Of a stretch of DNA of 64,000 nt, positions 1 through 64,000 are shown one piece after another. Position 1 is the stretch's first letter. Each line of letters starts with the position of its first letter. The position numbers and the translations under genes were made by a program. The notes under the pieces were generated by a model. The model was given only the letters and a program-made list of their open reading frames with translations, was not told the DNA's origin and searched no databases. The DNA comes from Forficula auricularia (Eukaryota > Arthropoda > Insecta > Dermaptera > Forficulidae). The DNA lies in assembly GCA_024734495.1 (NCBI GenBank), contig JALMQS010000828.1, forward strand, positions 5,133,603 to 5,197,602. Direction: 5' to 3'.

Positions 1-697
1 TAAGGATAAAGTTTACCGAGTTTCAAATTTTTTGAACCATTACTTTGGCTGGAATAAAAAATTGATCGTTCCAAATCCTCATGTTATTTAGATGTGAAAC
101 TTAATCGCCGTATAGCACTAAGTTAAAATTGAGATAGAGCCTTGAAACTTGGGAGATATTTTTTTATTTATTTCTAACCATATGAGCTCCTGTTAGCTTA
201 AATATTCGAAAATATCCAATTTAAGGGGCACCCAAATGTGCATTAGGTACAATAATGTCACGTGGTCTGTTGAGTATTTTTTTTTTATGATTCTCAATTA
301 TCTGTATTTTATTTCCCCATTTGGCAAGTGATATTTATTTGTTGTAACATTTTAATTTAAAAGGGATTTGAATTGTTCATTGGATTACTTTGAATAAGGG
401 ATTGTCTAACTTTGGAATGTTTGTAGGAGATTAAGTTGACTAATCGAAATGGAACGAGCCCAGGCGAATAGAGCAAACATTTTGTCCTAAGTTAAGATTA
501 TTATCAAAGGTGAAAAGCCAATCCCTCTAGAGCTCGATTAATCGCCAATACCTATGTTGATAATAATCCTTTATCCAATATTTATATTTGTACAAAGATT
601 AAGATTTATGTCAGTTTGACATTTCTTGTATTAAATGAATTTAATAATAAACTGTCACAAATCACTTTAAGTATGAAAAACATTTTATTCGTCTTTT
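1..697. other. Anonymous AT-rich DNA, no gene seen
   Basis: No coding frame, RNA gene or terminal repeat is recognisable. The last part (about 636-695) contains a short block, AATAAACTGTCACAAATCAC, that recurs at 3687-3735 next to a GAGACG-box repeat, so this end is repeat-derived. Confidence 0.5.
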
Positions 698-848
698 TTA
701 ACCAACTTCAAAAAAGGAGGAAGTTCTCAATTCGACTGAATTTTTTTTTGTGTCTATGTTACCTGATATCTTCCCCAATTGTGAACCGATTTTGATGATT
801 TTTTTCCATTGGGTTCAGTATAGTTTCCGATTGGTCCCGTTTTTCTTT

Positions 849-1424
849 ACTTTATCCAATGCGAAACATGGGTAAAGTATTGTAATCGGTCTCATGCCAA
901 GCGCGACTTCAAAGGGTCCTCAGGTAAAGACTACGAAACTCATGGACTGAATTAAAGTCACAAATTGTAGTATTCATTAAGGTTGAATTTTAGCACGTTT
1001 CGGTTTTGCCAAAAATTACACGGGGTCTGGTCCAGAGGCCAAAAAGTTCGATTTTTTCATTTAGTGCCTGCGGATGTATGTATGTATGTTATCTTTTTTT
1101 TGTCCACGATTTTTTCCACACCGTTGCATCGATTGAAAGAAAATTGAAAACCTACCATTACTTTAACAAAATGAAACGCTGATTAGTTTTTGGTACATAT
1201 CGGCCCACAAACATTAGTACTTTATTTCAGTACTTTTTTAGTTTTTTCTAAATATCTTGCAAATGGCTTAATCAATTTTGAAGAAAATTAATATCCTAAT
1301 GAAGTACCTTTGGGACCACAAAAAAGGTTAAATAAAGTTTTTACTAAAATTATATTTTAAAGTACTTTACTCTAGAGTAAGATAGTACATTGGATAAAGT
1401 TTAGCAACGATCCGTTGGAGTTTA
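849..1424 (+). repeat. Dispersed repeat A, copy 1, nested in family C
   Basis: This copy matches 41101-41709 along its whole length. It starts with an imperfect hairpin (CTTTATCCA ... TGGGTAAAG) followed by TATTGTAATCG, and ends near a palindrome GCAACGATCCGTTG. An internal microsatellite near 1073-1088 is (ATGT)n here but (GGAT)n in the other copy. The host sequence resumes at CATTGGTATTGG exactly as in the uninterrupted family C copy, which supports insertion. Confidence 0.7.
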
Positions 1425-1687
1425 TTCATTGGTATTGGACGTTTTTTTTTGTTTTGTTTGTTTAGGCATAACTTCTTTGTTTATGAACCGATTTTAATTA
1501 TTCTTTCTGCGTTTGGATCAGAATAGCTATAATGTAGTCCAGATACCTAACTATTAATTTATTTATTTATTTTATGTATGTAGAGCAAGAACTTTTTACC
1601 ACATGGACTGATTTCGATGATATTTTTTTATTGGAAAGGGGTACCTTAGGGGTGATCCCATATTAATTTGGTCAAGTTCTGATCATA

Positions 1688-1916
1688 TGTGCCCATAATT
1701 ATGAAAGTGGTCTAAGTCATTGATTGTTAGTTTCGAGATATTTAAGGTTTTATAAAATAAACAAGATTCGAATTCTGTATAATGAGACAACTAGAAATCC
1801 ACTTAACGGTTTATGCGATTTTTTATTACTGTACTTTTTAAATGGATGTGACATAAAATATGAAAAACTAATTTTTTAATTTTTTGACTTAGACCACTTT
1901 CATAATTATGGGCACA
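1688..1916. mobile_element. TA-flanked MITE (Tc1/mariner-like)
   Basis: Near-perfect inverted ends of about 32 bp start TGTGCCCATAATTATGAAAG and are flanked by TA on both sides (1686-1687 and 1917-1918). The surrounding sequence closes up onto the uninterrupted family C copy at about 39300. At 229 bp it has no coding capacity. The TA target suggests Tc1/mariner cross-mobilisation; this is inference from target-site length only. Confidence 0.8.
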
Positions 1917-2475
1917 TATGATCAATGACGAAATAAAGTAAATCTCCAATTCTTATGAGCAAATAATCGAAATTATAATAAATAAAATCTTTTATAAAAA
2001 AAAAAACAATCTTAAAACGTTCATTTAAAACCAGCAAACTTTTCAAGAGAATTTTCTATATTTATGAATTGAATTTTATTATCATTTTCTAATTCATTCG
2101 TCCGACGCTTTCTTTTACAAGATATTATACTAAGTCAGTATTAATAACATCACTAAAAAGAGAAAAATAAAAATAATTTTTATAAAAAAAATAAAACCGA
2201 TTTAAAAGAAAAATTAAATGCAACAATTAAAATAATACCTCAAAAATAAAATAATATGCACTAAAAGGTATAAAATAATTATCTAATTTAGTTTCAACTA
2301 AACGAAGAAATATTTACATTAAATCAATTTTTGAAGTCGGTGCTAAACAAACTTTATAAGCGAGCATACCCGCCAAACGTACTAAGATCCGTCTAGTTTG
2401 ATTCATAAAATGTAAATTTTTAGCACCGACTTCAAAGGGTGATTTCTTGTTAATGTTTCGTCGCTTAGTTGTAAC

Positions 2476-2740
2476 CGAGGGGTGATCCGCGATTGGAAGT
2501 AGGTGTACACCTCTTTGGAAGTATTTTGGAAGTACTTGGAAATATTTGAAAGTACTTGGAAATATTTAGAAGTACTTAGAAATATTTGGAATTGCTTGGA
2601 AATGTTTGGAAGTACTTGGAAATATTTGGAATTATTTGGAAATATTTGGAATACTTGGAAATATTTGGAAGTACTTTGAAATATTTGGAAGTACAAGTGG
2701 AAGTAGGTGTACAGCACATTATGTCGCGGTTCACCCCTCG
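2476..2740. mobile_element. Minisatellite-carrying TIR element, copy 1
   Basis: Imperfect 17-bp inverted ends, CGAGGGGTGATCCGCGA and TCGCGGTTCACCCCTCG, enclose a minisatellite. The flanks are a perfect 8-bp duplication, GTTGTAAC (2468-2475 and 2741-2748), and removing the element restores the family C sequence seen at 13868-13885. The interior alternates GGAAGTACTT and GGAAATATTT, a 20-bp unit built of two 10-bp halves. An 8-bp duplication fits hAT-like or P-like transposition. The termini do not start with the usual hAT CA, so the superfamily is left open. The long frames through it are stop-free only because the repeat lacks stops. Confidence 0.85.
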
Positions 2741-2868
2741 GTTGTAACTAAATTAGATAATTATTTTATACCTTTTAGTGCATTTGATTTGATTTTTGAA
2801 TTCTTATTATTTTATTTATTGCATTTAATTTTTTTGAAATCGGTTTTATTTTTTTATAAAAATATATA

Positions 2869-3227
2869 TATGGTATATAAAAGCCATTGTCAGACAGTAC
2901 CCGTGGCGCAGCAAGGCGAACATGTGGGAGAAAAATCAACTAATATTCAATGACACTTGTTATATTGTCAAATTTTTCAAATAAAACATCTCTATTCTCT
3001 ATATTATATATCTATAATATCTCTATATATTAATATATTCCTCTATATATAGCTTAGAAAATTAGATTTACGGCGTGTCTCATTTGAAATTTTAGTAGAA
3101 AAATTTCTTAATTTTAAAATATAATTTAAATTTAATTTTTGGAAATAATTCATACCGTGAAAATTAATTTTTTTTGAATTTAAGAAAAATATAAATTCTT
3201 GAAATTTTAGTAGACAAATTAATTTTA

Positions 3228-3230
<3 letters not shown>
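2869..3230. other. AT-rich low-complexity DNA
   Basis: TA-dominated sequence with a duplicated phrase GAAATTTTAGTAGA (about 3087, 3200 and 3340). No gene or terminal repeat is seen. Confidence 0.5.

Positions 3231-3266
<36 letters not shown>
3231..3266. repeat. (AT)n microsatellite
   Basis: Uninterrupted alternating AT of about 35 bp, continuing as imperfect TATATA to about 3277. Confidence 0.9.
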
Positions 3267-3275
<9 letters not shown>

Positions 3276-3392
3276 TTAATTTATAATATAAGTTTTAATG
3301 GGATAATGAGATTAATTCTTAATTTATTACTGTGCGGGTCATTTGAAATTTTAGTAGATAAATTAATTTTAAAATTATTATAATAGCCATAT

Positions 3393-3735
3393 CTCGAGAC
3401 GTTGCCTACCAGAGCCACCAGCTCGGAGCACGCCTGCTACTGCTATCTTATCTTAATATAATAATGAAATAGGTTTCCAACCGATCGGGAACTTCGAGAG
3501 AAATGGTTGCATGCTCTAATAAAGTATTTATAAAGCATTTACTGATATTTTTAATCTTTCTTTGATCAATATTCATTATTCGAAAAAAAAAATTTCAAAA
3601 CATATAATTACGGTCAGCTAATAATAACATCTCGAGACGCTGCCCGCCAGGCTGCCACGGCACGCCCGGCACCGCTCGCTATTATAATAAACTGTCACAA
3701 ATCACTATAAGTGTGAAAAACTTTTTATTCGTTTT
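3393..3735 (+). repeat. Two GAGACG-box repeat fragments
   Basis: CTCGAGACGTTGCCTACCAG (3396) and CTCGAGACGCTGCCCGCCAG (3632) are copies of a GC-rich box that recurs at about 20250, 22570, 50950, 51617, 55970 and 58305 inside Helitron-like repeats. The second copy is followed by the block AATAAACTGTCACAAATCAC also present at about 645. These are truncated; no ends can be set. Confidence 0.55.
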
Positions 3736-4180
3736 TTTTTTTTAGATTGTTTTTCCACAGTAATATATCATGATTTTTGATAACAATTTTTGTTTCTTCA
3801 AAGTTATTATTTCGTTTATACCTCCTCCAAACATTTTTTTACAACGATATACTTTGATAAGCGTTATTCGTCATACAGACTCCAAATCTTTGCTCCTTAA
3901 TGGTGACAAATTTCTGGTATTTTATAGATTAATTGGACAATTTATTTTCTTCTTTTTTTTATCAAATTGCTGTTATATTGTATTTGGATTTAATTGAAGC
4001 TATAAAAACAAAGAATTACTTAAAGTATCTCATATAGATAAACTAAATCACATTCCATTTATTTTATATACGATTTTCTATTAGCAACGGAAATTTTAAA
4101 TCGCTCAGCATTTCAAAGCAGCATTTTTAATTGGCATCTATTGAGATAGAAAATTAATTTCTCTGTGCTATACAATAATA
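3736..4180. other. AT-rich DNA, no gene supported
   Basis: A 75-codon frame at 3770-3997 is phenylalanine/isoleucine-rich, as expected of random AT-rich DNA, and has no recognisable motif. No other structure is seen. Confidence 0.5.
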
Positions 4181-4262
4181 CAGTGTTTCTCAACCTTTTT
4201 TGGTTGACGGCACACTAAAAATATCTGGAATTATTTGCGGCACACGAACTAAATTTAAAAAT
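4181..4262 (+). mobile_element. One-ended hAT-like terminus
   Basis: CAGTGTTTCTCAACCTTTTT followed by GGCACACT is the familiar hAT-type terminal phrase. The matching inverted end is not found downstream, so this is a truncated relic. Confidence 0.5.
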
Positions 4263-4299
4263 ATATATAACTAAATATAACTAAACTTCTTGAGGTTAA

Positions 4300-4437
4300 T
4301 TTTTAAGGATTTAGGTGTCGGTTCTAGGTGAAACATTATAAGTAACTTATGAGGAGAATTTTCTAGGTTAGGTTTCACCTTCAACCTAACCTAGAAAATT
4401 CTCCTCATAAGTTACTTTCTTGAGGATACAAATTCTC
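4300..4437. repeat. Family D foldback, copy 1
   Basis: It has the phrase GGTTCTAGGTGAAACATT followed by a perfect inverted pair of more than 40 bp (about 4341-4377 and 4381-4420) around GGTTTCACC. The same GTGAAAC ... GTTTCAC signature recurs at about 24240, 27775, 36435, 60445 and 62130. Confidence 0.65.
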
Positions 4438-4462
4438 ATTTAAATAGGTGTTGGTTTTATTC

Positions 4463-4515
4463 TTTTTTGACAGACGTTTCGTCACTATATTTGCAACTTC
4501 TTCAGCGACTTATTC
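4463..4515 (-). ncRNA. Hammerhead-like ribozyme motif, family 1 (minus strand)
   Basis: On the minus strand: CTGAAGA (4505-4499), one nucleotide, stem II GTTGC/GTGAC with an AAATATA loop, GAAA, then CGTC. Stem II pairs through two wobbles. Stem I is weak in this arm, so it is probably a decayed partner of the copy at 4641-4693. Confidence 0.55.
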
Positions 4516-4640
4516 TTCAAAACAATTATGCTTTCTGTGTTTCTTTGTTTAAACTGTGAAGAAAAATGAATGTGTTTAAGAATAAAATAAATGAAAAAAG
4601 ATAAAATGTTTGGAATAATATATCAGACAATTGAGTTGAA

Positions 4641-4693
4641 GAATAAGCCGCTGAAGAAGTCGCAAATATAGTGACGAAACGTCTGTCTTATTC
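4641..4693 (+). ncRNA. Hammerhead-like ribozyme motif, family 1 (plus strand)
   Basis: Stem I is GAATAAG paired with CTTATTC (plus two inner pairs). It is followed by CTGAAGA (4651-4657), one unpaired A, stem II GTCGC/GTGAC with loop AAATATA, GAAA, and the minimal stem III CG with cleavage-type triplet GTC. This is the order of a type I hammerhead. It forms a head-to-head pair with the minus copy at 4463. The extra A before stem II is non-canonical, so activity is uncertain. Confidence 0.65.
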
Positions 4694-4759
4694 AATATAA
4701 AACTCTGAATTCACTTTATTTGCCAATTTTATTTAGGCTTCATCGGGCGCAGGGCTTCG

Positions 4760-4895
4760 CACGAGACGAGACGAGACGAGACGAGACGAGACGAGACGAG
4801 ACTTGAGAAAATATCGTCTCGGTCTCGTGAATTATCAAAAAAGACAGTATCGTTTCGGTCTCGGTCTCGTCTCGTCTGGTCTCGTTTGGTCTCGC
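4760..4895. repeat. GAGAC pentanucleotide repeat in inverted arrangement
   Basis: About nine GAGAC units (4760-4803) are followed, after a 60-bp interval, by CTCGT/GTCTC units in the opposite orientation up to about 4895. The whole can fold into a GC-richer hairpin in AT-rich surroundings. Confidence 0.85.
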
Positions 4896-5095
4896 CAAGT
4901 ATCGTTACATTCTTATTTTTTTATAGTATAGTAAAAATATAAAAAATTAAATAACTGAAATTAAATTTTTCACTTACGAAGAAATATTTCACACGATATT
5001 TATTATTGAACTGTTTAAAAAGTAAGGTAAAACGATATTTATTGAAATTATATTAGGTTAGATTTGGTGGTTTTCACAAAGAGGAAATTTTTTTT

Positions 5096-5145
5096 TAATT
5101 TCTCGATATATTTCGGGTTGTTAACCCATCATCATGAAAACATCA
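5096..5145 (-). ncRNA. Degenerate hammerhead-like motif, family 5
   Basis: On the minus strand: ATGATGA (core C replaced by A), T, stem II GGGTT/AACCC, GAAA, the palindrome TATATA, then TC. The same stem-II family appears more intact at 36573. The core substitution predicts an inactive copy. Confidence 0.45.
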
Positions 5146-5517
5146 ACTATCTTGTATCTTATTAATGCTTTGACATAAGATCATAAGGACGGACAGACAG
5201 GCACTAAATCAACACTAATCGGGTTGCTGTTTATTTTTAAACAAAACCTTAAAAATGGTATTGTGTAGTAAATTGAACACCCTCTCTTAGTGATGGTTTG
5301 AAAGAGCTCATATATCTTAAAAAGTATTTATTTTAGAGCCTATATTTATATAACTTTTTCTTGTTTTCGTGAAAATTACCTTTTCTCAAAATATGGTTAC
5401 CATTTTGAACACTGGGTATAGTAAATAAATACAAATTTTAAATGAAGAGAATATCTCACCATTCATTAGCAGTCGGTCGCTTTTACGCTTCAAGAAGCGA
5501 AGCATTTTGTATTCTAA
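5146..5517. other. Anonymous DNA
   Basis: No motif, terminal repeat or credible coding frame is seen before the MITE that starts at 5518. Confidence 0.45.
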
Positions 5518-5676
5518 GGGCCAGTTGTATGAAGCAAAGTAAATGCTTTTTACCACTAACAAAGGGTAGGAACTTTCAGTGCCTGTCATCTGATTGGCCA
5601 TCCCAGTGGCTCCATTTACCATCTACCCTTTGTTAGTGATAAAAAAAGCACTTACTTTGCGACATACAACCGGCCC
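5518..5676. mobile_element. PIF/Harbinger-like MITE
   Basis: Inverted ends of about 50 bp start GGGCCAGTTGTATG and GGGCCGGTTGTATG and are flanked by TAA on both sides (5515-5517 and 5677-5679). A three-base TWA target and GGG-starting ends are typical of PIF/Harbinger derivatives. At 159 bp it is non-coding; two overlapping short frames across it are artefacts of the inverted repeat. Confidence 0.8.
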
Positions 5677-6574
5677 TAAGTGACTATTTAAATTATTTCA
5701 AAACATTATTTCCTATTGAAATTTCAATGAACAGACTATATAAAAGTCAAATAATATCACCTGGGAAGAATTGAAAAAAGTATATAGATTTTTATATAGA
5801 GTTTCATGATTGCGAAATGATGAAATATGCAAAACAGGAACTAAGCCAAACGGCTGTAAATCATCAATTCACAATAACTTCTCTCTCATTTAGAAAGAAT
5901 GTAGATTCCGAGGCTAAGTAAATATTTAAAGAGGTAAAAGACCTCTCACAGGAAACCAAGATTAAAATAAGAATATAGAAATGTAAGTATATTGAACTTG
6001 TAAAAGCCGAATGAATAATATTTAAAATATTTCAAGTATTTCCCTTTAAATCAACTCAATTCCAATTCAAGATTCAGCTGGGCTATTGTGTAGCTAAATC
6101 TATATATTTAGTAGAATTGAAATGACATTTTGCCAAGAGTAGAGTTGACTAATTTTTGAGGGATCAATTTGAAAATGTATCTTTTTAGATTAAATTGAAA
6201 ATATTGCTGAGAGTAATATAGTAGAGTTGTTGACTCTTAAGAAGAAATCCATGCGGTTGTCCTATTTATATTTGCATTAAACTAATTGATTTCTCATTAA
6301 GAATTGTATCTTCTGTTTAACATAAAGTTTCAAAAAGAAAAATATTTAATATTTTATTTATTTAAGACAATATATTTGAAAATTTCAATTTGATATTTCA
6401 CATGAATATTTGATCGAATTTTAGTTAAATCTATATCTAAACAACTTTAAAAGAATGATAATTTTGGAATATTATTTACAAAAATAATCCAGACCACCAC
6501 ATTTTGCTGTATGGCGGTTTGTAAACACTTAGTTAAGTTGACAAATGGTAGATAGTAGACTGACTGGTAAATGC
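5677..6574. other. AT-rich DNA with one dispersed-repeat fragment
   Basis: Mostly featureless. At about 6205-6265 there is a copy of repeat N (GAGAGTA...TAGAGTTGTTGA), also found at about 29297, 43935 and 46375. Confidence 0.45.
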
Positions 6575-6985
6575 CTGTTGTACAAGGTATCTAGCGACCT
6601 CTGTAAAGATTAAAGTCAAGTAAGAAATATTTTTTGGTTGGCAATGCAAAAATCCCTAAAATCTCATTAAAATGTTTATTTTATCAAGTTTAGAACCCAT
6701 GATTTTTAAATAAAGTGCTTTAAATAAATAAATCGGCCAGTTAACAATATGATTACCATTATTATTATTGTGCCCATATCCGTTGTACAAGGTAGCTATC
6801 GAACTCTGTAAAGATTAAAGTCAAGCAAAAAATATTTTTAGGTTGGCAATGCAAAAATCCCTAAAACCTCATTAAAATGTTTATTTTTTCATTTGTTACA
6901 ACCCATGATTTTTAAATAAAGTGCTTTAAATAAATCGGCCAGTTAACAATATGATTACCATTATTATGGCTTTAATAAACTGTCA
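6575..6985 (+). repeat. Tandem duplication, about 205-bp unit x2
   Basis: Both units start at GTTGTACAAGGTA (6577 and 6782) and run through the shared phrases GGTTGGCAATGCAAAAATCC and TCGGCCAGTTAACAATATGA. The copies differ by scattered substitutions and small indels. Confidence 0.85.
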
Positions 6986-8440
6986 TACAACCGGCACTTA
7001 GGTGCCAGAACTAAAATAAGCTCTTTTCTATTATAAACAGGGCTTGGAAGATAATATTGATAATTCTCTAAGATGTTTAATAAATTATTCAGATATTAAA
7101 GATTTCATAATTGAATTTGATACATTACCACAAATGTAGATAAAATATTTTAATTTAAAAATGATGTATTTCATTGCTAATTTATAAATAAATGGAACTT
7201 GAAAGTTGAAATGAATTTAATTAATTAATGAGATGGCATACTATATTTCTAAATTTTATAAAAAAAATGTTATTAAGTCAACCATAAAATGGTAACAACC
7301 CATTTTCGCACATTGTTGAACAAAGAATCGAATTTAGAAGTATGTTTTTTTTATGCATAGTAGAGTTAAAAAATCTTAAATCTGAACTTTTTCAAAATTT
7401 ATTAATTTAATAACTTAAAAATAGGAAAGAGATTAACCAGTCAAGCCAAATATAGAATAGATTTCGTAAAAATTAGTTTATTTTTCATATTTAAAGAGAA
7501 GCTGGCTTAAGCCGGGATTATCTAAAGTCATTCGTGGTATATGAGCTTTAAGGCCCAGTTCTGAATATAGTCAGGGGAATGAGATTAGTCAGGGTCCAAA
7601 CACCCTCATATAACAAAATAGAACATTATGATTGGCGATGGACCTTAGAAGGGATAGAAAACGGACAATCATATGAAACGTCGTCTCCACCCACCAAGGA
7701 GACACTATTGAAAATGCATAAAAGGATCAACACGGAGAAATAGAGAGACTACTTCTTCTTTTACACTCTCTATTATTTTATCCAGCTCTTACCTTACATC
7801 TCTATATTATACACTCTCTCTATTACTCGATCTCACGAGTATATTTCTTCTTCCTGGAGTCGTTTTTGCGGGCATTTTCATTCATCCACTTGCGAGCCCC
7901 TCCATTGGCATTTCTATCATTAGCACGATAGCTAATTGGATAGCACGGACAAGAATACCTGTCCGGCTCTCGTGAAGACACCACGGAAGCTTATCAAAAA
8001 GGCGAGACTCCAGGCCCGTTACACACTCTTCGACGTGGCAGTCTACGGAACCTGAGCGAGAGGGGGCCACGGCACAGTTAGTGCTGTTCGAATTACTTTG
8101 AACCGATCAGCACACCTCGAGAGCAAACGTAATTAATCACAATTTCTTTGAACGATCTCCGTTCACCCCTTAAAGCCATCAAATCATTTAATTCTTTCTG
8201 ACTGTTAAATTCACCAAGGACCTCAATAAATCATATATTATACATTGAATTCTTGATTATCTTTCACTGTTAAGAAAATTTCCCCATTCTCCTTTGCAGC
8301 TAGAATTCATTTAAGTATTTTTATTTTATTTTTGCCTATTTAGAATTATTTTTTTATTTTTTTTAAATTCATTGCATCAGATTAACTTCAGTAACGTAAA
8401 ATTTGAACATAAGAGTAAATTCAGTAGTTTATCAAACTAG
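6986..8440. other. Anonymous DNA, partly pyrimidine-rich
   Basis: 7741-7850 is CT-rich. 7920-8080 is less AT-rich and contains TAGCTAATTGG, resembling a Pol III A box, but no B box was found, so a tRNA-derived origin is not supported. The short reverse frame at 7882-8070 has no recognisable motif. Confidence 0.45.
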
Positions 8441-8459
8441 TACAACGAGATACACTGAG

Positions 8460-8880
8460 TTACACCACCACCTCCACGTCTATAAAGGTTAGTATTCTCA
8501 CACTCAGGAATATTCCCCTTAAACGTCCCCTTACCAAACTAATTTCCTTACCCCTCCAACCACATACCCTCCCTAACCCCATTGCATGGTGGAGGTTTCG
8601 CTGGGATTACATGCCCCTCCAACCACCAACCCTCCCAGACCCCATTTTACCCCTGGACCCCACCCCACGACCCACACCCTCAACCCCAACCCCGACCCTA
8701 CGCCACCACCACGCCCTGGACCCTACCCCGTGTCCTCCACCCCGCCCCACACTACCATACAACCCCGTGATTACCCCCACACCCCCACCCGTGACTCTGG
8801 ATCGTCACCTGAACAACCCGCCCTCCAATTTCCCTACCCCTCCAACCACATACCCTCCTTAACCCCATTACAACCATATT
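8460..8880 (+). repeat. C-rich low-complexity tract
   Basis: It has strongly strand-asymmetric CCCC/CCACC runs, with CCCTCCAACCACATACCCTC near both ends (about 8552 and 8836). Similar C-rich tracts lie inside or next to Helitron-like repeats at about 20825, 42655 and 50280. The minus strand has many G runs that could form quadruplexes. Overlapping proline-rich frames here follow from the composition. Confidence 0.75.
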
Positions 8881-9408
8881 TGGTTATACATATTTACTCT
8901 CTGCCTAAAATTAAATCTGCATAATCAACCAAACATCGTATCAATAATGGAAACAAATTAAAATATCATAAGATAGAAAGTAAAGTAAAAAAAGAGTGAG
9001 ACAGAGAGGGTAGTTTAAAAAACGACTTAATAGCAAGAAGAGTTGCCTTTCAAAGTTAATTATCCTTTCTAAATAAATATTTAATGATCTAATTACAGTG
9101 AAATTCATTAAGGAAATTTCTTTTTCATTGAATGAATGAATATCTACCCTGTTTGACTAAGTTAATTTCTCAAAGGAATTGATAAAATAACTAGGGACGT
9201 AGGTGTGATTTACTTAATATTAACTACCTTTCTATTTGTTCTATAGTAATGAGAAAACAAGTTAAATATATAACTAATATATCATTCTAATAATTTAATT
9301 GTATATATTATTCAGAATTATTTTAATGTCACAAATTTCGATAACTTCCTTTATCAATAAAATTTTTTTGAAGTGATAACTTCTTTTGGCGCGCCTTTTA
9401 TTTATTTG
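8881..9408. other. AT-rich DNA, nothing recognised
   Basis: No gene, inverted ends or tandem structure is seen. Confidence 0.45.
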
Positions 9409-10318
9409 CCCTCTTAACGTTTTTTGTTGAATATCAAGAAAGGGCTTATTTCAGATGAAAGGATTAAAAAGTTTGGCATTTTGGCTTTTGGCATCCTTCT
9501 TTCTCATCTAGTATTCATAATATGATAAAATGCTTAAGAATTATTTATTTCTCAATTTTTCTATCAAAATCTATAAAGAGTTGATAAGGGGAGACCCTTA
9601 CATACTTTTCTGCTTTTTTGAAGGGGGTAAAAAATATTTATTTTAAATATATTTCAATGAAATTATATCCAATCATCTCTATATGAAATATTAATTCAAA
9701 TAATAATAAAATTTTCAAGTAAATTAAAATTTATTTTTCTATCAAAATCGATAAAGAGTTGATAAGGGGGGACCCTTACCTACTTTTCTGCTTTTTTGAA
9801 GGGGGTAAAAATTATTTATTTTAAGGATATTTCAATGAAATTATATCCATTCATCTCTATATGAAATACTAATTAAAATAATAATAAAATTTTCCAATAA
9901 ATAAAAATTTATTTTTCTATCAAAATCCATAAAGAGTTGATAAGGAGGGACCCTTACCTACTTTCTGCTTTTTTGAAGGGGGTAAAAAGTATTTATTTTA
10001 AAGATATTTCAATGAAATTATATCCATTCAACTCTATATGAAATACTAATTAAAATAATAGTATTGAAGATCTAACCAATTCTGATGATTTTCTTTTTAA
10101 TATTTTTTCATTGAAATATTTTAAAAATTGAAGACTTTCAAAGATGAGATCCTTTTATTATTTGCTCTCTTAACGTTTTTTGTTGAATATCAAGAAAGGG
10201 CTTATTTCAGATGAAAGGATTAAAAAGTTTGGCATTTTGGCTTTTGGCATCCTTCTTTCTCATCTAGTATTCATAATATGATAAAATGCCCATGCTTAAG
10301 AATTATTTATTTCTCAAA
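9409..10318 (+). repeat. 178-bp x3 satellite-like array between 140-bp direct repeats
   Basis: Three monomers start at CTATCAAAATC (9561, 9739, 9917), each with the near-palindromic core TTGATAAGGGGGGACCCTTA or a variant. The array lies between near-identical direct repeats at 9409-9556 and 10163-10318, which share AACGTTTTTTGTTGAATATC. A diverged relative of the monomer forms a second 3-copy array at 59690-60180. Confidence 0.85.
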
Positions 10319-10719
10319 ATTTATTCATAAGAAAATTATTTTCTTAGTTTTATACCCAAGCAATCATTTGAATAATCTAAAATGTTTGAAAAAATAAAAT
10401 AATAATTTCGGACAACTCGGGGGTGGAAGGGTGGTTTGAGGGTTTGAGGGTTGAAGGCTCGGCTTTCGTCGGAGCCCCATTTACATCTTATTTGAGTCTG
10501 AGCTACCAATGTTGTCATGCAAATGGAGCCCTCGGGGACAAAATCTCTCAAAGCCTCGCCCAGTTTACAGGGTTAACGAAATCCCCCGGCTTGGCTGTAT
10601 TGAAAATTAAATGAGTGTGTTAATCATTTTACCAAGGAAGAGTATTTTTGGTCCTTTTAATTTTCATGAAATAATTGAATTCTCCGTGAGTTGATTAATA
10701 GAAAAACATATTTTAATTT
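10319..10719. other. Anonymous DNA with a GC-richer patch
   Basis: 10410-10600 is GC-richer and open on both strands (63 and 71 codons), but neither frame shows a known motif. The imperfect inverted pair GAGCCCCATTT/AAATGGAGCCC (about 10473 and 10519) suggests repeat origin rather than an exon. Confidence 0.4.
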
Positions 10720-11430
10720 AGAAAAAAAAAATCATTAATATTTTCTTTCCGAAATCTGGAGGTTTGGCAGTGTCCCACACAAGTTCGATTCGAGCAATTA
10801 TTTATTGGAAGTAGTCTCTTGTTTATTTCTGGACTGCCTTAATCCAATCCTAATTTATTAATATATCAGTCAGTCTCCAAAGAAAAACTTTAACAAACTC
10901 TACTACCATACTGAAAATAATGAAAATTTATTGCTCAAAATTCACCCATTTCATTTTATGTCCTGAAAAAGGAAATGTTTCGGTTAAGCGATTTCATTCT
11001 TTATTAATGTACCAAATTCTGCCACCATCCCGAAAATAATGAAATTTTAGCGCACAAATTTCACCCCTTCATTTTATGTCCTGAAGAAGGGAAAGTTTCA
11101 AATTTCAGCATTCTAGGATCAGCGGAAGTACTCTATAATTTTGATGAGTGAGTGAGTGACGAAAAAGCCTATCGTAGGCCTCTTGTAACTTGGACGGTAT
11201 AAGCAGTAGAAATTTGAAATTTTGTAATTTAATTAAGCTTACGGGCCAATATTGTGGAAAAAATCATTAATATTTTCTTTCCGGAGTTTTGGCAGTGCCC
11301 CAAACAAGTTCGATTCGAGCAATATTATTTATTGGAAATAGTCTCTTATTTATTTCTGGACTGCCTTCATCCAATCCTAAGGCATTAATATATAAGTCCG
11401 TCTCCAAAGAAAAACTTCAACACTGCTGTA
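10720..11430 (+). repeat. Direct repeats of about 180 bp around a duplicated spacer
   Basis: 10720-10905 and 11250-11430 share AATCATTAATATTTTCTTTC and CAAGTTCGATTCGAGCAAT. The spacer holds two copies of a phrase ending TTCATTTTATGTCCTGAA (about 10951 and 11069). It also holds repeat E (TTTCAGCATTCTAGGATCAG, 11103), which recurs at 15163. CAGTGYCCCA...AAGTTCGATTCGAGC resembles a hAT end and has a reverse relative at about 16513-16556. Confidence 0.7.
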
Positions 11431-11662
11431 GTCAATCTTTTTAGACCTAATACATACACTCTTGTCTCTTAGATTAAACCGGCTACTGGGGCCTCCACGT
11501 GTCTTTTGGGGAGCGACAAATAAGTGAGAAACAAAAGTATTTTTACTATAAAAGCCATCATCAAGCTTAAATACAAGTACAAATTCCAGCTTTGTCATTT
11601 TCAACTTATCACAAATTGGTAAGTTATGGCACCTTACTCCTATGTTGTTAGAGTTCATGACT
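11431..11662. other. Anonymous DNA
   Basis: A 93-codon reverse frame (11377-11658) has no recognised motif and partly overlaps the direct repeat. No gene is supported. Confidence 0.4.
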
Positions 11663-11730
11663 ATGATGGAACTGTATTAGATGAAGGAGGAGGTATCAGA
11701 CAAAGTTGGATGTGCTGAGTTCAATAAAAC

Positions 11731-11787
11731 ACCCTGAATAAAACGTTTCGGCCTGAATTTATTTGGCCATCTTCAGTTAATTGGGAG
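11731..11787 (-). ncRNA. Hammerhead-like ribozyme motif, family 2 (minus strand)
   Basis: Minus strand: stem I CTCCCAATTAA, CTGAAGA, T, stem II GGCC/GGCC with an 11-nt loop, GAAA, CG, TT, then TTATTCAGGGT closing stem I. All conserved core positions are present apart from the one-nucleotide insertion before stem II. Confidence 0.65.
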
Positions 11788-11827
11788 TTATCCACACAAT
11801 GGGGGTTCACATATCTGATTGAATCTA

Positions 11828-12003
11828 CCCTAGTAGCACAACGTTTCAAACTATATAGTAACTATATAGTGCCTATATAGATTCTCAAAATGTAGCACAA
11901 AGTTTCAAATTGTATAGTAGCTATATAGTGCCTATATAGATTCTCAAAATCTATATAAGGACAATATAATTACTAAGTAGTTTGAAACATTGTGCTACTA
12001 GGA
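11828..12003. mobile_element. TA-flanked MITE with internal duplication
   Basis: Inverted ends of about 25 bp (CCTAGTAGCACAACGTTTCA) are bordered by TA on both sides. Inside, a roughly 65-bp phrase containing CTATATAGTGCCTATATAG is duplicated. It is nested in the large foldback 11663-12527. Confidence 0.7.
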
Positions 12004-12158
12004 TAGCCATGTCAAAAATAAAAATTGTAGCTTCATGTAAATTTAAAATGTGCCTGCGCCAAAGGTTTCAGAGATGAATGTAAAATCAGACGAAACGTTT
12101 TATTCAGGGTGTTTTATTAAACCCAGCGCATCCAACTTTGGCTGATACCTCCTAATTA

Positions 12159-12284
<126 letters not shown>

Positions 12285-12404
12285 TTAACAAAGAATAGGA
12301 TTCTGAACCTTTGGGCGCTGGCACGTTATAAATTTACATGAAGCTACAATTTTTATTTCTGACACTGGTTCGATCACATATGTGTACCGCATTTTCTGTA
12401 TAAC

Positions 12405-12460
12405 TCCCAATTAACTGAAGATGGCCAAATAAATTCAGGCCGAAACGTTTTATTTAGGGT
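12405..12460 (+). ncRNA. Hammerhead-like ribozyme motif, family 2 (plus strand)
   Basis: CTCCCAATTAA (stem I), CTGAAGA (12415-12421), T, GGCC (12423-12426), loop, GGCC (12438-12441), GAAA (12442-12445), CG, TT, TTATTTAGGG (stem I return, one mismatch and one bulge). It has the complete type I order. With only a two-pair stem III, cleavage would be expected mainly as a dimer, as in other minimal-stem-III hammerheads (established for newt-type ribozymes). Confidence 0.7.
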
Positions 12461-12527
12461 GTTTTATTGAACCCAGCGCATCCAACTTTGGCTGATACCT
12501 CCTCCTTCATCTAATACAGTTTCATCA

Positions 12528-13230
12528 CAGCCACGAACTCGAACAAAATTGCATTTGGCCTATGATTTATCCGAAAATTAATCATTTCAAATTAATGTAG
12601 AAAACGGGATCAGAGAAATCTCTTTACGAGAGGTCAAATATACTTGGAGTTAATATCCAGATAGAGTTATAGAATGAAATATATAGTAAATAACTTATTT
12701 CCAGGAACGAAATTTGTTGTAGAGGAAAATAGATTAAATCAGAGACCAGTTCAAAGAAACAAATACCAACATCCAAATATAATATTTGAGCGGGCGAAGT
12801 TCACTAAAAGAGGAGAAAGGAATATGACTATTTGATGCTAACTCTCAAACGCGAGACATTAAATTATAAATCGGTGAAACGAGAGATTGGATTCAAACCT
12901 GAATTTGAAGTAGAATTCATCAAAAAAAGCGAGGAAATTTCTGCTTGGCATCATCTTTAATCATTTTTGTTTTTCTAAGCAAAAGATTTTGCATCGCCGC
13001 CTTCTTTCATCGGCAGACGCAAGTTAGACAGCGCCCCTATGGTTCGACTAAACCCCGACTCAAATATCTAGAAGGAATTCTCAGAAGAACATCTCTTAGG
13101 GAAGTTTCTCTCTAAGGCATCTCATCAGATTATCCTCTTACAAATACATAACAAACTTGCTTAAAATCAACATAATTGTGCCTGATTTGCATTCTAACTT
13201 GCGTTCTGTCCTCAGGGTTTAGTTAAATCT
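12528..13230. other. Anonymous DNA
   Basis: No terminal repeat, tandem repeat or credible coding frame is seen. Confidence 0.45.
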
Positions 13231-13260
13231 AAATAATAATAATAATAATAATAATAATAT
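13231..13260 (+). repeat. (AAT)n microsatellite
   Basis: About nine AAT units in a row. Confidence 0.9.
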
Positions 13261-13384
13261 TTTTAAATTAAATTGATTAAAGCTTTGGTGGTTGAATAAT
13301 TTAATAAAAGGCTTTGATAAGAATCACATTATGCACTGTTAAATATATTTATTAACACAAACATAGAAACATATCCAATATAAT

Positions 13385-13440
13385 ACACCGCGTTTCGATC
13401 ACTATATCTGTGATCGGTTTCAAGTTTAAGCTACTTCGGC
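13385..13440 (-). ncRNA. Decayed hammerhead-like motif
   Basis: The minus strand retains stem II GATCAC/GTGATC with loop AGATATA and then GAAACGCGG, but the CTGAWGA core is replaced by TTGAAACC. It is classed as a remnant only. Confidence 0.35.
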
Positions 13441-13592
13441 GGTGGTCTGTAGAAAACTGAGAAGGCAAACGACTGTTACAAAAATTTCAAGCTAAGTAGG
13501 TACACCCGGCAATGAGTTGAAAACTGCACCTTTTGGCACACAATTTAACATTTTTAACCAAAAGAGAGGGATGTATATATTCAATAAATGAA

Positions 13593-14316
13593 TATCTAAA
13601 AAATTAAATCCAACAAATAAAATAATTGGAACTCAACAATCAAATAAAATTCAATAAAAGATATAAAATAATTATCTAATTTAGTTACAACTAAACGAGG
13701 AAATTTTTCCATGAAATCATTTTTTGAAGTCGGTGCTAAACAACTAAATAAGCGAGTTTACGCGATGTTTTCTTCATTACACGCCAAACGTACTAAATAA
13801 GATTCGTTGAACGCGATTTATAAAATGTATGATTGGGCTTCAAAAAGTGATTGTATGGAAAAATTTCGTAGTTTAGTTGTAACTAAATTAGATAGTTATT
13901 TTATACCTTTTAGTGCATTTTATTTGATTTTTGAGTTCCTATTATTTTATTTGTTGCATTTAATTTTTTGAAGTGGGTTTTATTTTTTTTCTAAAAATTA
14001 TTTTTATTTTTCTCTTTTTAGTGTTGTTTACCATGCATCGCAGGTAGATGGGAAGGCATTTTCTTCTCACATCCGGTCATTCGACCTTTTTTTTATAAAA
14101 GATTTTTCCATTATTTGCTCAAAAGAATTGAAGATTTTCGTTAATTTGTCATTGATCATATTCAGAACTTGACCAAATTAATATAGGACCAATTGGAAGG
14201 TCCCCTTTCCAATAAAAAAAATCGGTCCGTATGGTAGGAGAGAAATCAACGAACACACACAAAAAAAATATTATGATGAATTGATAACTTCCTCCTTTTT
14301 TAAAGTTGGTTAAAAA
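13593..14316. mobile_element. Foldback family C, copy 3
   Basis: Inverted halves meet near 13790 (13593-13760 and 13830-13995) around GTTTAGTTGTAACTAAATTA. They are followed by the AACTTGACCAAATTAATATA segment and the closing TTAAAGTTGGTTAAAAATAG end. It is homologous to 39066-39612. No coding capacity. Confidence 0.7.
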
Positions 14317-14352
14317 TAGTAGCAGCTGAGCTGAACATGCATTGTCTTAGTC

Positions 14353-14563
14353 CAGGGGTCGGCAACTGCGGCTGGCAAGCCACATACGGCTCTTTCAATG
14401 TGAAGATGCGGCGTTATTTTAAATCAAAAATCAAATTTATATGTATCTAATCCTATCCAAATACCATAATATTGAATTAAATATGTTAGTGGCTCTTTAA
14501 AACCGGGAAATTTTGTAAATTGTAACTTTTGGCTTTTCCGTCTCAAAATATTGCCGACCCCTG
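14353..14563. mobile_element. hAT-type MITE
   Basis: Perfect 13-bp inverted ends CAGGGGTCGGCAA/TTGCCGACCCCTG are flanked by TCTTAGTC (14345-14352) and TCCTAGTC (14564-14571), an 8-bp target duplication with one mismatch. At 211 bp it is non-autonomous. Confidence 0.9.
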
Positions 14564-15225
14564 TCCTAGTCCATTCTTTATAATAATTAAAATTACTATC
14601 ATTCACTAACTATGTGCTACTTAAGAGTTTATCTAATTAAGCCAGACAGTATAAATTTAAACTTGTTTTCGAATACCAGAATGTCAATTATTTTTTTGAA
14701 ATTTGGGAAATTTCATATTATTATTATTATGTTCAAAAGAGGGTACGAACTAACAGGGTTGAAGTTGGTCTCCGTCTACAATGGATTTAAAAGCTTAAAG
14801 TTGTTGTGTTGGAGGGGAGATAGAAGCCCAGTTCGTGTCTTAGGGATCTAAGGAAGAATTAGGGTGATTAAAAGGACCTGAGAAGGAGCAAGGGCGGCTG
14901 ATATGAAGGAATCAGAAAATTTTTTATTAGATTATTTCTAAATCTCGACTTAGAGAGAGAGAAAAAATTTATTAGCCATTTTTTCAATGTGATTGTTTAA
15001 CAAACAAATACAGAATCTTAAATTCTTTTATGAACATATGTGCTTATGCTCAGCCCTTACGAGGGAGGTGGGAGAATTGTCCTCAGGGCCCCGGTTTTTG
15101 GCTTTTTGGTTTTTTCAATTTTTCCCTTTAATTGTACCCCAAACTCTACCAATATGCCAAATTTCAGCATTCTAGGATCAGTGAAAGTACTCTAGAAATT
15201 TGATGAGTCAGTCAGTCAGTGAGTG
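14564..15225. other. Anonymous DNA with repeat E copy
   Basis: Repeat E (TTTCAGCATTCTAGGATCAG, then AGTACTCT and TTTGATGAGT) is at 15162-15225 and matches 11102-11156. Short frames at 14612-14851 and 14993-15175 have no recognisable domains. Confidence 0.45.
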
Positions 15226-16404
15226 ATTTTTATGCAGTAAAAACTGCCAAAATATGCAGTTAAAAATGGTGAAATGTGCAAATAATATGCAGTTAAAGAT
15301 AGCTAAATAAAAAATTTTATGCACGAAAAAATTAAAATTGAAGACAAAAAGACTATATATTTGAAGGAATGCTATTAAAGGAATAAAATGATAAAGTAAG
15401 CTACAGACTCCAAGTGTCAAATATGTACTTTTATTGCGTAAAAAATTGCACAAAATTCTCATTACATTTAATATATTAAAAAATATTTAAACTCAAAGAA
15501 ATAAAAGGTGCACTTGAATAAAATCAACATAATAAACATATTAATGTTTCAAAAATGTGAACGAAAAAAATAAGGGGGGGGGTGGTAGTTTTATTTGACA
15601 GACACGATTGTATTGCTTTTATTTTTTTATATTAACCATCTCTTCCTATTGACGTACAAATAACAAACTAATAAAGAAATAATGCAAAATTTGACCGGCT
15701 ATAATCTGGTTCCTACTCTAATTTAAACACACATACGCACACACGACACACAATGGCCAAATGGGCTATAGTTCCCGAAGGCCATTAAAAAAATGAAATA
15801 ATTAAGAAAGGATTTCAAAAATAATTAAAATTTGATTCTAATGTGAATAATGTATGTTTACAAGTATTTTTTTAATTATCTTCTGGATATTATGTCTACG
15901 GTCACTTAAAATTGATTTATACGTTAGTCAACATCCATAGACGTAATGGGGGCCAAGTTAAACGAACATAAAATCCCCACTTTTATTTTGAAAGAAAAAG
16001 ATTGCAAACTTTTCGGCCTTTTCAAGTAGAGTATAGTATCTAGTCAAGTCAAAGTAAAACTGAATAATAAGAAAAATAAGTGGATTGTTGTTTTTTAGCT
16101 ATGTTTACATCCTTTGTAATCCGTTCAAAACTAAACTCTTGTCGTTGGGGCCTATATTTGTTTCTTCGAATTTAAATTAGTTCCCCCCTGTTTTCTTTCT
16201 TTTTTTTATTCTTTCTCGGAAAATGCAATATTCTTCAAATATGCAATTTTGTGCAATATTGCTCAAATATGCAAAAATATGCAGTATAAAATTTAACCCG
16301 CAGTATCCTAGATGCATGATTCGGATAGATAATTGATCTCCTGGGTCGTATGTGGCGCCAAACAAAATATGCAAATACATAGGAATCCGGTCTCTAGTTA
16401 TAAG
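15226..16404 (-). pseudogene. hAT transposon relic, minus strand
   Basis: The + strand block at 15880-15960 is the reverse complement of the hAT C-terminal region found intact-reading at 33834-33923. Here the minus strand reads PITSMDV, then has a short deletion where the RSFS of the conserved block should be, then YKSILSDRRHN. The 3' part matches the 34-kb copy (GCAGTTTTTACTG, 15235). The 5' end carries CCGGTCTCTAGTTATAA (16388), inverted relative to the 34-kb 3' end, so that phrase is probably the TIR. Most of the transposase is missing and no full reading frame remains. The assignment rests on the short motif and shared flanks. Confidence 0.5.
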
Positions 16405-16509
16405 CAATAGAAATATGGACCAGTTATGAAAGAAAAAAATTCAGCCATGTACAGGTTTCCAGTGCGAAGTTACAGAGCAGTCAAATTGCTTCCTGTAAAG
16501 GGTATAATC

Positions 16510-16556
16510 TGGCAGTGCACGCCCGCTCGAATTGAACTTTTCTGGGGCACTGTCCT
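16510..16556 (-). mobile_element. Possible hAT-type end
   Basis: On the minus strand: CAGTGCCCCAGAAAAGTTCA and ATTCGAGC, matching the phrase at 10768 and 11290. It is one-ended, so the identity is tentative. Confidence 0.3.
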
Positions 16557-16600
16557 CAGATATTTAGGTTTTGGGTCAAAGTCGAAGGTAATTCATTTAT

Positions 16601-16823
16601 CCTATGACATCTAGAGACTGGAACTCTCTTCCCTCGACCGTCTTTCCAGCTACTTATAACCTTCAATCTTTCAAGACCAGCATCCACAGATACCTTCGAC
16701 TGCTACCCAATCCCTAAATCTCCCCTTATCTTCACGTTACAAGGGTCCACCACGGACTTCAGAGGTTGTACCTTCTTGGTGAAACTTCTTCTTGTATCAA
16801 TATCATTATAAAAAAAAAAAAAC
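16601..16823 (+). pseudogene. 3' end of a non-LTR retrotransposon (RT C-terminus plus poly-A)
   Basis: The frame ending at TAA 16715-16717 reads RDWNSLPSTVFPATY, then NLQSFKTSIHRYL, then RLLPNP. This is the characteristic C-terminal tail of insect non-LTR ORF2 proteins (WNxLPxxVFP followed by LQxFKxxxxRyL). About 90 bp of 3' UTR follow, then a run of 13 A at 16811-16823. Only the last 38 or so codons survive, the usual outcome of 5' truncation in target-primed reverse transcription. The 5' boundary is not clear; upstream the frame merges with unrelated sequence. Clade assignment (Jockey or CR1 group) is not possible from this piece. Confidence 0.75.
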
Positions 16824-17916
16824 TTGTAAATTTGATTCTTGAATTTTTTGAAATTGTAGGCAACAGGAATAACGGAAGCAGGAATAGGAGTTCTAATCGC
16901 TTATAGTCTTAGAGATAATCGAGTTGGCGAAGACCTTTGTTCGATTTGCTTTTATAAATTAACCATGAATGGGTTTACTCTGAGAATTGAGCAAATGCGT
17001 GCCCTGGTGGCAACGCCTGTTCACGGTAGATATGCATTCAAATCGAATGCTTTGTGATGCGGGTTGCATCAACAGGCACTACTAGAAATTAAACACATTT
17101 GGAGTAAGAAATAAAAATAGGTACTTAATGGTTTTATTGACATTATTTTAATATATTAGAACAGTGGTAGTCAACCTGGCCAAATTATATGGAGGCCAGG
17201 GCGAATCGGCTTAACTATATCACACATAATTTGGTCAAATGGATGAATGGTATTATATTGTTAGTCTTTTCAATTTATTTTGTTATTCTTGTGTTTTATT
17301 ATTTTTTGTATTTATTTATACATAATTCTTTCATTTATTGGATTGGATGGATGATGTTATATTGTTGATCTTTTTAATTAATATTGTTATTCTTGTATTT
17401 TATAATTCTTTATGGGATTTATACGAATTCTATCATCATTGGACTGTATGATTTATAGCTGATATAGCTAATAAAAAATATTATTATTATTATTATAATT
17501 AATTTGAACATTTTAAAATGATTGAAATAATTAAAGTCAAAAGTATTTTACTTTAAAATTTTTTTAACAATCAACCCATCATCATTCCAAATTTATATTT
17601 TGCCAAGTGATTTACAGCAATAGATACTAAATATTCATGGAATTAATTTGAACATTTTTAAGTATGTAGGTACTTTTTGAAAAAAATAAAAAAAAATTGA
17701 AACATGTAATTTTCACTATTAAAAAATTTAAAAGTCTTATGATTGTAAAATTGAATTTTTCGAGGGTCTCGATTAATAAAAATTTTAAAGAATCGAAGGT
17801 CAATGGAATGACCATTCCCGAATTGAACATAAAAGTTCAATTAGATAACTGTAATATGATGTTTTTATATTAATTATTTGTGTTAAAATGAGGCAATTAA
17901 AAAACCTTGAAAACAG
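16824..17916. other. Anonymous DNA with one hAT-like terminus
   Basis: CAGTGGTAGTCAACCTGG at 17162 resembles a hAT 5' end, but no partner is found. 17250-17480 holds two related ATTGGATGGATG...TTATATTGTT phrases. The minus strand near 17570-17605 has ATGATGATGGGTTGATTGTT, a possible hammerhead remnant. No coding feature. Confidence 0.4.
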
Positions 17917-18070
17917 TTAATAAGTTCTAGTAAGGAGAAAAAAAGGCTGTTAAAAAACCTCTTCTTGTCATTAGCAATTATTTCCAAGTTTTAAATAAAT
18001 AATTGCTAATGACATGAAGATTTTGGGTTTTTTTAACAGGCTTCGTTTTTCTTCTTACGAGAACTTGTTA
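17917..18070. repeat. Foldback, 154 bp
   Basis: Arms of about 65 bp pair TTAATAAGTTCTAGTAAGGA with its near complement at 18049-18070, through GTCATTAGCAATTATT. It has no ribozyme core and no clear target duplication. Confidence 0.75.
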
Positions 18071-18089
18071 GAAAACTAGAAATTCAAAA

Positions 18090-18260
18090 ACTGGGGGTGC
18101 TGGAGGTGTGATTCGGGTTTGGTGAAGTTGGGGGTTTGGGGGTGGGGGGGGGGTTCAGTGACGGGGTGGTTTTTATCAGAATCTTAAATTAAAAATAATA
18201 TTAATATATAACTTTTAACTGAAGCAAAAAGTTGCCGAGCATCGCTCGGTGGTACTAGGT
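18090..18260 (+). repeat. G-rich tract with terminal hairpin (Helitron-like fragment)
   Basis: The G-rich stretch (GGGGGTGGGGGGGGGG, about 18139) is followed by GCAAAAAGTTGCC and the hairpin CCGAGCATCGCTCGG. The reverse-complement copy is at 50212-50460. A 3' hairpin near a CTAG resembles a Helitron 3' end, but the base after CTAG is G, not the expected T. Confidence 0.5.
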
Positions 18261-18603
18261 ACTATTAACTTTTCATTTAAGAAATATCATCAAATAATAT
18301 AAATCTTCAAACAGCAGTTTCAGTTAAAAATGAAAATTCTACACTGAAAACAAAGAAAGGTTGTCTTTAATGCTCCACCACTGAAGGTTTTACCCGAGGG
18401 GTCATCCGCGATTGGAAGTAGGTGTACACCTCTTTGGAAGTATTTTGGAAGTACTTGGAAATATTTGGAAGTACTTGGAAATTGATAGAGATTGTCTTTA
18501 GGAGACGGACTGGTATAAATATGCAATTGGATGTTGATGAAAGCAGTCCACGGTGGTTGTAAAAAAATAAGACTATAGAGGTTTTATTATTTTACATTTA
18601 TTT

Positions 18604-18650
18604 GTTAAACCGACGTTTCGGAGATTTATTTTCTCCTTCTTCAGGGTAAC
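18604..18650 (-). ncRNA. Hammerhead-like ribozyme motif, family 3 (minus strand)
   Basis: Minus strand: GTTACC (stem I), CTGAAGA, A, stem II GGAGA/TCTCC, GAAA, CGTC, GGTTTAAC (stem I return with a two-base bulge). The core is complete apart from the extra A. Confidence 0.65.
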
Positions 18651-18711
18651 AAAAAGTCAATGAAAGTAGTTCAAAAGTAATTATGTTTTGAACTACTTTC
18701 ATTGACTTTTT

Positions 18712-18758
18712 GTTACCCTGAAGAAGGAGAGAATAAATCTCCGAAACGTCGGTTTAAC
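18712..18758 (+). ncRNA. Hammerhead-like ribozyme motif, family 3 (plus strand)
   Basis: GTTACC (18712-18717), CTGAAGA (18718-18724), A, GGAGA/TCTCC, GAAA (18743-18746), CG, TC, GGTTTAAC. It is the mirror image of 18604-18650; the two diverge from a common centre. Confidence 0.68.
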
Positions 18759-19139
18759 TAAATAAATGTAAAATAATAAAACCTCTATAGTCTTATTTTT
18801 TTTACAACCACCGTGGACTGCTTTCATCAACATCCAATTGCGTACTTGGAAATATTTGGAAGTACTTGGAAATATTTGGAAGTGCTTGGAAATATTTGGA
18901 AGTACTTGGAAATATTTGGAAGTGCTTGGAAATATTTGGAAGTACTTGGAAATATTTGAAAATACTTGGAAATATTTGAAAATACTTGGAAATATTTGGA
19001 AGTTATTGGAAATATTTGGAAGTACTTGGGAATATTTGGAAGTACTTGGAAATATTAGGAAATGCTTGGAAATATTTGGAAGTACAAGTGTAAGTAGGTG
19101 TACAGCATATTAGGTCGCGGTTCATCCCTCGGTTTTACC

Positions 19140-20167
19140 TTAATGCAATGTTGTTTGAGAGAGATAGTTGTTTTGTCGAAGATAAAAGCTGCGAACAGGC
19201 GTTATATTATTCCGTATGATAAGAATAGAAAGAAAAAGTAAGACAAGTGTCTGTCAAGGGAGTAGATAGATGCAAACAGACTTTCTGGTTTGTTATACAA
19301 AAGAGAAAACAAGCCCCCTTGAGGAAAGAACTGGATTTTCCAAAAAAAATATAATTCAATGATTGAAGAAATAATCCTAGCATTTTTTCAGACCTTCTTT
19401 TATCCAATTAATTATTCAACATTGATTTAATGTCTGAGCACTTTACTAAATAAATAGCATACCCTTTGTACTCCAAAGTTAGAAAAAATAGAATTAAATT
19501 ATTAGATTAATTCAACTTATAACAAGAGCAACTTATTCAAAAAAAAAATCAAGATAAAAATTTAAATTAGAACCAAAAATAAAACGAGAGACATGTTGCT
19601 CCAAAAAATGTTTAATGCTTACTTTTATTCTTAAATGTTTATCTTTTTCTCACTCAAACTCGCCTTATGAATAATCAAGAGATATTTATTTAATGGCTAC
19701 CTCTCATGCATAGCTTGGTTTTCCATTAAATGTTGGTGTTAAAATTTTATTATAAAACCACTTGCAGAGTGAAATAATTCAACAGTATAAAAGATACTAT
19801 TAGAGATGTTAAAATTAATTATTTTTTATGTAGACTTTTATATAAACATTTTCCGGATGCATTAAATATATTAAAATGTTTTTACACCGTTAATTATTTC
19901 TTTGTTTTACATTTGTTGATGGAGCTCTAAACCCGAGGAGAGAAAGCCGAGAATTAGTAAATAAATTAGAGGAAAATATGAAAAGTGTTTCAAGCAGAAC
20001 CACAACTAGGCCATGTCTCCCGGGACAATACTAGATTTTTGAGAAAATCTACCGCCAGTGGGTTTTGTATTTTCCACCTTTAACCAATTATAATTATTTT
20101 ATTGCTTCAAAAATTTTAACTTACATTTTGGAAAATAAAAATAGACAACATAATTAGTTATACTAAT
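19140..20167. other. AT-rich DNA, nothing recognised
   Basis: No gene, SINE or inverted-end element is seen. A 66-codon reverse frame at 19207-19407 has no motif. Confidence 0.45.
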
Positions 20168-20385
20168 CTATTATTTTACGAGCTTTTCGTGCGTGCCTTC
20201 GGCACGCCTCTCGAAGCTCTGCCTTCCGGGGTGGTGCCCTGGCGGGCAGCGTCTCAGTCAAAAAATTTTATTCCTCTTAAAAATCCACACTCCAAATATA
20301 TACCTGTAAACTACCGAAAATACATCGTCTCTTAAAAGTTTCGCCTCTTTAATTTTTGAGTGGCGAGGGGGGGGGGGGGAGGAAT
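20168..20385 (+). repeat. GAGACG-box repeat, copy paired with 51483-51680
   Basis: It has a GC-rich head (TGCCTTCGGCACGCC hairpin, GCCCTGGCGGGCAGCGTCTC), then TTCCTCTTAAAAATCCACAC, ending in a G13 run. The reverse complement lies at 51483-51680, including the homopolymer (C run). This is probably one end of a Helitron-like family. Confidence 0.75.
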
Positions 20386-20644
20386 GATTATCAATATATT
20401 TAATGTTTCTTAATTTAAAATGAATTGGAGTCTTTCATTTCAAAATTCGAGTCCAAATTACAATTATATTTCAAATTTGCCTGGTTAATGAAAATCGATT
20501 GGAGCCATCAGTTTAAAATCCGAGCTGAAAATTATATTTCAAATTTGCCTCGTTAATTAATATATATTTAATGTTTCTTAATTTAAAATCTATTCAAAAA
20601 TATATAGTTTTAGTAACAGAAATCAAGATATAAATATTAATGTT

Positions 20645-20715
20645 GCATTGGTGTAATGACTAGAGCTGATTCCCTTAGTTCAAGAGTTCGTCGATTCGAT
20701 TCTAGGCAAGAGGGT
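20645..20715 (+). repeat. tRNA-like sequence (SINE head candidate)
   Basis: TGGTGTAATGACTAGAG resembles an A box, and CGATTCGATTCTAGG, 40 bp later, resembles a B box. The stems do not fold into a convincing tRNA, so it is read as a decayed SINE head. Confidence 0.35.
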
Positions 20716-20778
20716 AATTTTAAAGAAAATTCTCTCAGCGTTGTTACAAATTAATCTAGGCTGTTATATATAGTATTA

Positions 20779-21045
20779 CTAGCTGCAAGGGCCGCCCTAG
20801 CTGGCCCTCTTACTAGCCAGGGGGCCACGCACCCTAAACCCCACCTCTCACCATGCCCCTGCGCCCCACACCACCACCCCGACCCCGCACCCAGTTTTTG
20901 CATGTCTAACCTTCTAGTGGCCCTCATATTATTTTTATTTAAGGCCACGACATCTCCCCTTATAGCCCTTCGATCCTCCCACTCAGGATCCGGTTGAGTG
21001 GCTCAGGGTGTGGCCACAGCAGAACGGTGTGAAACCTTAGTATGC
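20779..21045 (-). mobile_element. Helitron-like 3' end with C-rich cargo and a shared block
   Basis: On the minus strand the element ends with a hairpin (AAGAGGGCC/GGCCCTT) and CTAG followed by T. Internally there is a C-rich tract (20820-20895). A block at 20940-21040 (ACATCTCCCCTTATAGCCCT, GTGTGGCCACAGCAGAACGG) is repeated at 29115-29210. The 5' end is not resolved. Confidence 0.5.
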
Positions 21046-21948
21046 AAAAATAAAATAATAATAATAACAACCGCATGTCGTCCAAACATTAAAAATAAAT
21101 ATATAAATACACTGTGAAGAATAAATAAATAATTAAATAATTAAAATAAAAAATAAATAGTTAGAATATGTCACTGGGTTTGAAGAAATTGTTGTTAAAT
21201 TCTCAGGAATAACAACATTCTAATTTCAATTATATTTTACTATTTTTCTTTGTCTTATATTTTCCATTTCCATACATATCATCTCATTCAAAATCTATAT
21301 TTCGAACCATTGTCTGTTTAAGCCCTTATCTAAATGGAAAAAGATGTCTATAAGCAAACGATCGAGATTTGAACCCAGGATAAGTGGAAATAAAGACTTA
21401 ACTTTTCAGCCTCCTCGGTGTTACATTTCAGTACTTGAGGGGTGCTTGACAAGTAAAGGACATGAAACTCTGAACTTTATTTCTATATATAAATATCATG
21501 CTATTACTCTAAGCTCTTCATAAAACTCGTCAAAATTGAAAGGAGCCGTTCAGTTTGAATAAATGACTGTTTCGTTCTCAGTTTACTTTCTATAGACGGC
21601 CTATTGAGTTGGCAATTTCATCCAAAGGTGCTTCTTTATCCTTTATGTCAAATTATATAATTCGTCAAAAGTGAATGTGTTTTCACCTCTCAAAGCTTAA
21701 ACATAATAGTCCTATAATTACTTAAATTTTGTAAATGATATTTTGGCATATTCATACAATTCCCAGGCTTATATTATTTACTAATTCTATTCTATCAATC
21801 CTTGAATCCATAAAGTCCTTTGATATAATCTCTGACTTCTATCCTATACTTTTTTGTATCCCTATCATTAAATAAATGTATATTTAAAAAAAAAAATCTT
21901 ATTAAAAAAACACATGTTTCTTGGTATTTTTGGTTTGAGCTTCTGCAC
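21046..21948. other. Anonymous AT-rich DNA
   Basis: No gene, tandem repeat or inverted-end element is seen. It ends with TTCTGCAC, the target duplicated by the next element. Confidence 0.45.
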
Positions 21949-22549
21949 CGAAGAGTGAACCGCGACCTAATATGTTGTACACCTACTTCCACTTGTACTT
22001 CCAAATATTTCCAAGTACTTCCAAATATTTCCAAGTACTTCCAAATATTTCCAAGCACTTCTAAATATTTCCAAGCACTTCCAAATATTCCCAAGTACTT
22101 TCAAATATTTCCAAGTACTTCCAAAATACTTCCAAAGAGGTGTACTCCTACTTCCAATCGCGGATCACCCCTCGGGTAAAACCTTCAGTGGTGGACCATT
22201 AAAGACAGCCTTTCTTTGTTTTCAGAAGAGTGAACCGCGACCTAATATGTTGTACACCTACTTCCACTTGTACTTCCAAATATTTCCAAGTACTTCCAAA
22301 TATTTCCGAGTACTTCCAAATATTTCCAAGTAATTCCAAATATTTCCAAGCACTTCCAAATATTTCCAAGTACTTCCAAATATTTCAAAGTACTTCCAAA
22401 TAGTTCCAAGTACTTTTAAATATTTCCAAGTACTTCCAAATATTTCCAAGTACTTCCAAATATTTCCAAGTACCTCCAAATATTTCCAAGTACTTCCAAA
22501 ATACTTCCAAAGAGGTGTACACCTACTTCCAATCACGCATCACCCCTCG
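21949..22549. mobile_element. Composite of two minisatellite elements sharing one TSD
   Basis: Two minus-oriented elements (21949-22174 and 22224-22549) are joined by a 50-bp spacer. The whole is flanked by a perfect 8-bp duplication, TTCTGCAC (21941-21948 and 22550-22557). The spacer GGTAAAACCTTCAGTGG ... TTTGTTTTCAG is the reverse complement of the left flank of copy 2 at 18345-18394, including its target GGTAAAAC. The unit therefore appears to have moved as one piece carrying flanking DNA. The left end of each unit is CGAAGAGTGAACC or similar, a diverged TIR. The repeat frames (WKYLE/STSKYFQ-type) are not genes. Confidence 0.8.
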
Positions 22550-22557
22550 TTCTGCAC

Positions 22558-22789
22558 CTAGGCCTTCCGCCGGGTTGTCCTGCCGGGCAGTGTCTCGAGA
22601 CGGCCAAAAGTTTTTTTTTTTTGAATATTTATTTAACGCATTGGCTAAGCACGATCAATATCTGACCAATCAGAATCGTTCTAATAATTTAACGATTTGC
22701 CATTGGCTATGCACTGGCCAATCAGATCGTTTGGATCATACAAACATATATACACACTCTTCCATTTTATATATATAGATTTTCTCTTC
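22558..22789 (-). mobile_element. Helitron-like fragment
   Basis: On the minus strand it begins ATCTATATATATAAAATGG and ends ...GGCGGAAGGCCTAG, with the GAGACG box (22592) near the 3' end. It has TC and CTAG ends, but the base after CTAG is G rather than T. An internal duplication of CATTGGCTAWGCAC is present. Confidence 0.45.
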
Positions 22790-22834
22790 GGGGGAGAGAC
22801 GGACTCGGTAGAGATTTTAATTGATAAGTGATGG

Positions 22835-22873
22835 AAACCCTGAAGGAGGGAAAATCCTCCGAAACGTTGGTTT
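22835..22873 (+). ncRNA. Degenerate hammerhead-like motif, family 3
   Basis: AAACC (stem I), CTGAAGG, stem II AGGA/TCCT, GAAA, CGTT, GGTTT. The last core A is G here, so activity is unlikely. Confidence 0.45.
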
Positions 22874-22984
22874 TTGAGTGATGAAAAAAAAATGAATATC
22901 CAATAAATCTATTTTATTCGAGATAATTTTTTTCACTATCCTTGGCCTGCCTGTCCATCACATATCAATGAAAATTTTATAATT

Positions 22985-23342
22985 TTAATGTTTTAAATCC
23001 ACCGTTAATTTTGGGTTTGATTTCAACCAAAATCTAATAAGCTCTTAATCTCAATGCCCCAAAACTACATATGAAGTTTCGTTATGATATTCAGATTGGT
23101 TTTTGAGCTAGAGCGTAAATAAAATTTGGTAACGTACTAACAGACATTTTGACAAAATAATTAATATCTCATAAAATATAATTTTTTCGATGTTTACTCA
23201 TTAGGACTTTTTTGGAGACCAAAACGCCGTGGTTTCGCTTGATTATTTTTATCAAAATAATTTGAGCTGTTTTTGAGATATTTCGAAAAAACCACTTTTT
23301 TCATGCACGATTACATTACTTGACCATTAGTAAAGCAATAAA
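22985..23342 (-). repeat. Dispersed repeat B, copy 1
   Basis: Minus-strand homologue of 57385-57800 and 63687-64000: CGTGCATGAAAAAAGTGG, AAATATCTCAAAAACRGCTC, CATCGAAAAAATTATATTTT. It starts with the hairpin CTTTACTAATGGTCAAG, comparable to the hairpin that opens repeat A. Confidence 0.75.
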
Positions 23343-25040
23343 CCTACATAATTGATTAACTTTAAATCCATTCTTCTAAGAGATTGTTTAATTTTTTATA
23401 GGTTATTCTTAATTTTAATCAGAAACAAGACTCATAAAGAGATTGTAGACCTAGGGTCTAAGTATGTTATGATTGATAATTTCATCGTACCTAATCAATA
23501 TATTTAGCCATAGGCTAAATTATGTAATTAATAATAATAATTTTCAGTGAAAATGAAAATAATTTCTTAATAGGTAATTTAATTCACTACTTATTAAATT
23601 GGCCAGCTTCCCCTGTACTGGTAATCCTTTAATCTAAACCCTTAGGCCCAATTAAATTGATTGGTGCAACCTATCAGGGCTTCGCACGTTTCAACGCATC
23701 ATTTCCATTATAAATGTCCTTGCTTTGGGGTAGAGTGCTAATAATTATAAACGAAAGTTATGAAAAAATAAGATCACGATTTTTGAGAAGATTCTTTTTA
23801 AAACTTTGACCTTGACAAAAAAAGATGGCCAATATTTTTCTAAACAAGAAACCAATATATATATATAATAAGGTCAAATATTTAAGAATTTTTAAGAAAA
23901 ATAATAAATAAAAGTAACAAATGTGTTCATAAATTAATTTTTTTTTTTATTTACCTTAGTAGAGGAGACTGGTAAAAAGCTGTCTTTGATTCTCGAAGTG
24001 ACATCTTGCCTGCAAAAAAGGAAAAATTCCGGTTAGATCAATAGAAAGATTCCAAAAACTTTTAAACTTAATAAACTCTATCTCAAACACTTAATAAATT
24101 GCATCTTTGTATCAAGTTTTGACTCTAGTTCAAACCATTTAGAAAAAAAAAATACTACAAAACTCACCATCCTTCAATTGTAGAATTTTATTACCCCAAA
24201 CAACCAATGATTAAAATTTTGTTGTTAGATTCTTGGTGAAACATATTTTAATAAAGTAAAGAAAATTTAAAAAATTCTAGGTAGGTTTCACCAATAATTC
24301 AACTTTTATGAATCCAATGATATATTTTTCAATAGATTTGACAGTCTAGTTAATTAGTTATTAATAAATGTGAAAATAAAAAGTTATTTGCAGCCAACAG
24401 AATATAACAAAAGCACTAGTGTATAATTCCAACTCAATTTCTTGAAATCGTTATTGTGTTAAATAAATGTTTTTATAATGAGAAAAAATTTATCTCTATT
24501 CTTTTTATTAATATTATCAAAACAAATTTTTATTGGAAATTGACATCATTATTAACAATTTTTTTTTATTAAAAAATTTAGTAGCCAGACGTTGTCACTC
24601 TGCAGAAAAACAAAAGATTTTTCAAAGATCAACCAGATAGATAAGTTGTCCCGAACTCCCTTAAGTCTCAAGAACGACGTAAAATGCCTAGGGCTGAGAT
24701 GGGGTCCGTAAAACAAATGTTGTTCAAGAGGGAGTCTTCGGACTACATAAGCTTAAGAACCCCTGAACTAAGGTATAGCTGTGCACACTCATTGACAATT
24801 GAATTTTCTTGTTAGTTTTGGCCCTAACGCCAACAAAACCGGACTAATTTTTCTAAACTCAGAGTAGGTATAGGTATCTTCAGGGCATTGATAATTATCA
24901 CTTGTGAAATTTACTTTTTAAAGTTTTTGGTATTGAAGAAAATTGAACCTTCCGAAGGAAATGCAATACAATAACACAAAATTTGCAAAGTCTTAAAAAA
25001 GTTTTACCTTTTTTCTTAAAATTAAATAATAGCATAGCAT
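23343..25040. other. Long anonymous AT-rich stretch
   Basis: Only a family D-like signature is visible (GGTGAAACATATTTTAAT ... GGTAGGTTTCACC, 24234-24292). No coding frame, RNA gene or SINE is recognised. Confidence 0.45.
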
Positions 25041-25044
25041 TTAA

Positions 25045-25730
25045 GGACGTTCCCTAATATAGCTCAGATGGAGTTCGCTCTTTCCCCTACTCTCGCATGC
25101 GCAGAAAGGCAAAAATATTTTCACTGCGTCGTTTCTTGGATCTGGCAACATTGCATTCTTACCGATGTTAAAAGACGAAGAATAAAAAAAAACACTTCAT
25201 GAAATGGCTCAATGCGAAATTCCAGATGAGAACAGTAATATACTTAGGTTGAGAGAATTAGCTAAAAATCTCAAATGCACCAGCTGCAGAAGTTTTTTAG
25301 ATATGGAAAAATTGAGTGATTTTAGTGCGACGTAGCCAAGTCGCCATCTTTAACTTGCCATGCCATGACAGAAAGAATGAAAACCATCAAAAGTACCTAA
25401 CTTTTAATACTTTCCATACAAAACGAATACCGCTTGATACAATTATTTTAACAGAAAAATATTTGTTATATCTTCAGTTAATGATTCTCAGTTTTTCAAA
25501 ATAATATCAAGAAAATTACAATTGTTATTTAAGGAAACAGTAGCTATAACATAAATCTGGATAGAGTTCTCGTGTTAAATATGCAAATTTCAAAGGTTAA
25601 TATTTACAAATTTTGTGCCAAGGCAGTGCAAGAACTATTAAAATTTTTTTGCGTATAAAGGACACCTATAAATATGTGTATTCAAAGTTTTAAAAGGATT
25701 GCTAGAAAATTGATTTATTAGGGAACGTCC
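25045..25730 (+). mobile_element. TTAA-flanked element with short leftover ORF
   Basis: Inverted ends GGACGTTCCCTAATA/TTATTAGGGAACGTCC are bordered by TTAA on both sides (25041-25044 and 25731-25734). A 5'-truncated copy is at 44768-45276. TTAA targets are used by piggyBac and Kolobok elements; the short TIR does not decide between them. It probably derives from a larger autonomous element by internal deletion. Confidence 0.7.
25204..25335 (+). pseudogene. N-terminal transposase-like fragment in the TTAA element
   Basis: A 43-codon frame starts MAQCEIPDENSNIL and continues with RLRELAKNLKCTSCRSFLDM, ending at TAG 25333-25335. The CxxC pair in a helical context resembles the start of DNA-transposon proteins with a zinc-binding N-terminus; this is only an impression and the family is not identified. 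It begins 160 bp inside the TIR, where a transposase would start. The truncated sister copy at 44.8 kb has SS for SC in CTSC, so coding constraint is gone there. Confidence 0.35.
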
Positions 25731-25734
25731 TTAA

Positions 25735-26630
25735 TCTAAATTTAATACAATATATGCGAAGAGAATTAGCCTTCATTATTTGTCTATGTTTTAGAAATAT
25801 ATATTTTTGGGGGATCTTAAAAAAATATGCTAGTTCTGATATAAAGTTGAAGGGTATAAGTAGATTTCCTTGTTTTTGCTTTCGTTTGATCCATTAAGGA
25901 AGGGTCAGATTAGAATTCTCCACACGTAGAATATAATTTCTCTCTAGAAAATTGAAATAATTCAGAGGGGTAGGACATTGTTTGTGGTGATATATTTTAG
26001 TAAGGTGGTTTTAGAATTGAATGGTGAGCATTTATAATGCCACTGGCCAGTGGTATAATTTATAGATGGTTACGTTAAAGAAAGATAGAGAGCCAGCCAC
26101 CTTGTGATTTGCATACATACATATGTAGGCACTGATCTAAATGCACAAAACTTCATTTGGAATTCTCTTAATTCCTTTAAACTATATAACATCGTTGTAT
26201 TTTGAAAAGGTTACAAAAATAAAAAAATAAAAATATTTTTGTTCTCAAATCTATATAATAGAAATGAATTTCTTTTTCTTTGTAAGCCCAGATCTCTCAA
26301 ATGCCTGGACTGATTTGGCTATTTTTATTTTAATGTTCGTAATAGTCCAATTCAGGTTAATACGTAAAAAAAATTGGTAAAGTTGCCCGTAAAATTGGAA
26401 AATTCAGGAAAAACTAAAAAAATCAGGTTAGCCAACATAGCTTGCCAGATATTAAAAGAACTAAACGAGCAAAAAAAACAAGTGTTGGCGGCCCTGTTTG
26501 TAAGATTTTTGCGTATCATTCATTCTCAATAGTTCTAACCATATTATCGTTGAAGAAGAATTTAATAATGCAACAAAGATTTAAAAAACTATCTATTTTT
26601 TTAAAGTACATTTAAAAACAAAAATTTTAA
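25735..26630. other. Anonymous DNA with a Helitron-like 5' phrase
   Basis: ATCTATATAATAGAAATGAATT at 26249 resembles the 5' start of the Helitron-like elements in this window, but no 3' end is found. Otherwise nothing is recognised. Confidence 0.4.
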
Positions 26631-26692
26631 AAATAAACTGCAACGGATCGTTGCTAAACTTTATCGAAATTCATTTGAAATATTAATATGTT
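26631..26692 (-). repeat. Dispersed repeat A, 3' end fragment
   Basis: The reverse complement of 41650-41709: TAGCAACGATCCGTTGCAGT plus the upstream ATTAATATTTCAAATGAATT. Only the last 60 bp are present. Confidence 0.75.
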
Positions 26693-26779
26693 TATTTCTT
26701 TAATATTGATCAGATATCACTTGTAATTTGCAGTTCATGTTGACTTTAATTCAAAAATAATGATCGATTCTCTTTTAAC

Positions 26780-27000
26780 AGTCGAGGAATAACCATTCTA
26801 CATTCGATTTTTGACGTTTCGTTTTTTATTGGTAGCCATTGCTGAAGACATGGAGGAATCGACTTAAAATCAAAAATAACGATCAATTCTAATCTAATAC
26901 TAGAGGAATAACCTTATTGCATTCCATTTTTGATGTTTTGACTATTAATGGCAACCTCTACTGAAAACGTGAAAGAATCGACTTAAAATCAAAAAGATTA
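26780..27000 (+). repeat. Tandem duplication of about 120 bp
   Basis: Two units share GAGGAATAACCWTWCTRCATTC, TTTTTGAYGTTT and GAATCGACTTAAAATCAAAA. The first contains GACGTTTCG and CTGAAGA but in the wrong order for a hammerhead. Confidence 0.7.
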
Positions 27001-27334
27001 AATTCTTTTATGGCAAACAACTCAAGCTTGAGAATAAGAGAATTTTTTATAAATAGATTGTATATAGGTACTTTTGTGTCTAGCAAAATGAATAATAATC
27101 GTAATTTTCAAGTCTTCTTATCTTTAATAATACCTACATATAATATAACTTTTTTATTTTCCCTTAATGATAACAAGTGGATTTTTAATACATTTTAAAT
27201 ATTTGTTTCATCTTATTTGTTATGAGTGTATATTGCAGTTAAATATAAACTTACATTATATCTATTTAAGACTTTATAATAAAACAATTATATTTATTCT
27301 CTGTAACTAATAAAACAAAAATAAAGCAGCAACG
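27001..27334. other. AT-rich DNA, nothing recognised
   Basis: A 62-codon frame (27010-27198) is compositionally ordinary and has no motif. Confidence 0.45.
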
Positions 27335-27400
27335 TGGGGGTCCTGGGGGCGAAGCCCCTATCTATAAAACGCCCGCCCGAAGGCGGGCTTTGAAGTTAGT
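27335..27400. repeat. Two adjacent GC-rich hairpins
   Basis: GGGGGCGAAGCCCCT and GCCCGCCCGAAGGCGGGC are separated by TATCTATAAAAC, in an otherwise roughly 80% AT setting. Similar GAAG-loop hairpins occur at 3' ends of Helitron-like elements; no CTAG end follows. Confidence 0.6.
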
Positions 27401-27769
27401 ATTAGAATAAATATAAAGTATTCAACGGTCTCATCACAAATACTATATAATTTAAATCATGAGTTTCCTCCATTTGATTCACTCGCGAATCGAATGCAGG
27501 TAATTTTGACAGATATTAAGTAATAATAATATTTGAATTTATATATTTTTGGGTAAGAAATAATGAATTTTTAAATAGTTTTTATCTCGATATATACCTA
27601 TATATTTTGGCTTTTGAGTTAACATAGAAAAATGTTTTCACCTGATGAAATTTTACTTATTTTTTATTATTAAAATTTTTCACCTTGAACCGACACCTAA
27701 CTACTTAAAAATAATTATTTTATATTATGTTGTAAAAAAAATAGTATCTACGATAACTTTTAATAGATA

Positions 27770-28285
27770 GGTGTTGGTTCTAGGTGAAACATTTTTATAT
27801 AATAATATCTACCTCGGAATAATAGATCTACTGGAATCGAATCATATAATATTAGATTTACTGGAATCGTACCAAATTAGAAGGGTAATCAAAACCCAAA
27901 AAATATGCAGAATCGTTGGAATATATAATAAAATATTAATTGTTTTTTTCCTCCTAACTAGAGAGCGATTTGGAGAAAATTTTCTCTCCACAAGAATATG
28001 TTTGTTATTCACCGAATCGAGCGTCTCTATTGGTTACGAATTTTTGTCAATACTAATCGCACCTTCAGATTTACTGGAATCGAATCTTATTAGAAGGGTA
28101 GTCGAAATCGAAAAAATATCCCGAATCGTTGGAATATATAATAAAATATTAGTTTTTTTCCTCCTAACTAGAGAGCAATTTAGAGAAAATTTTCTCCCCC
28201 ACAAGAATATGTTTGTTATTCACCGATTCGAGCGTCTCTAGGGGCTACTGATTTTCGTCAACACTAATCTCACCTTCAGGGATCT
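27770..28285 (+). repeat. Tandem duplication, about 223-bp unit x2
   Basis: Units start at GATTTACTGGAATCG (27855 and 28078) and share GAATCGTTGGAATATATAAT and CAAGAATATGTTTGTTATTC. A 156-codon frame (27771-28241) runs through both copies because the copies stay in phase; it has no known domain. The left edge carries the family D phrase GGTTCTAGGTGAAACATT. Confidence 0.75.
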
Positions 28286-29110
28286 GACAAGAGAAAAAAA
28301 TATACTAAAATAAGCTCTAATTGAGTTTTATTCTAATAAATAAATAAATAAATAATTTAGATAAAGTTAAAATATAACTTCTAACTAACCTAATTAAGAA
28401 CTTTACAAGTTATCTACGCTACCATGCTACACGTGGAAAAAGTTTTCATTCCGCTTCTTTCATTTTGTTTAATATTATCAAATACAAAATTCATTATTTT
28501 ATACTATCGTCTCACAAATTAAATTTTTATTAAATTGTGTGTCTACTCTAATGATTTCAAGTAGTATTTGTCTAAATTAAAAATATTAAAAAAAGCAAAA
28601 AAAATTTATCTCTTGCTAACGATAATACATTCAAGTTTATTACATAAATTTATTCGTTCAATCATTACTCAAGGGTGCTTGAATTTCTCTTTGATTAAAA
28701 AAATCTCATTTATATGAAACTATGTTTACGTTCTAAAAGTAAAAAAATAAACAAAATTAGCACTTTGCACGTGTACAAAAGGGATTTCTATAAGGAAAAT
28801 AAATTCTTATAGGTGTAACATTTTTTTTTTATTTTTATACCTTTTGATTAAAGCAATTATTGCATTGCACGGACAGAGATAAATATGTTCCAAGATAGAA
28901 TTTAACACTTTTTTTTATTAGTACAAACGTTTAAAAATATTTGTTTTTGTTTTATAATTCCTGCGCCTAAAGCGTGAAATATTTTTCATTCTTTTTTTTT
29001 TTATTCATAATTTGTTCATTTTTGAATGCAAGTCTGATGTATATTGTTTTTTATATATAGTAAATATACATACATACATACATATATATAATTTTTATCC
29101 TTGTTATATT
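28286..29110. other. AT-rich DNA with a short microsatellite
   Basis: (ACAT)n/(TA)n at 29065-29092. No gene or terminal repeat is seen. Confidence 0.45.
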
Positions 29111-29215
29111 ATTTTTTAAGGGCCTCTACATCTCCCCTTATAGCCCTCCGATCCTCCCATATATGATCCGGATGTGTGGCTGAGGGTGTGGCCACAGCAG
29201 AACGGTGTATAAATA
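29111..29215 (+). repeat. Shared block also present at 20940-21040
   Basis: TACATCTCCCCTTATAGCCC and GTGTGGCCACAGCAGAACGG are common to both, with small differences between them. A partial version (GGCCACATCAGAACA) is at about 57962. This is a dispersed repeat of unknown class. Confidence 0.7.
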
Positions 29216-29289
29216 AACCTTTGTTGTTCAGTGGGGGATGTGAGTGATAGGGACAAATTTAAAATAATAAATAACAATAACAATTCCAT

Positions 29290-29352
29290 TGAAAAGTTTT
29301 TGTTTTGCCGAGAGTAGCAGAGTTGTTGATTCACAAAGATAAACAAAGAGAT
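29290..29352 (+). repeat. Repeat N fragment
   Basis: TTTTGCCGAGAGTAGCAGAG, then TTGTTGATTCACAAAGA. Relatives are at 6205 (plus), 43935 and 46375 (minus), and a short start is inside the retrozyme-like insertion (31287). Confidence 0.55.
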
Positions 29353-29669
29353 TGTTCTCTGCTTGATGCAAATAAACATACACACATATATATCGAAATT
29401 ATATATCTGTATATGGGCAGATACATTACTTTTAGACGAAAATGTGCGGGGGGTGGAGGGGGTCACCAATTTTGATGGCGATATTTTCCTCGAAAGTCCA
29501 TTAGAAATGGAGATGATCCTGAAAATTTGAGGCTGATTTAATCAAATTTGGCTGCTGGAGAATTTTTTGAATTTTGAAAAAAAGTCGATTTTTCAGTCAT
29601 TTTTAAAAGTTTATATCTCAGCTTCTATAAGACTTAGAGACTTTTGAGGCGGCATTCTTCTCTGTAAAC

Positions 29670-29917
29670 CAAGGGCGGATCCAGGGGGGGCGGAGGGGGC
29701 GACCGCCCCCCTCCCCCATAGAGACCCGTGCCTGCCAAAACTTTTTTTTTTTAAATTTTAAAATAAAGTTCTATGTGTGTGTGTGGGGCGGCGTCTCTGA
29801 CCCCCCGCTTGGACAATTCGATCGCGACACACTTTCGAGATAAAAAGTAGATCTTATATACATCGGGCACCTTATATACATTCACCCCCCCATAAAAAAT
29901 TCCTGGATCCGCCCTTG
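29670..29917. mobile_element. hAT-type MITE, GGATCC family copy 1
   Basis: Inverted ends CAAGGGCGGATCCAGG/CCTGGATCCGCCCTTG are flanked by a perfect 8-bp duplication CTGTAAAC (29662-29669 and 29918-29925). The interior shares AATTCGATCGCGACACACTT and AAAAGTAGATCTTATATA with the copy at 53870-54134. Confidence 0.92.
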
Positions 29918-29925
29918 CTGTAAAC

Positions 29926-31011
29926 CCTCTACTTTTAAGAAAAAAAATTGATCATCGGTTTACACTCAAGTTTGGATTCACAGCGAGCTACTAACTAAAC
30001 CACTGTTTAAAGGAAATTTGCCTATTTTTAAAATGCTGTCATATCTACAGTTTTCGAAGTAGAGTTGATCAGCAGCTGAAAGTTTTTGTTCAGGGATACT
30101 CTGAAGAAATCTACGGACTTGTTACTTGATTGCTTCTATTTCGTTAAATTATGGCCATCACAAAATAATTAATAAAATTTAAATATTTTATAAAATGAAT
30201 TCACAGATGTTTGAGCTTAAATCAAAACAAATTTTATTTGATTATGACGTTTTTTCTCTTTTTTGAGACTTTTTGAGATGATGCTTCAATGATGGAATTG
30301 ATTATCAAAACAGAAGTTTCAATTGAAACCCCCTAGATTAGACATTTTATCACCAAAAGACTGGAAACCTAAGGATTTTCACAAGCATTCGCTTGCTTCC
30401 TAAATGATAATCATTTGAACAGTAAAATCGCCTTGGCAAATTGAAAGCAAAATTTTTAAATTCTAATTTCCCATCTACTTTGGAGATCCAAACAAAAGGA
30501 TAACATGATCAATATAATATCCATATAGGAATTTATTAATCAAGATTTTTCAATGTTTAACCAGTTGTCTTTGTTGATTTTTGATAAAATTATTTATTTT
30601 TTTAAATATCAAAAAATTGCCTCATCAAATATTTTAAGATAGTTCTTTCGCGACAATCCACCCAAAAGTTTTAGCCTCGTAACCACTCTATACATATAAA
30701 CGGTGCTAAAATTTTAGGTTATGTTTTTTAACGTGACTGTACTTCTTACACTACTATATCCTCTTAATAAATGGATCGTTTCCAAGCGACTGTTCTTATA
30801 TCCCCTCCACTAAAAATAATCGCCCAAAAATGTTTTTTTTTTATTTTACAGGAATTAATTTAAATCTAAGGTGGCCGTTCATAAAATTACACGAATTTCA
30901 AGATTTTTAGACCCTCCTCCCCTTGTGTCACATTCTGTCACATTTTTCATTGAGCTCCCTATATTGTGACGTCACACTATGACTTTTAAACCCTATAATT
31001 TAATAATTAGG
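29926..31011. other. Anonymous DNA with one family K end
   Basis: TTAAGATAGTTCTTTCGCGACAAT at 30634-30657 matches the reverse complement of the K-element right end at 52100-52120. No other structure is recognised. Confidence 0.45.
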
Positions 31012-31213
31012 GGTTCAGGTTGGCCGAGTGGATAACGTACATGCCTTCTAATCAAGCTAGTGCACGTTCAAGCCCGACTCGCTGCAATCCGACTTTAATC
31101 TGGTCCTTAAACAATTGAGACAAAATTCATTAATATTTAGTATCGTAAAATGGCTATTCGTTAAAGCCGAACAAGCCCCCCCCCCAAAAAAAAAATAATA
31201 ATAATAATAATAC
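31012..31213 (+). mobile_element. SINE H, tRNA-derived
   Basis: The head at 31019-31095 has a good A box (TGGCCGAGTGG) and B box (GTTCAAGCCC), with the pattern of a Leu/Ser-like tRNA. A body of about 90 bp and a tail of A and ATA repeats (31186-31213) follow. Its own Pol III promoter is apparent. TSDs are not clear. Confidence 0.65.
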
Positions 31214-31273
31214 AAATTGTAGAAAGAGAAAGAAAATCATAAGTTGGTGGCATCTATTAAATCCGATGGTATG

Positions 31274-31438
31274 TTAAATTGAAAGTTTTTGCCGAGAGTA
31301 GCAGAATTTTTATATATTTTTTATATATTGAAGGAGACAAAAAAAGATTCATAAATTAATTCATGTGAATACATTGTAATAGACTGATGAAGAGGGCAAA
31401 GCCCTCGAAACTATAGTCTCATTATAAATAAATAAAAT
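31274..31438 (+). mobile_element. Retrozyme-like 165-bp insertion
   Basis: It is flanked by a perfect 12-bp duplication, TCCGATGGTATG (31262-31273 and 31439-31450). The opposite foldback arm shows the near-identical uninterrupted site. It contains one complete hammerhead-like motif and no coding sequence. Monomer size, single type I ribozyme and a TSD of about 12 bp agree with animal retrozymes, which are thought to be mobilised by Penelope-like elements (established for other animals; inference here). Confidence 0.7.
31374..31427 (+). ncRNA. Hammerhead-like ribozyme motif, family 4
   Basis: Stem I TTGTAAT..GA pairs with TC.ATTATAA. Then CTGATGA (31384-31390), A, stem II GAGGGC/GCCCTC (6 bp, AAA loop), GAAA (31407-31410), palindromic stem III CTATAG, and TC giving a GTC cleavage triplet. 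This is the best-preserved motif in the window; only the extra A before stem II is non-canonical. Confidence 0.72.
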
Positions 31439-32157
31439 TCCGATGGTATGGAATATTTTTAATTATATGTCAGAGGGGTTGTTTTTCAGCCCCTCGGGAA
31501 TCGAACCCGAGTGCCAGTAACAGCAATCTGAGCCATCTGGCTCACCTAAGGGATGCCTCTCTGACATATGTACTCGAGTTACTGATGTTACTGGCACTCG
31601 GGTTCGATTCCCGAGGGGTGAAAAACAACCCCTCTGACCATATAATTAAAAATATTCCATTCCATCGGATTTAATAGATGACACCAACTTATGATTTTCT
31701 TGTAAATTTGAATCTATTACCATCGGCAAATTAATCTTTCATAAAAAATTGTAGAAATTTTAACCCATTATTTTAAACAAATTAGTCTTAGAAGGAGACA
31801 ATAAAAGAGTGTGTCTTCTGCTGGAATTATAAATTCTATTTATAACGACCCATGTGGCAAGACTGAGACTAAGCGGACATTAGTGTATCGGTCCGATATC
31901 CGACTGTTAGCAATTATGAGACACATGGGTTTTACGATCAGTCGAAGTCTGGCATTAATATCAGATTGGTGTCAGAATGGTCAACTATCTGAGTCTCGGT
32001 ATTCCGACCGACATTCAATCGGATGGAGACTGGCATTAATATCAGATTAGTGTCAGAATGGTCAACTATCCGAGTCCCTTTTTGAAATGTATGTGGTGAG
32101 GGGAAAGTAAGGGTAAGAGGAGAAATTGTACTAAGAATTAATATTTTATTATATTAG

Positions 32158-32462
32158 CCGCCTCCGTGGTCTAATGGTTAGAGTAACTGACTGGCAACCC
32201 GGAGGTCCCGGGTTCGATTCCCGGCTATGCTCAGAAATTTTTCTGTAAGTATAGGGTCTGGAACGGGGTTCACTCAGCCTCGTGAGGATAAATGAGTAGC
32301 TGCTTGATTGAGAAGTCTCGAATCTCGGTTAAGAAAACTGAAACGAAGGTTGTAGATGTGCGTTGAGCTAACCACTTGACCCCTCGGTACTGTTTCCAAT
32401 TAGGACAGCAACCAATTCAGTAGGCCAAGACCCATGAAGGGTTGTCGAGCCAGAGATTTTTT
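32158..32462 (+). mobile_element. SINE M, tRNA-derived
   Basis: A Glu-like tRNA head: TCCGTGGTCTAATGGTTAGA (A box) and GGGTTCGATTCCCGG (B box) at correct spacing. It is followed by a non-tRNA body of about 220 bp ending in a T/A-rich tail. A full Pol III promoter is present. TSDs cannot be fixed with confidence. Confidence 0.8.
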
Positions 32463-32628
32463 GATTTTTTAATTAAATTAAATTTTCAACAAATGGAACA
32501 ATTGAGTTTTTAACCAGCTGATGGTAAACCTATACCTGCTATAATAAGAAGGAATGGAAAGTCTCGAGACTATAGTTACCCATGTGGAAATCGCACTCTC
32601 CATTCATACATTTATTCCTGTGAATCAA

Positions 32629-32683
32629 TTGTAATAGACTGATGAACAGGGCAAAGCTCTCGAAACTATAGTTTAGTTATAAA
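32629..32683 (+). ncRNA. Hammerhead-like ribozyme motif, family 4, second copy
   Basis: TTGTAAT..GA, CTGATGA (32639-32645), A, stem II CAGGGC/GCTCTC (weakened: one wobble and one mismatch), GAAA, CTATAG, TT. It is clearly homologous to 31374-31427 but with a poorer stem II. Confidence 0.55.
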
Positions 32684-32775
32684 TAAAATTTATAATTCCA
32701 GCAGAAGACACACTCTTTTTATTGTCTCCTTCAATATATAAAAATTCTGATACCCTCGTCACAAAACTTTCAATT

Positions 32776-33360
32776 TACTTTTGTTCAGTTGACCTGAAAT
32801 GCAAATACCTGTAAATACAGGAGTATTTTTAGTTTTTTAGTTCAAATTCCTATGTAAATAATATCTATATTTGGAAAGGATTTAGAAGAACAAAGAACGG
32901 ACGTTCCGCTTTAATCTTGATGGAATCGTTTTCAACTTGTTGTTCCGTTCCAAAATTCATGTCCAGCCTCAAAGATGATGCTCTAGAGATCAAACAATTC
33001 GTCATGAACTCATGGTTATGAGTTTTTTGAGTTCCGAAGAGGTTCTTTTATAACAACAACAGTGCAGAGCAATTCGAGTCAGGGTTTCAAAAGCAAATAA
33101 ACGTAGAAGAAAAAGTAAAAAGGAGAGAGAAAGTGAAAGGGAGAGAGCAAGTGAAAGGTTTTTATAAAAGAAGAAAGAGAAAGAGAGAGATGAGGGTTGA
33201 GAAATGGAAAAGGCGAGTGATAGAGGCTCGTTATATCTAAAGAATATTTAATAAAAAAAATCTGATTGGTTATCAAGAATCCACTTGAATTTTTATTAAG
33301 AAATGAAGAAATGTTATCTGAGAATAATTCGAATGAAGTGGGTGAAGAGTTTGTTTTCAA
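32776..33360. other. Anonymous DNA with polypurine tract
   Basis: 33105-33215 is almost entirely A/G on the + strand (AGAGAGAAAGTGAAAGGGAG). The reverse frame here is low-complexity Ser/Phe/Leu-rich and not a credible gene. Confidence 0.5.
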
Positions 33361-33833
33361 ATATTAGATTAGATGTGCCATCTACCCCTAAATGAAGATA
33401 AAAATAAAACGAAAAATATTATTAAGGTAAATTGTAAAATTTATTCATTAAAACGATCTCAGTTTAAATTTGAATCGGGCAAGAAATTAAATTGTGCAAG
33501 CTCTTTTAAAAATTACATTTTAAGAAGAAAAAAAATCAAAATAAGCTCGTGTGTACATGACTTTCAATTAGGTAGTTCTCTTTTGGTAGAAGACACTAAT
33601 TTAAATTCGAAGAAAACTGAAAAGACCTCAACGGCACTAAGTGTAGTGTTAGACTACGAAGTAGGATGTTGGATTACAAAGGATGTAAACAAGCTACAAA
33701 ACAATAACCCACTAATTTTTCTTATTATTCAGTTGTACTAGATACCTACTTTATTCTACACTAAAATGAAGAAAAGCTTCAATATTTTTCTTCCAAAGTA
33801 AAAGTGGGGTGTTTAAGTTCTTTTAAATTCTCC
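33361..33833. other. Unassigned sequence with a 122-codon frame
   Basis: The frame at 33373-33741 (start MCHLPLNEDKNK) is lysine-rich with no motif I know. It ends 92 bp before the hAT C-terminal relic and might belong to the same decayed element, but no homology shows this. Confidence 0.25.
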
Positions 33834-34170
33834 CCCAGTACGTCTGTGGATATGGAGCGTTCTTTTTCATCGTATAAATCAATTTTAAGTGACCGTAGAC
33901 ATAATAATCTGAAGATAATTTAGAAAAATACTTCTAAACATAAATTATTCACAATTAGAATCAAATTTTAATTATTTTTGAGATCCTTTTTTAATTATTT
34001 CTTTGTTTTTTATTTTATTTTTAATTGCCTTTGGGAACTATAGTCCATTTTTGCCATTAAGTGTTCGTGTGTGTGTGTATGTATAAGTGTGTGTAAATTA
34101 TTGTAGGGATCAGATTATGCATATTTTGGCAGTTTTTACTGTATAAAAATCCGGTCTCTACTTATAATTA
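33834..34170 (+). pseudogene. hAT transposase C-terminus relic with 3' flank
   Basis: The frame 33834-33923 reads PSTSVDMERSFSSYK then SILSDRRHNNLKII, followed by a stop. This matches the conserved hAT dimerisation block (S/T-S-x-D-x-E-R-x-F-S ... L-x-x-x-R) found at the C-terminus of hAT transposases. The stop comes shortly after the block, as in the family. The upstream part of the enzyme is not recognisable, so this is a fragment. The 3' flank through TTTTGGCAGTTTTTACTG to CCGGTCTCTACTTATAA (34150-34166) matches the relic at 15226-16404 in inverted orientation, supporting a common parent with that phrase as its terminus. Confidence 0.65.
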
Positions 34171-34600
34171 AGTACGGACTAAAATAAGTATTGGTATCTG
34201 TCCGTTGGTAAACAGCGCTGACTGGTGGTCAAAATAAAAACTAACACAATCGGGTCATATAAATGTTTATTGAATAAAGAAAATTATTTTAAAAAAAACA
34301 AGATTGATTATTAGTTTGTTGTTTACTATCTTATGCAATATTGAGTGATTTATTTAAATATTGTTCGGCATCTCAATTTTGAAAAAATATTCTCGGCATG
34401 ATTGATAATTGTGGAGCTGACCCGAATAGTTTAGTTATATTTTTGGCCACGAAACTGTGTAGTGCCAAGAAGCACTTACCAATTTTTAATATGAACAAAG
34501 ATTATTTTTGAGTTATTTCAATATTTTAGACTTCAGCAATAGAGCATAACACGTAATAAATTCTTACTTAATTAAATTATTAAGTATTTTTAATTGAAAG
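34171..34600. other. AT-rich DNA, nothing recognised
   Basis: No gene or repeat structure is seen. Confidence 0.4.
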
Positions 34601-34885
34601 TAATGGAAGGCAGCCCAGAAGTACTGAGGAATGAAAAAATTAACACATGTCCAAATAAGTTTTAATTTATTGGATTCCTTCCTCCTATCCTTTCAAACCG
34701 ACGGTTCGGAGAATTCTTCCCTCCTTCTTCAGGGTTTCAAGGGGTCAATGAAGGAAACAAATAAAATGCTTCCTTCCTCATTCCACGTCGGTTTGAAAGG
34801 AAAGGAGGAAGGAATCCAATAAATTACACCTTATTTGGATATGTTAATTTTTTCATTCATCACTACCCTAGCTGCCTTCCATTAC
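34601..34885. mobile_element. Foldback with decayed hammerhead arm
   Basis: Arms pair GTAATGGAAGGCAGCCCAGA... with its near complement at 34868-34885, through TTATTGGATTCCTTCCTCCT. The left arm carries a hammerhead-like motif at 34690-34740; the right arm has lost the core. The coding-looking frame across it is an artefact. Confidence 0.75.
34690..34740 (-). ncRNA. Decayed hammerhead-like motif, family 3
   Basis: Minus strand: TTGAAACC, CTGAAGA, A, GGAG/CTCC, then GAAC instead of GAAA, CGTC, GGTTTGAAA. The GAAA change predicts loss of function. Confidence 0.45.
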
Positions 34886-35447
34886 TTTAATTTAAGTATT
34901 TCTTTTTTAAAGATTACGAGTATACTAGTTTTTGTTTAAGTCAGTTAACAGGCTTTTTTCATCAAATTAGTTTGTAAATTAGAAAAGAGCGTTTTGGTAA
35001 CTCGAATAAATGTACTACTATTTCAGTATAGGAATTATTTTAATGAAGTAAAATATACCTAATGATACAATTAAATTTAGTTTATGCGATAATGCAATTG
35101 AGATAAAATTGTATTTTCTTCAATTTGTTATTTTCTGTAATTCAATAAGGAAATGGAAATGAAATTTCATTAATCTCTCTAGGAACTTAGAGGGGTCTAA
35201 AAACATTGTAAATTAACATTAATAACATTAGTAACATTAATAAATTGAATTAGAAGTTACCCTTATGTATAGAATATTATTTAATAAAAATTCATTTGAT
35301 TGTTTCTGACTTTCTGCACATTATTTTATTAGATCAAATCTAAAAAAAATTTATTCAAATTAGATCCTATATAATATTTTTAATTTACATTCTAGAAATC
35401 ATTCCTCCATTAGATATAATTCACCCCTCGTAGTTTTTTTAATTTTT
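34886..35447. other. AT-rich DNA, nothing recognised
   Basis: Short ATTAATAACATTAGTAACAT phrase repetition at 35215-35240 only. Confidence 0.4.
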
Positions 35448-35592
35448 TGTAGGGTTAGTGAGGGGCCGAGTTTAAGCCGGTAGAAATTGTATATGCTCAA
35501 AACCGGGCTTCCCGCTTGAACATCGTCATAAACGATGCTGAAGCGGGGCCAGCGCGTTAGCTAGCTCGGTCAGCCCGACTCCCCCACTCGTA
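35448..35592 (-). mobile_element. SINE F, copy 1 (tRNA-derived)
   Basis: Minus strand: GGAGTCGGGCTGACCGAGCT, then TAGCTAACGCGCTGGCC (A-box region), CTTCAGCATCG, a decayed B box (CCCGGTTTTGAGC), then ATTTCTACCGGCTTAAACTC and a CCCTCACTAACCC end. It is homologous to 53859-54338 without the MITE, which shows the empty site of that insertion. Confidence 0.75.
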
Positions 35593-35784
35593 GTTAAATT
35601 CAATAAAATATAGTCCAAGAGCTGGTGACACATTTTGACTACGGATTTGACTCAACTAGAAATAATGTGTAATAGTACCGTCTATGATAGTTGAACAGGG
35701 AATGACCAGTCTGGCTGGCTGTAGCAGGTGGACCAGGAACTGCGCATGGCGTGAGAGAGGTAAAAAATATGTGTTAAAAAATAT

Positions 35785-36290
35785 TTTTGACCCAGAATGA
35801 AATTAGAAAAATTATAATTTATAGTCAATTATAAACATAATATATTCACTCCAGACCATTTGAGTGGTGGGACGTGGAACCAGACCACCCCAAAGTGTAG
35901 TTTTACAACATGAAAAAAATATTTTTGACCCAGAATGAAATTAGAAAAATTATAATTTATAGTCAATTATAAACATAATATATTCACCCCAGACCATTTG
36001 AGTGGTGGGACGTGGAACCAGACCACCCCAAAGTCTAGTTTTACAAGATGAAAAAAATATTTTTGACCCAGAATGAAATTAGAAAAATTATAATTTATAG
36101 TCAATTATAAACATAATATATTCACCCCAGTCCATTTGAGTGGTGGGACGTGGAACCAGACCACCCCGAAGTGTATTTTCAGAACATGAAAAAAAATATT
36201 TTTGACGCACAATGAAATAATAAAAATTATAATTTATAGTCAATTATAAACATAATATATTCATCCGAGTCCATTTGAGTGGTGTGACAT
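35785..36290 (+). repeat. 138-bp tandem repeat x4 (last unit decayed)
   Basis: The unit contains AGAAAAATTATAATTTATAG (35805, 35943, 36081, about 36219), CCATTTGAGTGGTGGGACGT and GTGGAACCAGACCACCCC. The first three units are nearly identical; the fourth is diverged and stops at a TA-rich run. This suggests recent local amplification. Confidence 0.9.
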
Positions 36291-36420
36291 AGGGTCATAT
36301 TTTTTATATTTATATATATTTTAATATATATTTTTTTTTTAGAAATCAAAACATTTTTCTGAAATTTAGAAAATGAAATAAGGAGTTAATAATATTTTTT
36401 TTTTTTTTTTGGTTTTTAAG

Positions 36421-36712
36421 GAATTTGGTGTGTGGTACTTGGTGAAACATTTTTTAAAATTATTGGATAAAAATACTTGGTAGGTTTCACATTAAGATAT
36501 AAAAAATAAAACGAATTTATTTTTTGAGAATCTTAATCTCGATATATATATTTCGGGTCAGTTACTTTCTGTATCTCCTGAAGATGGGTTAGTCACCCGA
36601 AATATATATATCGAGATTAAGATTCTCTAAAGTTTCGTTTTTTTTATATCTTACCGAAACCTACCTAGTATTTTTATCAATAATTTCAAGTTAATAATAA
36701 TGGAGCTTTAGA
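36421..36712. mobile_element. Family D foldback with hammerhead-like motif
   Basis: Arms include TTATTGGATAAAAATACTTG, GGTAGGTTTCAC and TAAGATATAAAAAATAAAAC with complements near 36640-36700. A hammerhead-like motif lies in the right arm (36573-36617); the left arm keeps only the 3' half. A sister copy is at 62108-62310. Confidence 0.75.
36573..36617 (+). ncRNA. Hammerhead-like ribozyme motif, family 5
   Basis: ATCTC (stem I), CTGAAGA (36578-36584), T, stem II GGGT/ACCC, GAAA (36599-36602), self-complementary TATATATA as stem III, TC, GAGAT. The complete order is present with a longer stem III than the other families. Confidence 0.62.
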
Positions 36713-37130
36713 TTTTATAAATCAACATATATTCAGTTCCTCAATAGAGCTAATTATGTAATTATATTGCTATATTATTATATAAGATAAATCAAATCTC
36801 CATTTATTCTAAGTTTAAAAATTTTTAACGCCAGTTTAATTCCCACATATGATAATTAATATAATTTCTAATGATATGATCAGTGCCGTATCTATCCTTC
36901 GAAGCAAGTTTTAAATTAGCGACTCCTATTTAATAAATTTAATAAAACAAGTAGTGTAATGCAATTTATTTCTAGTTGTTTTTAAATAAAACTAACCTAG
37001 AAATACCAACAAACCGCATAAGCAAATCGTTATTGCTTTTTTTTGCAATGATATTTATCCTACCGTAAGAACTTAATTTTATTATTACTTAATTCTATTT
37101 ATTTTCTTAGAAAGACCGGCTGGTAAGCGA
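36713..37130. other. AT-rich DNA, nothing recognised
   Basis: No gene or repeat structure is seen. Confidence 0.4.
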
Positions 37131-37366
37131 AATACGTAGGTTATAATGAATGGCAGTCCATAAATTATTTAAATTTTATTCAAATTCCGACGTTTCGGAG
37201 ACCTTTTCTCTCCTTCTTCATGGTATTGAATAGTTATTGATGGGTGCCGAGTTATACTCACCCATCAATAACTATTCAATACCCTGAAGGAGAGAAAAGG
37301 TCTCCGAAACGTCGGAATTTGAATAAAATTAAATAATTTATGGACTGCCTTTCATTATAACGTACT
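37131..37366. mobile_element. Foldback with two hammerhead-like motifs, family 3
   Basis: Near-perfect arms of about 100 bp run from AATGGCAGTCCATAAATTAT to its near complement at 37340-37355, with a 16-bp spacer. The minus motif (37180-37235) has the core C replaced by A. The plus motif (37275-37318) lacks three bases (CTGAAGGAGAG). Each arm carries a different lesion, so they decayed independently. Confidence 0.82.
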
Positions 37367-37950
37367 TATTTATTATTACTGTAGTATTCAGAACTCAGAG
37401 ATTTTTTATCTCCTGGGTTTTTTTAGGCCACCCCTACAGACTGGACCCTATGAGGTTAAGAAACTTAAAATAAAAATTTTTACTAGAAAGAATGAATAAC
37501 TATTAATTAAGTTAGAATGATTAGCCTAGTCCCTTAATGAGTAAAAAAATGTGCTGGTTCTGCCCCTACTATTCAACCTTCAATCTTCAAATAAAAAAGG
37601 AACATAGACATAAACGAATATAGGCTTATTGAAGATAAATAAGAAAAAATAAAAAGGAAAGAGACTATACTATCATACTAACCGACGAGTACTCTGGATT
37701 GCACTCTGATGACTTATTATTCTAAGCTAAGTCCAAGGCCCATTCTAAATGGCACAGATGGCCAAGCATAATCTTTGTGTCTTGAGATGACCGAGAAAGC
37801 GAACACGAAATATCGACACACGGCTAGGCTCAGTATGTCCTAGAAACCTTAATCGAAATGCATAAAAAGCGAAACTAATACCACCGCTGAACGAATCGAA
37901 ATTATGAAGTAATGTAGAGTTCACGAAAAGAGCAAGAAAACGCACCCACC
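37367..37950. other. Anonymous DNA
   Basis: A 66-codon reverse frame (37745-37945) has no motif. No repeat structure is seen. Confidence 0.4.
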
Positions 37951-38617
37951 CTAAAAGGAATGAGTAAGAAGAAGAAAAAAAATACTGATGGAATGGTATT
38001 TTCTTATGACGTTGTCACGTTCAACTATCGTCAGTAAACCGACTTTACAGACAACCTCAATCGTTACCTCCTCTACTTCTTCTGTCGCCCTTTGTCCTAG
38101 TTCAATTTGTTGTTTATAATTTTCTCTGTTTTCTTGTAGTAAAATCTGGAAGTGGTCTCTCCATTCGTTCATTTTAATTAATGATAAATTGCAATTTTCT
38201 TGCAAATTTTGCCTGGTCCTTGATATTATTTTCCAAGCTTTTCTCGACCTCCTACCCGTCCCAATAAATCTGTCAACCTCTTCACACGCTTTAAGCCACA
38301 TTTCATTTTTCTTTTCATTTACCCGTTTTTTTACTTCCGCCCTGGATCTTGTATATATTTTTCTGTCTTCTGGATCATTTGTGTTCAACCACCTTTGATA
38401 TAGTAAACTCTTTTCTTTTATGGCTCCCTCCAGTTCTTCATCCATCCAATCATTTCTTTGTTTTTTCTTTCCGATCTCTCCTAGAGCTTCATATGCGGCC
38501 TCGTGTATTGTTGATTTCAACCATTCGTATCTTTCCTCAGCTGTTCCCTCAATTTTATCTCTCATTTTACTAGCAAGTCTCAGTTTAAATAGGAAAATAT
38601 GAATTCTTTCAATCAGT
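37951..38617 (-). pseudogene. Non-LTR retrotransposon ORF2 fragment (endonuclease-RT linker)
   Basis: The minus-strand frame is open from a stop near 38620 to 37951. It reads FKLRLASKMRDKIEGTAEER, later NDWMDEELEGAIKEKSLLYQ and RWLNTNDPEDRKIY, then TGRRSRKAWKIISRTRQN. This charged, helical region is the linker between the endonuclease and reverse transcriptase of insect non-LTR elements (W-x-D-E-E-L and KKxAWKxIxxLR-type motifs). It stops just after EEVEEVTIEVVCK, where the RT fingers would begin; the last 30 or so residues are unrelated sequence. Neither catalytic domain is present, so it is a truncated relic. The open frame over 220 codons suggests a fairly young insertion. The first ATG is internal, so the marked start is arbitrary. 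Confidence 0.75.
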
Positions 38618-38732
38618 TAAAAGAAAAACCGAGGAGTGAACACCTCCTGCAATCTATATAGTTACAAGGTTTCAGTTATGATTTTATAATAATTATATCA
38701 TAGTTCATTTATCTTCCAATGTAATATTTTAA
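38618..38732. other. Short AT-rich interval
   Basis: Nothing recognised; it ends in TTAA, the target of the next element. Confidence 0.4.
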
Positions 38733-39983
38733 GGTAGTTGTTTTGACATATGGATTTTCTTAAGATTATTTAGAAATTTAGAAAGATTATTATTTGAATA
38801 CTTCCGCATCGATTGATGGCAAAATGAAATTTCTGAATAATATATACTTCTGGAGATATTAAATTCCAAAGATAGAGTTATTCAGATTCTTAAACATTGC
38901 ACTATGGGGGATATCGGAAAGTTTACATACATATTTAATTATAATTAAGAAACTCTTCTTAGCATTGTTTTAAAAAACTTAACCAACATTAAACAATAAC
39001 TAATAAATCTTTTAAGAAAATTTTAACTGAGATAATACTTAATAAATAACGAAAATAATTTAAAAAAAAATAAAACCGACTTCCAAAAAAATTAAAATGC
39101 AACAAATAAAATAATAATAACTTAAAAAATAAAATAAAATACACTAAAAGGTATAAAATAATTATCTAATTTAGTTACAACTAAACGACGAAATTTTTAC
39201 ATGAAATCACTTTTTGAAGTCGGTGCTACAAACAAACTATATAAGCGAGCTTACCCGCCAAACGTACGAAGTAAGATGGTCATAAGAATTGGAGATTTAT
39301 GTTATTTCGTCGTTGATTATATCATCAGAACTTGACCAAATTAATATAGTATCACCCCCTAAGGTACCCTCTTTCATATAAAAAAATAATCATTAAAATC
39401 GGTTCGTAAACAAAGAAGTTATGCCTGAACAAACATAGAAAAAATGGTCCAATACCAATGAAAAAAAAACGGGAGCAATCGGAAACTAGACTGAACCCAA
39501 TGCAAAAAATCATCAAAATCAGTTCACAATTGACGAAGACATGAGGTAACATAAACACAAAAAAAAATCAGTCGAATTGAGAACTTCCTCTTTTTTTGAA
39601 GTCGGTTAAAAAATGTTTAATGAAAAATTTACACTAAAAACAAGATGGCAACAACGCATGTATTTTACCTAAAAAATGTGTTAACTTTAGTACTTTTTTG
39701 ACGTTTTTTCGCTTCAGCAACATTGTCGCAACAGCTTTCCAATCGCTTATTAAGAACTTTTTGCTTTATAAATCTTCCTTTATAATTTATTTTATCTAAA
39801 ATTTCTATGATAAAATATATACAAGCTCGAACAGTGTTGCAAGATCTGTCAAACGAGCACGGGATTGGCTAAAAGGGGTACATAAACAGCAAAAAGTTTT
39901 GAGCTTATGAATTATCAATCTTTATTGTCTGTTCTCTATACTCTAGCATTAACTTTTTGCTAGTATTGTCGAAAACAACTACC
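38733..39983. mobile_element. TTAA-flanked family K element interrupted by family C
   Basis: Inverted ends GGTAGTTGTTTT/AAAACAACTACC are bordered by TTAA (38729-38732 and 39984-39987). The right part (39626-39983) matches 51733-52116, sharing CAAACGAGCACGGGATTGGC and CTAGCATTAACTTTTTGCTA. The family C copy at 39066-39612 splits it; the uninterrupted order is seen at 51673-51770. No coding frame. Confidence 0.7.
39066..39612. mobile_element. Family C element, most complete copy
   Basis: It runs from AAAACCGACTTCCAAAAAAA to TTTTTTTGAAGTCGGTTAAA, so the ends are inverted. The interior has GTTACAACTAAACGACG, TTACCCGCCAAACGTACGAA and AACTTGACCAAATTAATATA. It is the reference for the nested copies at 698-2868, 13593-14316 and 48585-49150. 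No TSD can be fixed because of A/T runs. Confidence 0.72.
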
Positions 39984-39987
39984 TTAA

Positions 39988-41100
39988 CTAAAGAAGAGAA
40001 CACATATCCTAGAGGATTGTAATCTAATGAACCAACTAAATAACACGTATTTGATCGAAAAAATTTCGCTCCTGTTTTTAATTAAAAAAGTCTGGAGAAT
40101 CGGCCAAACTAAAGAACTAATTGAATTGAATCTGCGCCCCGCATTAATAAATGTACTTGCCATATCCGGTCGGCTGGACCAATGAAATTCACTCGTTTGT
40201 CGGTCCTACCGTTCTTATGTACGTGTACCACCGAACGGGCCTAACGAGGTGTCGACAGCCTCTGCTTTGAGATAGCAGAATAAACTAACGAGTTCTATTA
40301 GGATTTGAACAACCTTTTTCCGACCTTCTCAGTAGTAGAACATCTAGAATTAAGATTGATAAATTTAAAAAAAAATACAGTGGGAATAATGTTTTAAATT
40401 TTAGTAACAATTTACTAATGTATTTTTAAACTAAATTTTAATTTTCCTAATTAATATATCAAAGAATAATTGATACGTCAACGAGGATTATTTTGACCGC
40501 GCTGATTTGAAAAAAGATATTTTTATCTCGCGAGACTACTGCGGATTACGCTATTGGAGTCTGCGGAGTATTAAGTCTGGACCAAGAGAGAAAAAGATGT
40601 GATCCACTTAGCTACAATCCAACGTCATTTCGCGTATAGCCCGCTAGACATTCGGATGGATCACCAAGTGAATTTGAAATCTCAGATGTTATATATTAAT
40701 GAGGAAAATTAAAATTTATTTAATATCATTATTTCAAGTTAGAAATATATAAGTTCAAATATTATTTTCACTCAATATTTGACAAAAATTCCCTACATTA
40801 GATTCGCGATTGAATCAAGTGTAGAAAACCTTCAGTTTATTTTTAAACTGTTTTATTTCAAATATCGTTTTGCTATTAAATTTCTATACCATTAAAAAAA
40901 TAATAATAAATACAAAGTGATACAAAATCGGAAAAAACATCTCAAAACTGTTTACTAAAACTGGGTAAGCAAGCGTTCTACGAATTTTACAGATGCTGGA
41001 GAATGTAGATTGAGATGTCACAGACAATTAGAGTATGTTTTAAATTTTATTAACAATAATAATTTTAATGTAAAACTAAAGTTTTGAGCATCTTTTTTTT
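39988..41100. other. Anonymous DNA
   Basis: Slightly GC-richer between 40130-40280 and 40500-40680, but no coding frame, SINE head or terminal repeat is recognised. Confidence 0.4.
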
Positions 41101-41709
41101 ACTTTATCCAATGCGAAGCATGGGAGAAAGTATTAGAATCGCTCTCGCGGCAAGCGCGACTTCAAAGGGTCCTCAGGTAAAGACTACGGAACCCATGGAC
41201 TCAATTAAGGTCACAAATTGAAGTATTCAATGAGATTGAATTTTAGCACGTTACGGTTTTGCCAAAAATTACCTGGAATCTCGTCGAGAGGCCAAAAAGT
41301 GCCATTTTTTTGGAAGTGCGTGGAGATGGATGGATGGATGGATGGATGTGTGTGTGCGTGTTATCGTTTTTTTCGTCCACGATTTTTTCCACACCTTTGC
41401 GCTGATTGAAATGAAATTGAAAACCTAGCATTCTTTTAACAAAATGAAGCGCTGATTAGTTTTTGGTACATATCGGTCCACAAACATTAGTACTTTATTT
41501 CAGTACTTTTTTAGTTTTTTCTAAATATCTTGAAAATGACTTAAACAATTTTGATGAAATATAATATCCTAATTAAGTACCTTGGGGACCACAAAAAAGG
41601 TTAAATAAAGTTTTTAGTAAAATTATATTTTAAAGTACTTTACTCAAGAACATATTAATATTTCAAATGAATTTGGATAAAAGTTTAGCAACGATCCGTT
41701 GCAGTTTAT
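41101..41709 (+). repeat. Dispersed repeat A, copy 2
   Basis: Full-length match to 849-1424. It starts with ACTTTATCCAATGCGAAGCA and ends with TTAGCAACGATCCGTTGCAG. The internal microsatellite is (GGAT)n followed by (GT)n at 41329-41360. Overlapping short frames are not genes. Confidence 0.75.
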
Positions 41710-41715
41710 TTTTTT

Positions 41716-42420
41716 TGAAAATAGTTGGAAGTTTTTTCAAAAAATCAGCTCGGGTTCAGATTAACCAAGATGTATTTTAAAAGAGAAAGAATTCAATCAA
41801 TCTTTTTCGGACAAATTCTAAGATTTTAGTAGAAATATTATTAAATTGCGATATCAGAGGGGATTCATCCCCTCAGCAGTCGAACCTGAGAACTAACATG
41901 CTATCCGGGCAGTCATCTCACACCCTCGAGACAAAAACCTCTCTCTGAATCGCAATATATGATATAAGCACAGAATTTTTTTACTCCATTCATCTATAAC
42001 GGAAATTAAAAAATTTACCTTAAAATGAAAAAAGTTTTTCATACAAGTCCTCTTATTTAAATGTAAAACTAAAGTTTTAAGCATCTTTTTTTTGGAAAAT
42101 AGTTGGAAGTTTTTTCAAAAAATCAGCTCGAGTTCAGATTAACCAATATGTATTTTAAAAGAGAAAGAATTCAATCAAACTTTTCGGACAAATTCTAAGA
42201 TTTTAGTAGAAATATTATTAAATTGCGATATTAGAGGGGATTCATCTATAGAACTAACATGCTATCCGGGCAGTCCGGTTAGTTCTCAGGTTCGACTCCT
42301 GAGGGGATGAATCCCCTCTGATATCGCAATTTAATAATATTTATACTAAAATCTTAGAATTTGTCCGAAAAATTTTAATTAAATGCTTTCTCTTTTAAAA
42401 TAATTTTTAATGCTTCCCCT
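41716..42420. mobile_element. Family J foldback, copy 2, with tRNA-like arms
   Basis: A direct duplication (AGTTGGAAGTTTTTTCAAAA at 41724 and 42100) is followed by inverted arms around 41851-41870 and 42306-42370. The minus arm (41955-41863) has GGATAGCATG and GGTTCGACTGC; the plus arm (42262-42310) has GGTTCGACTCCTGAGGGG. The tRNA-like head is bounded by CAGAGAGAGG and CCCCTCTGA, as at 31477-31556 and 60965-61110. Confidence 0.65.
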
Positions 42421-42609
42421 TTTAAAAATAATATCGATATCTTTTCAGGTTTAAGAGATTTTGAAAAACTCTGAAAACAAATATTAAGCCATTTCCCTCC
42501 ATTAGGGTCCGAATTTCCAAAAATCCCTTCTTAGCTCACCCACAAATCGTAAAGAAAGTATACCCTCCAAATTTCATTTTTCCAAGTCTAACGGATACTA
42601 TACTATATA
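42421..42609. other. Anonymous AT-rich DNA
   Basis: Nothing recognised. Confidence 0.4.
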
Positions 42610-42750
42610 CTAGCTGCGACGCCCACCTTCGGCCGACCTCTTCGCCAAGGGACTACGAACCCTCTCTCCTCATCCATCATCAACCACTTTCCATCCCCCA
42701 GGACTTCTCCCCCGAATTGATCACTCTCCACCCTAACAATCCTCTCCACG
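42610..42750 (-). mobile_element. Helitron-like 3' end with C-rich tract
   Basis: The minus strand ends ...GTGGGCGTCGCAGCTAG followed by T, preceded by the CGGCCGAAGGTGGGC region. Internally it is C-rich on the + strand (42655-42745). The 5' end is not found. Confidence 0.45.
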
Positions 42751-42820
42751 TACCATGCATGTATGATCAAATAAAAACATTTAATTCAATTATGTTGATT
42801 AATGTCCATTATAATTAGTA

Positions 42821-43212
42821 GATTAAAAATTCACAGTTCTTTGGACAATGTTTTTTTATTGAAGCTCTTATTCAATTTTTGTACAACGTTTCGTCTCTCT
42901 CGAGACTTTTCAAGTACTCAATTGGTTAGAGCAACATTGGTTGAAATAAAGATAAAAATAACTGAGACATAGTAGAATTTTTTTTCTTCCTAGATTGATA
43001 CAATAAAATTTATTTATTATTATTTATTTATTGTATCAATCTAGAAAGAAAAAAATCTACTATGTCTCAGTTATTTTTATCTTTATTTCAACCAATGTTA
43101 CTCTAACCAATTGAGTACTTGAAAAAGTCTCGAGAGAGACGAAACATTGTACAAAAATTGAATAAGAGCTTCAATAAAAAAACTTTGTCCAAAGAACTGT
43201 GAATTTTTAATC
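42821..43212. mobile_element. Long foldback with variant hammerhead-like arms
   Basis: Near-perfect arms of about 185 bp from GATTAAAAATTCACAGTTCT to its complement at 43193-43212. Each arm carries stem I GTAC, then TTGAAAA(A), stem II GTCTC/GAGAC with GAGA loop, GAAA and CRTTGTAC. The CTGAWGA core is altered in both arms, so this is a variant or inactive family. Confidence 0.8.
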
Positions 43213-43564
43213 TATTTAATTCACTCTCTAGTTCTAAAATATGACGATATGGAACTTAATTTTTCTAGTACCTATAGAATAATTATTTTCAAAAATAGTT
43301 TTTGGAGCTGTATGTGAACTCAAAATGAAAGTTCGTAGAAAGCTTTTTCTTGTCATAAAATGTTTAGATTTCTAAATTTAGTCAAAATACCAATGGGTAC
43401 CAAAAAATTAGGAGGCTGGTATTTAAAAAGAGATGCAAATAGAGGACCTGTAAATTGAGAGTGGAGCCCAAAAAATCTTCAAATTTTTTCAATTTTTTCA
43501 AATATGTTTCAATTCAAAATTATAAATATTTCTATGTCTTAAACCCATCATCAGTCTTTTAATT
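43213..43564. other. AT-rich DNA with a hammerhead remnant
   Basis: The minus strand near 43560-43530 reads GACTGATGATGGGTTTAAGA, a core and half of stem II of family 5. The SINE L insertion interrupts it. Confidence 0.4.
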
Positions 43565-43829
43565 CTTCTTCTTTAAGTTCCATATCAGGTCTCCCTGACG
43601 TTTCGGCACATCTCCACATATACCTATGCTGTTTAGCTGTTTTACACAAATATACGGGACATACTTTTTAACGCGGTTAGTTTGGAGAGGTTGATTAGGC
43701 AATTATACTCATGGTAGTTTGTCATTGCTTTCCAAGAGGAGTCGTCTGCAAATATCTGCCGAGACTCAGTCTCTAATCATTACATTAGGACAGCGGCCCG
43801 ACACTCTGACTACTGACCCACATTCGCCT
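43565..43829 (-). mobile_element. SINE L, copy 1, with 13-bp TSD
   Basis: It is flanked by CAGTCTTTTAATT (43552-43564 and 43830-43842). The minus strand starts GAGGCGAATGTGGGTCAGTA (A-box region), then GTCGGGCCGCTG, a decayed B box, GACTGAGTCTCGGCAGA, GTATAATTGCC and GCTAAACAGCATAGGTATAT. The tail is purine-rich (AAGAAGAAG). Homologue at 52838-53075. Confidence 0.85.
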
Positions 43830-43842
43830 CAGTCTTTTAATT

Positions 43843-44073
43843 AGAAATATTTAATTTGTTATTTTCTCATGGGTTCACATAGGTAAATTTGTTTTGTTGA
43901 AATACATACCAAACTGGTCATTCAACCTAATGGGGCAGAGGACAACCTCATTGATTTCTTTTTATGAATCAACAACTAACTCTGCTACTCTAGTTAAAAC
44001 AAAATATTTTCTATGAAAGAAAATTTAAATTTTATTTAATATAAGAAAGGGGGCAAGTAGGTATATGGTAAAT
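43843..44073 (-). repeat. Repeat N fragment and flanks
   Basis: The minus strand at 44005-43935 reads AGAGTAGCAGAGTTAGTTGT, GATTCATAAAAAGAAATCAA, TGAGGTTGTCCTCTG. It is homologous to 46370-46425 and 29290-29352. Confidence 0.55.
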
Positions 44074-44239
44074 CGAGAGGTGAACCGCAACCTAATATCG
44101 TGTACACCTACTTCCACTTCCACTTTCATTTCCAAGTAGAAGACAATAGATGAAGGGGCATTATCTAATGAATTCCAAAATAATTTCGCATAATTTCAAA
44201 GACGTGTACACCTAATTCAAATCGCGGTAAATCATGTGG
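44074..44239. mobile_element. Old, repeat-free copy of the minisatellite element
   Basis: The left end CGAGAGGTGAACCGCAACCT continues into GTGTACACCTACTTCCACTT; the right end has AAAGACGTGTACACCTAATT and TCGCGGTAAATCATG. The subterminal sequences are those of the minisatellite elements but no 10-bp array is present. It could be an ancestral form or one that lost the array. Confidence 0.55.
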
Positions 44240-44767
44240 ATGGCCAGATAATTGATTTTTTTTCTTTAATGACAGGGATTTAAAAAAAAAATTCTAAGAT
44301 TTTTTTTTAGCTTTCAAGAATTGGTTTGGATTGAACCATATCTATGGATCTGTATTTTAAAAGATTAAAAGTTTTAGAATTCGGGGAAGACGAGAGCAAA
44401 GTAAAACTTCAATACTAGATTTATTATATAAAGACAAATTCTGAAAGGAAGCGTTGGTTGTTTGTTTTGTTTACGAAAATAAAATTAAAGAAATCTGTGT
44501 GAAAAGATTTCCTTTACTCAATACAAGAAGACTTGCTTGTATCATAAGAGATAGAAACTGATTTTTTTTTTTATTTTATTTTAAAAAAAACTTTTCAAGA
44601 GATTGGTTATTTTATCCGCATCTTCATTTCATGTATAAATTTAATCGAATTTTTTCTTACCTAGTCTTTAGGTATATTTAGGGGTTAAACATTTTTTACT
44701 TTCACATTTATATTGATAGATTATAATGTGGAAGTATTGCGATGCCCTGTCTGGGTCCTGACTCTTT
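44240..44767. other. AT-rich DNA, nothing recognised
   Basis: No gene or repeat structure is seen. Confidence 0.4.
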
Positions 44768-45276
44768 GAGAACTTCCAGATGATAACAGTATAGTTAGGT
44801 TGAGAGAATTAGCTAAAAATCTCAAATGCACCAGCTCCAGAAGTTTTTTAGATATGGAAAAATTGAGTGATTTTAGTGCGACGTTGCCAAGTCGCCATCT
44901 CTCACTTGTCATGCCATGAGAGAAAAAATGAAAACCATCAAAAGTACCTAACTTTTAACATTTTTCATACAAAACAAATACCGCTTGGTACAATTATTTT
45001 AACAGAAAAATATTTGTTATATCTTCAGTTAATGATTCTTAGTTTTTCAAAGTAATTTCAAAAAAATTACGAATGTTAATTAATGAAACAGTCACTTTAA
45101 CATCAATCGGGATAGGGTTCGCGTGTTAAATATTCGAATTTCAATGGTCAATATTTACAAATTTAGTACCGCAGGACTATTGAAAAAAATGTCTACGTAT
45201 AAAGAACACTTATAAATATGTGTATTCAAAGTTTTAAAAGGATTGCAAGAAAATCAATTTATTAGGGAACGTCCTT
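44768..45276 (+). mobile_element. 5'-truncated copy of the 25-kb TTAA element
   Basis: It matches 25222-25730 from CAGATGAKAACAGTA through GAAAACCATCAAAAGTACCT to the right TIR TTATTAGGGAACGTCC. The left TIR and start codon are missing. The shared interior means both derive from the same internally deleted parent. Confidence 0.78.
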
Positions 45277-46013
45277 ATATGAACTTAAATCTATTAGACT
45301 CTTTAGCTTGTAAAGATTAAAATAATTGCAATTGTAATTGATAACTTGTATTTTAATTACTTGCCCCATTCCTGGGTATAAGTAAGTGATGGTTAAAATA
45401 ATTTAGTAGGTGTACCTGTAATTTCTATTTGACTGTATTTGGTTATTATTATAGTACAAAGAGACGCTGAAACAGAATGAAGCTTATATTTTGTCGTTGG
45501 TTTATTATTTACCATACGTTTTGTCGTCCTTTATGTTGACATCATTAGCGTCTAAAATTTTCTCTATCTCGACATAAAGAGTGATGAAATGTGTCGGCTA
45601 AATAATGATCCAGCAATAAAATATTTAAGCTAAAGGATTTCACTTTTTATTCAACAACATCGGTCTTAATATTTCTTTAGCGCCACCCGGAACAACCAAC
45701 AAATAATTCAGTAGAAAATACATAAAACTATTTATAAATAATAATATTACGAAATATACATATTCATATTAAGAATTATTCCTATTATTTAAATAATTAT
45801 AAAAAATATATATATTCCTGCCGATCCATTTATCTATAATAAAAATTTTCTTTATTCTCTAATTTAATAGTTATTACTTTTGTTATTTGTTTAATAAAAA
45901 AGTAGTGTCTTAAAAGAGAGATCTAGTTCAAGTCAATCATCAAAAATTAATTAAAAGTTAAAATTATTAGTACTTCGATATTAACGAGGTCGTATTATTC
46001 TGTCAATCATAGG
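45277..46013. other. Anonymous DNA with a decayed hammerhead-like motif
   Basis: The minus strand at 45556-45505 reads CTAATGA, TGTC, AACATAAA, GGAC, GACAAAACGTATGG. It has a pairable stem II but an altered core (CTAATGA, GACAAAA). Nothing else is recognised. Confidence 0.35.
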
Positions 46014-46209
46014 CAGTGGCGTAGCCAGGAAATTTTCATGGGGAGGGGGTCAATCCTCAAAGCAAAATATGAATTTTTTTTATTAAAACAAATAGGTACT
46101 TTAAGAAATTAAAAAAACAATTATTTATTAAACATATTAAACATATTTAATTACGGTTAGTTTGACATAAGTTCTGACGCCTCCTCCCTCCCCCGTGGCT
46201 ACACCACTG
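46014..46209. mobile_element. hAT-type MITE
   Basis: Inverted ends CAGTGGCGTAGCCA/TGGCTACACCACTG (one mismatch) are flanked by ATCATAGG and TTCATACG, 8 bp with six matches. It is 196 bp and non-coding. Confidence 0.75.
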
Positions 46210-46863
46210 TTCATACGTGGCTCGTTATTGTCTATGAGTCCTCAAGGACTTCAGAAAAAATGAGATAATTATAAGAACAGAAAGAAAAGTTCAAACAAGA
46301 CTAGAGTTTCTGACAATTAAATTATATGAATTCACTCATATAGAGGTATGTTTATTTGGTTCAATCAGAGGACAACCTCATTGATTTTTCCTTAAGAATC
46401 AACAACTCTACTACACTCAGCAACCTAGATATTTCCAATGTAAAGTTCCAGATCAGGGAATTGTTTTGCATTGATCTTTTTCAGCACTATATGTACGATT
46501 TGAACAAAAAAATTTAATTAGTTGATTCAACGTGAAATAATGAGTTTAAGAGGCTAAAAAAGAGCATTACAGAAACGAAACATTGACAAAACCGTACACA
46601 GTCTTGAAAAAATTCACTTTTACTATAATTTACTTATTTCGTTGCTTAGTAAAGCTAGAGATTCGAAATTACACAAGAAAAACTAACATAATCAAGCCTT
46701 CTAATTTGTTGATCAGGAACAAAAATAATCAATGGAATAATAAAAAAATTGAAATTTTGTCAACTGTTCCTATAAGACTACTTATGATTGATGAAGTTTA
46801 ACAGGCAGCCTCTTAGTTTTTCTATTGATTATGTGTAAAACATTTTAAACTGTTATACCAATA
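46210..46863. other. Anonymous DNA with repeat N fragment
   Basis: Repeat N on the minus strand at 46370-46425 (GAGTTGTTGATTCTTAAGG, AAAAATCAATGAGGTTGTCC). A 72-codon frame at 46583-46801 has no motif. Confidence 0.4.
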
Positions 46864-47806
46864 GGGTAAATCCGGGAGAGACGCCACACTTGGGGGAGAT
46901 GCCGCACCCCTTGTAGTTCAAAAAGTACCAGCTAGATCCTAGCGCAGGCCAGTCCGCCTTTATCAGTTGGACGTTTATATTGATAGGAAAACTGTTTTTA
47001 TCTGATTGTGAAGAATGTTTTACAGATTACAAGCTAATATCGAAGGTAAGACACTTATTACACACTAAAGTTTTTCTTAAGCTTCAACTATGAATTTATT
47101 AAGAGCTAATATTTTAAATATTCGAATAAAGTCAAATAGATAGTAAACAACGAAACCTTTAGTGAGGTTATGAGTCGTTTTTTGGTTTGTTTGCTACTAA
47201 TCGCGGCAAGAGGGAGGGCGTGGCATCTCACCCGTACTAAATAGGAGAGATGCCACACTGCGATAAAAACTACTCTTCATCTTCCAAGAAATGTGATTGG
47301 TTGCGTTTTGCAACATGCCAGAGATGGCTTCTTGAGGACTGCACTATTTTGAAGAATTTTGTGTCGATTATGGTCGCCAAAATAAAAAAAATTCTAAAAA
47401 AAACTAAATAGTGTCCAATTACTTTAGTTTTTCATTTAGCAAAATCTTGTTTACAATCTTTAAAGAACTTTCTATGTTCAAAATATATATTTTTAGCTTT
47501 TTTTATACCTAAAAAATTTTTTAGTTCTTGAATACTTTTAATAACAATGTTTTTACTATTATTGTAATTTGAAATTTGTAATTTAAAGAAGTGTGGCAAC
47601 ACCCCTGACACCTACGGGTGAGACGCCACAGAGCAACGTTTTACAAATAAATTTTTTCTACTTATTATACTGTTTTTAATTTAATAATAACCCATTACAC
47701 ACTTATTACATTGTATTGTGTTAACATAACAACCTTTTACTTATAGTTATGCTATGGGCTTTAGAATGTTTTTTTTTAATGTGTGGCATCTCTCCCAGAT
47801 TTACCC
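46864..47806. mobile_element. TA-flanked TIR element with subterminal repeats
   Basis: Inverted ends of about 27 bp (GGGTAAATCYGGGAGAGAYG, CCACAC) are bordered by TA (46862-46863 and 47807-47808). Variants of GAGAYGCCACAC occur near both ends and in the middle (46879, 47252, 47620 direct; 47220 and 47780 inverted). At 943 bp it has no transposase frame. The TA target suggests the Tc1/mariner/pogo group, by inference. Confidence 0.8.
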
Positions 47807-47808
47807 TA

Positions 47809-47970
47809 TGTAAGTTTACAGTTATAACAGTCATCGCATTGAAATTGATTGGGGAGACGAATACTGAAAAAATAAATCTTTATTACTACTAAAAAAGCCA
47901 CTGCTATACTCCTTAAATTATAGGACATAGCAGTTTAGGAAGAAGAAAAAGAGATGATGTTTGTTTTCAT
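47809..47970. other. Short anonymous interval
   Basis: Nothing recognised. Confidence 0.35.
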
Positions 47971-48355
47971 TTTTTTTTTTTTTGTTGTGGAAACTTATTG
48001 TCCTGGGCATTTCAGCCAAATGGACAATCGTTGTTCTGGGAATTTAGTCGGTGAATTATCGGACCATTTTCTTAAGCCTAGACGATCATTGTCATTAGCA
48101 TTTGTAATGAAGGATCTGGCTTTATTTATCGGATTAAGAGAATTTCCGCTTTGGAGTACACTTTGCTCTTCCTTCGCAGTGGATGGGGAAAAGGACCCAA
48201 GGAAATTAAGAAAACCCGGATTCTGCTCTGTTGTTAAAAGGAACAAGAATCTTGGTACTAATTACTCTCGAGAACTTTGTAATATAAGCCTCGAGGAGAG
48301 ACTGGGCCCAACAGTTCAGATCCAATTGTTGATCTTTCTAATCAACTTGTTTTAG
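47971..48355. other. Unexplained island with coding-like composition
   Basis: Between two T-runs (about 47972 and 48403) lies about 350 bp of more balanced base composition, open on both strands. The plus frame (133 codons, stop 48353-48355) contains SLSLAFVMKDLALFIGLREF. The minus frame (ending 47995) contains NANDNDRLGLRKWSDNSPTK. I recognise neither. It could be an exon of an unknown gene, a captured gene fragment or chance; no splice sites or start support a gene. Confidence 0.25.
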
Positions 48356-48584
48356 TCATTCAATCCACTTTCATTTCATGAAGGATTATCATGTTACTTT
48401 CAATTTTTTTTTTTTTTAACAAATTCTGTCAAGAGTAATAAGTAAACAGGTGCCAAATGAGGAAAAAACGTGCCAATAACCATTTATTAAATATAAATTT
48501 ATACTCTACCAGATTTTTATCGTCGTTTTAAAAATATTTTTGTAGAAAAAAAATGAAAAGGGAGTGGAAACTTACAGACATAGT
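48356..48584. other. AT-rich interval
   Basis: Nothing recognised. Confidence 0.35.
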
Positions 48585-49150
48585 ACCTAAAAAATGGACT
48601 TCAAAAAAATTTAATGCAACAAATAAAATAATAAGAACTCAAAAATCAAACTATACTGAACCTAATGCATAAAAATCATCGAAATCGGTCCACACTTTAA
48701 AGAGAAATCGACAAACAAACATCATCAGAACTTGACCAAATTAATATGGGACCACCCCTAAAGTATCCCCTTTCCAATAAAAAAAGAATCATCGAAATCG
48801 GTCTATAAACAAAGAAGTTATGCGTAAACATACATAACAAATAAGGTCCAATACCAATGAAATTTATACTGAACCAATCGGCAACTATACTGAACCCAAT
48901 GCAAAAAAATCATCGAAATCGGTCGGCATGGTAAAGAGAAATCGACAAACAAATTTCATCAGAACTTGATCAAATTAATATGGAACCACCCCTAAGGTAC
49001 CCCCTTTCCAACAAAAGAAGAATCATTGAAATCGGTCAATAAACAATGAATTTATGCGTGAACATACATAAAAAAAAGATTTCAAGCACAAAAAAAACAG
49101 ACATTCCGTTGAATTGATAACCTCCTCCTTTTTCCAAAGTCGGCTAATAA
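48585..49150. mobile_element. Family C copy with internal duplication
   Basis: It has homology to 39066-39612 (GGACTTCAAAAAAATTTAAT start, CCTCCTTTTTCCAAAGTCGG end). A segment of about 240 bp is duplicated: ACTGAACCYAATGCA and GAGAAATCGACAAACAAA occur at 48654/48890 and 48701/48938. No coding frame. Confidence 0.7.
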
Positions 49151-49479
49151 AACAAGAAAAATTTAAGAATTATTAAACAATTAAGATCTGGACGAGTGAA
49201 ATTTAAAATATTTTTTATTTAAAAAACTATTCATTTTAGGTATAGGGAATATTTAAGAAACTCCTATTGGATTTTTATGTAGAATTCAAAAATACTAAAA
49301 TTTATGTCATGTTCGATTTGAAAAAATTGAGTATTAACTAGTATTGATTTTCAGAAATAAAATATTATTATGGTCATCCTGGATATAACATTTTAATTTT
49401 TATGATTAAGTAAGATTTTTTAATAATGTATAATTAAGTGTTCTAATTGATCAAATTAATTCTACAAATAATAGTTTAA
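49151..49479. other. AT-rich DNA, nothing recognised
   Basis: No gene or repeat structure is seen. Confidence 0.4.
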
Positions 49480-49678
49480 TTAAAGTTTAAATTTTTATTT
49501 AAATCACACATGATTACTTTATAATGATTTATTGAAATAAATAATTACAATTTTAATACAACGTTTCGATCGCAGAATAAGTCGATCGAAACGTTGTATT
49601 AAAATTGTAATTATTTGTTTCAATAAATAATTATAAGTAATCATGTGTGATTTAAATAAAAAATTTAAACTTTAATCA
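49480..49678. repeat. Foldback with two 3' half-hammerheads
   Basis: Near-perfect arms of about 95 bp (TTAAAGTTTAAATTTTTATT ...). The centre is AACGTTTCGATCG ... CGATCGAAACGTT, that is two GAAACG ends facing away from the middle with no CTGAWGA. This fits fusion of two units truncated inside stem II. Confidence 0.8.
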
Positions 49679-50204
49679 AATTAATCACAAAAATAAAAGC
49701 TTCAACAGCTTCATTACTAATAGTTTAATTATTATAAATTTTTAAAAATGAACGCTGAATCGGTAGATTTTACAAACTATCTAAAATAACTCAGAAATGA
49801 TAAATTTTAGACATCAAGTGGATTATACAAAATCCTCTTAGTTTTTAACACTTAATCAAATGATACAAAAATATTTTGGGAGTTCCATAGAAAATAAGAA
49901 AGTTACCAAAAGTTTTTAATAATTTATTTAATAAAAGAATATTCCAAAACAAAAATATGTCAAAGTTCAAAATTTTCTCTCAACTCCTTCCATGAAAACT
50001 TTTAATCAACGAGTTCTGTGGAACACGCTGTATATATTAAAATTATGGCTATACAGCTAGTACAAAAACCTTCTTACGGGTAGAGCGACCAAGGCACTAT
50101 AATCTTAATTGTGTCGTGAGAGGTTCTCTTAAATTTAGTTATTAATAGCCTTCTAGTGTTTAAGATATTATCAGAGCAGAATTAAGTATATACTAGTTTA
50201 GAGA
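49679..50204. other. AT-rich DNA, nothing recognised
   Basis: No gene or repeat structure is seen. Confidence 0.4.
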
Positions 50205-50485
50205 TTTTGAATAATTAGTACCTGGCCACCGAGCGATGCTCGGTAACTTTTTGCTTAAGTTAAAAGCTATATATTAATCCCCGGACCCCAACCACTTCAT
50301 CACACCTTCTGCACCCCTCCACCCAAAATCTCCCCACCTACACCCCCACTTCACCCCCGAAACCACTTCCCTCGCCCCCGTACCCCTCCACCATCTACCC
50401 CCACCGTCACCTCCACCCCCGCCGCCTCACCCAGTTTTTACATTTCTAGCCTTCTAGTGGCCCACAGATTATGTGTTTATAGGTA
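50205..50485 (-). repeat. Hairpin plus C-rich tract, pair of 18090-18260
   Basis: CCGAGCGATGCTCGG hairpin, AACTTTTTGCTTAAGTTAAAAG, then C-rich DNA from 50280 to 50430 and TTCTAGTGGCCCACAGATTA (compare 20915). This looks like a second Helitron-like fragment abutting the next element. Confidence 0.55.
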
Positions 50486-51008
50486 TCTATATAAATAAAA
50501 ATGTACTGTTACGCTTAAGTGATACGTTGAAGGATCTCCGAAAGTTCTTCACCGATTTCTTTGAAATTTTCACACATTCCATTCAAATACACGAGTGTTT
50601 TTATATATAGTGTTTTTATAGATATCACACATGTGGCATGTAAAAAATATTTTTTTCGAGGAAAAATGACAGCGCCTCTCTGGGAAGGAGGGGGGTTAAA
50701 AGTGAATAAACAAGATGGCCGATAATAGATTTTTGGAAATCTTTCAACTGTCAATATTATTTTTGTTTAAGGGAACAATAATTATAAACCTGGCCCAAAA
50801 TTTAGATATACTAATTGGAGCACCAAACGGACATATGTTGCGAATATAGTTTCGATACGTCCAGTGGTTTAGGCGTGAAGCATAAGAGTTAGTCACAGCA
50901 ACGCGTGGTCGGGTCAGCTATTATCTATATATAAATTTTAACCATAAAACGAGACGCTCCCCGCCAGGGGCTAGGTGTCGCCGGGCCAAAGGCCTGGGCG
51001 TCAGCTAG
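50486..51008 (+). mobile_element. Helitron-like non-autonomous element, copy 1
   Basis: It starts A|TCTATATAAATAAAAATG and ends with a hairpin CGCCGGGCC/GGCCTGGGCG, then TCAG and CTAG|T. TC and CTAG ends, a 3' hairpin about 10 bp before the end, an A/T insertion site and lack of TIR or TSD are the Helitron hallmarks. The GAGACGCTCCCCGCCAGG box (50951-50968) is near the 3' end. Copies: 55929-56381 and 58233-58739. No Rep/helicase coding. Confidence 0.75.
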
Positions 51009-51482
51009 TAGGTATATAAATAAATGCCGTATAATTTTTTTAATTAAATTACAATTTTTGAGTTAATTAATTAAATTGCAAAATTCTAATATAGAAGAAT
51101 ATGTTATACTTTATATTAGTGTCATCATCAGCCTAAAATTTTAATTTAATGTATAACTTACAACCTTACAAAATTTTACATTTTTTTATTAATAAACTAA
51201 TTATGTACCTTAGAACAATCTAATAATTATAGAAAATGTAAAATTTAGAAATGTTCTGTTTTTGTAAGTTATATATTAAAATAAAATTTTAGGTTGAATA
51301 TGATGTTTCAGTAAAAACCCGTTTTTTAGTAAGAACGGGTTCTTACTAGTTAAAACGCGTTTCACTGAATACCTTTGTTATACTAGAGTTTACTGATGTT
51401 AGTTGAGTTTTGTTTAAAGGTCTAGAATCATCATTTTTGACCTTCTGCCTCATTTTGGGTGTTAATTTTCAAAAAAATGTTC
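51009..51482. other. AT-rich DNA with a 160-bp foldback
   Basis: 51132-51293 has inverted ends CCTAAAATTTT and CTTACAA/TTGTAAG over about 35 bp, a MITE-like structure without a clear target duplication. A further short hairpin AACCCGTTTTTT.../AACGGGTT is at 51316-51341. Confidence 0.55.
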
Positions 51483-51680
51483 TTCCCCCCCCCCCCCCCC
51501 CCTCGCCACTCAAAAATTAAAGAGGCGAAACTTTTAAGAGAAGATGTATTTTCGGTAGTTTACGGGTATATATTTGGAGTGTGGTTTTTTAAGAGGAATA
51601 AAATTTTTGGACCGAGACGCTGCCCGCCAGGGCACTAGCCCGGAGGGCCGAGCTTCGAGGGCGTGCCCTCGTTAAACAAT
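51483..51680 (-). repeat. GAGACG-box repeat, reverse copy of 20168-20385
   Basis: It opens with a run of 18 C, then CTCGCCACTCAAAAATTAAA, GAGGCGAAACTTTTAAGAGA, ending GAGACGCTGCCCGCCAGGGC and a GC-rich head. Identity to 20168-20385 is high. Confidence 0.8.
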
Positions 51681-52120
51681 AACTAATACATTTTTTAAGA
51701 CAATTTTAATTCATAGTTACAACACAATTTCCGAGATAATAATTAATAATTAATGAAGAATTTACACTAAAATCAAGCTGGCAACAACTCATATATTTAA
51801 ACTAAAAAGTGTGTTAACTTTAGTACTTTTTTTGACGTTTTTTTCGTTTCAGCTATTGTCGCAACAGCTTTCAATCGTTTATTAAGAACTTTTTGTTTTA
51901 TAAATCTTCCTTTATAATGTACTTTATTTGACATTTCTATGATAAAATATATACAAGCTCGGACAGCGTTGCCAGATTTAACAAACGAGCACGGGATTGG
52001 CTAGTAGTGGTACATAAACAGTAAAAAGTTTTAGGCTTATGAATCATGAATCCTTATTGTCTGTTCTATAAGCTCTAGCATTAACTTTTTGCTAGTATTG
52101 TCGCGAAACAACTACCTTAA
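51681..52120 (+). mobile_element. Family K element, copy 2 (5' truncated)
   Basis: It matches 38990-39060 plus 39626-39987, giving the order without the family C insertion, and ends GAAACAACTACC|TTAA. The left TIR is replaced by the GAGACG-box repeat. Confidence 0.72.
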
Positions 52121-52630
52121 AGAAAGATATTAATCGCCTAGTGCACTTACTACCTATTGCTTATATCGGAAACTTTATGTAACTCTCTAAAGTTCAGTTC
52201 GCTGTTCTGTCTTCTTTTTATCCTTTAATACAGGTTTATTAGCCTATCTTTACTTTTCCTGACCGTTCTAAATATTCACTTTTCGAATATGGTCGGTCTC
52301 ATAAGAAATTTATTTATAACTTGAAGGCGGAAAGCTCACCCTTTTAGCGAAGTTTCTAACCCACTAGTCAAAGAAATTCACTATGATTAAAGAATCTTTT
52401 TCTCTATCTAGTAACGTTCCTATTGACAATAAAAAAATTGTTTAGAAAATAATAAAACTTCTGTTATATTTTTACAAAAATGAGAGTCATTTCTTGAGAA
52501 TATATCCTCGAAAAGTTATATAATAATTAAATTTATTAAATTATAATTCTCTTCTTGGAGTATAATAGCAAGATATAACAACACACAAAACATTAATGGA
52601 GAAAACCAGAAGGTGGAGGCTTTTTTATAT
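52121..52630. other. AT-rich DNA, nothing recognised
   Basis: No gene or repeat structure is seen. Confidence 0.4.
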
Positions 52631-52635
52631 TGACC

Positions 52636-52690
52636 CTTTTAGACTCTGAAGAAAGAGGGAAGATCTCTGAAACATCTGTTTTAATAAAGT
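52636..52690 (+). ncRNA. Hammerhead-like motif, decayed
   Basis: CTGAAGA (52646-52652), A, stem II AGAG/CTCT, GAAA (52669-52672), CATC. Core and stem II are kept, but stem III is mismatched and stem I is weak. Confidence 0.45.
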
Positions 52691-52738
52691 TTGCAAATGA
52701 CATTCCAATTAAAGTCTTTTAGAAATTGTAATTATTTT

Positions 52739-53190
52739 CATTATCCTGGGCTGCCCCTTGATCAATTTCCATTAAATTTATTAATTTATTTATTTATAAA
52801 TTTTTTATTTAATTATATTAGCATATATATAACCAGAGGCGACTGTGGGTCAGTGGTTAGAGTGTCGGGCCGCTGGCCTGAAATACGCTGGTTCAAGACC
52901 GAGTCTCGTCAGACATTTGAAGTCACCTTCTCTTTGAAAGCAATGGCAACCTACCAAGAGTATAATTGCTTAGTAACCGTTCGGAACCGGCGTTAAAAAG
53001 TAGGTCCCGTATATCTGTGTAAAAAACAGCTAAACACACTCAGCACAGCAGGTATATGTAGGAGAGGAGCCAAATTATCCTGGGCTGCCTCTTTATCAAT
53101 TTCCATTAAATTTATTGATTTATTTATTTATAAACTTTTTATTTAATTATATTAATTCACTAACCAGAGGCGGCTGTGTCGGTAAATATT
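52739..53190 (+). repeat. Direct duplication around SINE L
   Basis: TTATCCTGGGCTGCC, ATTTCCATTAAATTTATT and AACCAGAGGCGRCTGTG occur at 52742-52855 and again at 53079-53177. The second copy includes the first bases of SINE L, so the duplication took place after SINE insertion. Confidence 0.8.
52838..53075 (+). mobile_element. SINE L, copy 2
   Basis: Starts GAGGCGACTGTGGGTCAGTG, with A box (GGTCAGTGGTTAGAG) and B box (GGTTCAAGACC). The body has GTCACCTTCTCTTTGAAAGC and GTCCCGTATATCTGTGT, homologous to 43565-43829 in reverse. It is the better-preserved tRNA head of the two. A 101-codon frame across it is not a gene. Confidence 0.82.
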
Positions 53191-53194
53191 TTTT

Positions 53195-53858
53195 TTTCTA
53201 ATTTTTTGACCGCTAATGTGTTTCTTCAATTAAAAATTTTGCCAGAGCACTTTTAATCAGTAGTTTATTATTATTATGAAGAGAAATTACATTAAATACA
53301 CCGTCATATATTCATCTGAATAAAAAAATTTGTTCATGACCTTAATCCTTATGCGTTTTTGGTTTCTTGGTTTCTTGCTCTAGTTTCTTCAATCTTTTTC
53401 TGGACCCTTTTCTATCTTCTTGATCTTCTTGACGTCTATTTGTCCTCTTAAACCCATCCACCAGTATTTCATATTCATATTTACTTAATCTGTAGTTATG
53501 TAAACACTGGGCGTAAATTGGGAGTCGAAAGCATAATACTTATTACATAATTAAGACCACACGACAGAAGTGATATATTTATAATTTTATTATTTTTTGA
53601 AAAGGAATAATAAATATATTTTACGACAATGATTGAACTGGCACTAGACCTCAGCTCAACCGTGACCCGTGACGATTCAATCCCATTTACTGCCCAGGAA
53701 AATAAAATGTACATGAGCGCCAAAATTCAAATATAAGATATTAATTTGAACTTAAAGTTAATGCTACAGCACCATCTGTGGCTTGAATTGGTACCAACCG
53801 TGATGCATGACGAGTGACGGCTCAATCCCATTTACTGCCAAGTAAAATAAAAAGTGTG
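53195..53858. repeat. Left arm of a 3.7-kb inverted repeat (family G)
   Basis: It matches 55662-56895 in inverted orientation over most of its length, for example CACCATCTGTGGCTTGAATT, TTTGGTTTCTTGGTTTCTTG and ATTTTTTGACC. The right arm contains an inserted Helitron-like element, the left arm end an inserted SINE. Confidence 0.85.
53342..53506 (-). pseudogene. Exon-like frame in the left arm
   Basis: The minus strand after a CAG (53509-53507) reads CLHNYRLSKYEYEILVDGFK, then RTNRRQEDQEDRKGSRKRLK, then KLEQETKKPKTHKD and a TAA stop at 53344-53342. The tail is rich in Lys, Arg, Glu and Asp, like the C-terminus of a nuclear or ribosome-associated protein, but I cannot name it. The preceding pyrimidine-containing CAG could be a 3' splice site, making this a last exon. 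The inverted copy (about 56530-56700) has TGA in the same frame after VDGFKGTN, so it is broken. No upstream exon is seen in either arm. Alternatively it is a chance frame in a repeat. Confidence 0.3.
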
Positions 53859-54338
53859 GGAGTCGGGTTCATGCGCGGATCCAGGGGGGGGTGCGATGGG
53901 GGCGGCCCCCCCCAAAGAATTGAGACCAACATTTTTTACATGTTTATTTAATTATTTTTTTATAACATTAAATTTTAAAATTGAAGAAAATAAAGTTCTA
54001 TGTGGGGGTCTCTGACCCCTCCTCCTCCCACCGCTTGGGCAATTCGATCGCGACACACTTCCGAGATCAAAAGTAGATCTTATATACCGGCGACCGCCCC
54101 CCCCCCCCAAATCAGAGGTCTGGATCCGCGCCTGGTCGGGTTAGCCGTGCTGGCTAACGCGCTGGCCTCGCTTCAGCATCGATGATGACACTGTTTAAAC
54201 GGGAGGCCGGGGTTCGATCCTGACAATACATATAAAATTTCTACCGGCTAAAACTCGGCTCCCTCACTAACTCTACTAACACTTTACTGATGTGCTGTCC
54301 AAATGGGCTTTGTTCTCGGTAACAATAAATAAATAAAA
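53859..54338 (+). mobile_element. SINE F, copy 2, with 14-bp TSD and nested MITE
   Basis: Flanked by AAATAAAAAGTGTG (53845-53858 and 54339-54352). The head GGAGTCGGGTTAGCCGTGCT is split by the MITE. Then CTAACGCGCTGGCC, a good B box (GGGGTTCGATCCTG, 54202), ATTTCTACCGGCTAAAACTC and an AATAAATAAA tail. The homologue is 35448-35592 (minus). Confidence 0.88.
53870..54134. mobile_element. hAT-type MITE, GGATCC family copy 2, in SINE F
   Basis: Inverted ends CATGCGCGGATCCAG/CTGGATCCGCGCCTG are flanked by a perfect 8-bp duplication GTCGGGTT (53862-53869 and 54135-54142). The interior shares AATTCGATCGCGACACACTT with 29670-29917. It contains G and C homopolymer runs. Confidence 0.92.
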
Positions 54339-54352
54339 AAATAAAAAGTGTG

Positions 54353-55661
54353 CAAAGCGCCCCAAAAGAAGTTATCAATTCAAAAATGAAAAAAATTTTA
54401 TTATCTCTTAACCATGGGTGCCCATCCCCCTCTAGTTTCATCACTCAGCCCCCGCCCATTTTCTTGAAAACTAATCCCTCCCCTACCTCCACCCTTGTAC
54501 ATTATATTTTATTCACTTCTAAATAATTAGAAGAGATTTTTATTACCTTTTGTTGAAGTTATTAACTTTTACCGTTGTATTTTTAGCATATCCCTAATGC
54601 TGATTTTGCAACAATTTTCAACCCCCTCTAGAAATTTCAATTACACACTCTGCGTCTTAATCCCCTCCCCCTATGGGCACCCCTGCTTAACTAATAGTAA
54701 ATTGAGAAATCGAGTTACAAAATAGTTGGTCCATGGCCCTATCCAAAGCGAATTTTAGATCAACCACTAGCTGGTTGATGATTCACTCACGTTTGAAAAT
54801 TTTATATACTATGTAAATTGTAACCAGTTAATAAACTTTGCTCGGTCAACATTTTTTTCATACAATCGACCTGTCCTCTCTTTTTCGTTTAAGCCAATAA
54901 ATCAAAGTTTAATATTGTTCCTGGAGGCGTGATGTAACGGACGTATCTTCTTCATGCTTGCTCAGACCTGAGGTCGAATTTATAGCTAATAACAAACAAT
55001 CCCTGAGGCTTGTAAAACATCCAACTGCCTCCTCCTCTTGGTCCATCCATTTCTTGGTTGGAAATCAATAAGAAATCCACCACACAAATAGAAACTTCCA
55101 CTTTGACACATCCACATTTTGCTCACAAACTCACTTTAAGAACCTTCCTCGACATATCTTGAGGGATTCTCTCTATAGGCAACCCGCGAACCGTTTACTC
55201 TGATAATAATATTCTTTAAAACAATATCCCTTTAGTGAAAAAGTTTACTCTTATATGTATTAATAAATATTTATCACAAACAATTTTTTTAAGCCTGTGG
55301 ATATAATGCAATTTGCATTAATATTTTGATACGAACAGAACAACTCAATTCGTTTTTTTTAACGAGTTTTTAAAATGCTTTTTTATTTTATTATCTGAAT
55401 TTTTTAAGCAAACATATGCTTCAGTTTAATGTACTTAGTCTCAATTTCAAGTTTCGGGAAACAAAATTAAATATAAACGACAAATTTCATTTATGCCTGC
55501 ATAAGTGCATAGCCATTGTAATTTTCATATTAATATAAAAAATATTTTGATATATTAAATTGTTCTTAAACAAAAATGAAGATACAATAGGATTGAATAA
55601 GGAAATAATTATTGATAAAACGATTATTTTTTTGTAAATGGTTGTAATTTTATTTAAACGG
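54353..55661. other. Spacer of the 3.7-kb inverted repeat, anonymous
   Basis: Mildly C-rich at 54415-54510 and 54625-54685, otherwise AT-rich. No gene, RNA or terminal repeat is seen; the 73-codon reverse frame at 55487-55708 is ordinary. Confidence 0.4.
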
Positions 55662-56895
55662 GTAAATGGAATTTTGCCGTCACGCATCACGGTTTGGTAC
55701 CAATTCAAGCCACAGATGGTGCTGCAGCATTAACTCTAAGCTCAAATTAATATCTTATATTTGAATTTTCGCGCTCATGTATATTTTATTTTCGTGGGCA
55801 GTAAATAGGGATTGAGCCGTCACGGGTCACAGTTGAGTTGAGGTCTAATGCCAGTTCAATCATTGTCGTAAAATATATTAATTATTCCTTTTCAAAAAAT
55901 AATAAAATTATTAAAATTTATATAAATACTAGCTGACGACCGGGCCTTCGGCCCGGCGTCGCCTAGCCCCTGACGGGGAGCGTCTCGTTTTATGATTAAA
56001 ATTTATATAGATAACTTTCGAGGTCGCAAACTTAGATTTGTCATACCCACACCATATCAATGAATTATATATTACTTGTCAAAATTGTTCCCTTAACCAA
56101 AAATAATATTGACAGTTGAAAGATTTTCAAAAAGCTATTATCGGCCATCTTGTTTATTTGCTTTTACCCCCCCCCCCCCCCAGAGAGGCGCTGACATTGT
56201 TTCCTCGAAAAAATATTTTTTTACATGCCACAGGTGTGATATCAATAAAAACACTATATATAAAAACACTCGTGTATTTGAATGGAATGTTGTGTGAAAA
56301 TTTCAAAGAAATCGGTGAAGAACTTTCGGAGATCCTTCAACGTATCACTTAAGCGTAACAGTACATTTTTATTTATATAGATAAATTTTAATAATTTTAT
56401 CATATTAGAATTATAAATATATCACTTCTGACGAGTAGTCTTAAGCACACACCCGATTTTTTTTTAACTTTAACTACTAATTATTTAATAAGTATTATGC
56501 TTTCGACTCCCAATCTAACCCCAGTGATCACATAACTACAGATTAAGTAAATATGAATATGAATATGCAATACCGGTGGATGGGTTTAAGGGGACAAATT
56601 GACGTCAGACTACTGGAGAAGATCAAGAAGATAGAAAAGGGTCCAGAAGATTGAAGAAACTAGAGCAAGAAACCAAGAAACCAAAAACCCATAAGGGTTA
56701 GGGTCATGAACAAATTTTTTTATTCAAATGTATAAATGACGGTGTATTTAATGTAATTTCTTTTATAAATTTACTAATGAATAAATATATTTTCTTAATA
56801 ATAATAAACTACAGATTAAAAAGTGATCTGGCAAAATTTTTAATTGAAGAAAGACAATTAATATTAGAGGTCAAAAAATTAAAAAAAAATTATTT
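55662..56895. repeat. Right arm of the 3.7-kb inverted repeat (family G)
   Basis: The inverted counterpart of 53195-53858 (AATTCAAGCCACAGATGGTG, CAAGAAACCAAGAAACCAAA), interrupted by the Helitron-like element at 55929-56381. The exon-like frame here carries a TGA. Confidence 0.85.
55929..56381 (-). mobile_element. Helitron-like element, copy 2, in the G arm
   Basis: The minus strand runs from A|TCTATATAAATAAAAATG (56381) to the hairpin GCCGGGCCGAAGGCCCGGTC, GTCAG and CTAG|T (55929). The left arm of G lacks it at the same point (TAAAATTATAAATATATC, 53570-53590), giving an empty site with A/T at the junction. Confidence 0.82.
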
Positions 56896-57384
56896 AAGGT
56901 GTCTGTCTCTGTAAATTTATGATATTATCTGAAGTAAATGTTTTTTAAGTTTGTATACCACTGACATATTTAAAAATAAAAAAATTTACGAGTATAGAAA
57001 TCCATTTTGTAAATCTATACCAAAAATTATTATTAGCTTTAAATTAAGAGAAATTTAAAGGCTGAATCAAAATTCTTTTTAAATATTTTATTTCATGTCA
57101 GAAAGGATCCTTGGGAAGTGGCCAGCAGAATTTTTACATTAATGCTGTTTAAATTTTCTCTTTGAGCAGGACTTTTGAACTCATTCATTTGAGCTTTTGA
57201 TTAATATTTTATTAAGACACAAATTCGAAAAGATTTAATTAAATACAAATATTAAATTACTGAAATATTGTTGAAATTTCGATGATTGATAGTCAGAAAT
57301 AAAATAAAAATTTTAAAAATTACTATTACCATATATTTATTATTCTATATTTACTATATAGTTTCGATCACTGGTTGAATACCT
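56896..57384. other. AT-rich DNA, nothing recognised
   Basis: No gene or repeat structure is seen. Confidence 0.4.
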
Positions 57385-57800
57385 ATAATATAAAAATAAA
57401 TGAAAAATGATTTGTTACTTTACCATCAAGTTCTATTCGTGCATGAAAAAAGTGTTTTTTTTTCCTTCTTTTTTCAAAATATCTCAAAAACGGCTGAAAC
57501 TATTTTAATTAAAAAAATTGAGCGAAATCATGGCATTTCGCTCTACAAAAAAGCCCTAATAAGTGAACATCGAAAAAATTATATATTTCGGAATAATAAT
57601 TGTTTTGTCAAAATGTCTGTTAGTTAGTCTGACGGTTACCAAATTTTTGTGGACGAGCTAGCTCAAAAACTAGTGTGAATATCGAAACCAAATTTCAAAC
57701 GTAGTTTTGGTCCATTGGGATTAAGAGCTGATTAGATTTTGGTGCATATCGACCCAAAATTAAGGGGGGTGGAAGGGGGGTTCAAAATTAAAAATCTAGG
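57385..57800 (+). repeat. Dispersed repeat B, copy 2
   Basis: CGTGCATGAAAAAAGTGTTT, AAATATCTCAAAAACGGCTG, CAAATTTTTGTGGACGAGCT and TTGGTGCATATCGACCCAAA. It extends further 3' than the other copies. The 75-codon frame inside has no recognised domain. Confidence 0.75.
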
Positions 57801-58232
57801 CTATTTGAGGAAACTCAACCAAATTTTGTATACATAATCACTGGGACCCCAGAAGTCTAAAAATGCAAAAAATAACCACCCTCCCTTACATAATTATAAA
57901 TAATTTTATTAAATATAAAATATAAGTGAGGGGCCAGGTTGTATGGTAAAGTCAAGTGGATGGCCACATCAGAACAATCAGCTTATTTATATTGACACTC
58001 TCTACAAATTAAAACGACCTTTATGTACTAGCTACTGAAGATGGTCAAACTGTGGTGACTGAAATTGTATATGTTTATTAATAAAGAATAATTTTTAATA
58101 GTAATTTACTAAATTATTATTTTATTTGTGACTAGCAATCCTTGAAATTTAAAGAATTTTAAATTCACAGTGATTTAAGTTTTGGAACAATAAATTAATA
58201 AATAAATTTATTCAATCAATTTATAATTATTA
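57801..58232. other. Anonymous DNA with weak hammerhead remnant
   Basis: 58027-58066 reads CTGAAGATGGTCA, AACTGTGG, TGACTGAAATTG: core and stem II are recognisable but the 3' core is altered. A partial GGCCACATCAGAACA block (see 20940 and 29115) is at 57963. Confidence 0.35.
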
Positions 58233-58739
58233 CTAGCTGCAAGGGCCCAACTTCGGCGGCCCTCTTGCTAGCCAGGGAGCTCGCCCGTCGTCACCTAGCC
58301 CCTGGCGGGGAGCGTCTCGTTTTATGGTTAAAATTTATATAGATATTAGATGACCCGACCACGCGTTGCTGTGACTAACTCTTATGCTTTAAAAAATAAT
58401 AATAGTTTTGAAAATAAATTGAAAATGCAAATAATTATAGAATAGGTATTAAAACAGTAAATGAATTATATATTACTTGTCAAAATTGTTCCCTTAACAA
58501 AAATAATATTTAAAGTTGAAAAAGCTATTATCGCTCATCTTGTTTGTTTGCTTTTACCCCTCAGAGAGGTGCTAGCGTTGTTTCTTCAAAAACTATTTTT
58601 TGCATGCCACAGGTGTGATATCTATAAAAACACTCGTGTATTTGAATGGAATGTTGTGTGAAAATTTCAAAGAAATCGGTGAAAAACTTTCGAAAATCCT
58701 TCAACGTATCACTTAACAGTACATTTTTATTTATATAGA
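58233..58739 (-). mobile_element. Helitron-like element, copy 3
   Basis: The minus strand runs from A|TCTATATAAATAAAAATG (58739) to AGAGGGCC/GGGCCCTT hairpin, GCAG and CTAG|T (58233). It shares the GAGACGCTCCCCGCCAGG box and ACATTCCATTCAAATACACG with copies 1 and 2, but the terminal hairpin differs, resembling that at 20779. Confidence 0.78.
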
Positions 58740-59689
58740 TGTATTCTAATTGGTAAGAAGATAAATGACAAAGTGTTTTGTGAAATTGATCAAGAGCCTG
58801 ATGAAGCCATAATAAATTGGAGAAAATAATAAATAAATAATCTAAAATTTGACACCAGAAAAAAACTTGGCATGATCTTCTCTATTTGGGTATTGCAATC
58901 CAGAATAGCCAGAAAAAGAGCATGGATAAAAATTACTTTTTTTCTAAGTTTTTGACATTTCTAAGCCCGAGAAAGAAAGAAAAAAAATTCGGCTGTCCAA
59001 CGGGGGACGCACTAAAAATAATCTCTCCTCTAAAATGTATTTAGTCTTAAAATAAGCCTTTTCCCAGCTTGTTGTTTTGACTCCATCAACGAAAATGAGG
59101 AGAGAAATGGAACGGCACGAAGAGGATTTACATTTGGAAAGAACGCGAGTCGTTAGCTGGCCGTTTATGGATTGGCACGTTACATATACACATACAGACG
59201 CAATACACGGCAGATTAGCACATTTTCATGTTGGACAAATTAACCCTCAGTCTTCTCACTCTCTAAAGTGACACGTCCTTTTAAATGGTGTGAATATTTT
59301 TAAGGCATTCTCCACAAAAAATATAAAAATACACGTATTAAAGTTATATTCTCTGTTTCATGTATTTAGTAAAAATATATAAAAGATCTTTTTGTTAAAA
59401 CCCACATTATGCAATATTAAATATACTATTATTAAAGTTTAACTATAATACCTTCGAAATTCAAATATTTAATTTGGAGGAAAATATGGAATTGGAATAA
59501 TTATCGGAATAGAGGTTTTTTTATTTAATTAGTTTTTTCCTCTTATTAAAAACAAGGACTAAAAAGATGATCAAGGACAGTCGATGGTGGAGAAGTAATC
59601 TCCGGAGTCGAAGCTCAAATACAATGTCGACATTAATTAATGTAAAATAATTGGTTTAATAAAATTTATAAAAAAAAAATATTTAATTT
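58740..59689. other. Anonymous DNA
   Basis: A 64-codon frame at 59077-59271 has no motif. 59575-59640 contains GTGGAGAAGTAATCTCCGGA, which may be a badly decayed hammerhead family 3 remnant. Confidence 0.35.
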
Positions 59690-60180
59690 CTAAAAAAATT
59701 GGAAAACTGATGATAAGGGGGGACCCTTATCAACTTTCACATAAAATTTAAGGGTACAAAAACAAACATTTTTCGAGATTCTTTGACGAAATTATAATTT
59801 CTTATATCTTTATAAAATACTCTAGTAGAAATAAGTATAATCCCTTCGAAATTCAAATATTTATTTTCTAAAACTGATGATAAGGGGGACCCTTATCAAC
59901 TTTCACATACAATTTAAGGGTACAAAAACAAACTTTTTCGAGATTCTTTGACGAAATTATAATTTCTTATATCTTTATAAAATACTCTACTAGAAATAAG
60001 TATAATCCCTTCGAAATTCAAATATTTATTTTCTAAAAAAATTGGAAAACTGATGATAAGGGGGACCCTTATCAACTTTCACATAAAATTTAAGAGGTAC
60101 AAAAACAAACTTTTTCGAGATTCATTGATGAAATTATAATTTCTTTTTATCTTTATAAAATACTCTACTCAGAAATACTC
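59690..60180 (+). repeat. Satellite-like array, about 167-176 bp x3
   Basis: Monomers start at GATGATAAGGGG (59709, 59876, 60052), each with GGGGGACCCTTATCAACTTT, TTTTTCGAGATTCWTTGAYG and AAATTATAATTTCTT. It is diverged but alignable with the 9557-10075 array (TTGATAAGGGGGGACCCTTA, ATTTCAATGAAATTATATCC). Confidence 0.85.
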
Positions 60181-60234
60181 TATTAAAGTTGTTATAGAGA
60201 AATAAGGACTATATTTTTATGCAGATAATTTAAA

Positions 60235-60295
60235 TTTATTGCCAACGTTTCGTCAACTTTGTTGACTACTGCAGGAGCTCTAAAAACTGATAAGG
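60235..60295 (-). ncRNA. Degenerate hammerhead-like motif
   Basis: Minus strand: CTGCAGTA in place of the core, stem II GTCAAC/GTTGAC with AAA loop, GAAA, CGTT, GGCAAT. Stem II is perfect but the core is broken. Confidence 0.4.
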
Positions 60296-60431
60296 CTTCA
60301 ATTAATACGGATTATAACATTATCAAAATCAAAATTGATCTCAAAAACTTTTTCTTTCAAAATATTTTCCTAATTATCTTTAGTCTAAAAAAATAAAAAA
60401 AATTCTTAATTGATATTATATTAAAGGTAAC

Positions 60432-60648
60432 TTTTAAGGAGTTAGGTGTTGGTTCTAGGTGAAACATTTGAATATAATAATAAAACTTGAGCAAGATGCG
60501 AGGTAGGTTTCACAAAAAGAAATAAAACGATGATGGGCTCACCCCCAAAATATATCGAATTCAAAACTCAATTTTGTTTTATTTCTTTTTTTGTGAAACC
60601 TACCTCGCATCTTGCTCAAGTTTTATTATTATATATTAAGAGGTAACT
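60432..60648. mobile_element. Family D foldback, copy with near-perfect arms
   Basis: GGTGTTGGTTCTAGGTGAAA, then arms TATAATAATAAAACTTGAGC ... GGTAGGTTTCAC with complement at 60590-60640. The loop contains GATGATGGGCTCACCCCCAA, a decayed hammerhead family 5 motif. Confidence 0.75.
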
Positions 60649-60839
60649 AAATTAGTATAATTTCTTTCCCTTTCTTGATGACGGCTATTCAAATTTCTAC
60701 TAATGAAGAATAAATTGACATCTTTCACTGAAATACTTTCATTATGAAAAGCATCCAAATTACTTACTCGTTAGGCAACTGAAAATTTTCTTAAAATTTT
60801 TCAATTTTATGAATAATAAAGATTTGACAGTTTTAGTTT
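60649..60839. other. AT-rich interval
   Basis: Nothing recognised. Confidence 0.35.
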
Positions 60840-61180
60840 TTGAAAAGAGTTGGAATGTTTTTCAAAAATGAGCTCGGGTTCAGATTAACAAATCAATAAT
60901 AACGAGAAAGAATTTATTTATAGGACAGATTCTAAAATTTTAATAGAAATATTATTAGAATTGCGATATCAGGAGGAGATTCATCCCAGGAGTCGAGCCA
61001 CAGAACTAACACTGCTTTTCGGGCAGTCAGCTCACGTAATAAACTATTATCAAATTAATTATAGTGAGCAGGCTGCTTCTGGGAACTTCGGAATCCCCTC
61101 TGATATCGTGGATTATCAATATCTCTATTAAAATCTTAGAATCTGTCTATAAACCAAATTCTTTCTCGTTATGAATAATA
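60840..61180. mobile_element. Family J foldback, copy 3
   Basis: It matches 41716-42370: GCTCGGGTTCAGATTAAC, AATATTATTAGAATTGCGAT, GGGCAGTCAGCTCAC, with an inverted right arm CCCCTCTGATATCG and AATCTTAGAATCTGTC. The tRNA-like head is decayed (GAGTCGAGCCACAG). Confidence 0.6.
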
Positions 61181-62107
61181 ATAATAGAAAACCAGCCCAA
61201 GAATAAAGAGAGTACAAATGAATAATTTATTGGAACATCTTAAAAGCCGACTTTTTGGAGGACCTATTTTATGTGGAATTTGTACTTTTCATTCCCCTTA
61301 GGCTGTCTACTTTCTCAAAAAGTAAATACTTAATGATTTTCAATATTTTTTTTTACACATATTTTTTTTCTGCTTGTCTGGATTTTAATAATCCCGATAA
61401 CTCAAGTATCGAAAAGTTCATTCTGCTGTCTAAATGTTTATTTTTTCATTTCAGGAACTGATTAAATTTTGAGTTCACTTGTTTCAAAAGATGAAATATA
61501 ATATTATTTACATAAGAAAAAAATGAATCGTTTTATTGACAGGTTTATACTGCTGTAGCCAATGAACTGAAATTCTGGAGGAAAGGTTTGATTAATAAAC
61601 TGCGTTTTTTTAAGTGCCAGCTTTCAGCCGTTGTTCGTAGATTTAATAGATATAGATAGACCACAAATCATCCTATGTTAGTTTTAAATTGTAAAATAAT
61701 CAATGATCTAAAATTCGTGTTATAATAATGATATTAATTAAATTATTTTTATTTTAAATCAACAGACTCGAATAAATTAAATTAAACTGTACTTTTGTTT
61801 CCTTTATTTTAAATTGATCAATTGATCGACTCGCAAACCATCGATTTCATTTGAAAATCGATAGTACATGTGAAATTATTCTAGTCGGCTGATACGCGTG
61901 AAACTCTTGGACAGGTGTATGGTAGGGATCGCTTATTGTATTATCGATAGGGTTTCTTTTTTCAGCAGACATACCGTGGACCTTAAAACTTACGCTGTAT
62001 TTCAAAAACTAGATGGTAAATAATCGATTGCCCTAACCTAATTTTATTGAAGTCAACCAATTCGTTTCTGAAATTCTCCATGCGTAAGCGAAAAAATAAA
62101 ATAAAAT

Positions 62108-62310
62108 TTTTTTTAAGGAATTTGGTGTTGGTACTTGGTGAAACATTTTTAAAATTATTGGATAAAAATACTTGGTAGGTTTCACATAAGATATAAAAAA
62201 ATAAACGAATTGAAGATTAAAGATTCTCTGAAAATAAATTCCGTTTTATTTTTTTATATCTAATGCGAAACCTACCAAGTATTTTTTTATCAAATAATTT
62301 GAAAATAAAA
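62108..62310. mobile_element. Family D foldback in the spacer of the inverted repeat
   Basis: GGTGTTGGTACTTGGTGAAA, then TTATTGGATAAAAATACTTG, GGTAGGTTTCAC with complement at 62268-62300. It is very similar to 36421-36712 but lacks the hammerhead core between the arms. Confidence 0.75.
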
Positions 62311-62477
62311 TTTTTTAAAAAAATTGAAAGGGTTATATATTGGACAGTATCCTCTTGATGAAATGTCACCCCCTGCTACAGTTATATTATATACAAATCT
62401 TTTATAAAACTATCTTGAACACGTTTATTTTAAAACCAAACTTTTCGGTAGAATCTCTCATCTCCACGTTTTTTAAA

Positions 62478-62885
62478 AAGAACTCTATCGGCCAATACAT
62501 AAGCGATCCTCTACCATACACCTCTCAAAGATTTTCACGCGTATCAGCCGACTAAGATCATATGACTTGTACCAATACAGCGTAAGTTTGAAGGTCCACG
62601 GTATGTCTGCTGAAAAAAAGAAACCCATCGATAACACATAAGCGAACCCCTACCATACACCTCTCCAAGATTTTCACTCGTATCAGCGGACTAGAATCAT
62701 TTGACTTGTACTAATACGGCGCAAGTAAGAAGCACGATATGTATGCTGAAAAAAGAAACCCTGTCGATAATACATAAGCGATCCTTCCTCTACCATACAC
62801 TTATCCAAGATTTTTACGCTTATCAGCCGACTAGAATCATTTGACTTGTACTATCGGTTTTCAAATGAAATCGATGGTGTCCGAG
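62478..62885 (+). repeat. 140-bp tandem repeat x3 in the right arm
   Basis: ATCAGCSGACTARRATCAT occurs at 62543, 62682 and 62822, each preceded by CTACCATACAC. Units carry GAAACCC, TCGATAAYACATAAGCG and TGACTTGTAC. The left arm has a single copy at 61885-62005, so amplification happened in one arm. Confidence 0.85.
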
Positions 62886-63484
62886 TCGATCAATTGATCA
62901 ATTTAAAATAAAAGAAACAAAAGTATAGTTTAATATAATTTCTTCCAGCCTGTTGATTTAAAATAAAAATAATTTAATTATTATAACACGAATTTTTAGA
63001 TCATTGATTATTTTACAATTTAAAACGAACATAGGATGATTTGTGGTCTATCTATATCTATTAAATCTACGAACAACGCCTGAAAGCTGAACTTGAAAAA
63101 CGCAGTTTATTAATCCAACCTTCTCTGCAGAATTTCAGCTCATTGGCTACAGCAGTGTAAGCCTGTTATTAAAACGATTCATTTTTTTCTTATATAAATA
63201 ATATTATATTTCATCTTTTTGAAACAAGTGAACTCAAAATTTAATCAGTTCCTTGAAATGAAAAAATAAACATTTAGACAGCAGAATGAACTTTTCGATA
63301 CTTGATTTATCGGGATTAATAAAATCCAGACAAGTAGAAAAAAATGTGTAAAAATGATGCTTCATATTTCTAATCAAGAATATGCAAAAAAAATATTGAA
63401 AAAATTAAGTATTTACTTTTGGAGAAAGTGAGTAGCCTAAGGGAAATGAAAAGTACAAATTCCAAATAAAATAATTTATTGGAA

Positions 63485-63686
63485 TGTAATTTTCATCCGC
63501 TTAAAAACTGAATCTTCTCTCTTCTGTGTTTAGAAAGGTTAACTTTATCGTTATATTATTGTTACAAACATTACAATTCAATAAGATTAAAGTAGTTTTT
63601 GGAGACATACTGATAAGTGAATTGAGTGTATTTTGATGAGGCAGTCCAAAATTCATAAAAGAGATAATTTAAACTATATTTATACT
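63485..63686. other. AT-rich interval
   Basis: Nothing recognised. Confidence 0.35.
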
Positions 63687-64000
63687 TTACCATACAGGGT
63701 ATGGTCAAGTATTGTAATCGTGCATGAAAAAAGTGTTTTTTTTTCTTTTTTTTTCGAAATATCTCAAAAACGGTCTTAAACTATTTTGATTAAAAAAAAT
63801 GAGGGAAACCATGGCATTTCGCTCTACAAAAAAGCTTTAATAAGTGAATATCGAAAAAATTATATTTTTCGAGATAATAATTGTTTTTCCAAAATGTCGG
63901 TTAGTTAGTCTGTGTGGTTGTCTGGTTGTCTGTCCGTTAGTCTGTGCGTTACCAAATTTTTGTGGACGAGCTAGCTCAAAAACTAGTTTGAATATCGGAA
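63687..64000 (+). repeat. Dispersed repeat B, copy 3, cut by the window end
   Basis: It opens with the hairpin CTTTACCATACAGGGTATGG, then TCAAGTATTGTAATCG and CGTGCATGAAAAAAGTGTTT. It has a GTCTG/GTTAGTCTG microsatellite-like stretch (63900-63950). It continues past 64000. Confidence 0.8.

Follow-up and report, generated by a model that had tools for sequence, protein, structure and literature searches.

The window, a stretch of 64,000 nt from the Forficula auricularia genome, contains real hammerhead-type ribozyme sequences, which confirms the observation made in a preliminary description. Judged by sequence, these are minimal type I hammerheads of the kind carried by Penelope-like elements (PLEs), and self-cleavage is predicted. 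Very probably they belong to PLE pseudo-LTRs or to short ORF-less derivatives of these, in insertions that would have been made by two-strand copying. The kind is already known; its abundant form here, short and palindromic, is a variant.

Hammerhead motifs in the window

The core of a type I hammerhead reads CUGANGA ... GAA ... UH, with A15.1-U16.1. Both strands of the window were scanned for CTGANGA, a stem II of at least 4 pairs and GAAA. This core with a paired stem II was matched 12 times, against 0.98 expected (100 order-3 Markov controls, maximum 4). The matches are not independent: six had already been listed, and three (4505-, 11776- and 18644-; position and strand) are inverted partners of those. 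Three others (58035+, 43554-, 38540-) were set aside as chance-level in appearance. Extra copies beyond the original list lie at 37221-, 37283+, 34732-, 22840+ and 5135-. The six listed sequences are all in place with pairing stem II arms, while the minus-strand copies and the palindromic architecture had been missed. Six families had been counted. When 52646 was left out of the profile, 52629-52758 was still recovered at E 5.1e-9, so 18718 and 52646 form one family and the families therefore number five.

Elements E1, E2, E3 (both strands), E5, E7, E8a and E8b retain a full core. The E1 hammerhead (4641..4693, plus; stem II GTCGC/GTGAC, stem III palindrome ACGT, predicted site after CGTC) was recovered by a model trained on another family at E 2.4e-4. 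Its inverted partner (4470..4515, minus; core start 4505) shows partial stem I pairing, and the inverted pair (4469..4687) has 59-bp arms, 93% identical, with the ribozyme sense outward. The E2 inverted pair (11642..12549) carries hammerheads 11776- and 12415+ and a third, 5'-truncated copy, 12092+. E3 (18482..18844) comprises a 331-bp palindrome (96%), in which hammerheads 18644- and 18718+ lie, and a tail on one side only, at 18482-18516; it was inserted into a 20-bp minisatellite. E7 (52629..52758, plus; hammerhead 52632-52690, stem II AGAG/CTCT) is a diverged member of the E3 family, for which no inverted partner was detected. E5 (36384..36699) comprises the duplication AGTTAATAATA, poly-T, a tail and a palindrome at 36454-36689; its sole hammerhead (36567-36625, plus, stem III ATATATATAT) lies on the tail-less arm. 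E8a is a 165-bp insertion (31274..31438, plus; hammerhead 31372-31434, stem II GAGGGC/GCCCTC, stem III ACTATAGT) flanked by the 12-bp duplication TCCGATGGTATG at 31262-31273 and 31439-31450. A second copy of its hammerhead, E8b (32625..32690, plus), has the first stem II pair broken, and no target duplication was found for it.

The cores of E4, E6, E9 and E10 are damaged. E4 (34590..34895) is a palindrome with a minus-strand hammerhead, 34732, that has GAAC in the core; its plus arm starts near CGTC, and the duplication TTAAGTATTT is flush at either end, without a tail. E6 (37078..37380) comprises the duplication TTTATTATTACT, a tail and a palindrome at 37130-37371 (90%) that retains 37221- and 37283+ as hammerhead remnants. 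E9 (22828..22889, plus) is a decayed copy of the E3 family. E10 (5090..5150, minus; core ATGATGA, stem II GGGTT/AACCC) is a remnant of the 36578 family, absent from the original list. C3 is replaced by A in 37221- and 5135-, and the core is 3 nt short in 37283+ and in 22840+ (E9). Two other palindromes belong here. That at 42819..43214 (94%) has a degenerate hammerhead on each arm (43108-43167 plus, 42866-42924 minus; core TTGAAAA; E 0.0046 and 0.035), and in that at 49472..49683 each arm starts at an apparent hammerhead stem II (CGATCGAAACGTT).

Stem I had been described as pairing in most motifs; 25 of 36 positions are paired in six representatives, as against a mean of 17.4 and a maximum of 24 with swapped partners (0/265 as high), stem I having played no part in choosing copies. 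In stem II, itself a selection criterion, 28/30 positions are paired, compared with a maximum of 20 after swapping. The A..U segment from GAA to the cleavage nucleotide, whose length was chosen partly by stem I fit, reads as a palindrome in 12/13 copies (ACGT, ATATAT, ATATATATAT, ACTATAGT), the exception being ACAT in 52646. Isolated RNA folds were unusually stable only for 31384 (z -5.6) and 37221- (z -2.5), and that of 52646 formed no hammerhead. The Rfam search that had been proposed as a check found no hammerhead in the window. Among 16 IMG/VR loci with hammerhead-pattern matches Rfam likewise gave none at gathering score, and one IMG/VR sequence, read as a canonical type I hammerhead, yielded only a sub-threshold type II match. 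Because Rfam misses such an apparent canonical case, its silence in the window says little, and it was dropped as evidence.

PLE parents and genomic copies

The reading of the motifs as PLE-type hammerheads receives direct support for 31384. At three genomic loci (L077, L078 and L062) a 31384-type hammerhead lies downstream of a GIY-YIG match above the Pfam cut-off and on the same strand, 154 nt (L077) and 257 nt (L078) past the end of the frame and 307 nt past the GIY-YIG match (L062). Stems II and III of the L077 hammerhead are identical to those of 31384 (E8a). The sequence directly supports a PLE in this genome as the parent of the E8a ribozyme. Another PLE, PLE-A, has an 858-aa frame with RVT_1 (1.6e-16) and GIY-YIG (8e-6) Pfam matches. 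Locus L067 holds it as a 2.9-kb tandem, with a hammerhead homologous to 31384 after each of three frames, and its stem II differs from that of 31384 by compensating pairs.

Stems I and II are paired with covariation support, and the covariation of stem II claimed for all motifs holds for one group. Among ten ribozymes of the 31384/PLE-A type three stem II pairs change on both sides, a number reached by 36/500 shuffles. The nine cells with two-sided change and the covariation score were reached by 0/500 shuffles, which ignore relatedness, and 8/9 cells come from one four-row lineage. Within the seven window copies of the 18718 family nothing was significant (the E9 row was misaligned by MAFFT). 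In 98 genomic stem-loops of that family, pair 5 is A-T in 19, G-C in 64, G.T in 7, A.C in 3 and other in 5; pairs 1, 2 and 4 show only uncompensated changes.

Across the 1.06-Gb genome the descriptor of the 18718 family is matched exactly 19,351 times and its reversed pattern never; two counts of exact matches gave 14,044 and 19,351, with the reversed control at 0. In five copies the ribozyme has 78% pairwise identity and the four flanking bins 49-56%. Thirty loci, 26 of them independent, were examined. The independent loci come from contigs C1, C3 and C4 only and are not a random sample; L020, L042, L043 and L046 were left out as repeats of neighbours. No PLE coding sequence was found near these loci by tblastn with two PLE proteins (one partial), and no autonomous parent of the family was found. 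The same two proteins had no tblastn match in the window, and Pfam gave neither an RT nor a GIY-YIG match for ten selected ORFs of the window. A protein search with a 221-aa ORF returned a single relative, which has no name. The window elements are classed as PLE-derived rather than as autonomous PLEs. A pseudo-LTR with a minimal hammerhead was found for the E8 group, and the other families are assigned to this type by shape only.

Palindromes and the origin of the insertions

Most motifs in the window lie within head-to-head palindromes. An inverted partner is present at 21 of the 26 independent 18718-family loci, and ribozyme neighbours within 700 bp are head to head in 18/22 cases and direct in 2/22. 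The palindromes are ~190-600 bp long, without an ORF and with a variable centre. Target duplications of at least 10 bp (range 10-18 bp) flank 15/20 palindromes, as against 17/380 mismatched flank pairs, and five of the 20 have no 10-bp duplication. In the window, duplications of at least 9 bp occur in 9/17 (mismatched pairs: 15/272). All 15 palindromes with a duplication have a conserved tail of 25-49 nt at one end only; zero-tail or two-tail (flush) ends, which the tail test could have detected, are absent among them. The tails resemble each other and the opposite ends do not. In the six of these with only one ribozyme, the ribozyme is always on the tail-less arm and the tail on the short arm. 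We read E5 and E8a as agreeing with this pattern; the exceptions in the window are E4, which is tail-less, and E8b, which has its ribozyme on the tailed arm and lacks a duplication. The 5' ends of the short arms fall between -30 and +5 of the predicted cleavage site in 6/6 palindromes. These ends are approximate, coming from local alignments of diverged arms, though the six starts did not change under other slice limits; the set is six of nine listed palindromes (L021, L030 and L031, none with a clear duplication, were left out).

These features suggest that each mirror-image insertion was built by two separate copying reactions. Presumably both strands of an AT-rich target are opened by the reverse transcriptase/GIY-YIG endonuclease of a PLE. 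Copying of the element RNA would begin 3' of the ribozyme, at either of two sites ~40 nt apart, once per target strand, and both cDNAs would join at their 5' ends. The product would be a head-to-head palindrome with ribozymes outward, a ~40-nt tail at a single end and a 10-18 bp target duplication. We infer that PLE proteins made the 18718-family insertions and that cleavage by the ribozymes takes place in the parent RNA. A transcript of a whole palindrome should be a poor ribozyme because its core is able to base-pair with the other arm. In the available text of PMC11167929, a PLE protein cuts each of the two target strands and extends it, and the tail is accounted for by two internal start sites. 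The start site there was alike on both strands in vitro, which leaves the one-tail rule without an explanation from that study, and ribozyme mutants were without effect on insertion in vitro. A more specific model is offered tentatively and is somewhat doubtful as a whole. Every insertion would consist of two reverse transcriptions, coordinated but unequal, of RNA with a common source, the inner start running through the ribozyme and the outer (tailed) one, when short, stopping in or beside it. The folded hammerhead would give the palindrome its shape by acting as a stop, and the RNA template would be uncleaved or religated.

A palindrome could also come from one priming, if a single cDNA folded at its 3' end and copied itself. 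Such snap-back self-priming, with an antisense template, is proposed for PLE palindromes in the text seen of PMC3846280. The 18 head-to-head pairs share a subfamily within the pair (ribozyme edit distance 1.39 vs 3.48 with shuffled partners, 0/2000 as low), an outcome that arm-to-arm gene conversion could also produce. However, in the 6/6 one-ribozyme palindromes with a duplication (a small sample, with E8b opposite) the short arm carries the tail and the opposite arm the ribozyme. A tail-less first cDNA cannot template a tail, nor a short one the longer arm, which makes snap-back improbable and argues for two reverse transcriptions per insertion.

Foldback or MITE-type DNA transposons whose inverted repeats had acquired a hammerhead would account for short, ORF-less elements with inverted repeats at high copy number, but hardly for duplications that vary in length (10-18 bp), a conserved tail at one end only, a variable palindrome centre or an E8a ribozyme shared with a GIY-YIG retroelement; this origin is very unlikely. 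Slightly less so, yet still poorly compatible with the data, are animal retrozymes, non-autonomous tandem repeats expressed as circular RNA, which the preliminary description had also named. They too are short and low in GC with type I hammerheads, and PLEs have been proposed as the source of their mobility (PMC7229834, in the portion available). Close neighbours here are mostly palindromic, with the two direct pairs already mentioned, and stem III is minimal, not longer, leaving that alternative unsupported. Chance matches in AT-rich DNA, which three of the 12 scan matches resemble, are refuted for the main families by the Markov controls and by the genome-wide excess over the reversed pattern. 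Two-strand copying from PLE-type RNA remains the preferred reading.

Comparison with known systems

The role of the hammerhead in PLEs is described as unknown (PMC7761336) and PLE insertion as little known (PMC11167929), in the parts of these sources seen. Thousands of natural insertion products, their ends readable, are available in the present genome. Those sampled follow a one-tail rule and provide evidence against snap-back, and at least their templates spanned the ribozyme uncut or religated; since presence of a ribozyme was the selection criterion for the loci, no frequency follows. The insertion rules are testable by counting in one assembly and by the existing in vitro PLE assay.

The following comparisons extend to the available portions of the sources. 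Animal non-LTR retrozymes (PMC7229834) resemble the present elements in their type I hammerhead, shortness and low GC; they form direct tandems with mostly longer stem III, a combination not found here. Minimal type I hammerheads in the pseudo-LTRs of PLEs (Cervera & de la Pena 2014; Lunse et al. 2017; through citations in PMC7229834, PMC6466107, PMC7761336) agree in core, stems I and II, a stem III cut to a palindrome and the pseudo-LTR position. Those hammerheads occur in tandems, whereas most copies sampled here lie in ORF-less head-to-head palindromes; tandem copies were observed for PLE-A in L067 and as 2/22 neighbour pairs of the 18718 family. Poseidon PAc of Anolis (PMC11167929) shares a hammerhead near the copying start, two internal start sites and extension on both strands; it is an in vitro system for which a one-tail rule and palindromes are not reported. 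Adineta vaga Penelope elements (PMC3846280) share head-to-head inverted pseudo-LTRs, an optional 31-bp tail on one of them, short target duplications (8-10 bp in some copies), solo pseudo-LTRs and captured unrelated DNA. Those elements are low in copy number with no hammerhead described, whereas here the palindromes are short and ORF-less and the ribozyme is present in thousands of copies.

Hammerhead motifs of the window and their relatives in Penelope-like elements

The six hammerhead sequences of the preliminary description (4463..52690) are present, and their stem II arms pair in all cases. The core followed by a stem II of at least 4 pairs has 12 matches in the window, and 100 order-3 Markov sequences gave a mean of 0.98 and a maximum of 4. 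Six of these matches are the motifs already described, three are their inverted partners, and three are chance-like. Stem I played no part in choosing copies; it is paired at 25 of 36 positions in six representatives, with 0 of 265 partner swaps scoring as high. The division into six separate families does not hold: 18718 and 52646 form a single family, as 52629-52758 was matched by a profile made from other copies (E 5.1e-9) and 52600-52790 shows a ~70% match across 174 nt to genome loci of the 18718 family. Additional copies were located at 34732 (-), 37221 (-), 37283 (+), 22840 (+) and 5135 (-); three more, at 43108 (+), 42866 (-) and 60229 (-), are degenerate. The last (60229-60286) has a mutated core, yet a perfect 6-bp stem II (GTCAAC/GTTGAC). 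Sixteen IMG/VR contigs (L001-L016) also match the hammerhead pattern, and one of them, L001, looks like a canonical type I hammerhead; Rfam called 0 of the 16 at gathering score.

GIY-YIG matches are plentiful in the genome (3,423 candidates, of which 150 were scored). PLE-A, a Penelope-like element (PLE) with an 858-aa open frame containing RVT_1 and GIY-YIG, occurs at locus L067 as a 2.9-kb tandem with an inverted copy adjoining, and a hammerhead lies downstream of each frame. L077 has a GIY-YIG frame with 384 aa open, and 154 nt downstream of that frame lies a hammerhead that shares its stem II, loop and stem III with window element E8a (31274-31438). The L078 hammerhead has GAGTGC/GCACTC as stem II instead, and a third PLE family (L049, L050, L057, L063, L064) has a different stem II again, still pairing. 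A 221-aa frame at 37954-38616 (-) has the look of a LINE fragment by eye; it has one relative (38% identity) and no match in a Pfam search.

Among ten ribozymes of the PLE-A/L077 kind, three stem II pairs carry changes on both sides. The both-side-changed cells and the covariation score were each matched by 0 of 500 shuffles, the number of both-side-changed pairs by 36 of 500, and further pair types by 498 of 500. Two of the three changed pairs shift jointly within a single four-row lineage, which leaves few covariation events; the distal stem I pairs are missing from that same lineage. In five copies of the 18718 family, pairwise identity is 78% for the ribozyme versus 49-56% for the flanks. 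Sequence conservation and stem covariation are signs that selection acted on the RNA fold of the parent elements.

Inverted architecture in the window and across the genome

By self-comparison, many window motifs sit within inverted pairs or palindromes (4469-4687, 11642-12549, 18517-18847 at 96%, 34590-34895, 36454-36689, 37130-37371, 42819-43214). The ribozymes in them read outward, and in several palindromes one arm starts inside or beside the ribozyme. The same comparison found no inverted partner at 52646, 22840 or 5135. Target duplications of at least 9 bp flank 9 of 17 inverted window elements versus 15 of 272 mismatched flank pairs; one of the nine, at the 18718 palindrome (E3), is uninformative because E3 sits in a minisatellite. 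The duplication of E8a is 12 bp.

The 20-bp minisatellite GTACTTGGAAATATTTGGAA forms several arrays (2514-2694, 18433-19085, 21995-22510), one hosting the E3 insertion. In one palindrome family (4311-4417, 36418-36689, 60437-60634, 62118-62305), the left tail AGGTGTTGGTTCTAGGTGAAACATT, or a close version, is conserved in all four copies, and only 36454-36689 retains a hammerhead.

The genome (1,061,512,967 bases, 845 contigs) contains 19,351 exact matches to the 18718-family descriptor CTGAAGAN{10,24}GAAACGTCGG, and 14,044 with the stem fixed as GGAG/CTCC; the reversed control gave 0 for each. An inverted partner was found in 21 of 26 independent loci around descriptor matches, 20 being self-centred palindromes. 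The first 100 places of the match list include 22 pairs of neighbours at most 700 bp apart; 18 of these pairs are head to head, while 2 are tail to tail and 2 direct. Target duplications of 10-18 bp flank 15 of the 20 genome palindromes (controls: 17/380); none of at least 10 bp was found for L018, L021, L026, L030 and L031. In 30 loci of the 18718 family, a search out to 1.5 kb turned up no PLE frame; the family may therefore be non-autonomous, or its parent may lie outside the sampled loci.

One tail, two arms and the origin of the insertions

In all 15 duplication-flanked palindromes, 25-49 nt separate arm and duplication at one end only (left in 6, right in 9). These stretches are mutually alike (44 of 105 pairs score at least 30) and the opposite-end sequences are not (0/105); the stretches therefore represent a conserved tail. 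Both arms carry the ribozyme in nine palindromes and a single arm does in six, always the tail-less one (6/6). By the analyst's reading, window elements E5 (36578) and E8a fit this placement; E8b, a copy of the E8a type without a detected duplication, departs from it, and E4 (34732-) has no tail. The literature searched, with the founding PLE-hammerhead papers outside its scope, contained no account of such a one-tail rule or of similarly numerous hammerhead palindromes without an ORF, which is weak evidence of absence.

In predicted folds of whole palindromes, the core is paired into a long hairpin in E3 (-256 kcal/mol), E1 and E6 (37221-/37283+); in E4 the core region is just partly paired and the plus arm lacks the core. 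Arms running through the predicted cleavage site show that the template of these copies was RNA uncut or religated there. Insertion in vitro was unchanged by mutant ribozymes (PMC11167929).

Self-priming was suggested as the origin of PLE palindromes in PMC3846280, where pseudo-LTRs lie head to head and one of them may carry a tail. The relation of tail to arm in the sampled palindromes speaks against it. In the six single-ribozyme palindromes, the short arm with the tail starts at -14, -24, -22, -16, -30 and +5, counted from the predicted cleavage site. As neither arm can have been the template for the other, we infer that each insertion would involve two reverse transcriptions. Paired ribozymes of one palindrome fall in the same subfamily; hence both RNAs came from one source, a tandem RNA was used twice, or conversion homogenised the arms.

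SINE-like sequences at 31230-31701, 42151-42402 and 60899-61172 also lie in head-to-head palindromes or inverted pairs, the first two with a tRNA-like part as judged by eye. Two of the three have a duplication and a one-sided gap (10 bp/46 nt right; 13 bp/79 nt left), as in the ribozyme elements, and may use the same machinery. The two reverse transcriptions proposed for the ribozyme palindromes resemble the in vitro activity of a PLE protein that cleaves and extends both strands and has two internal start sites (PMC11167929).
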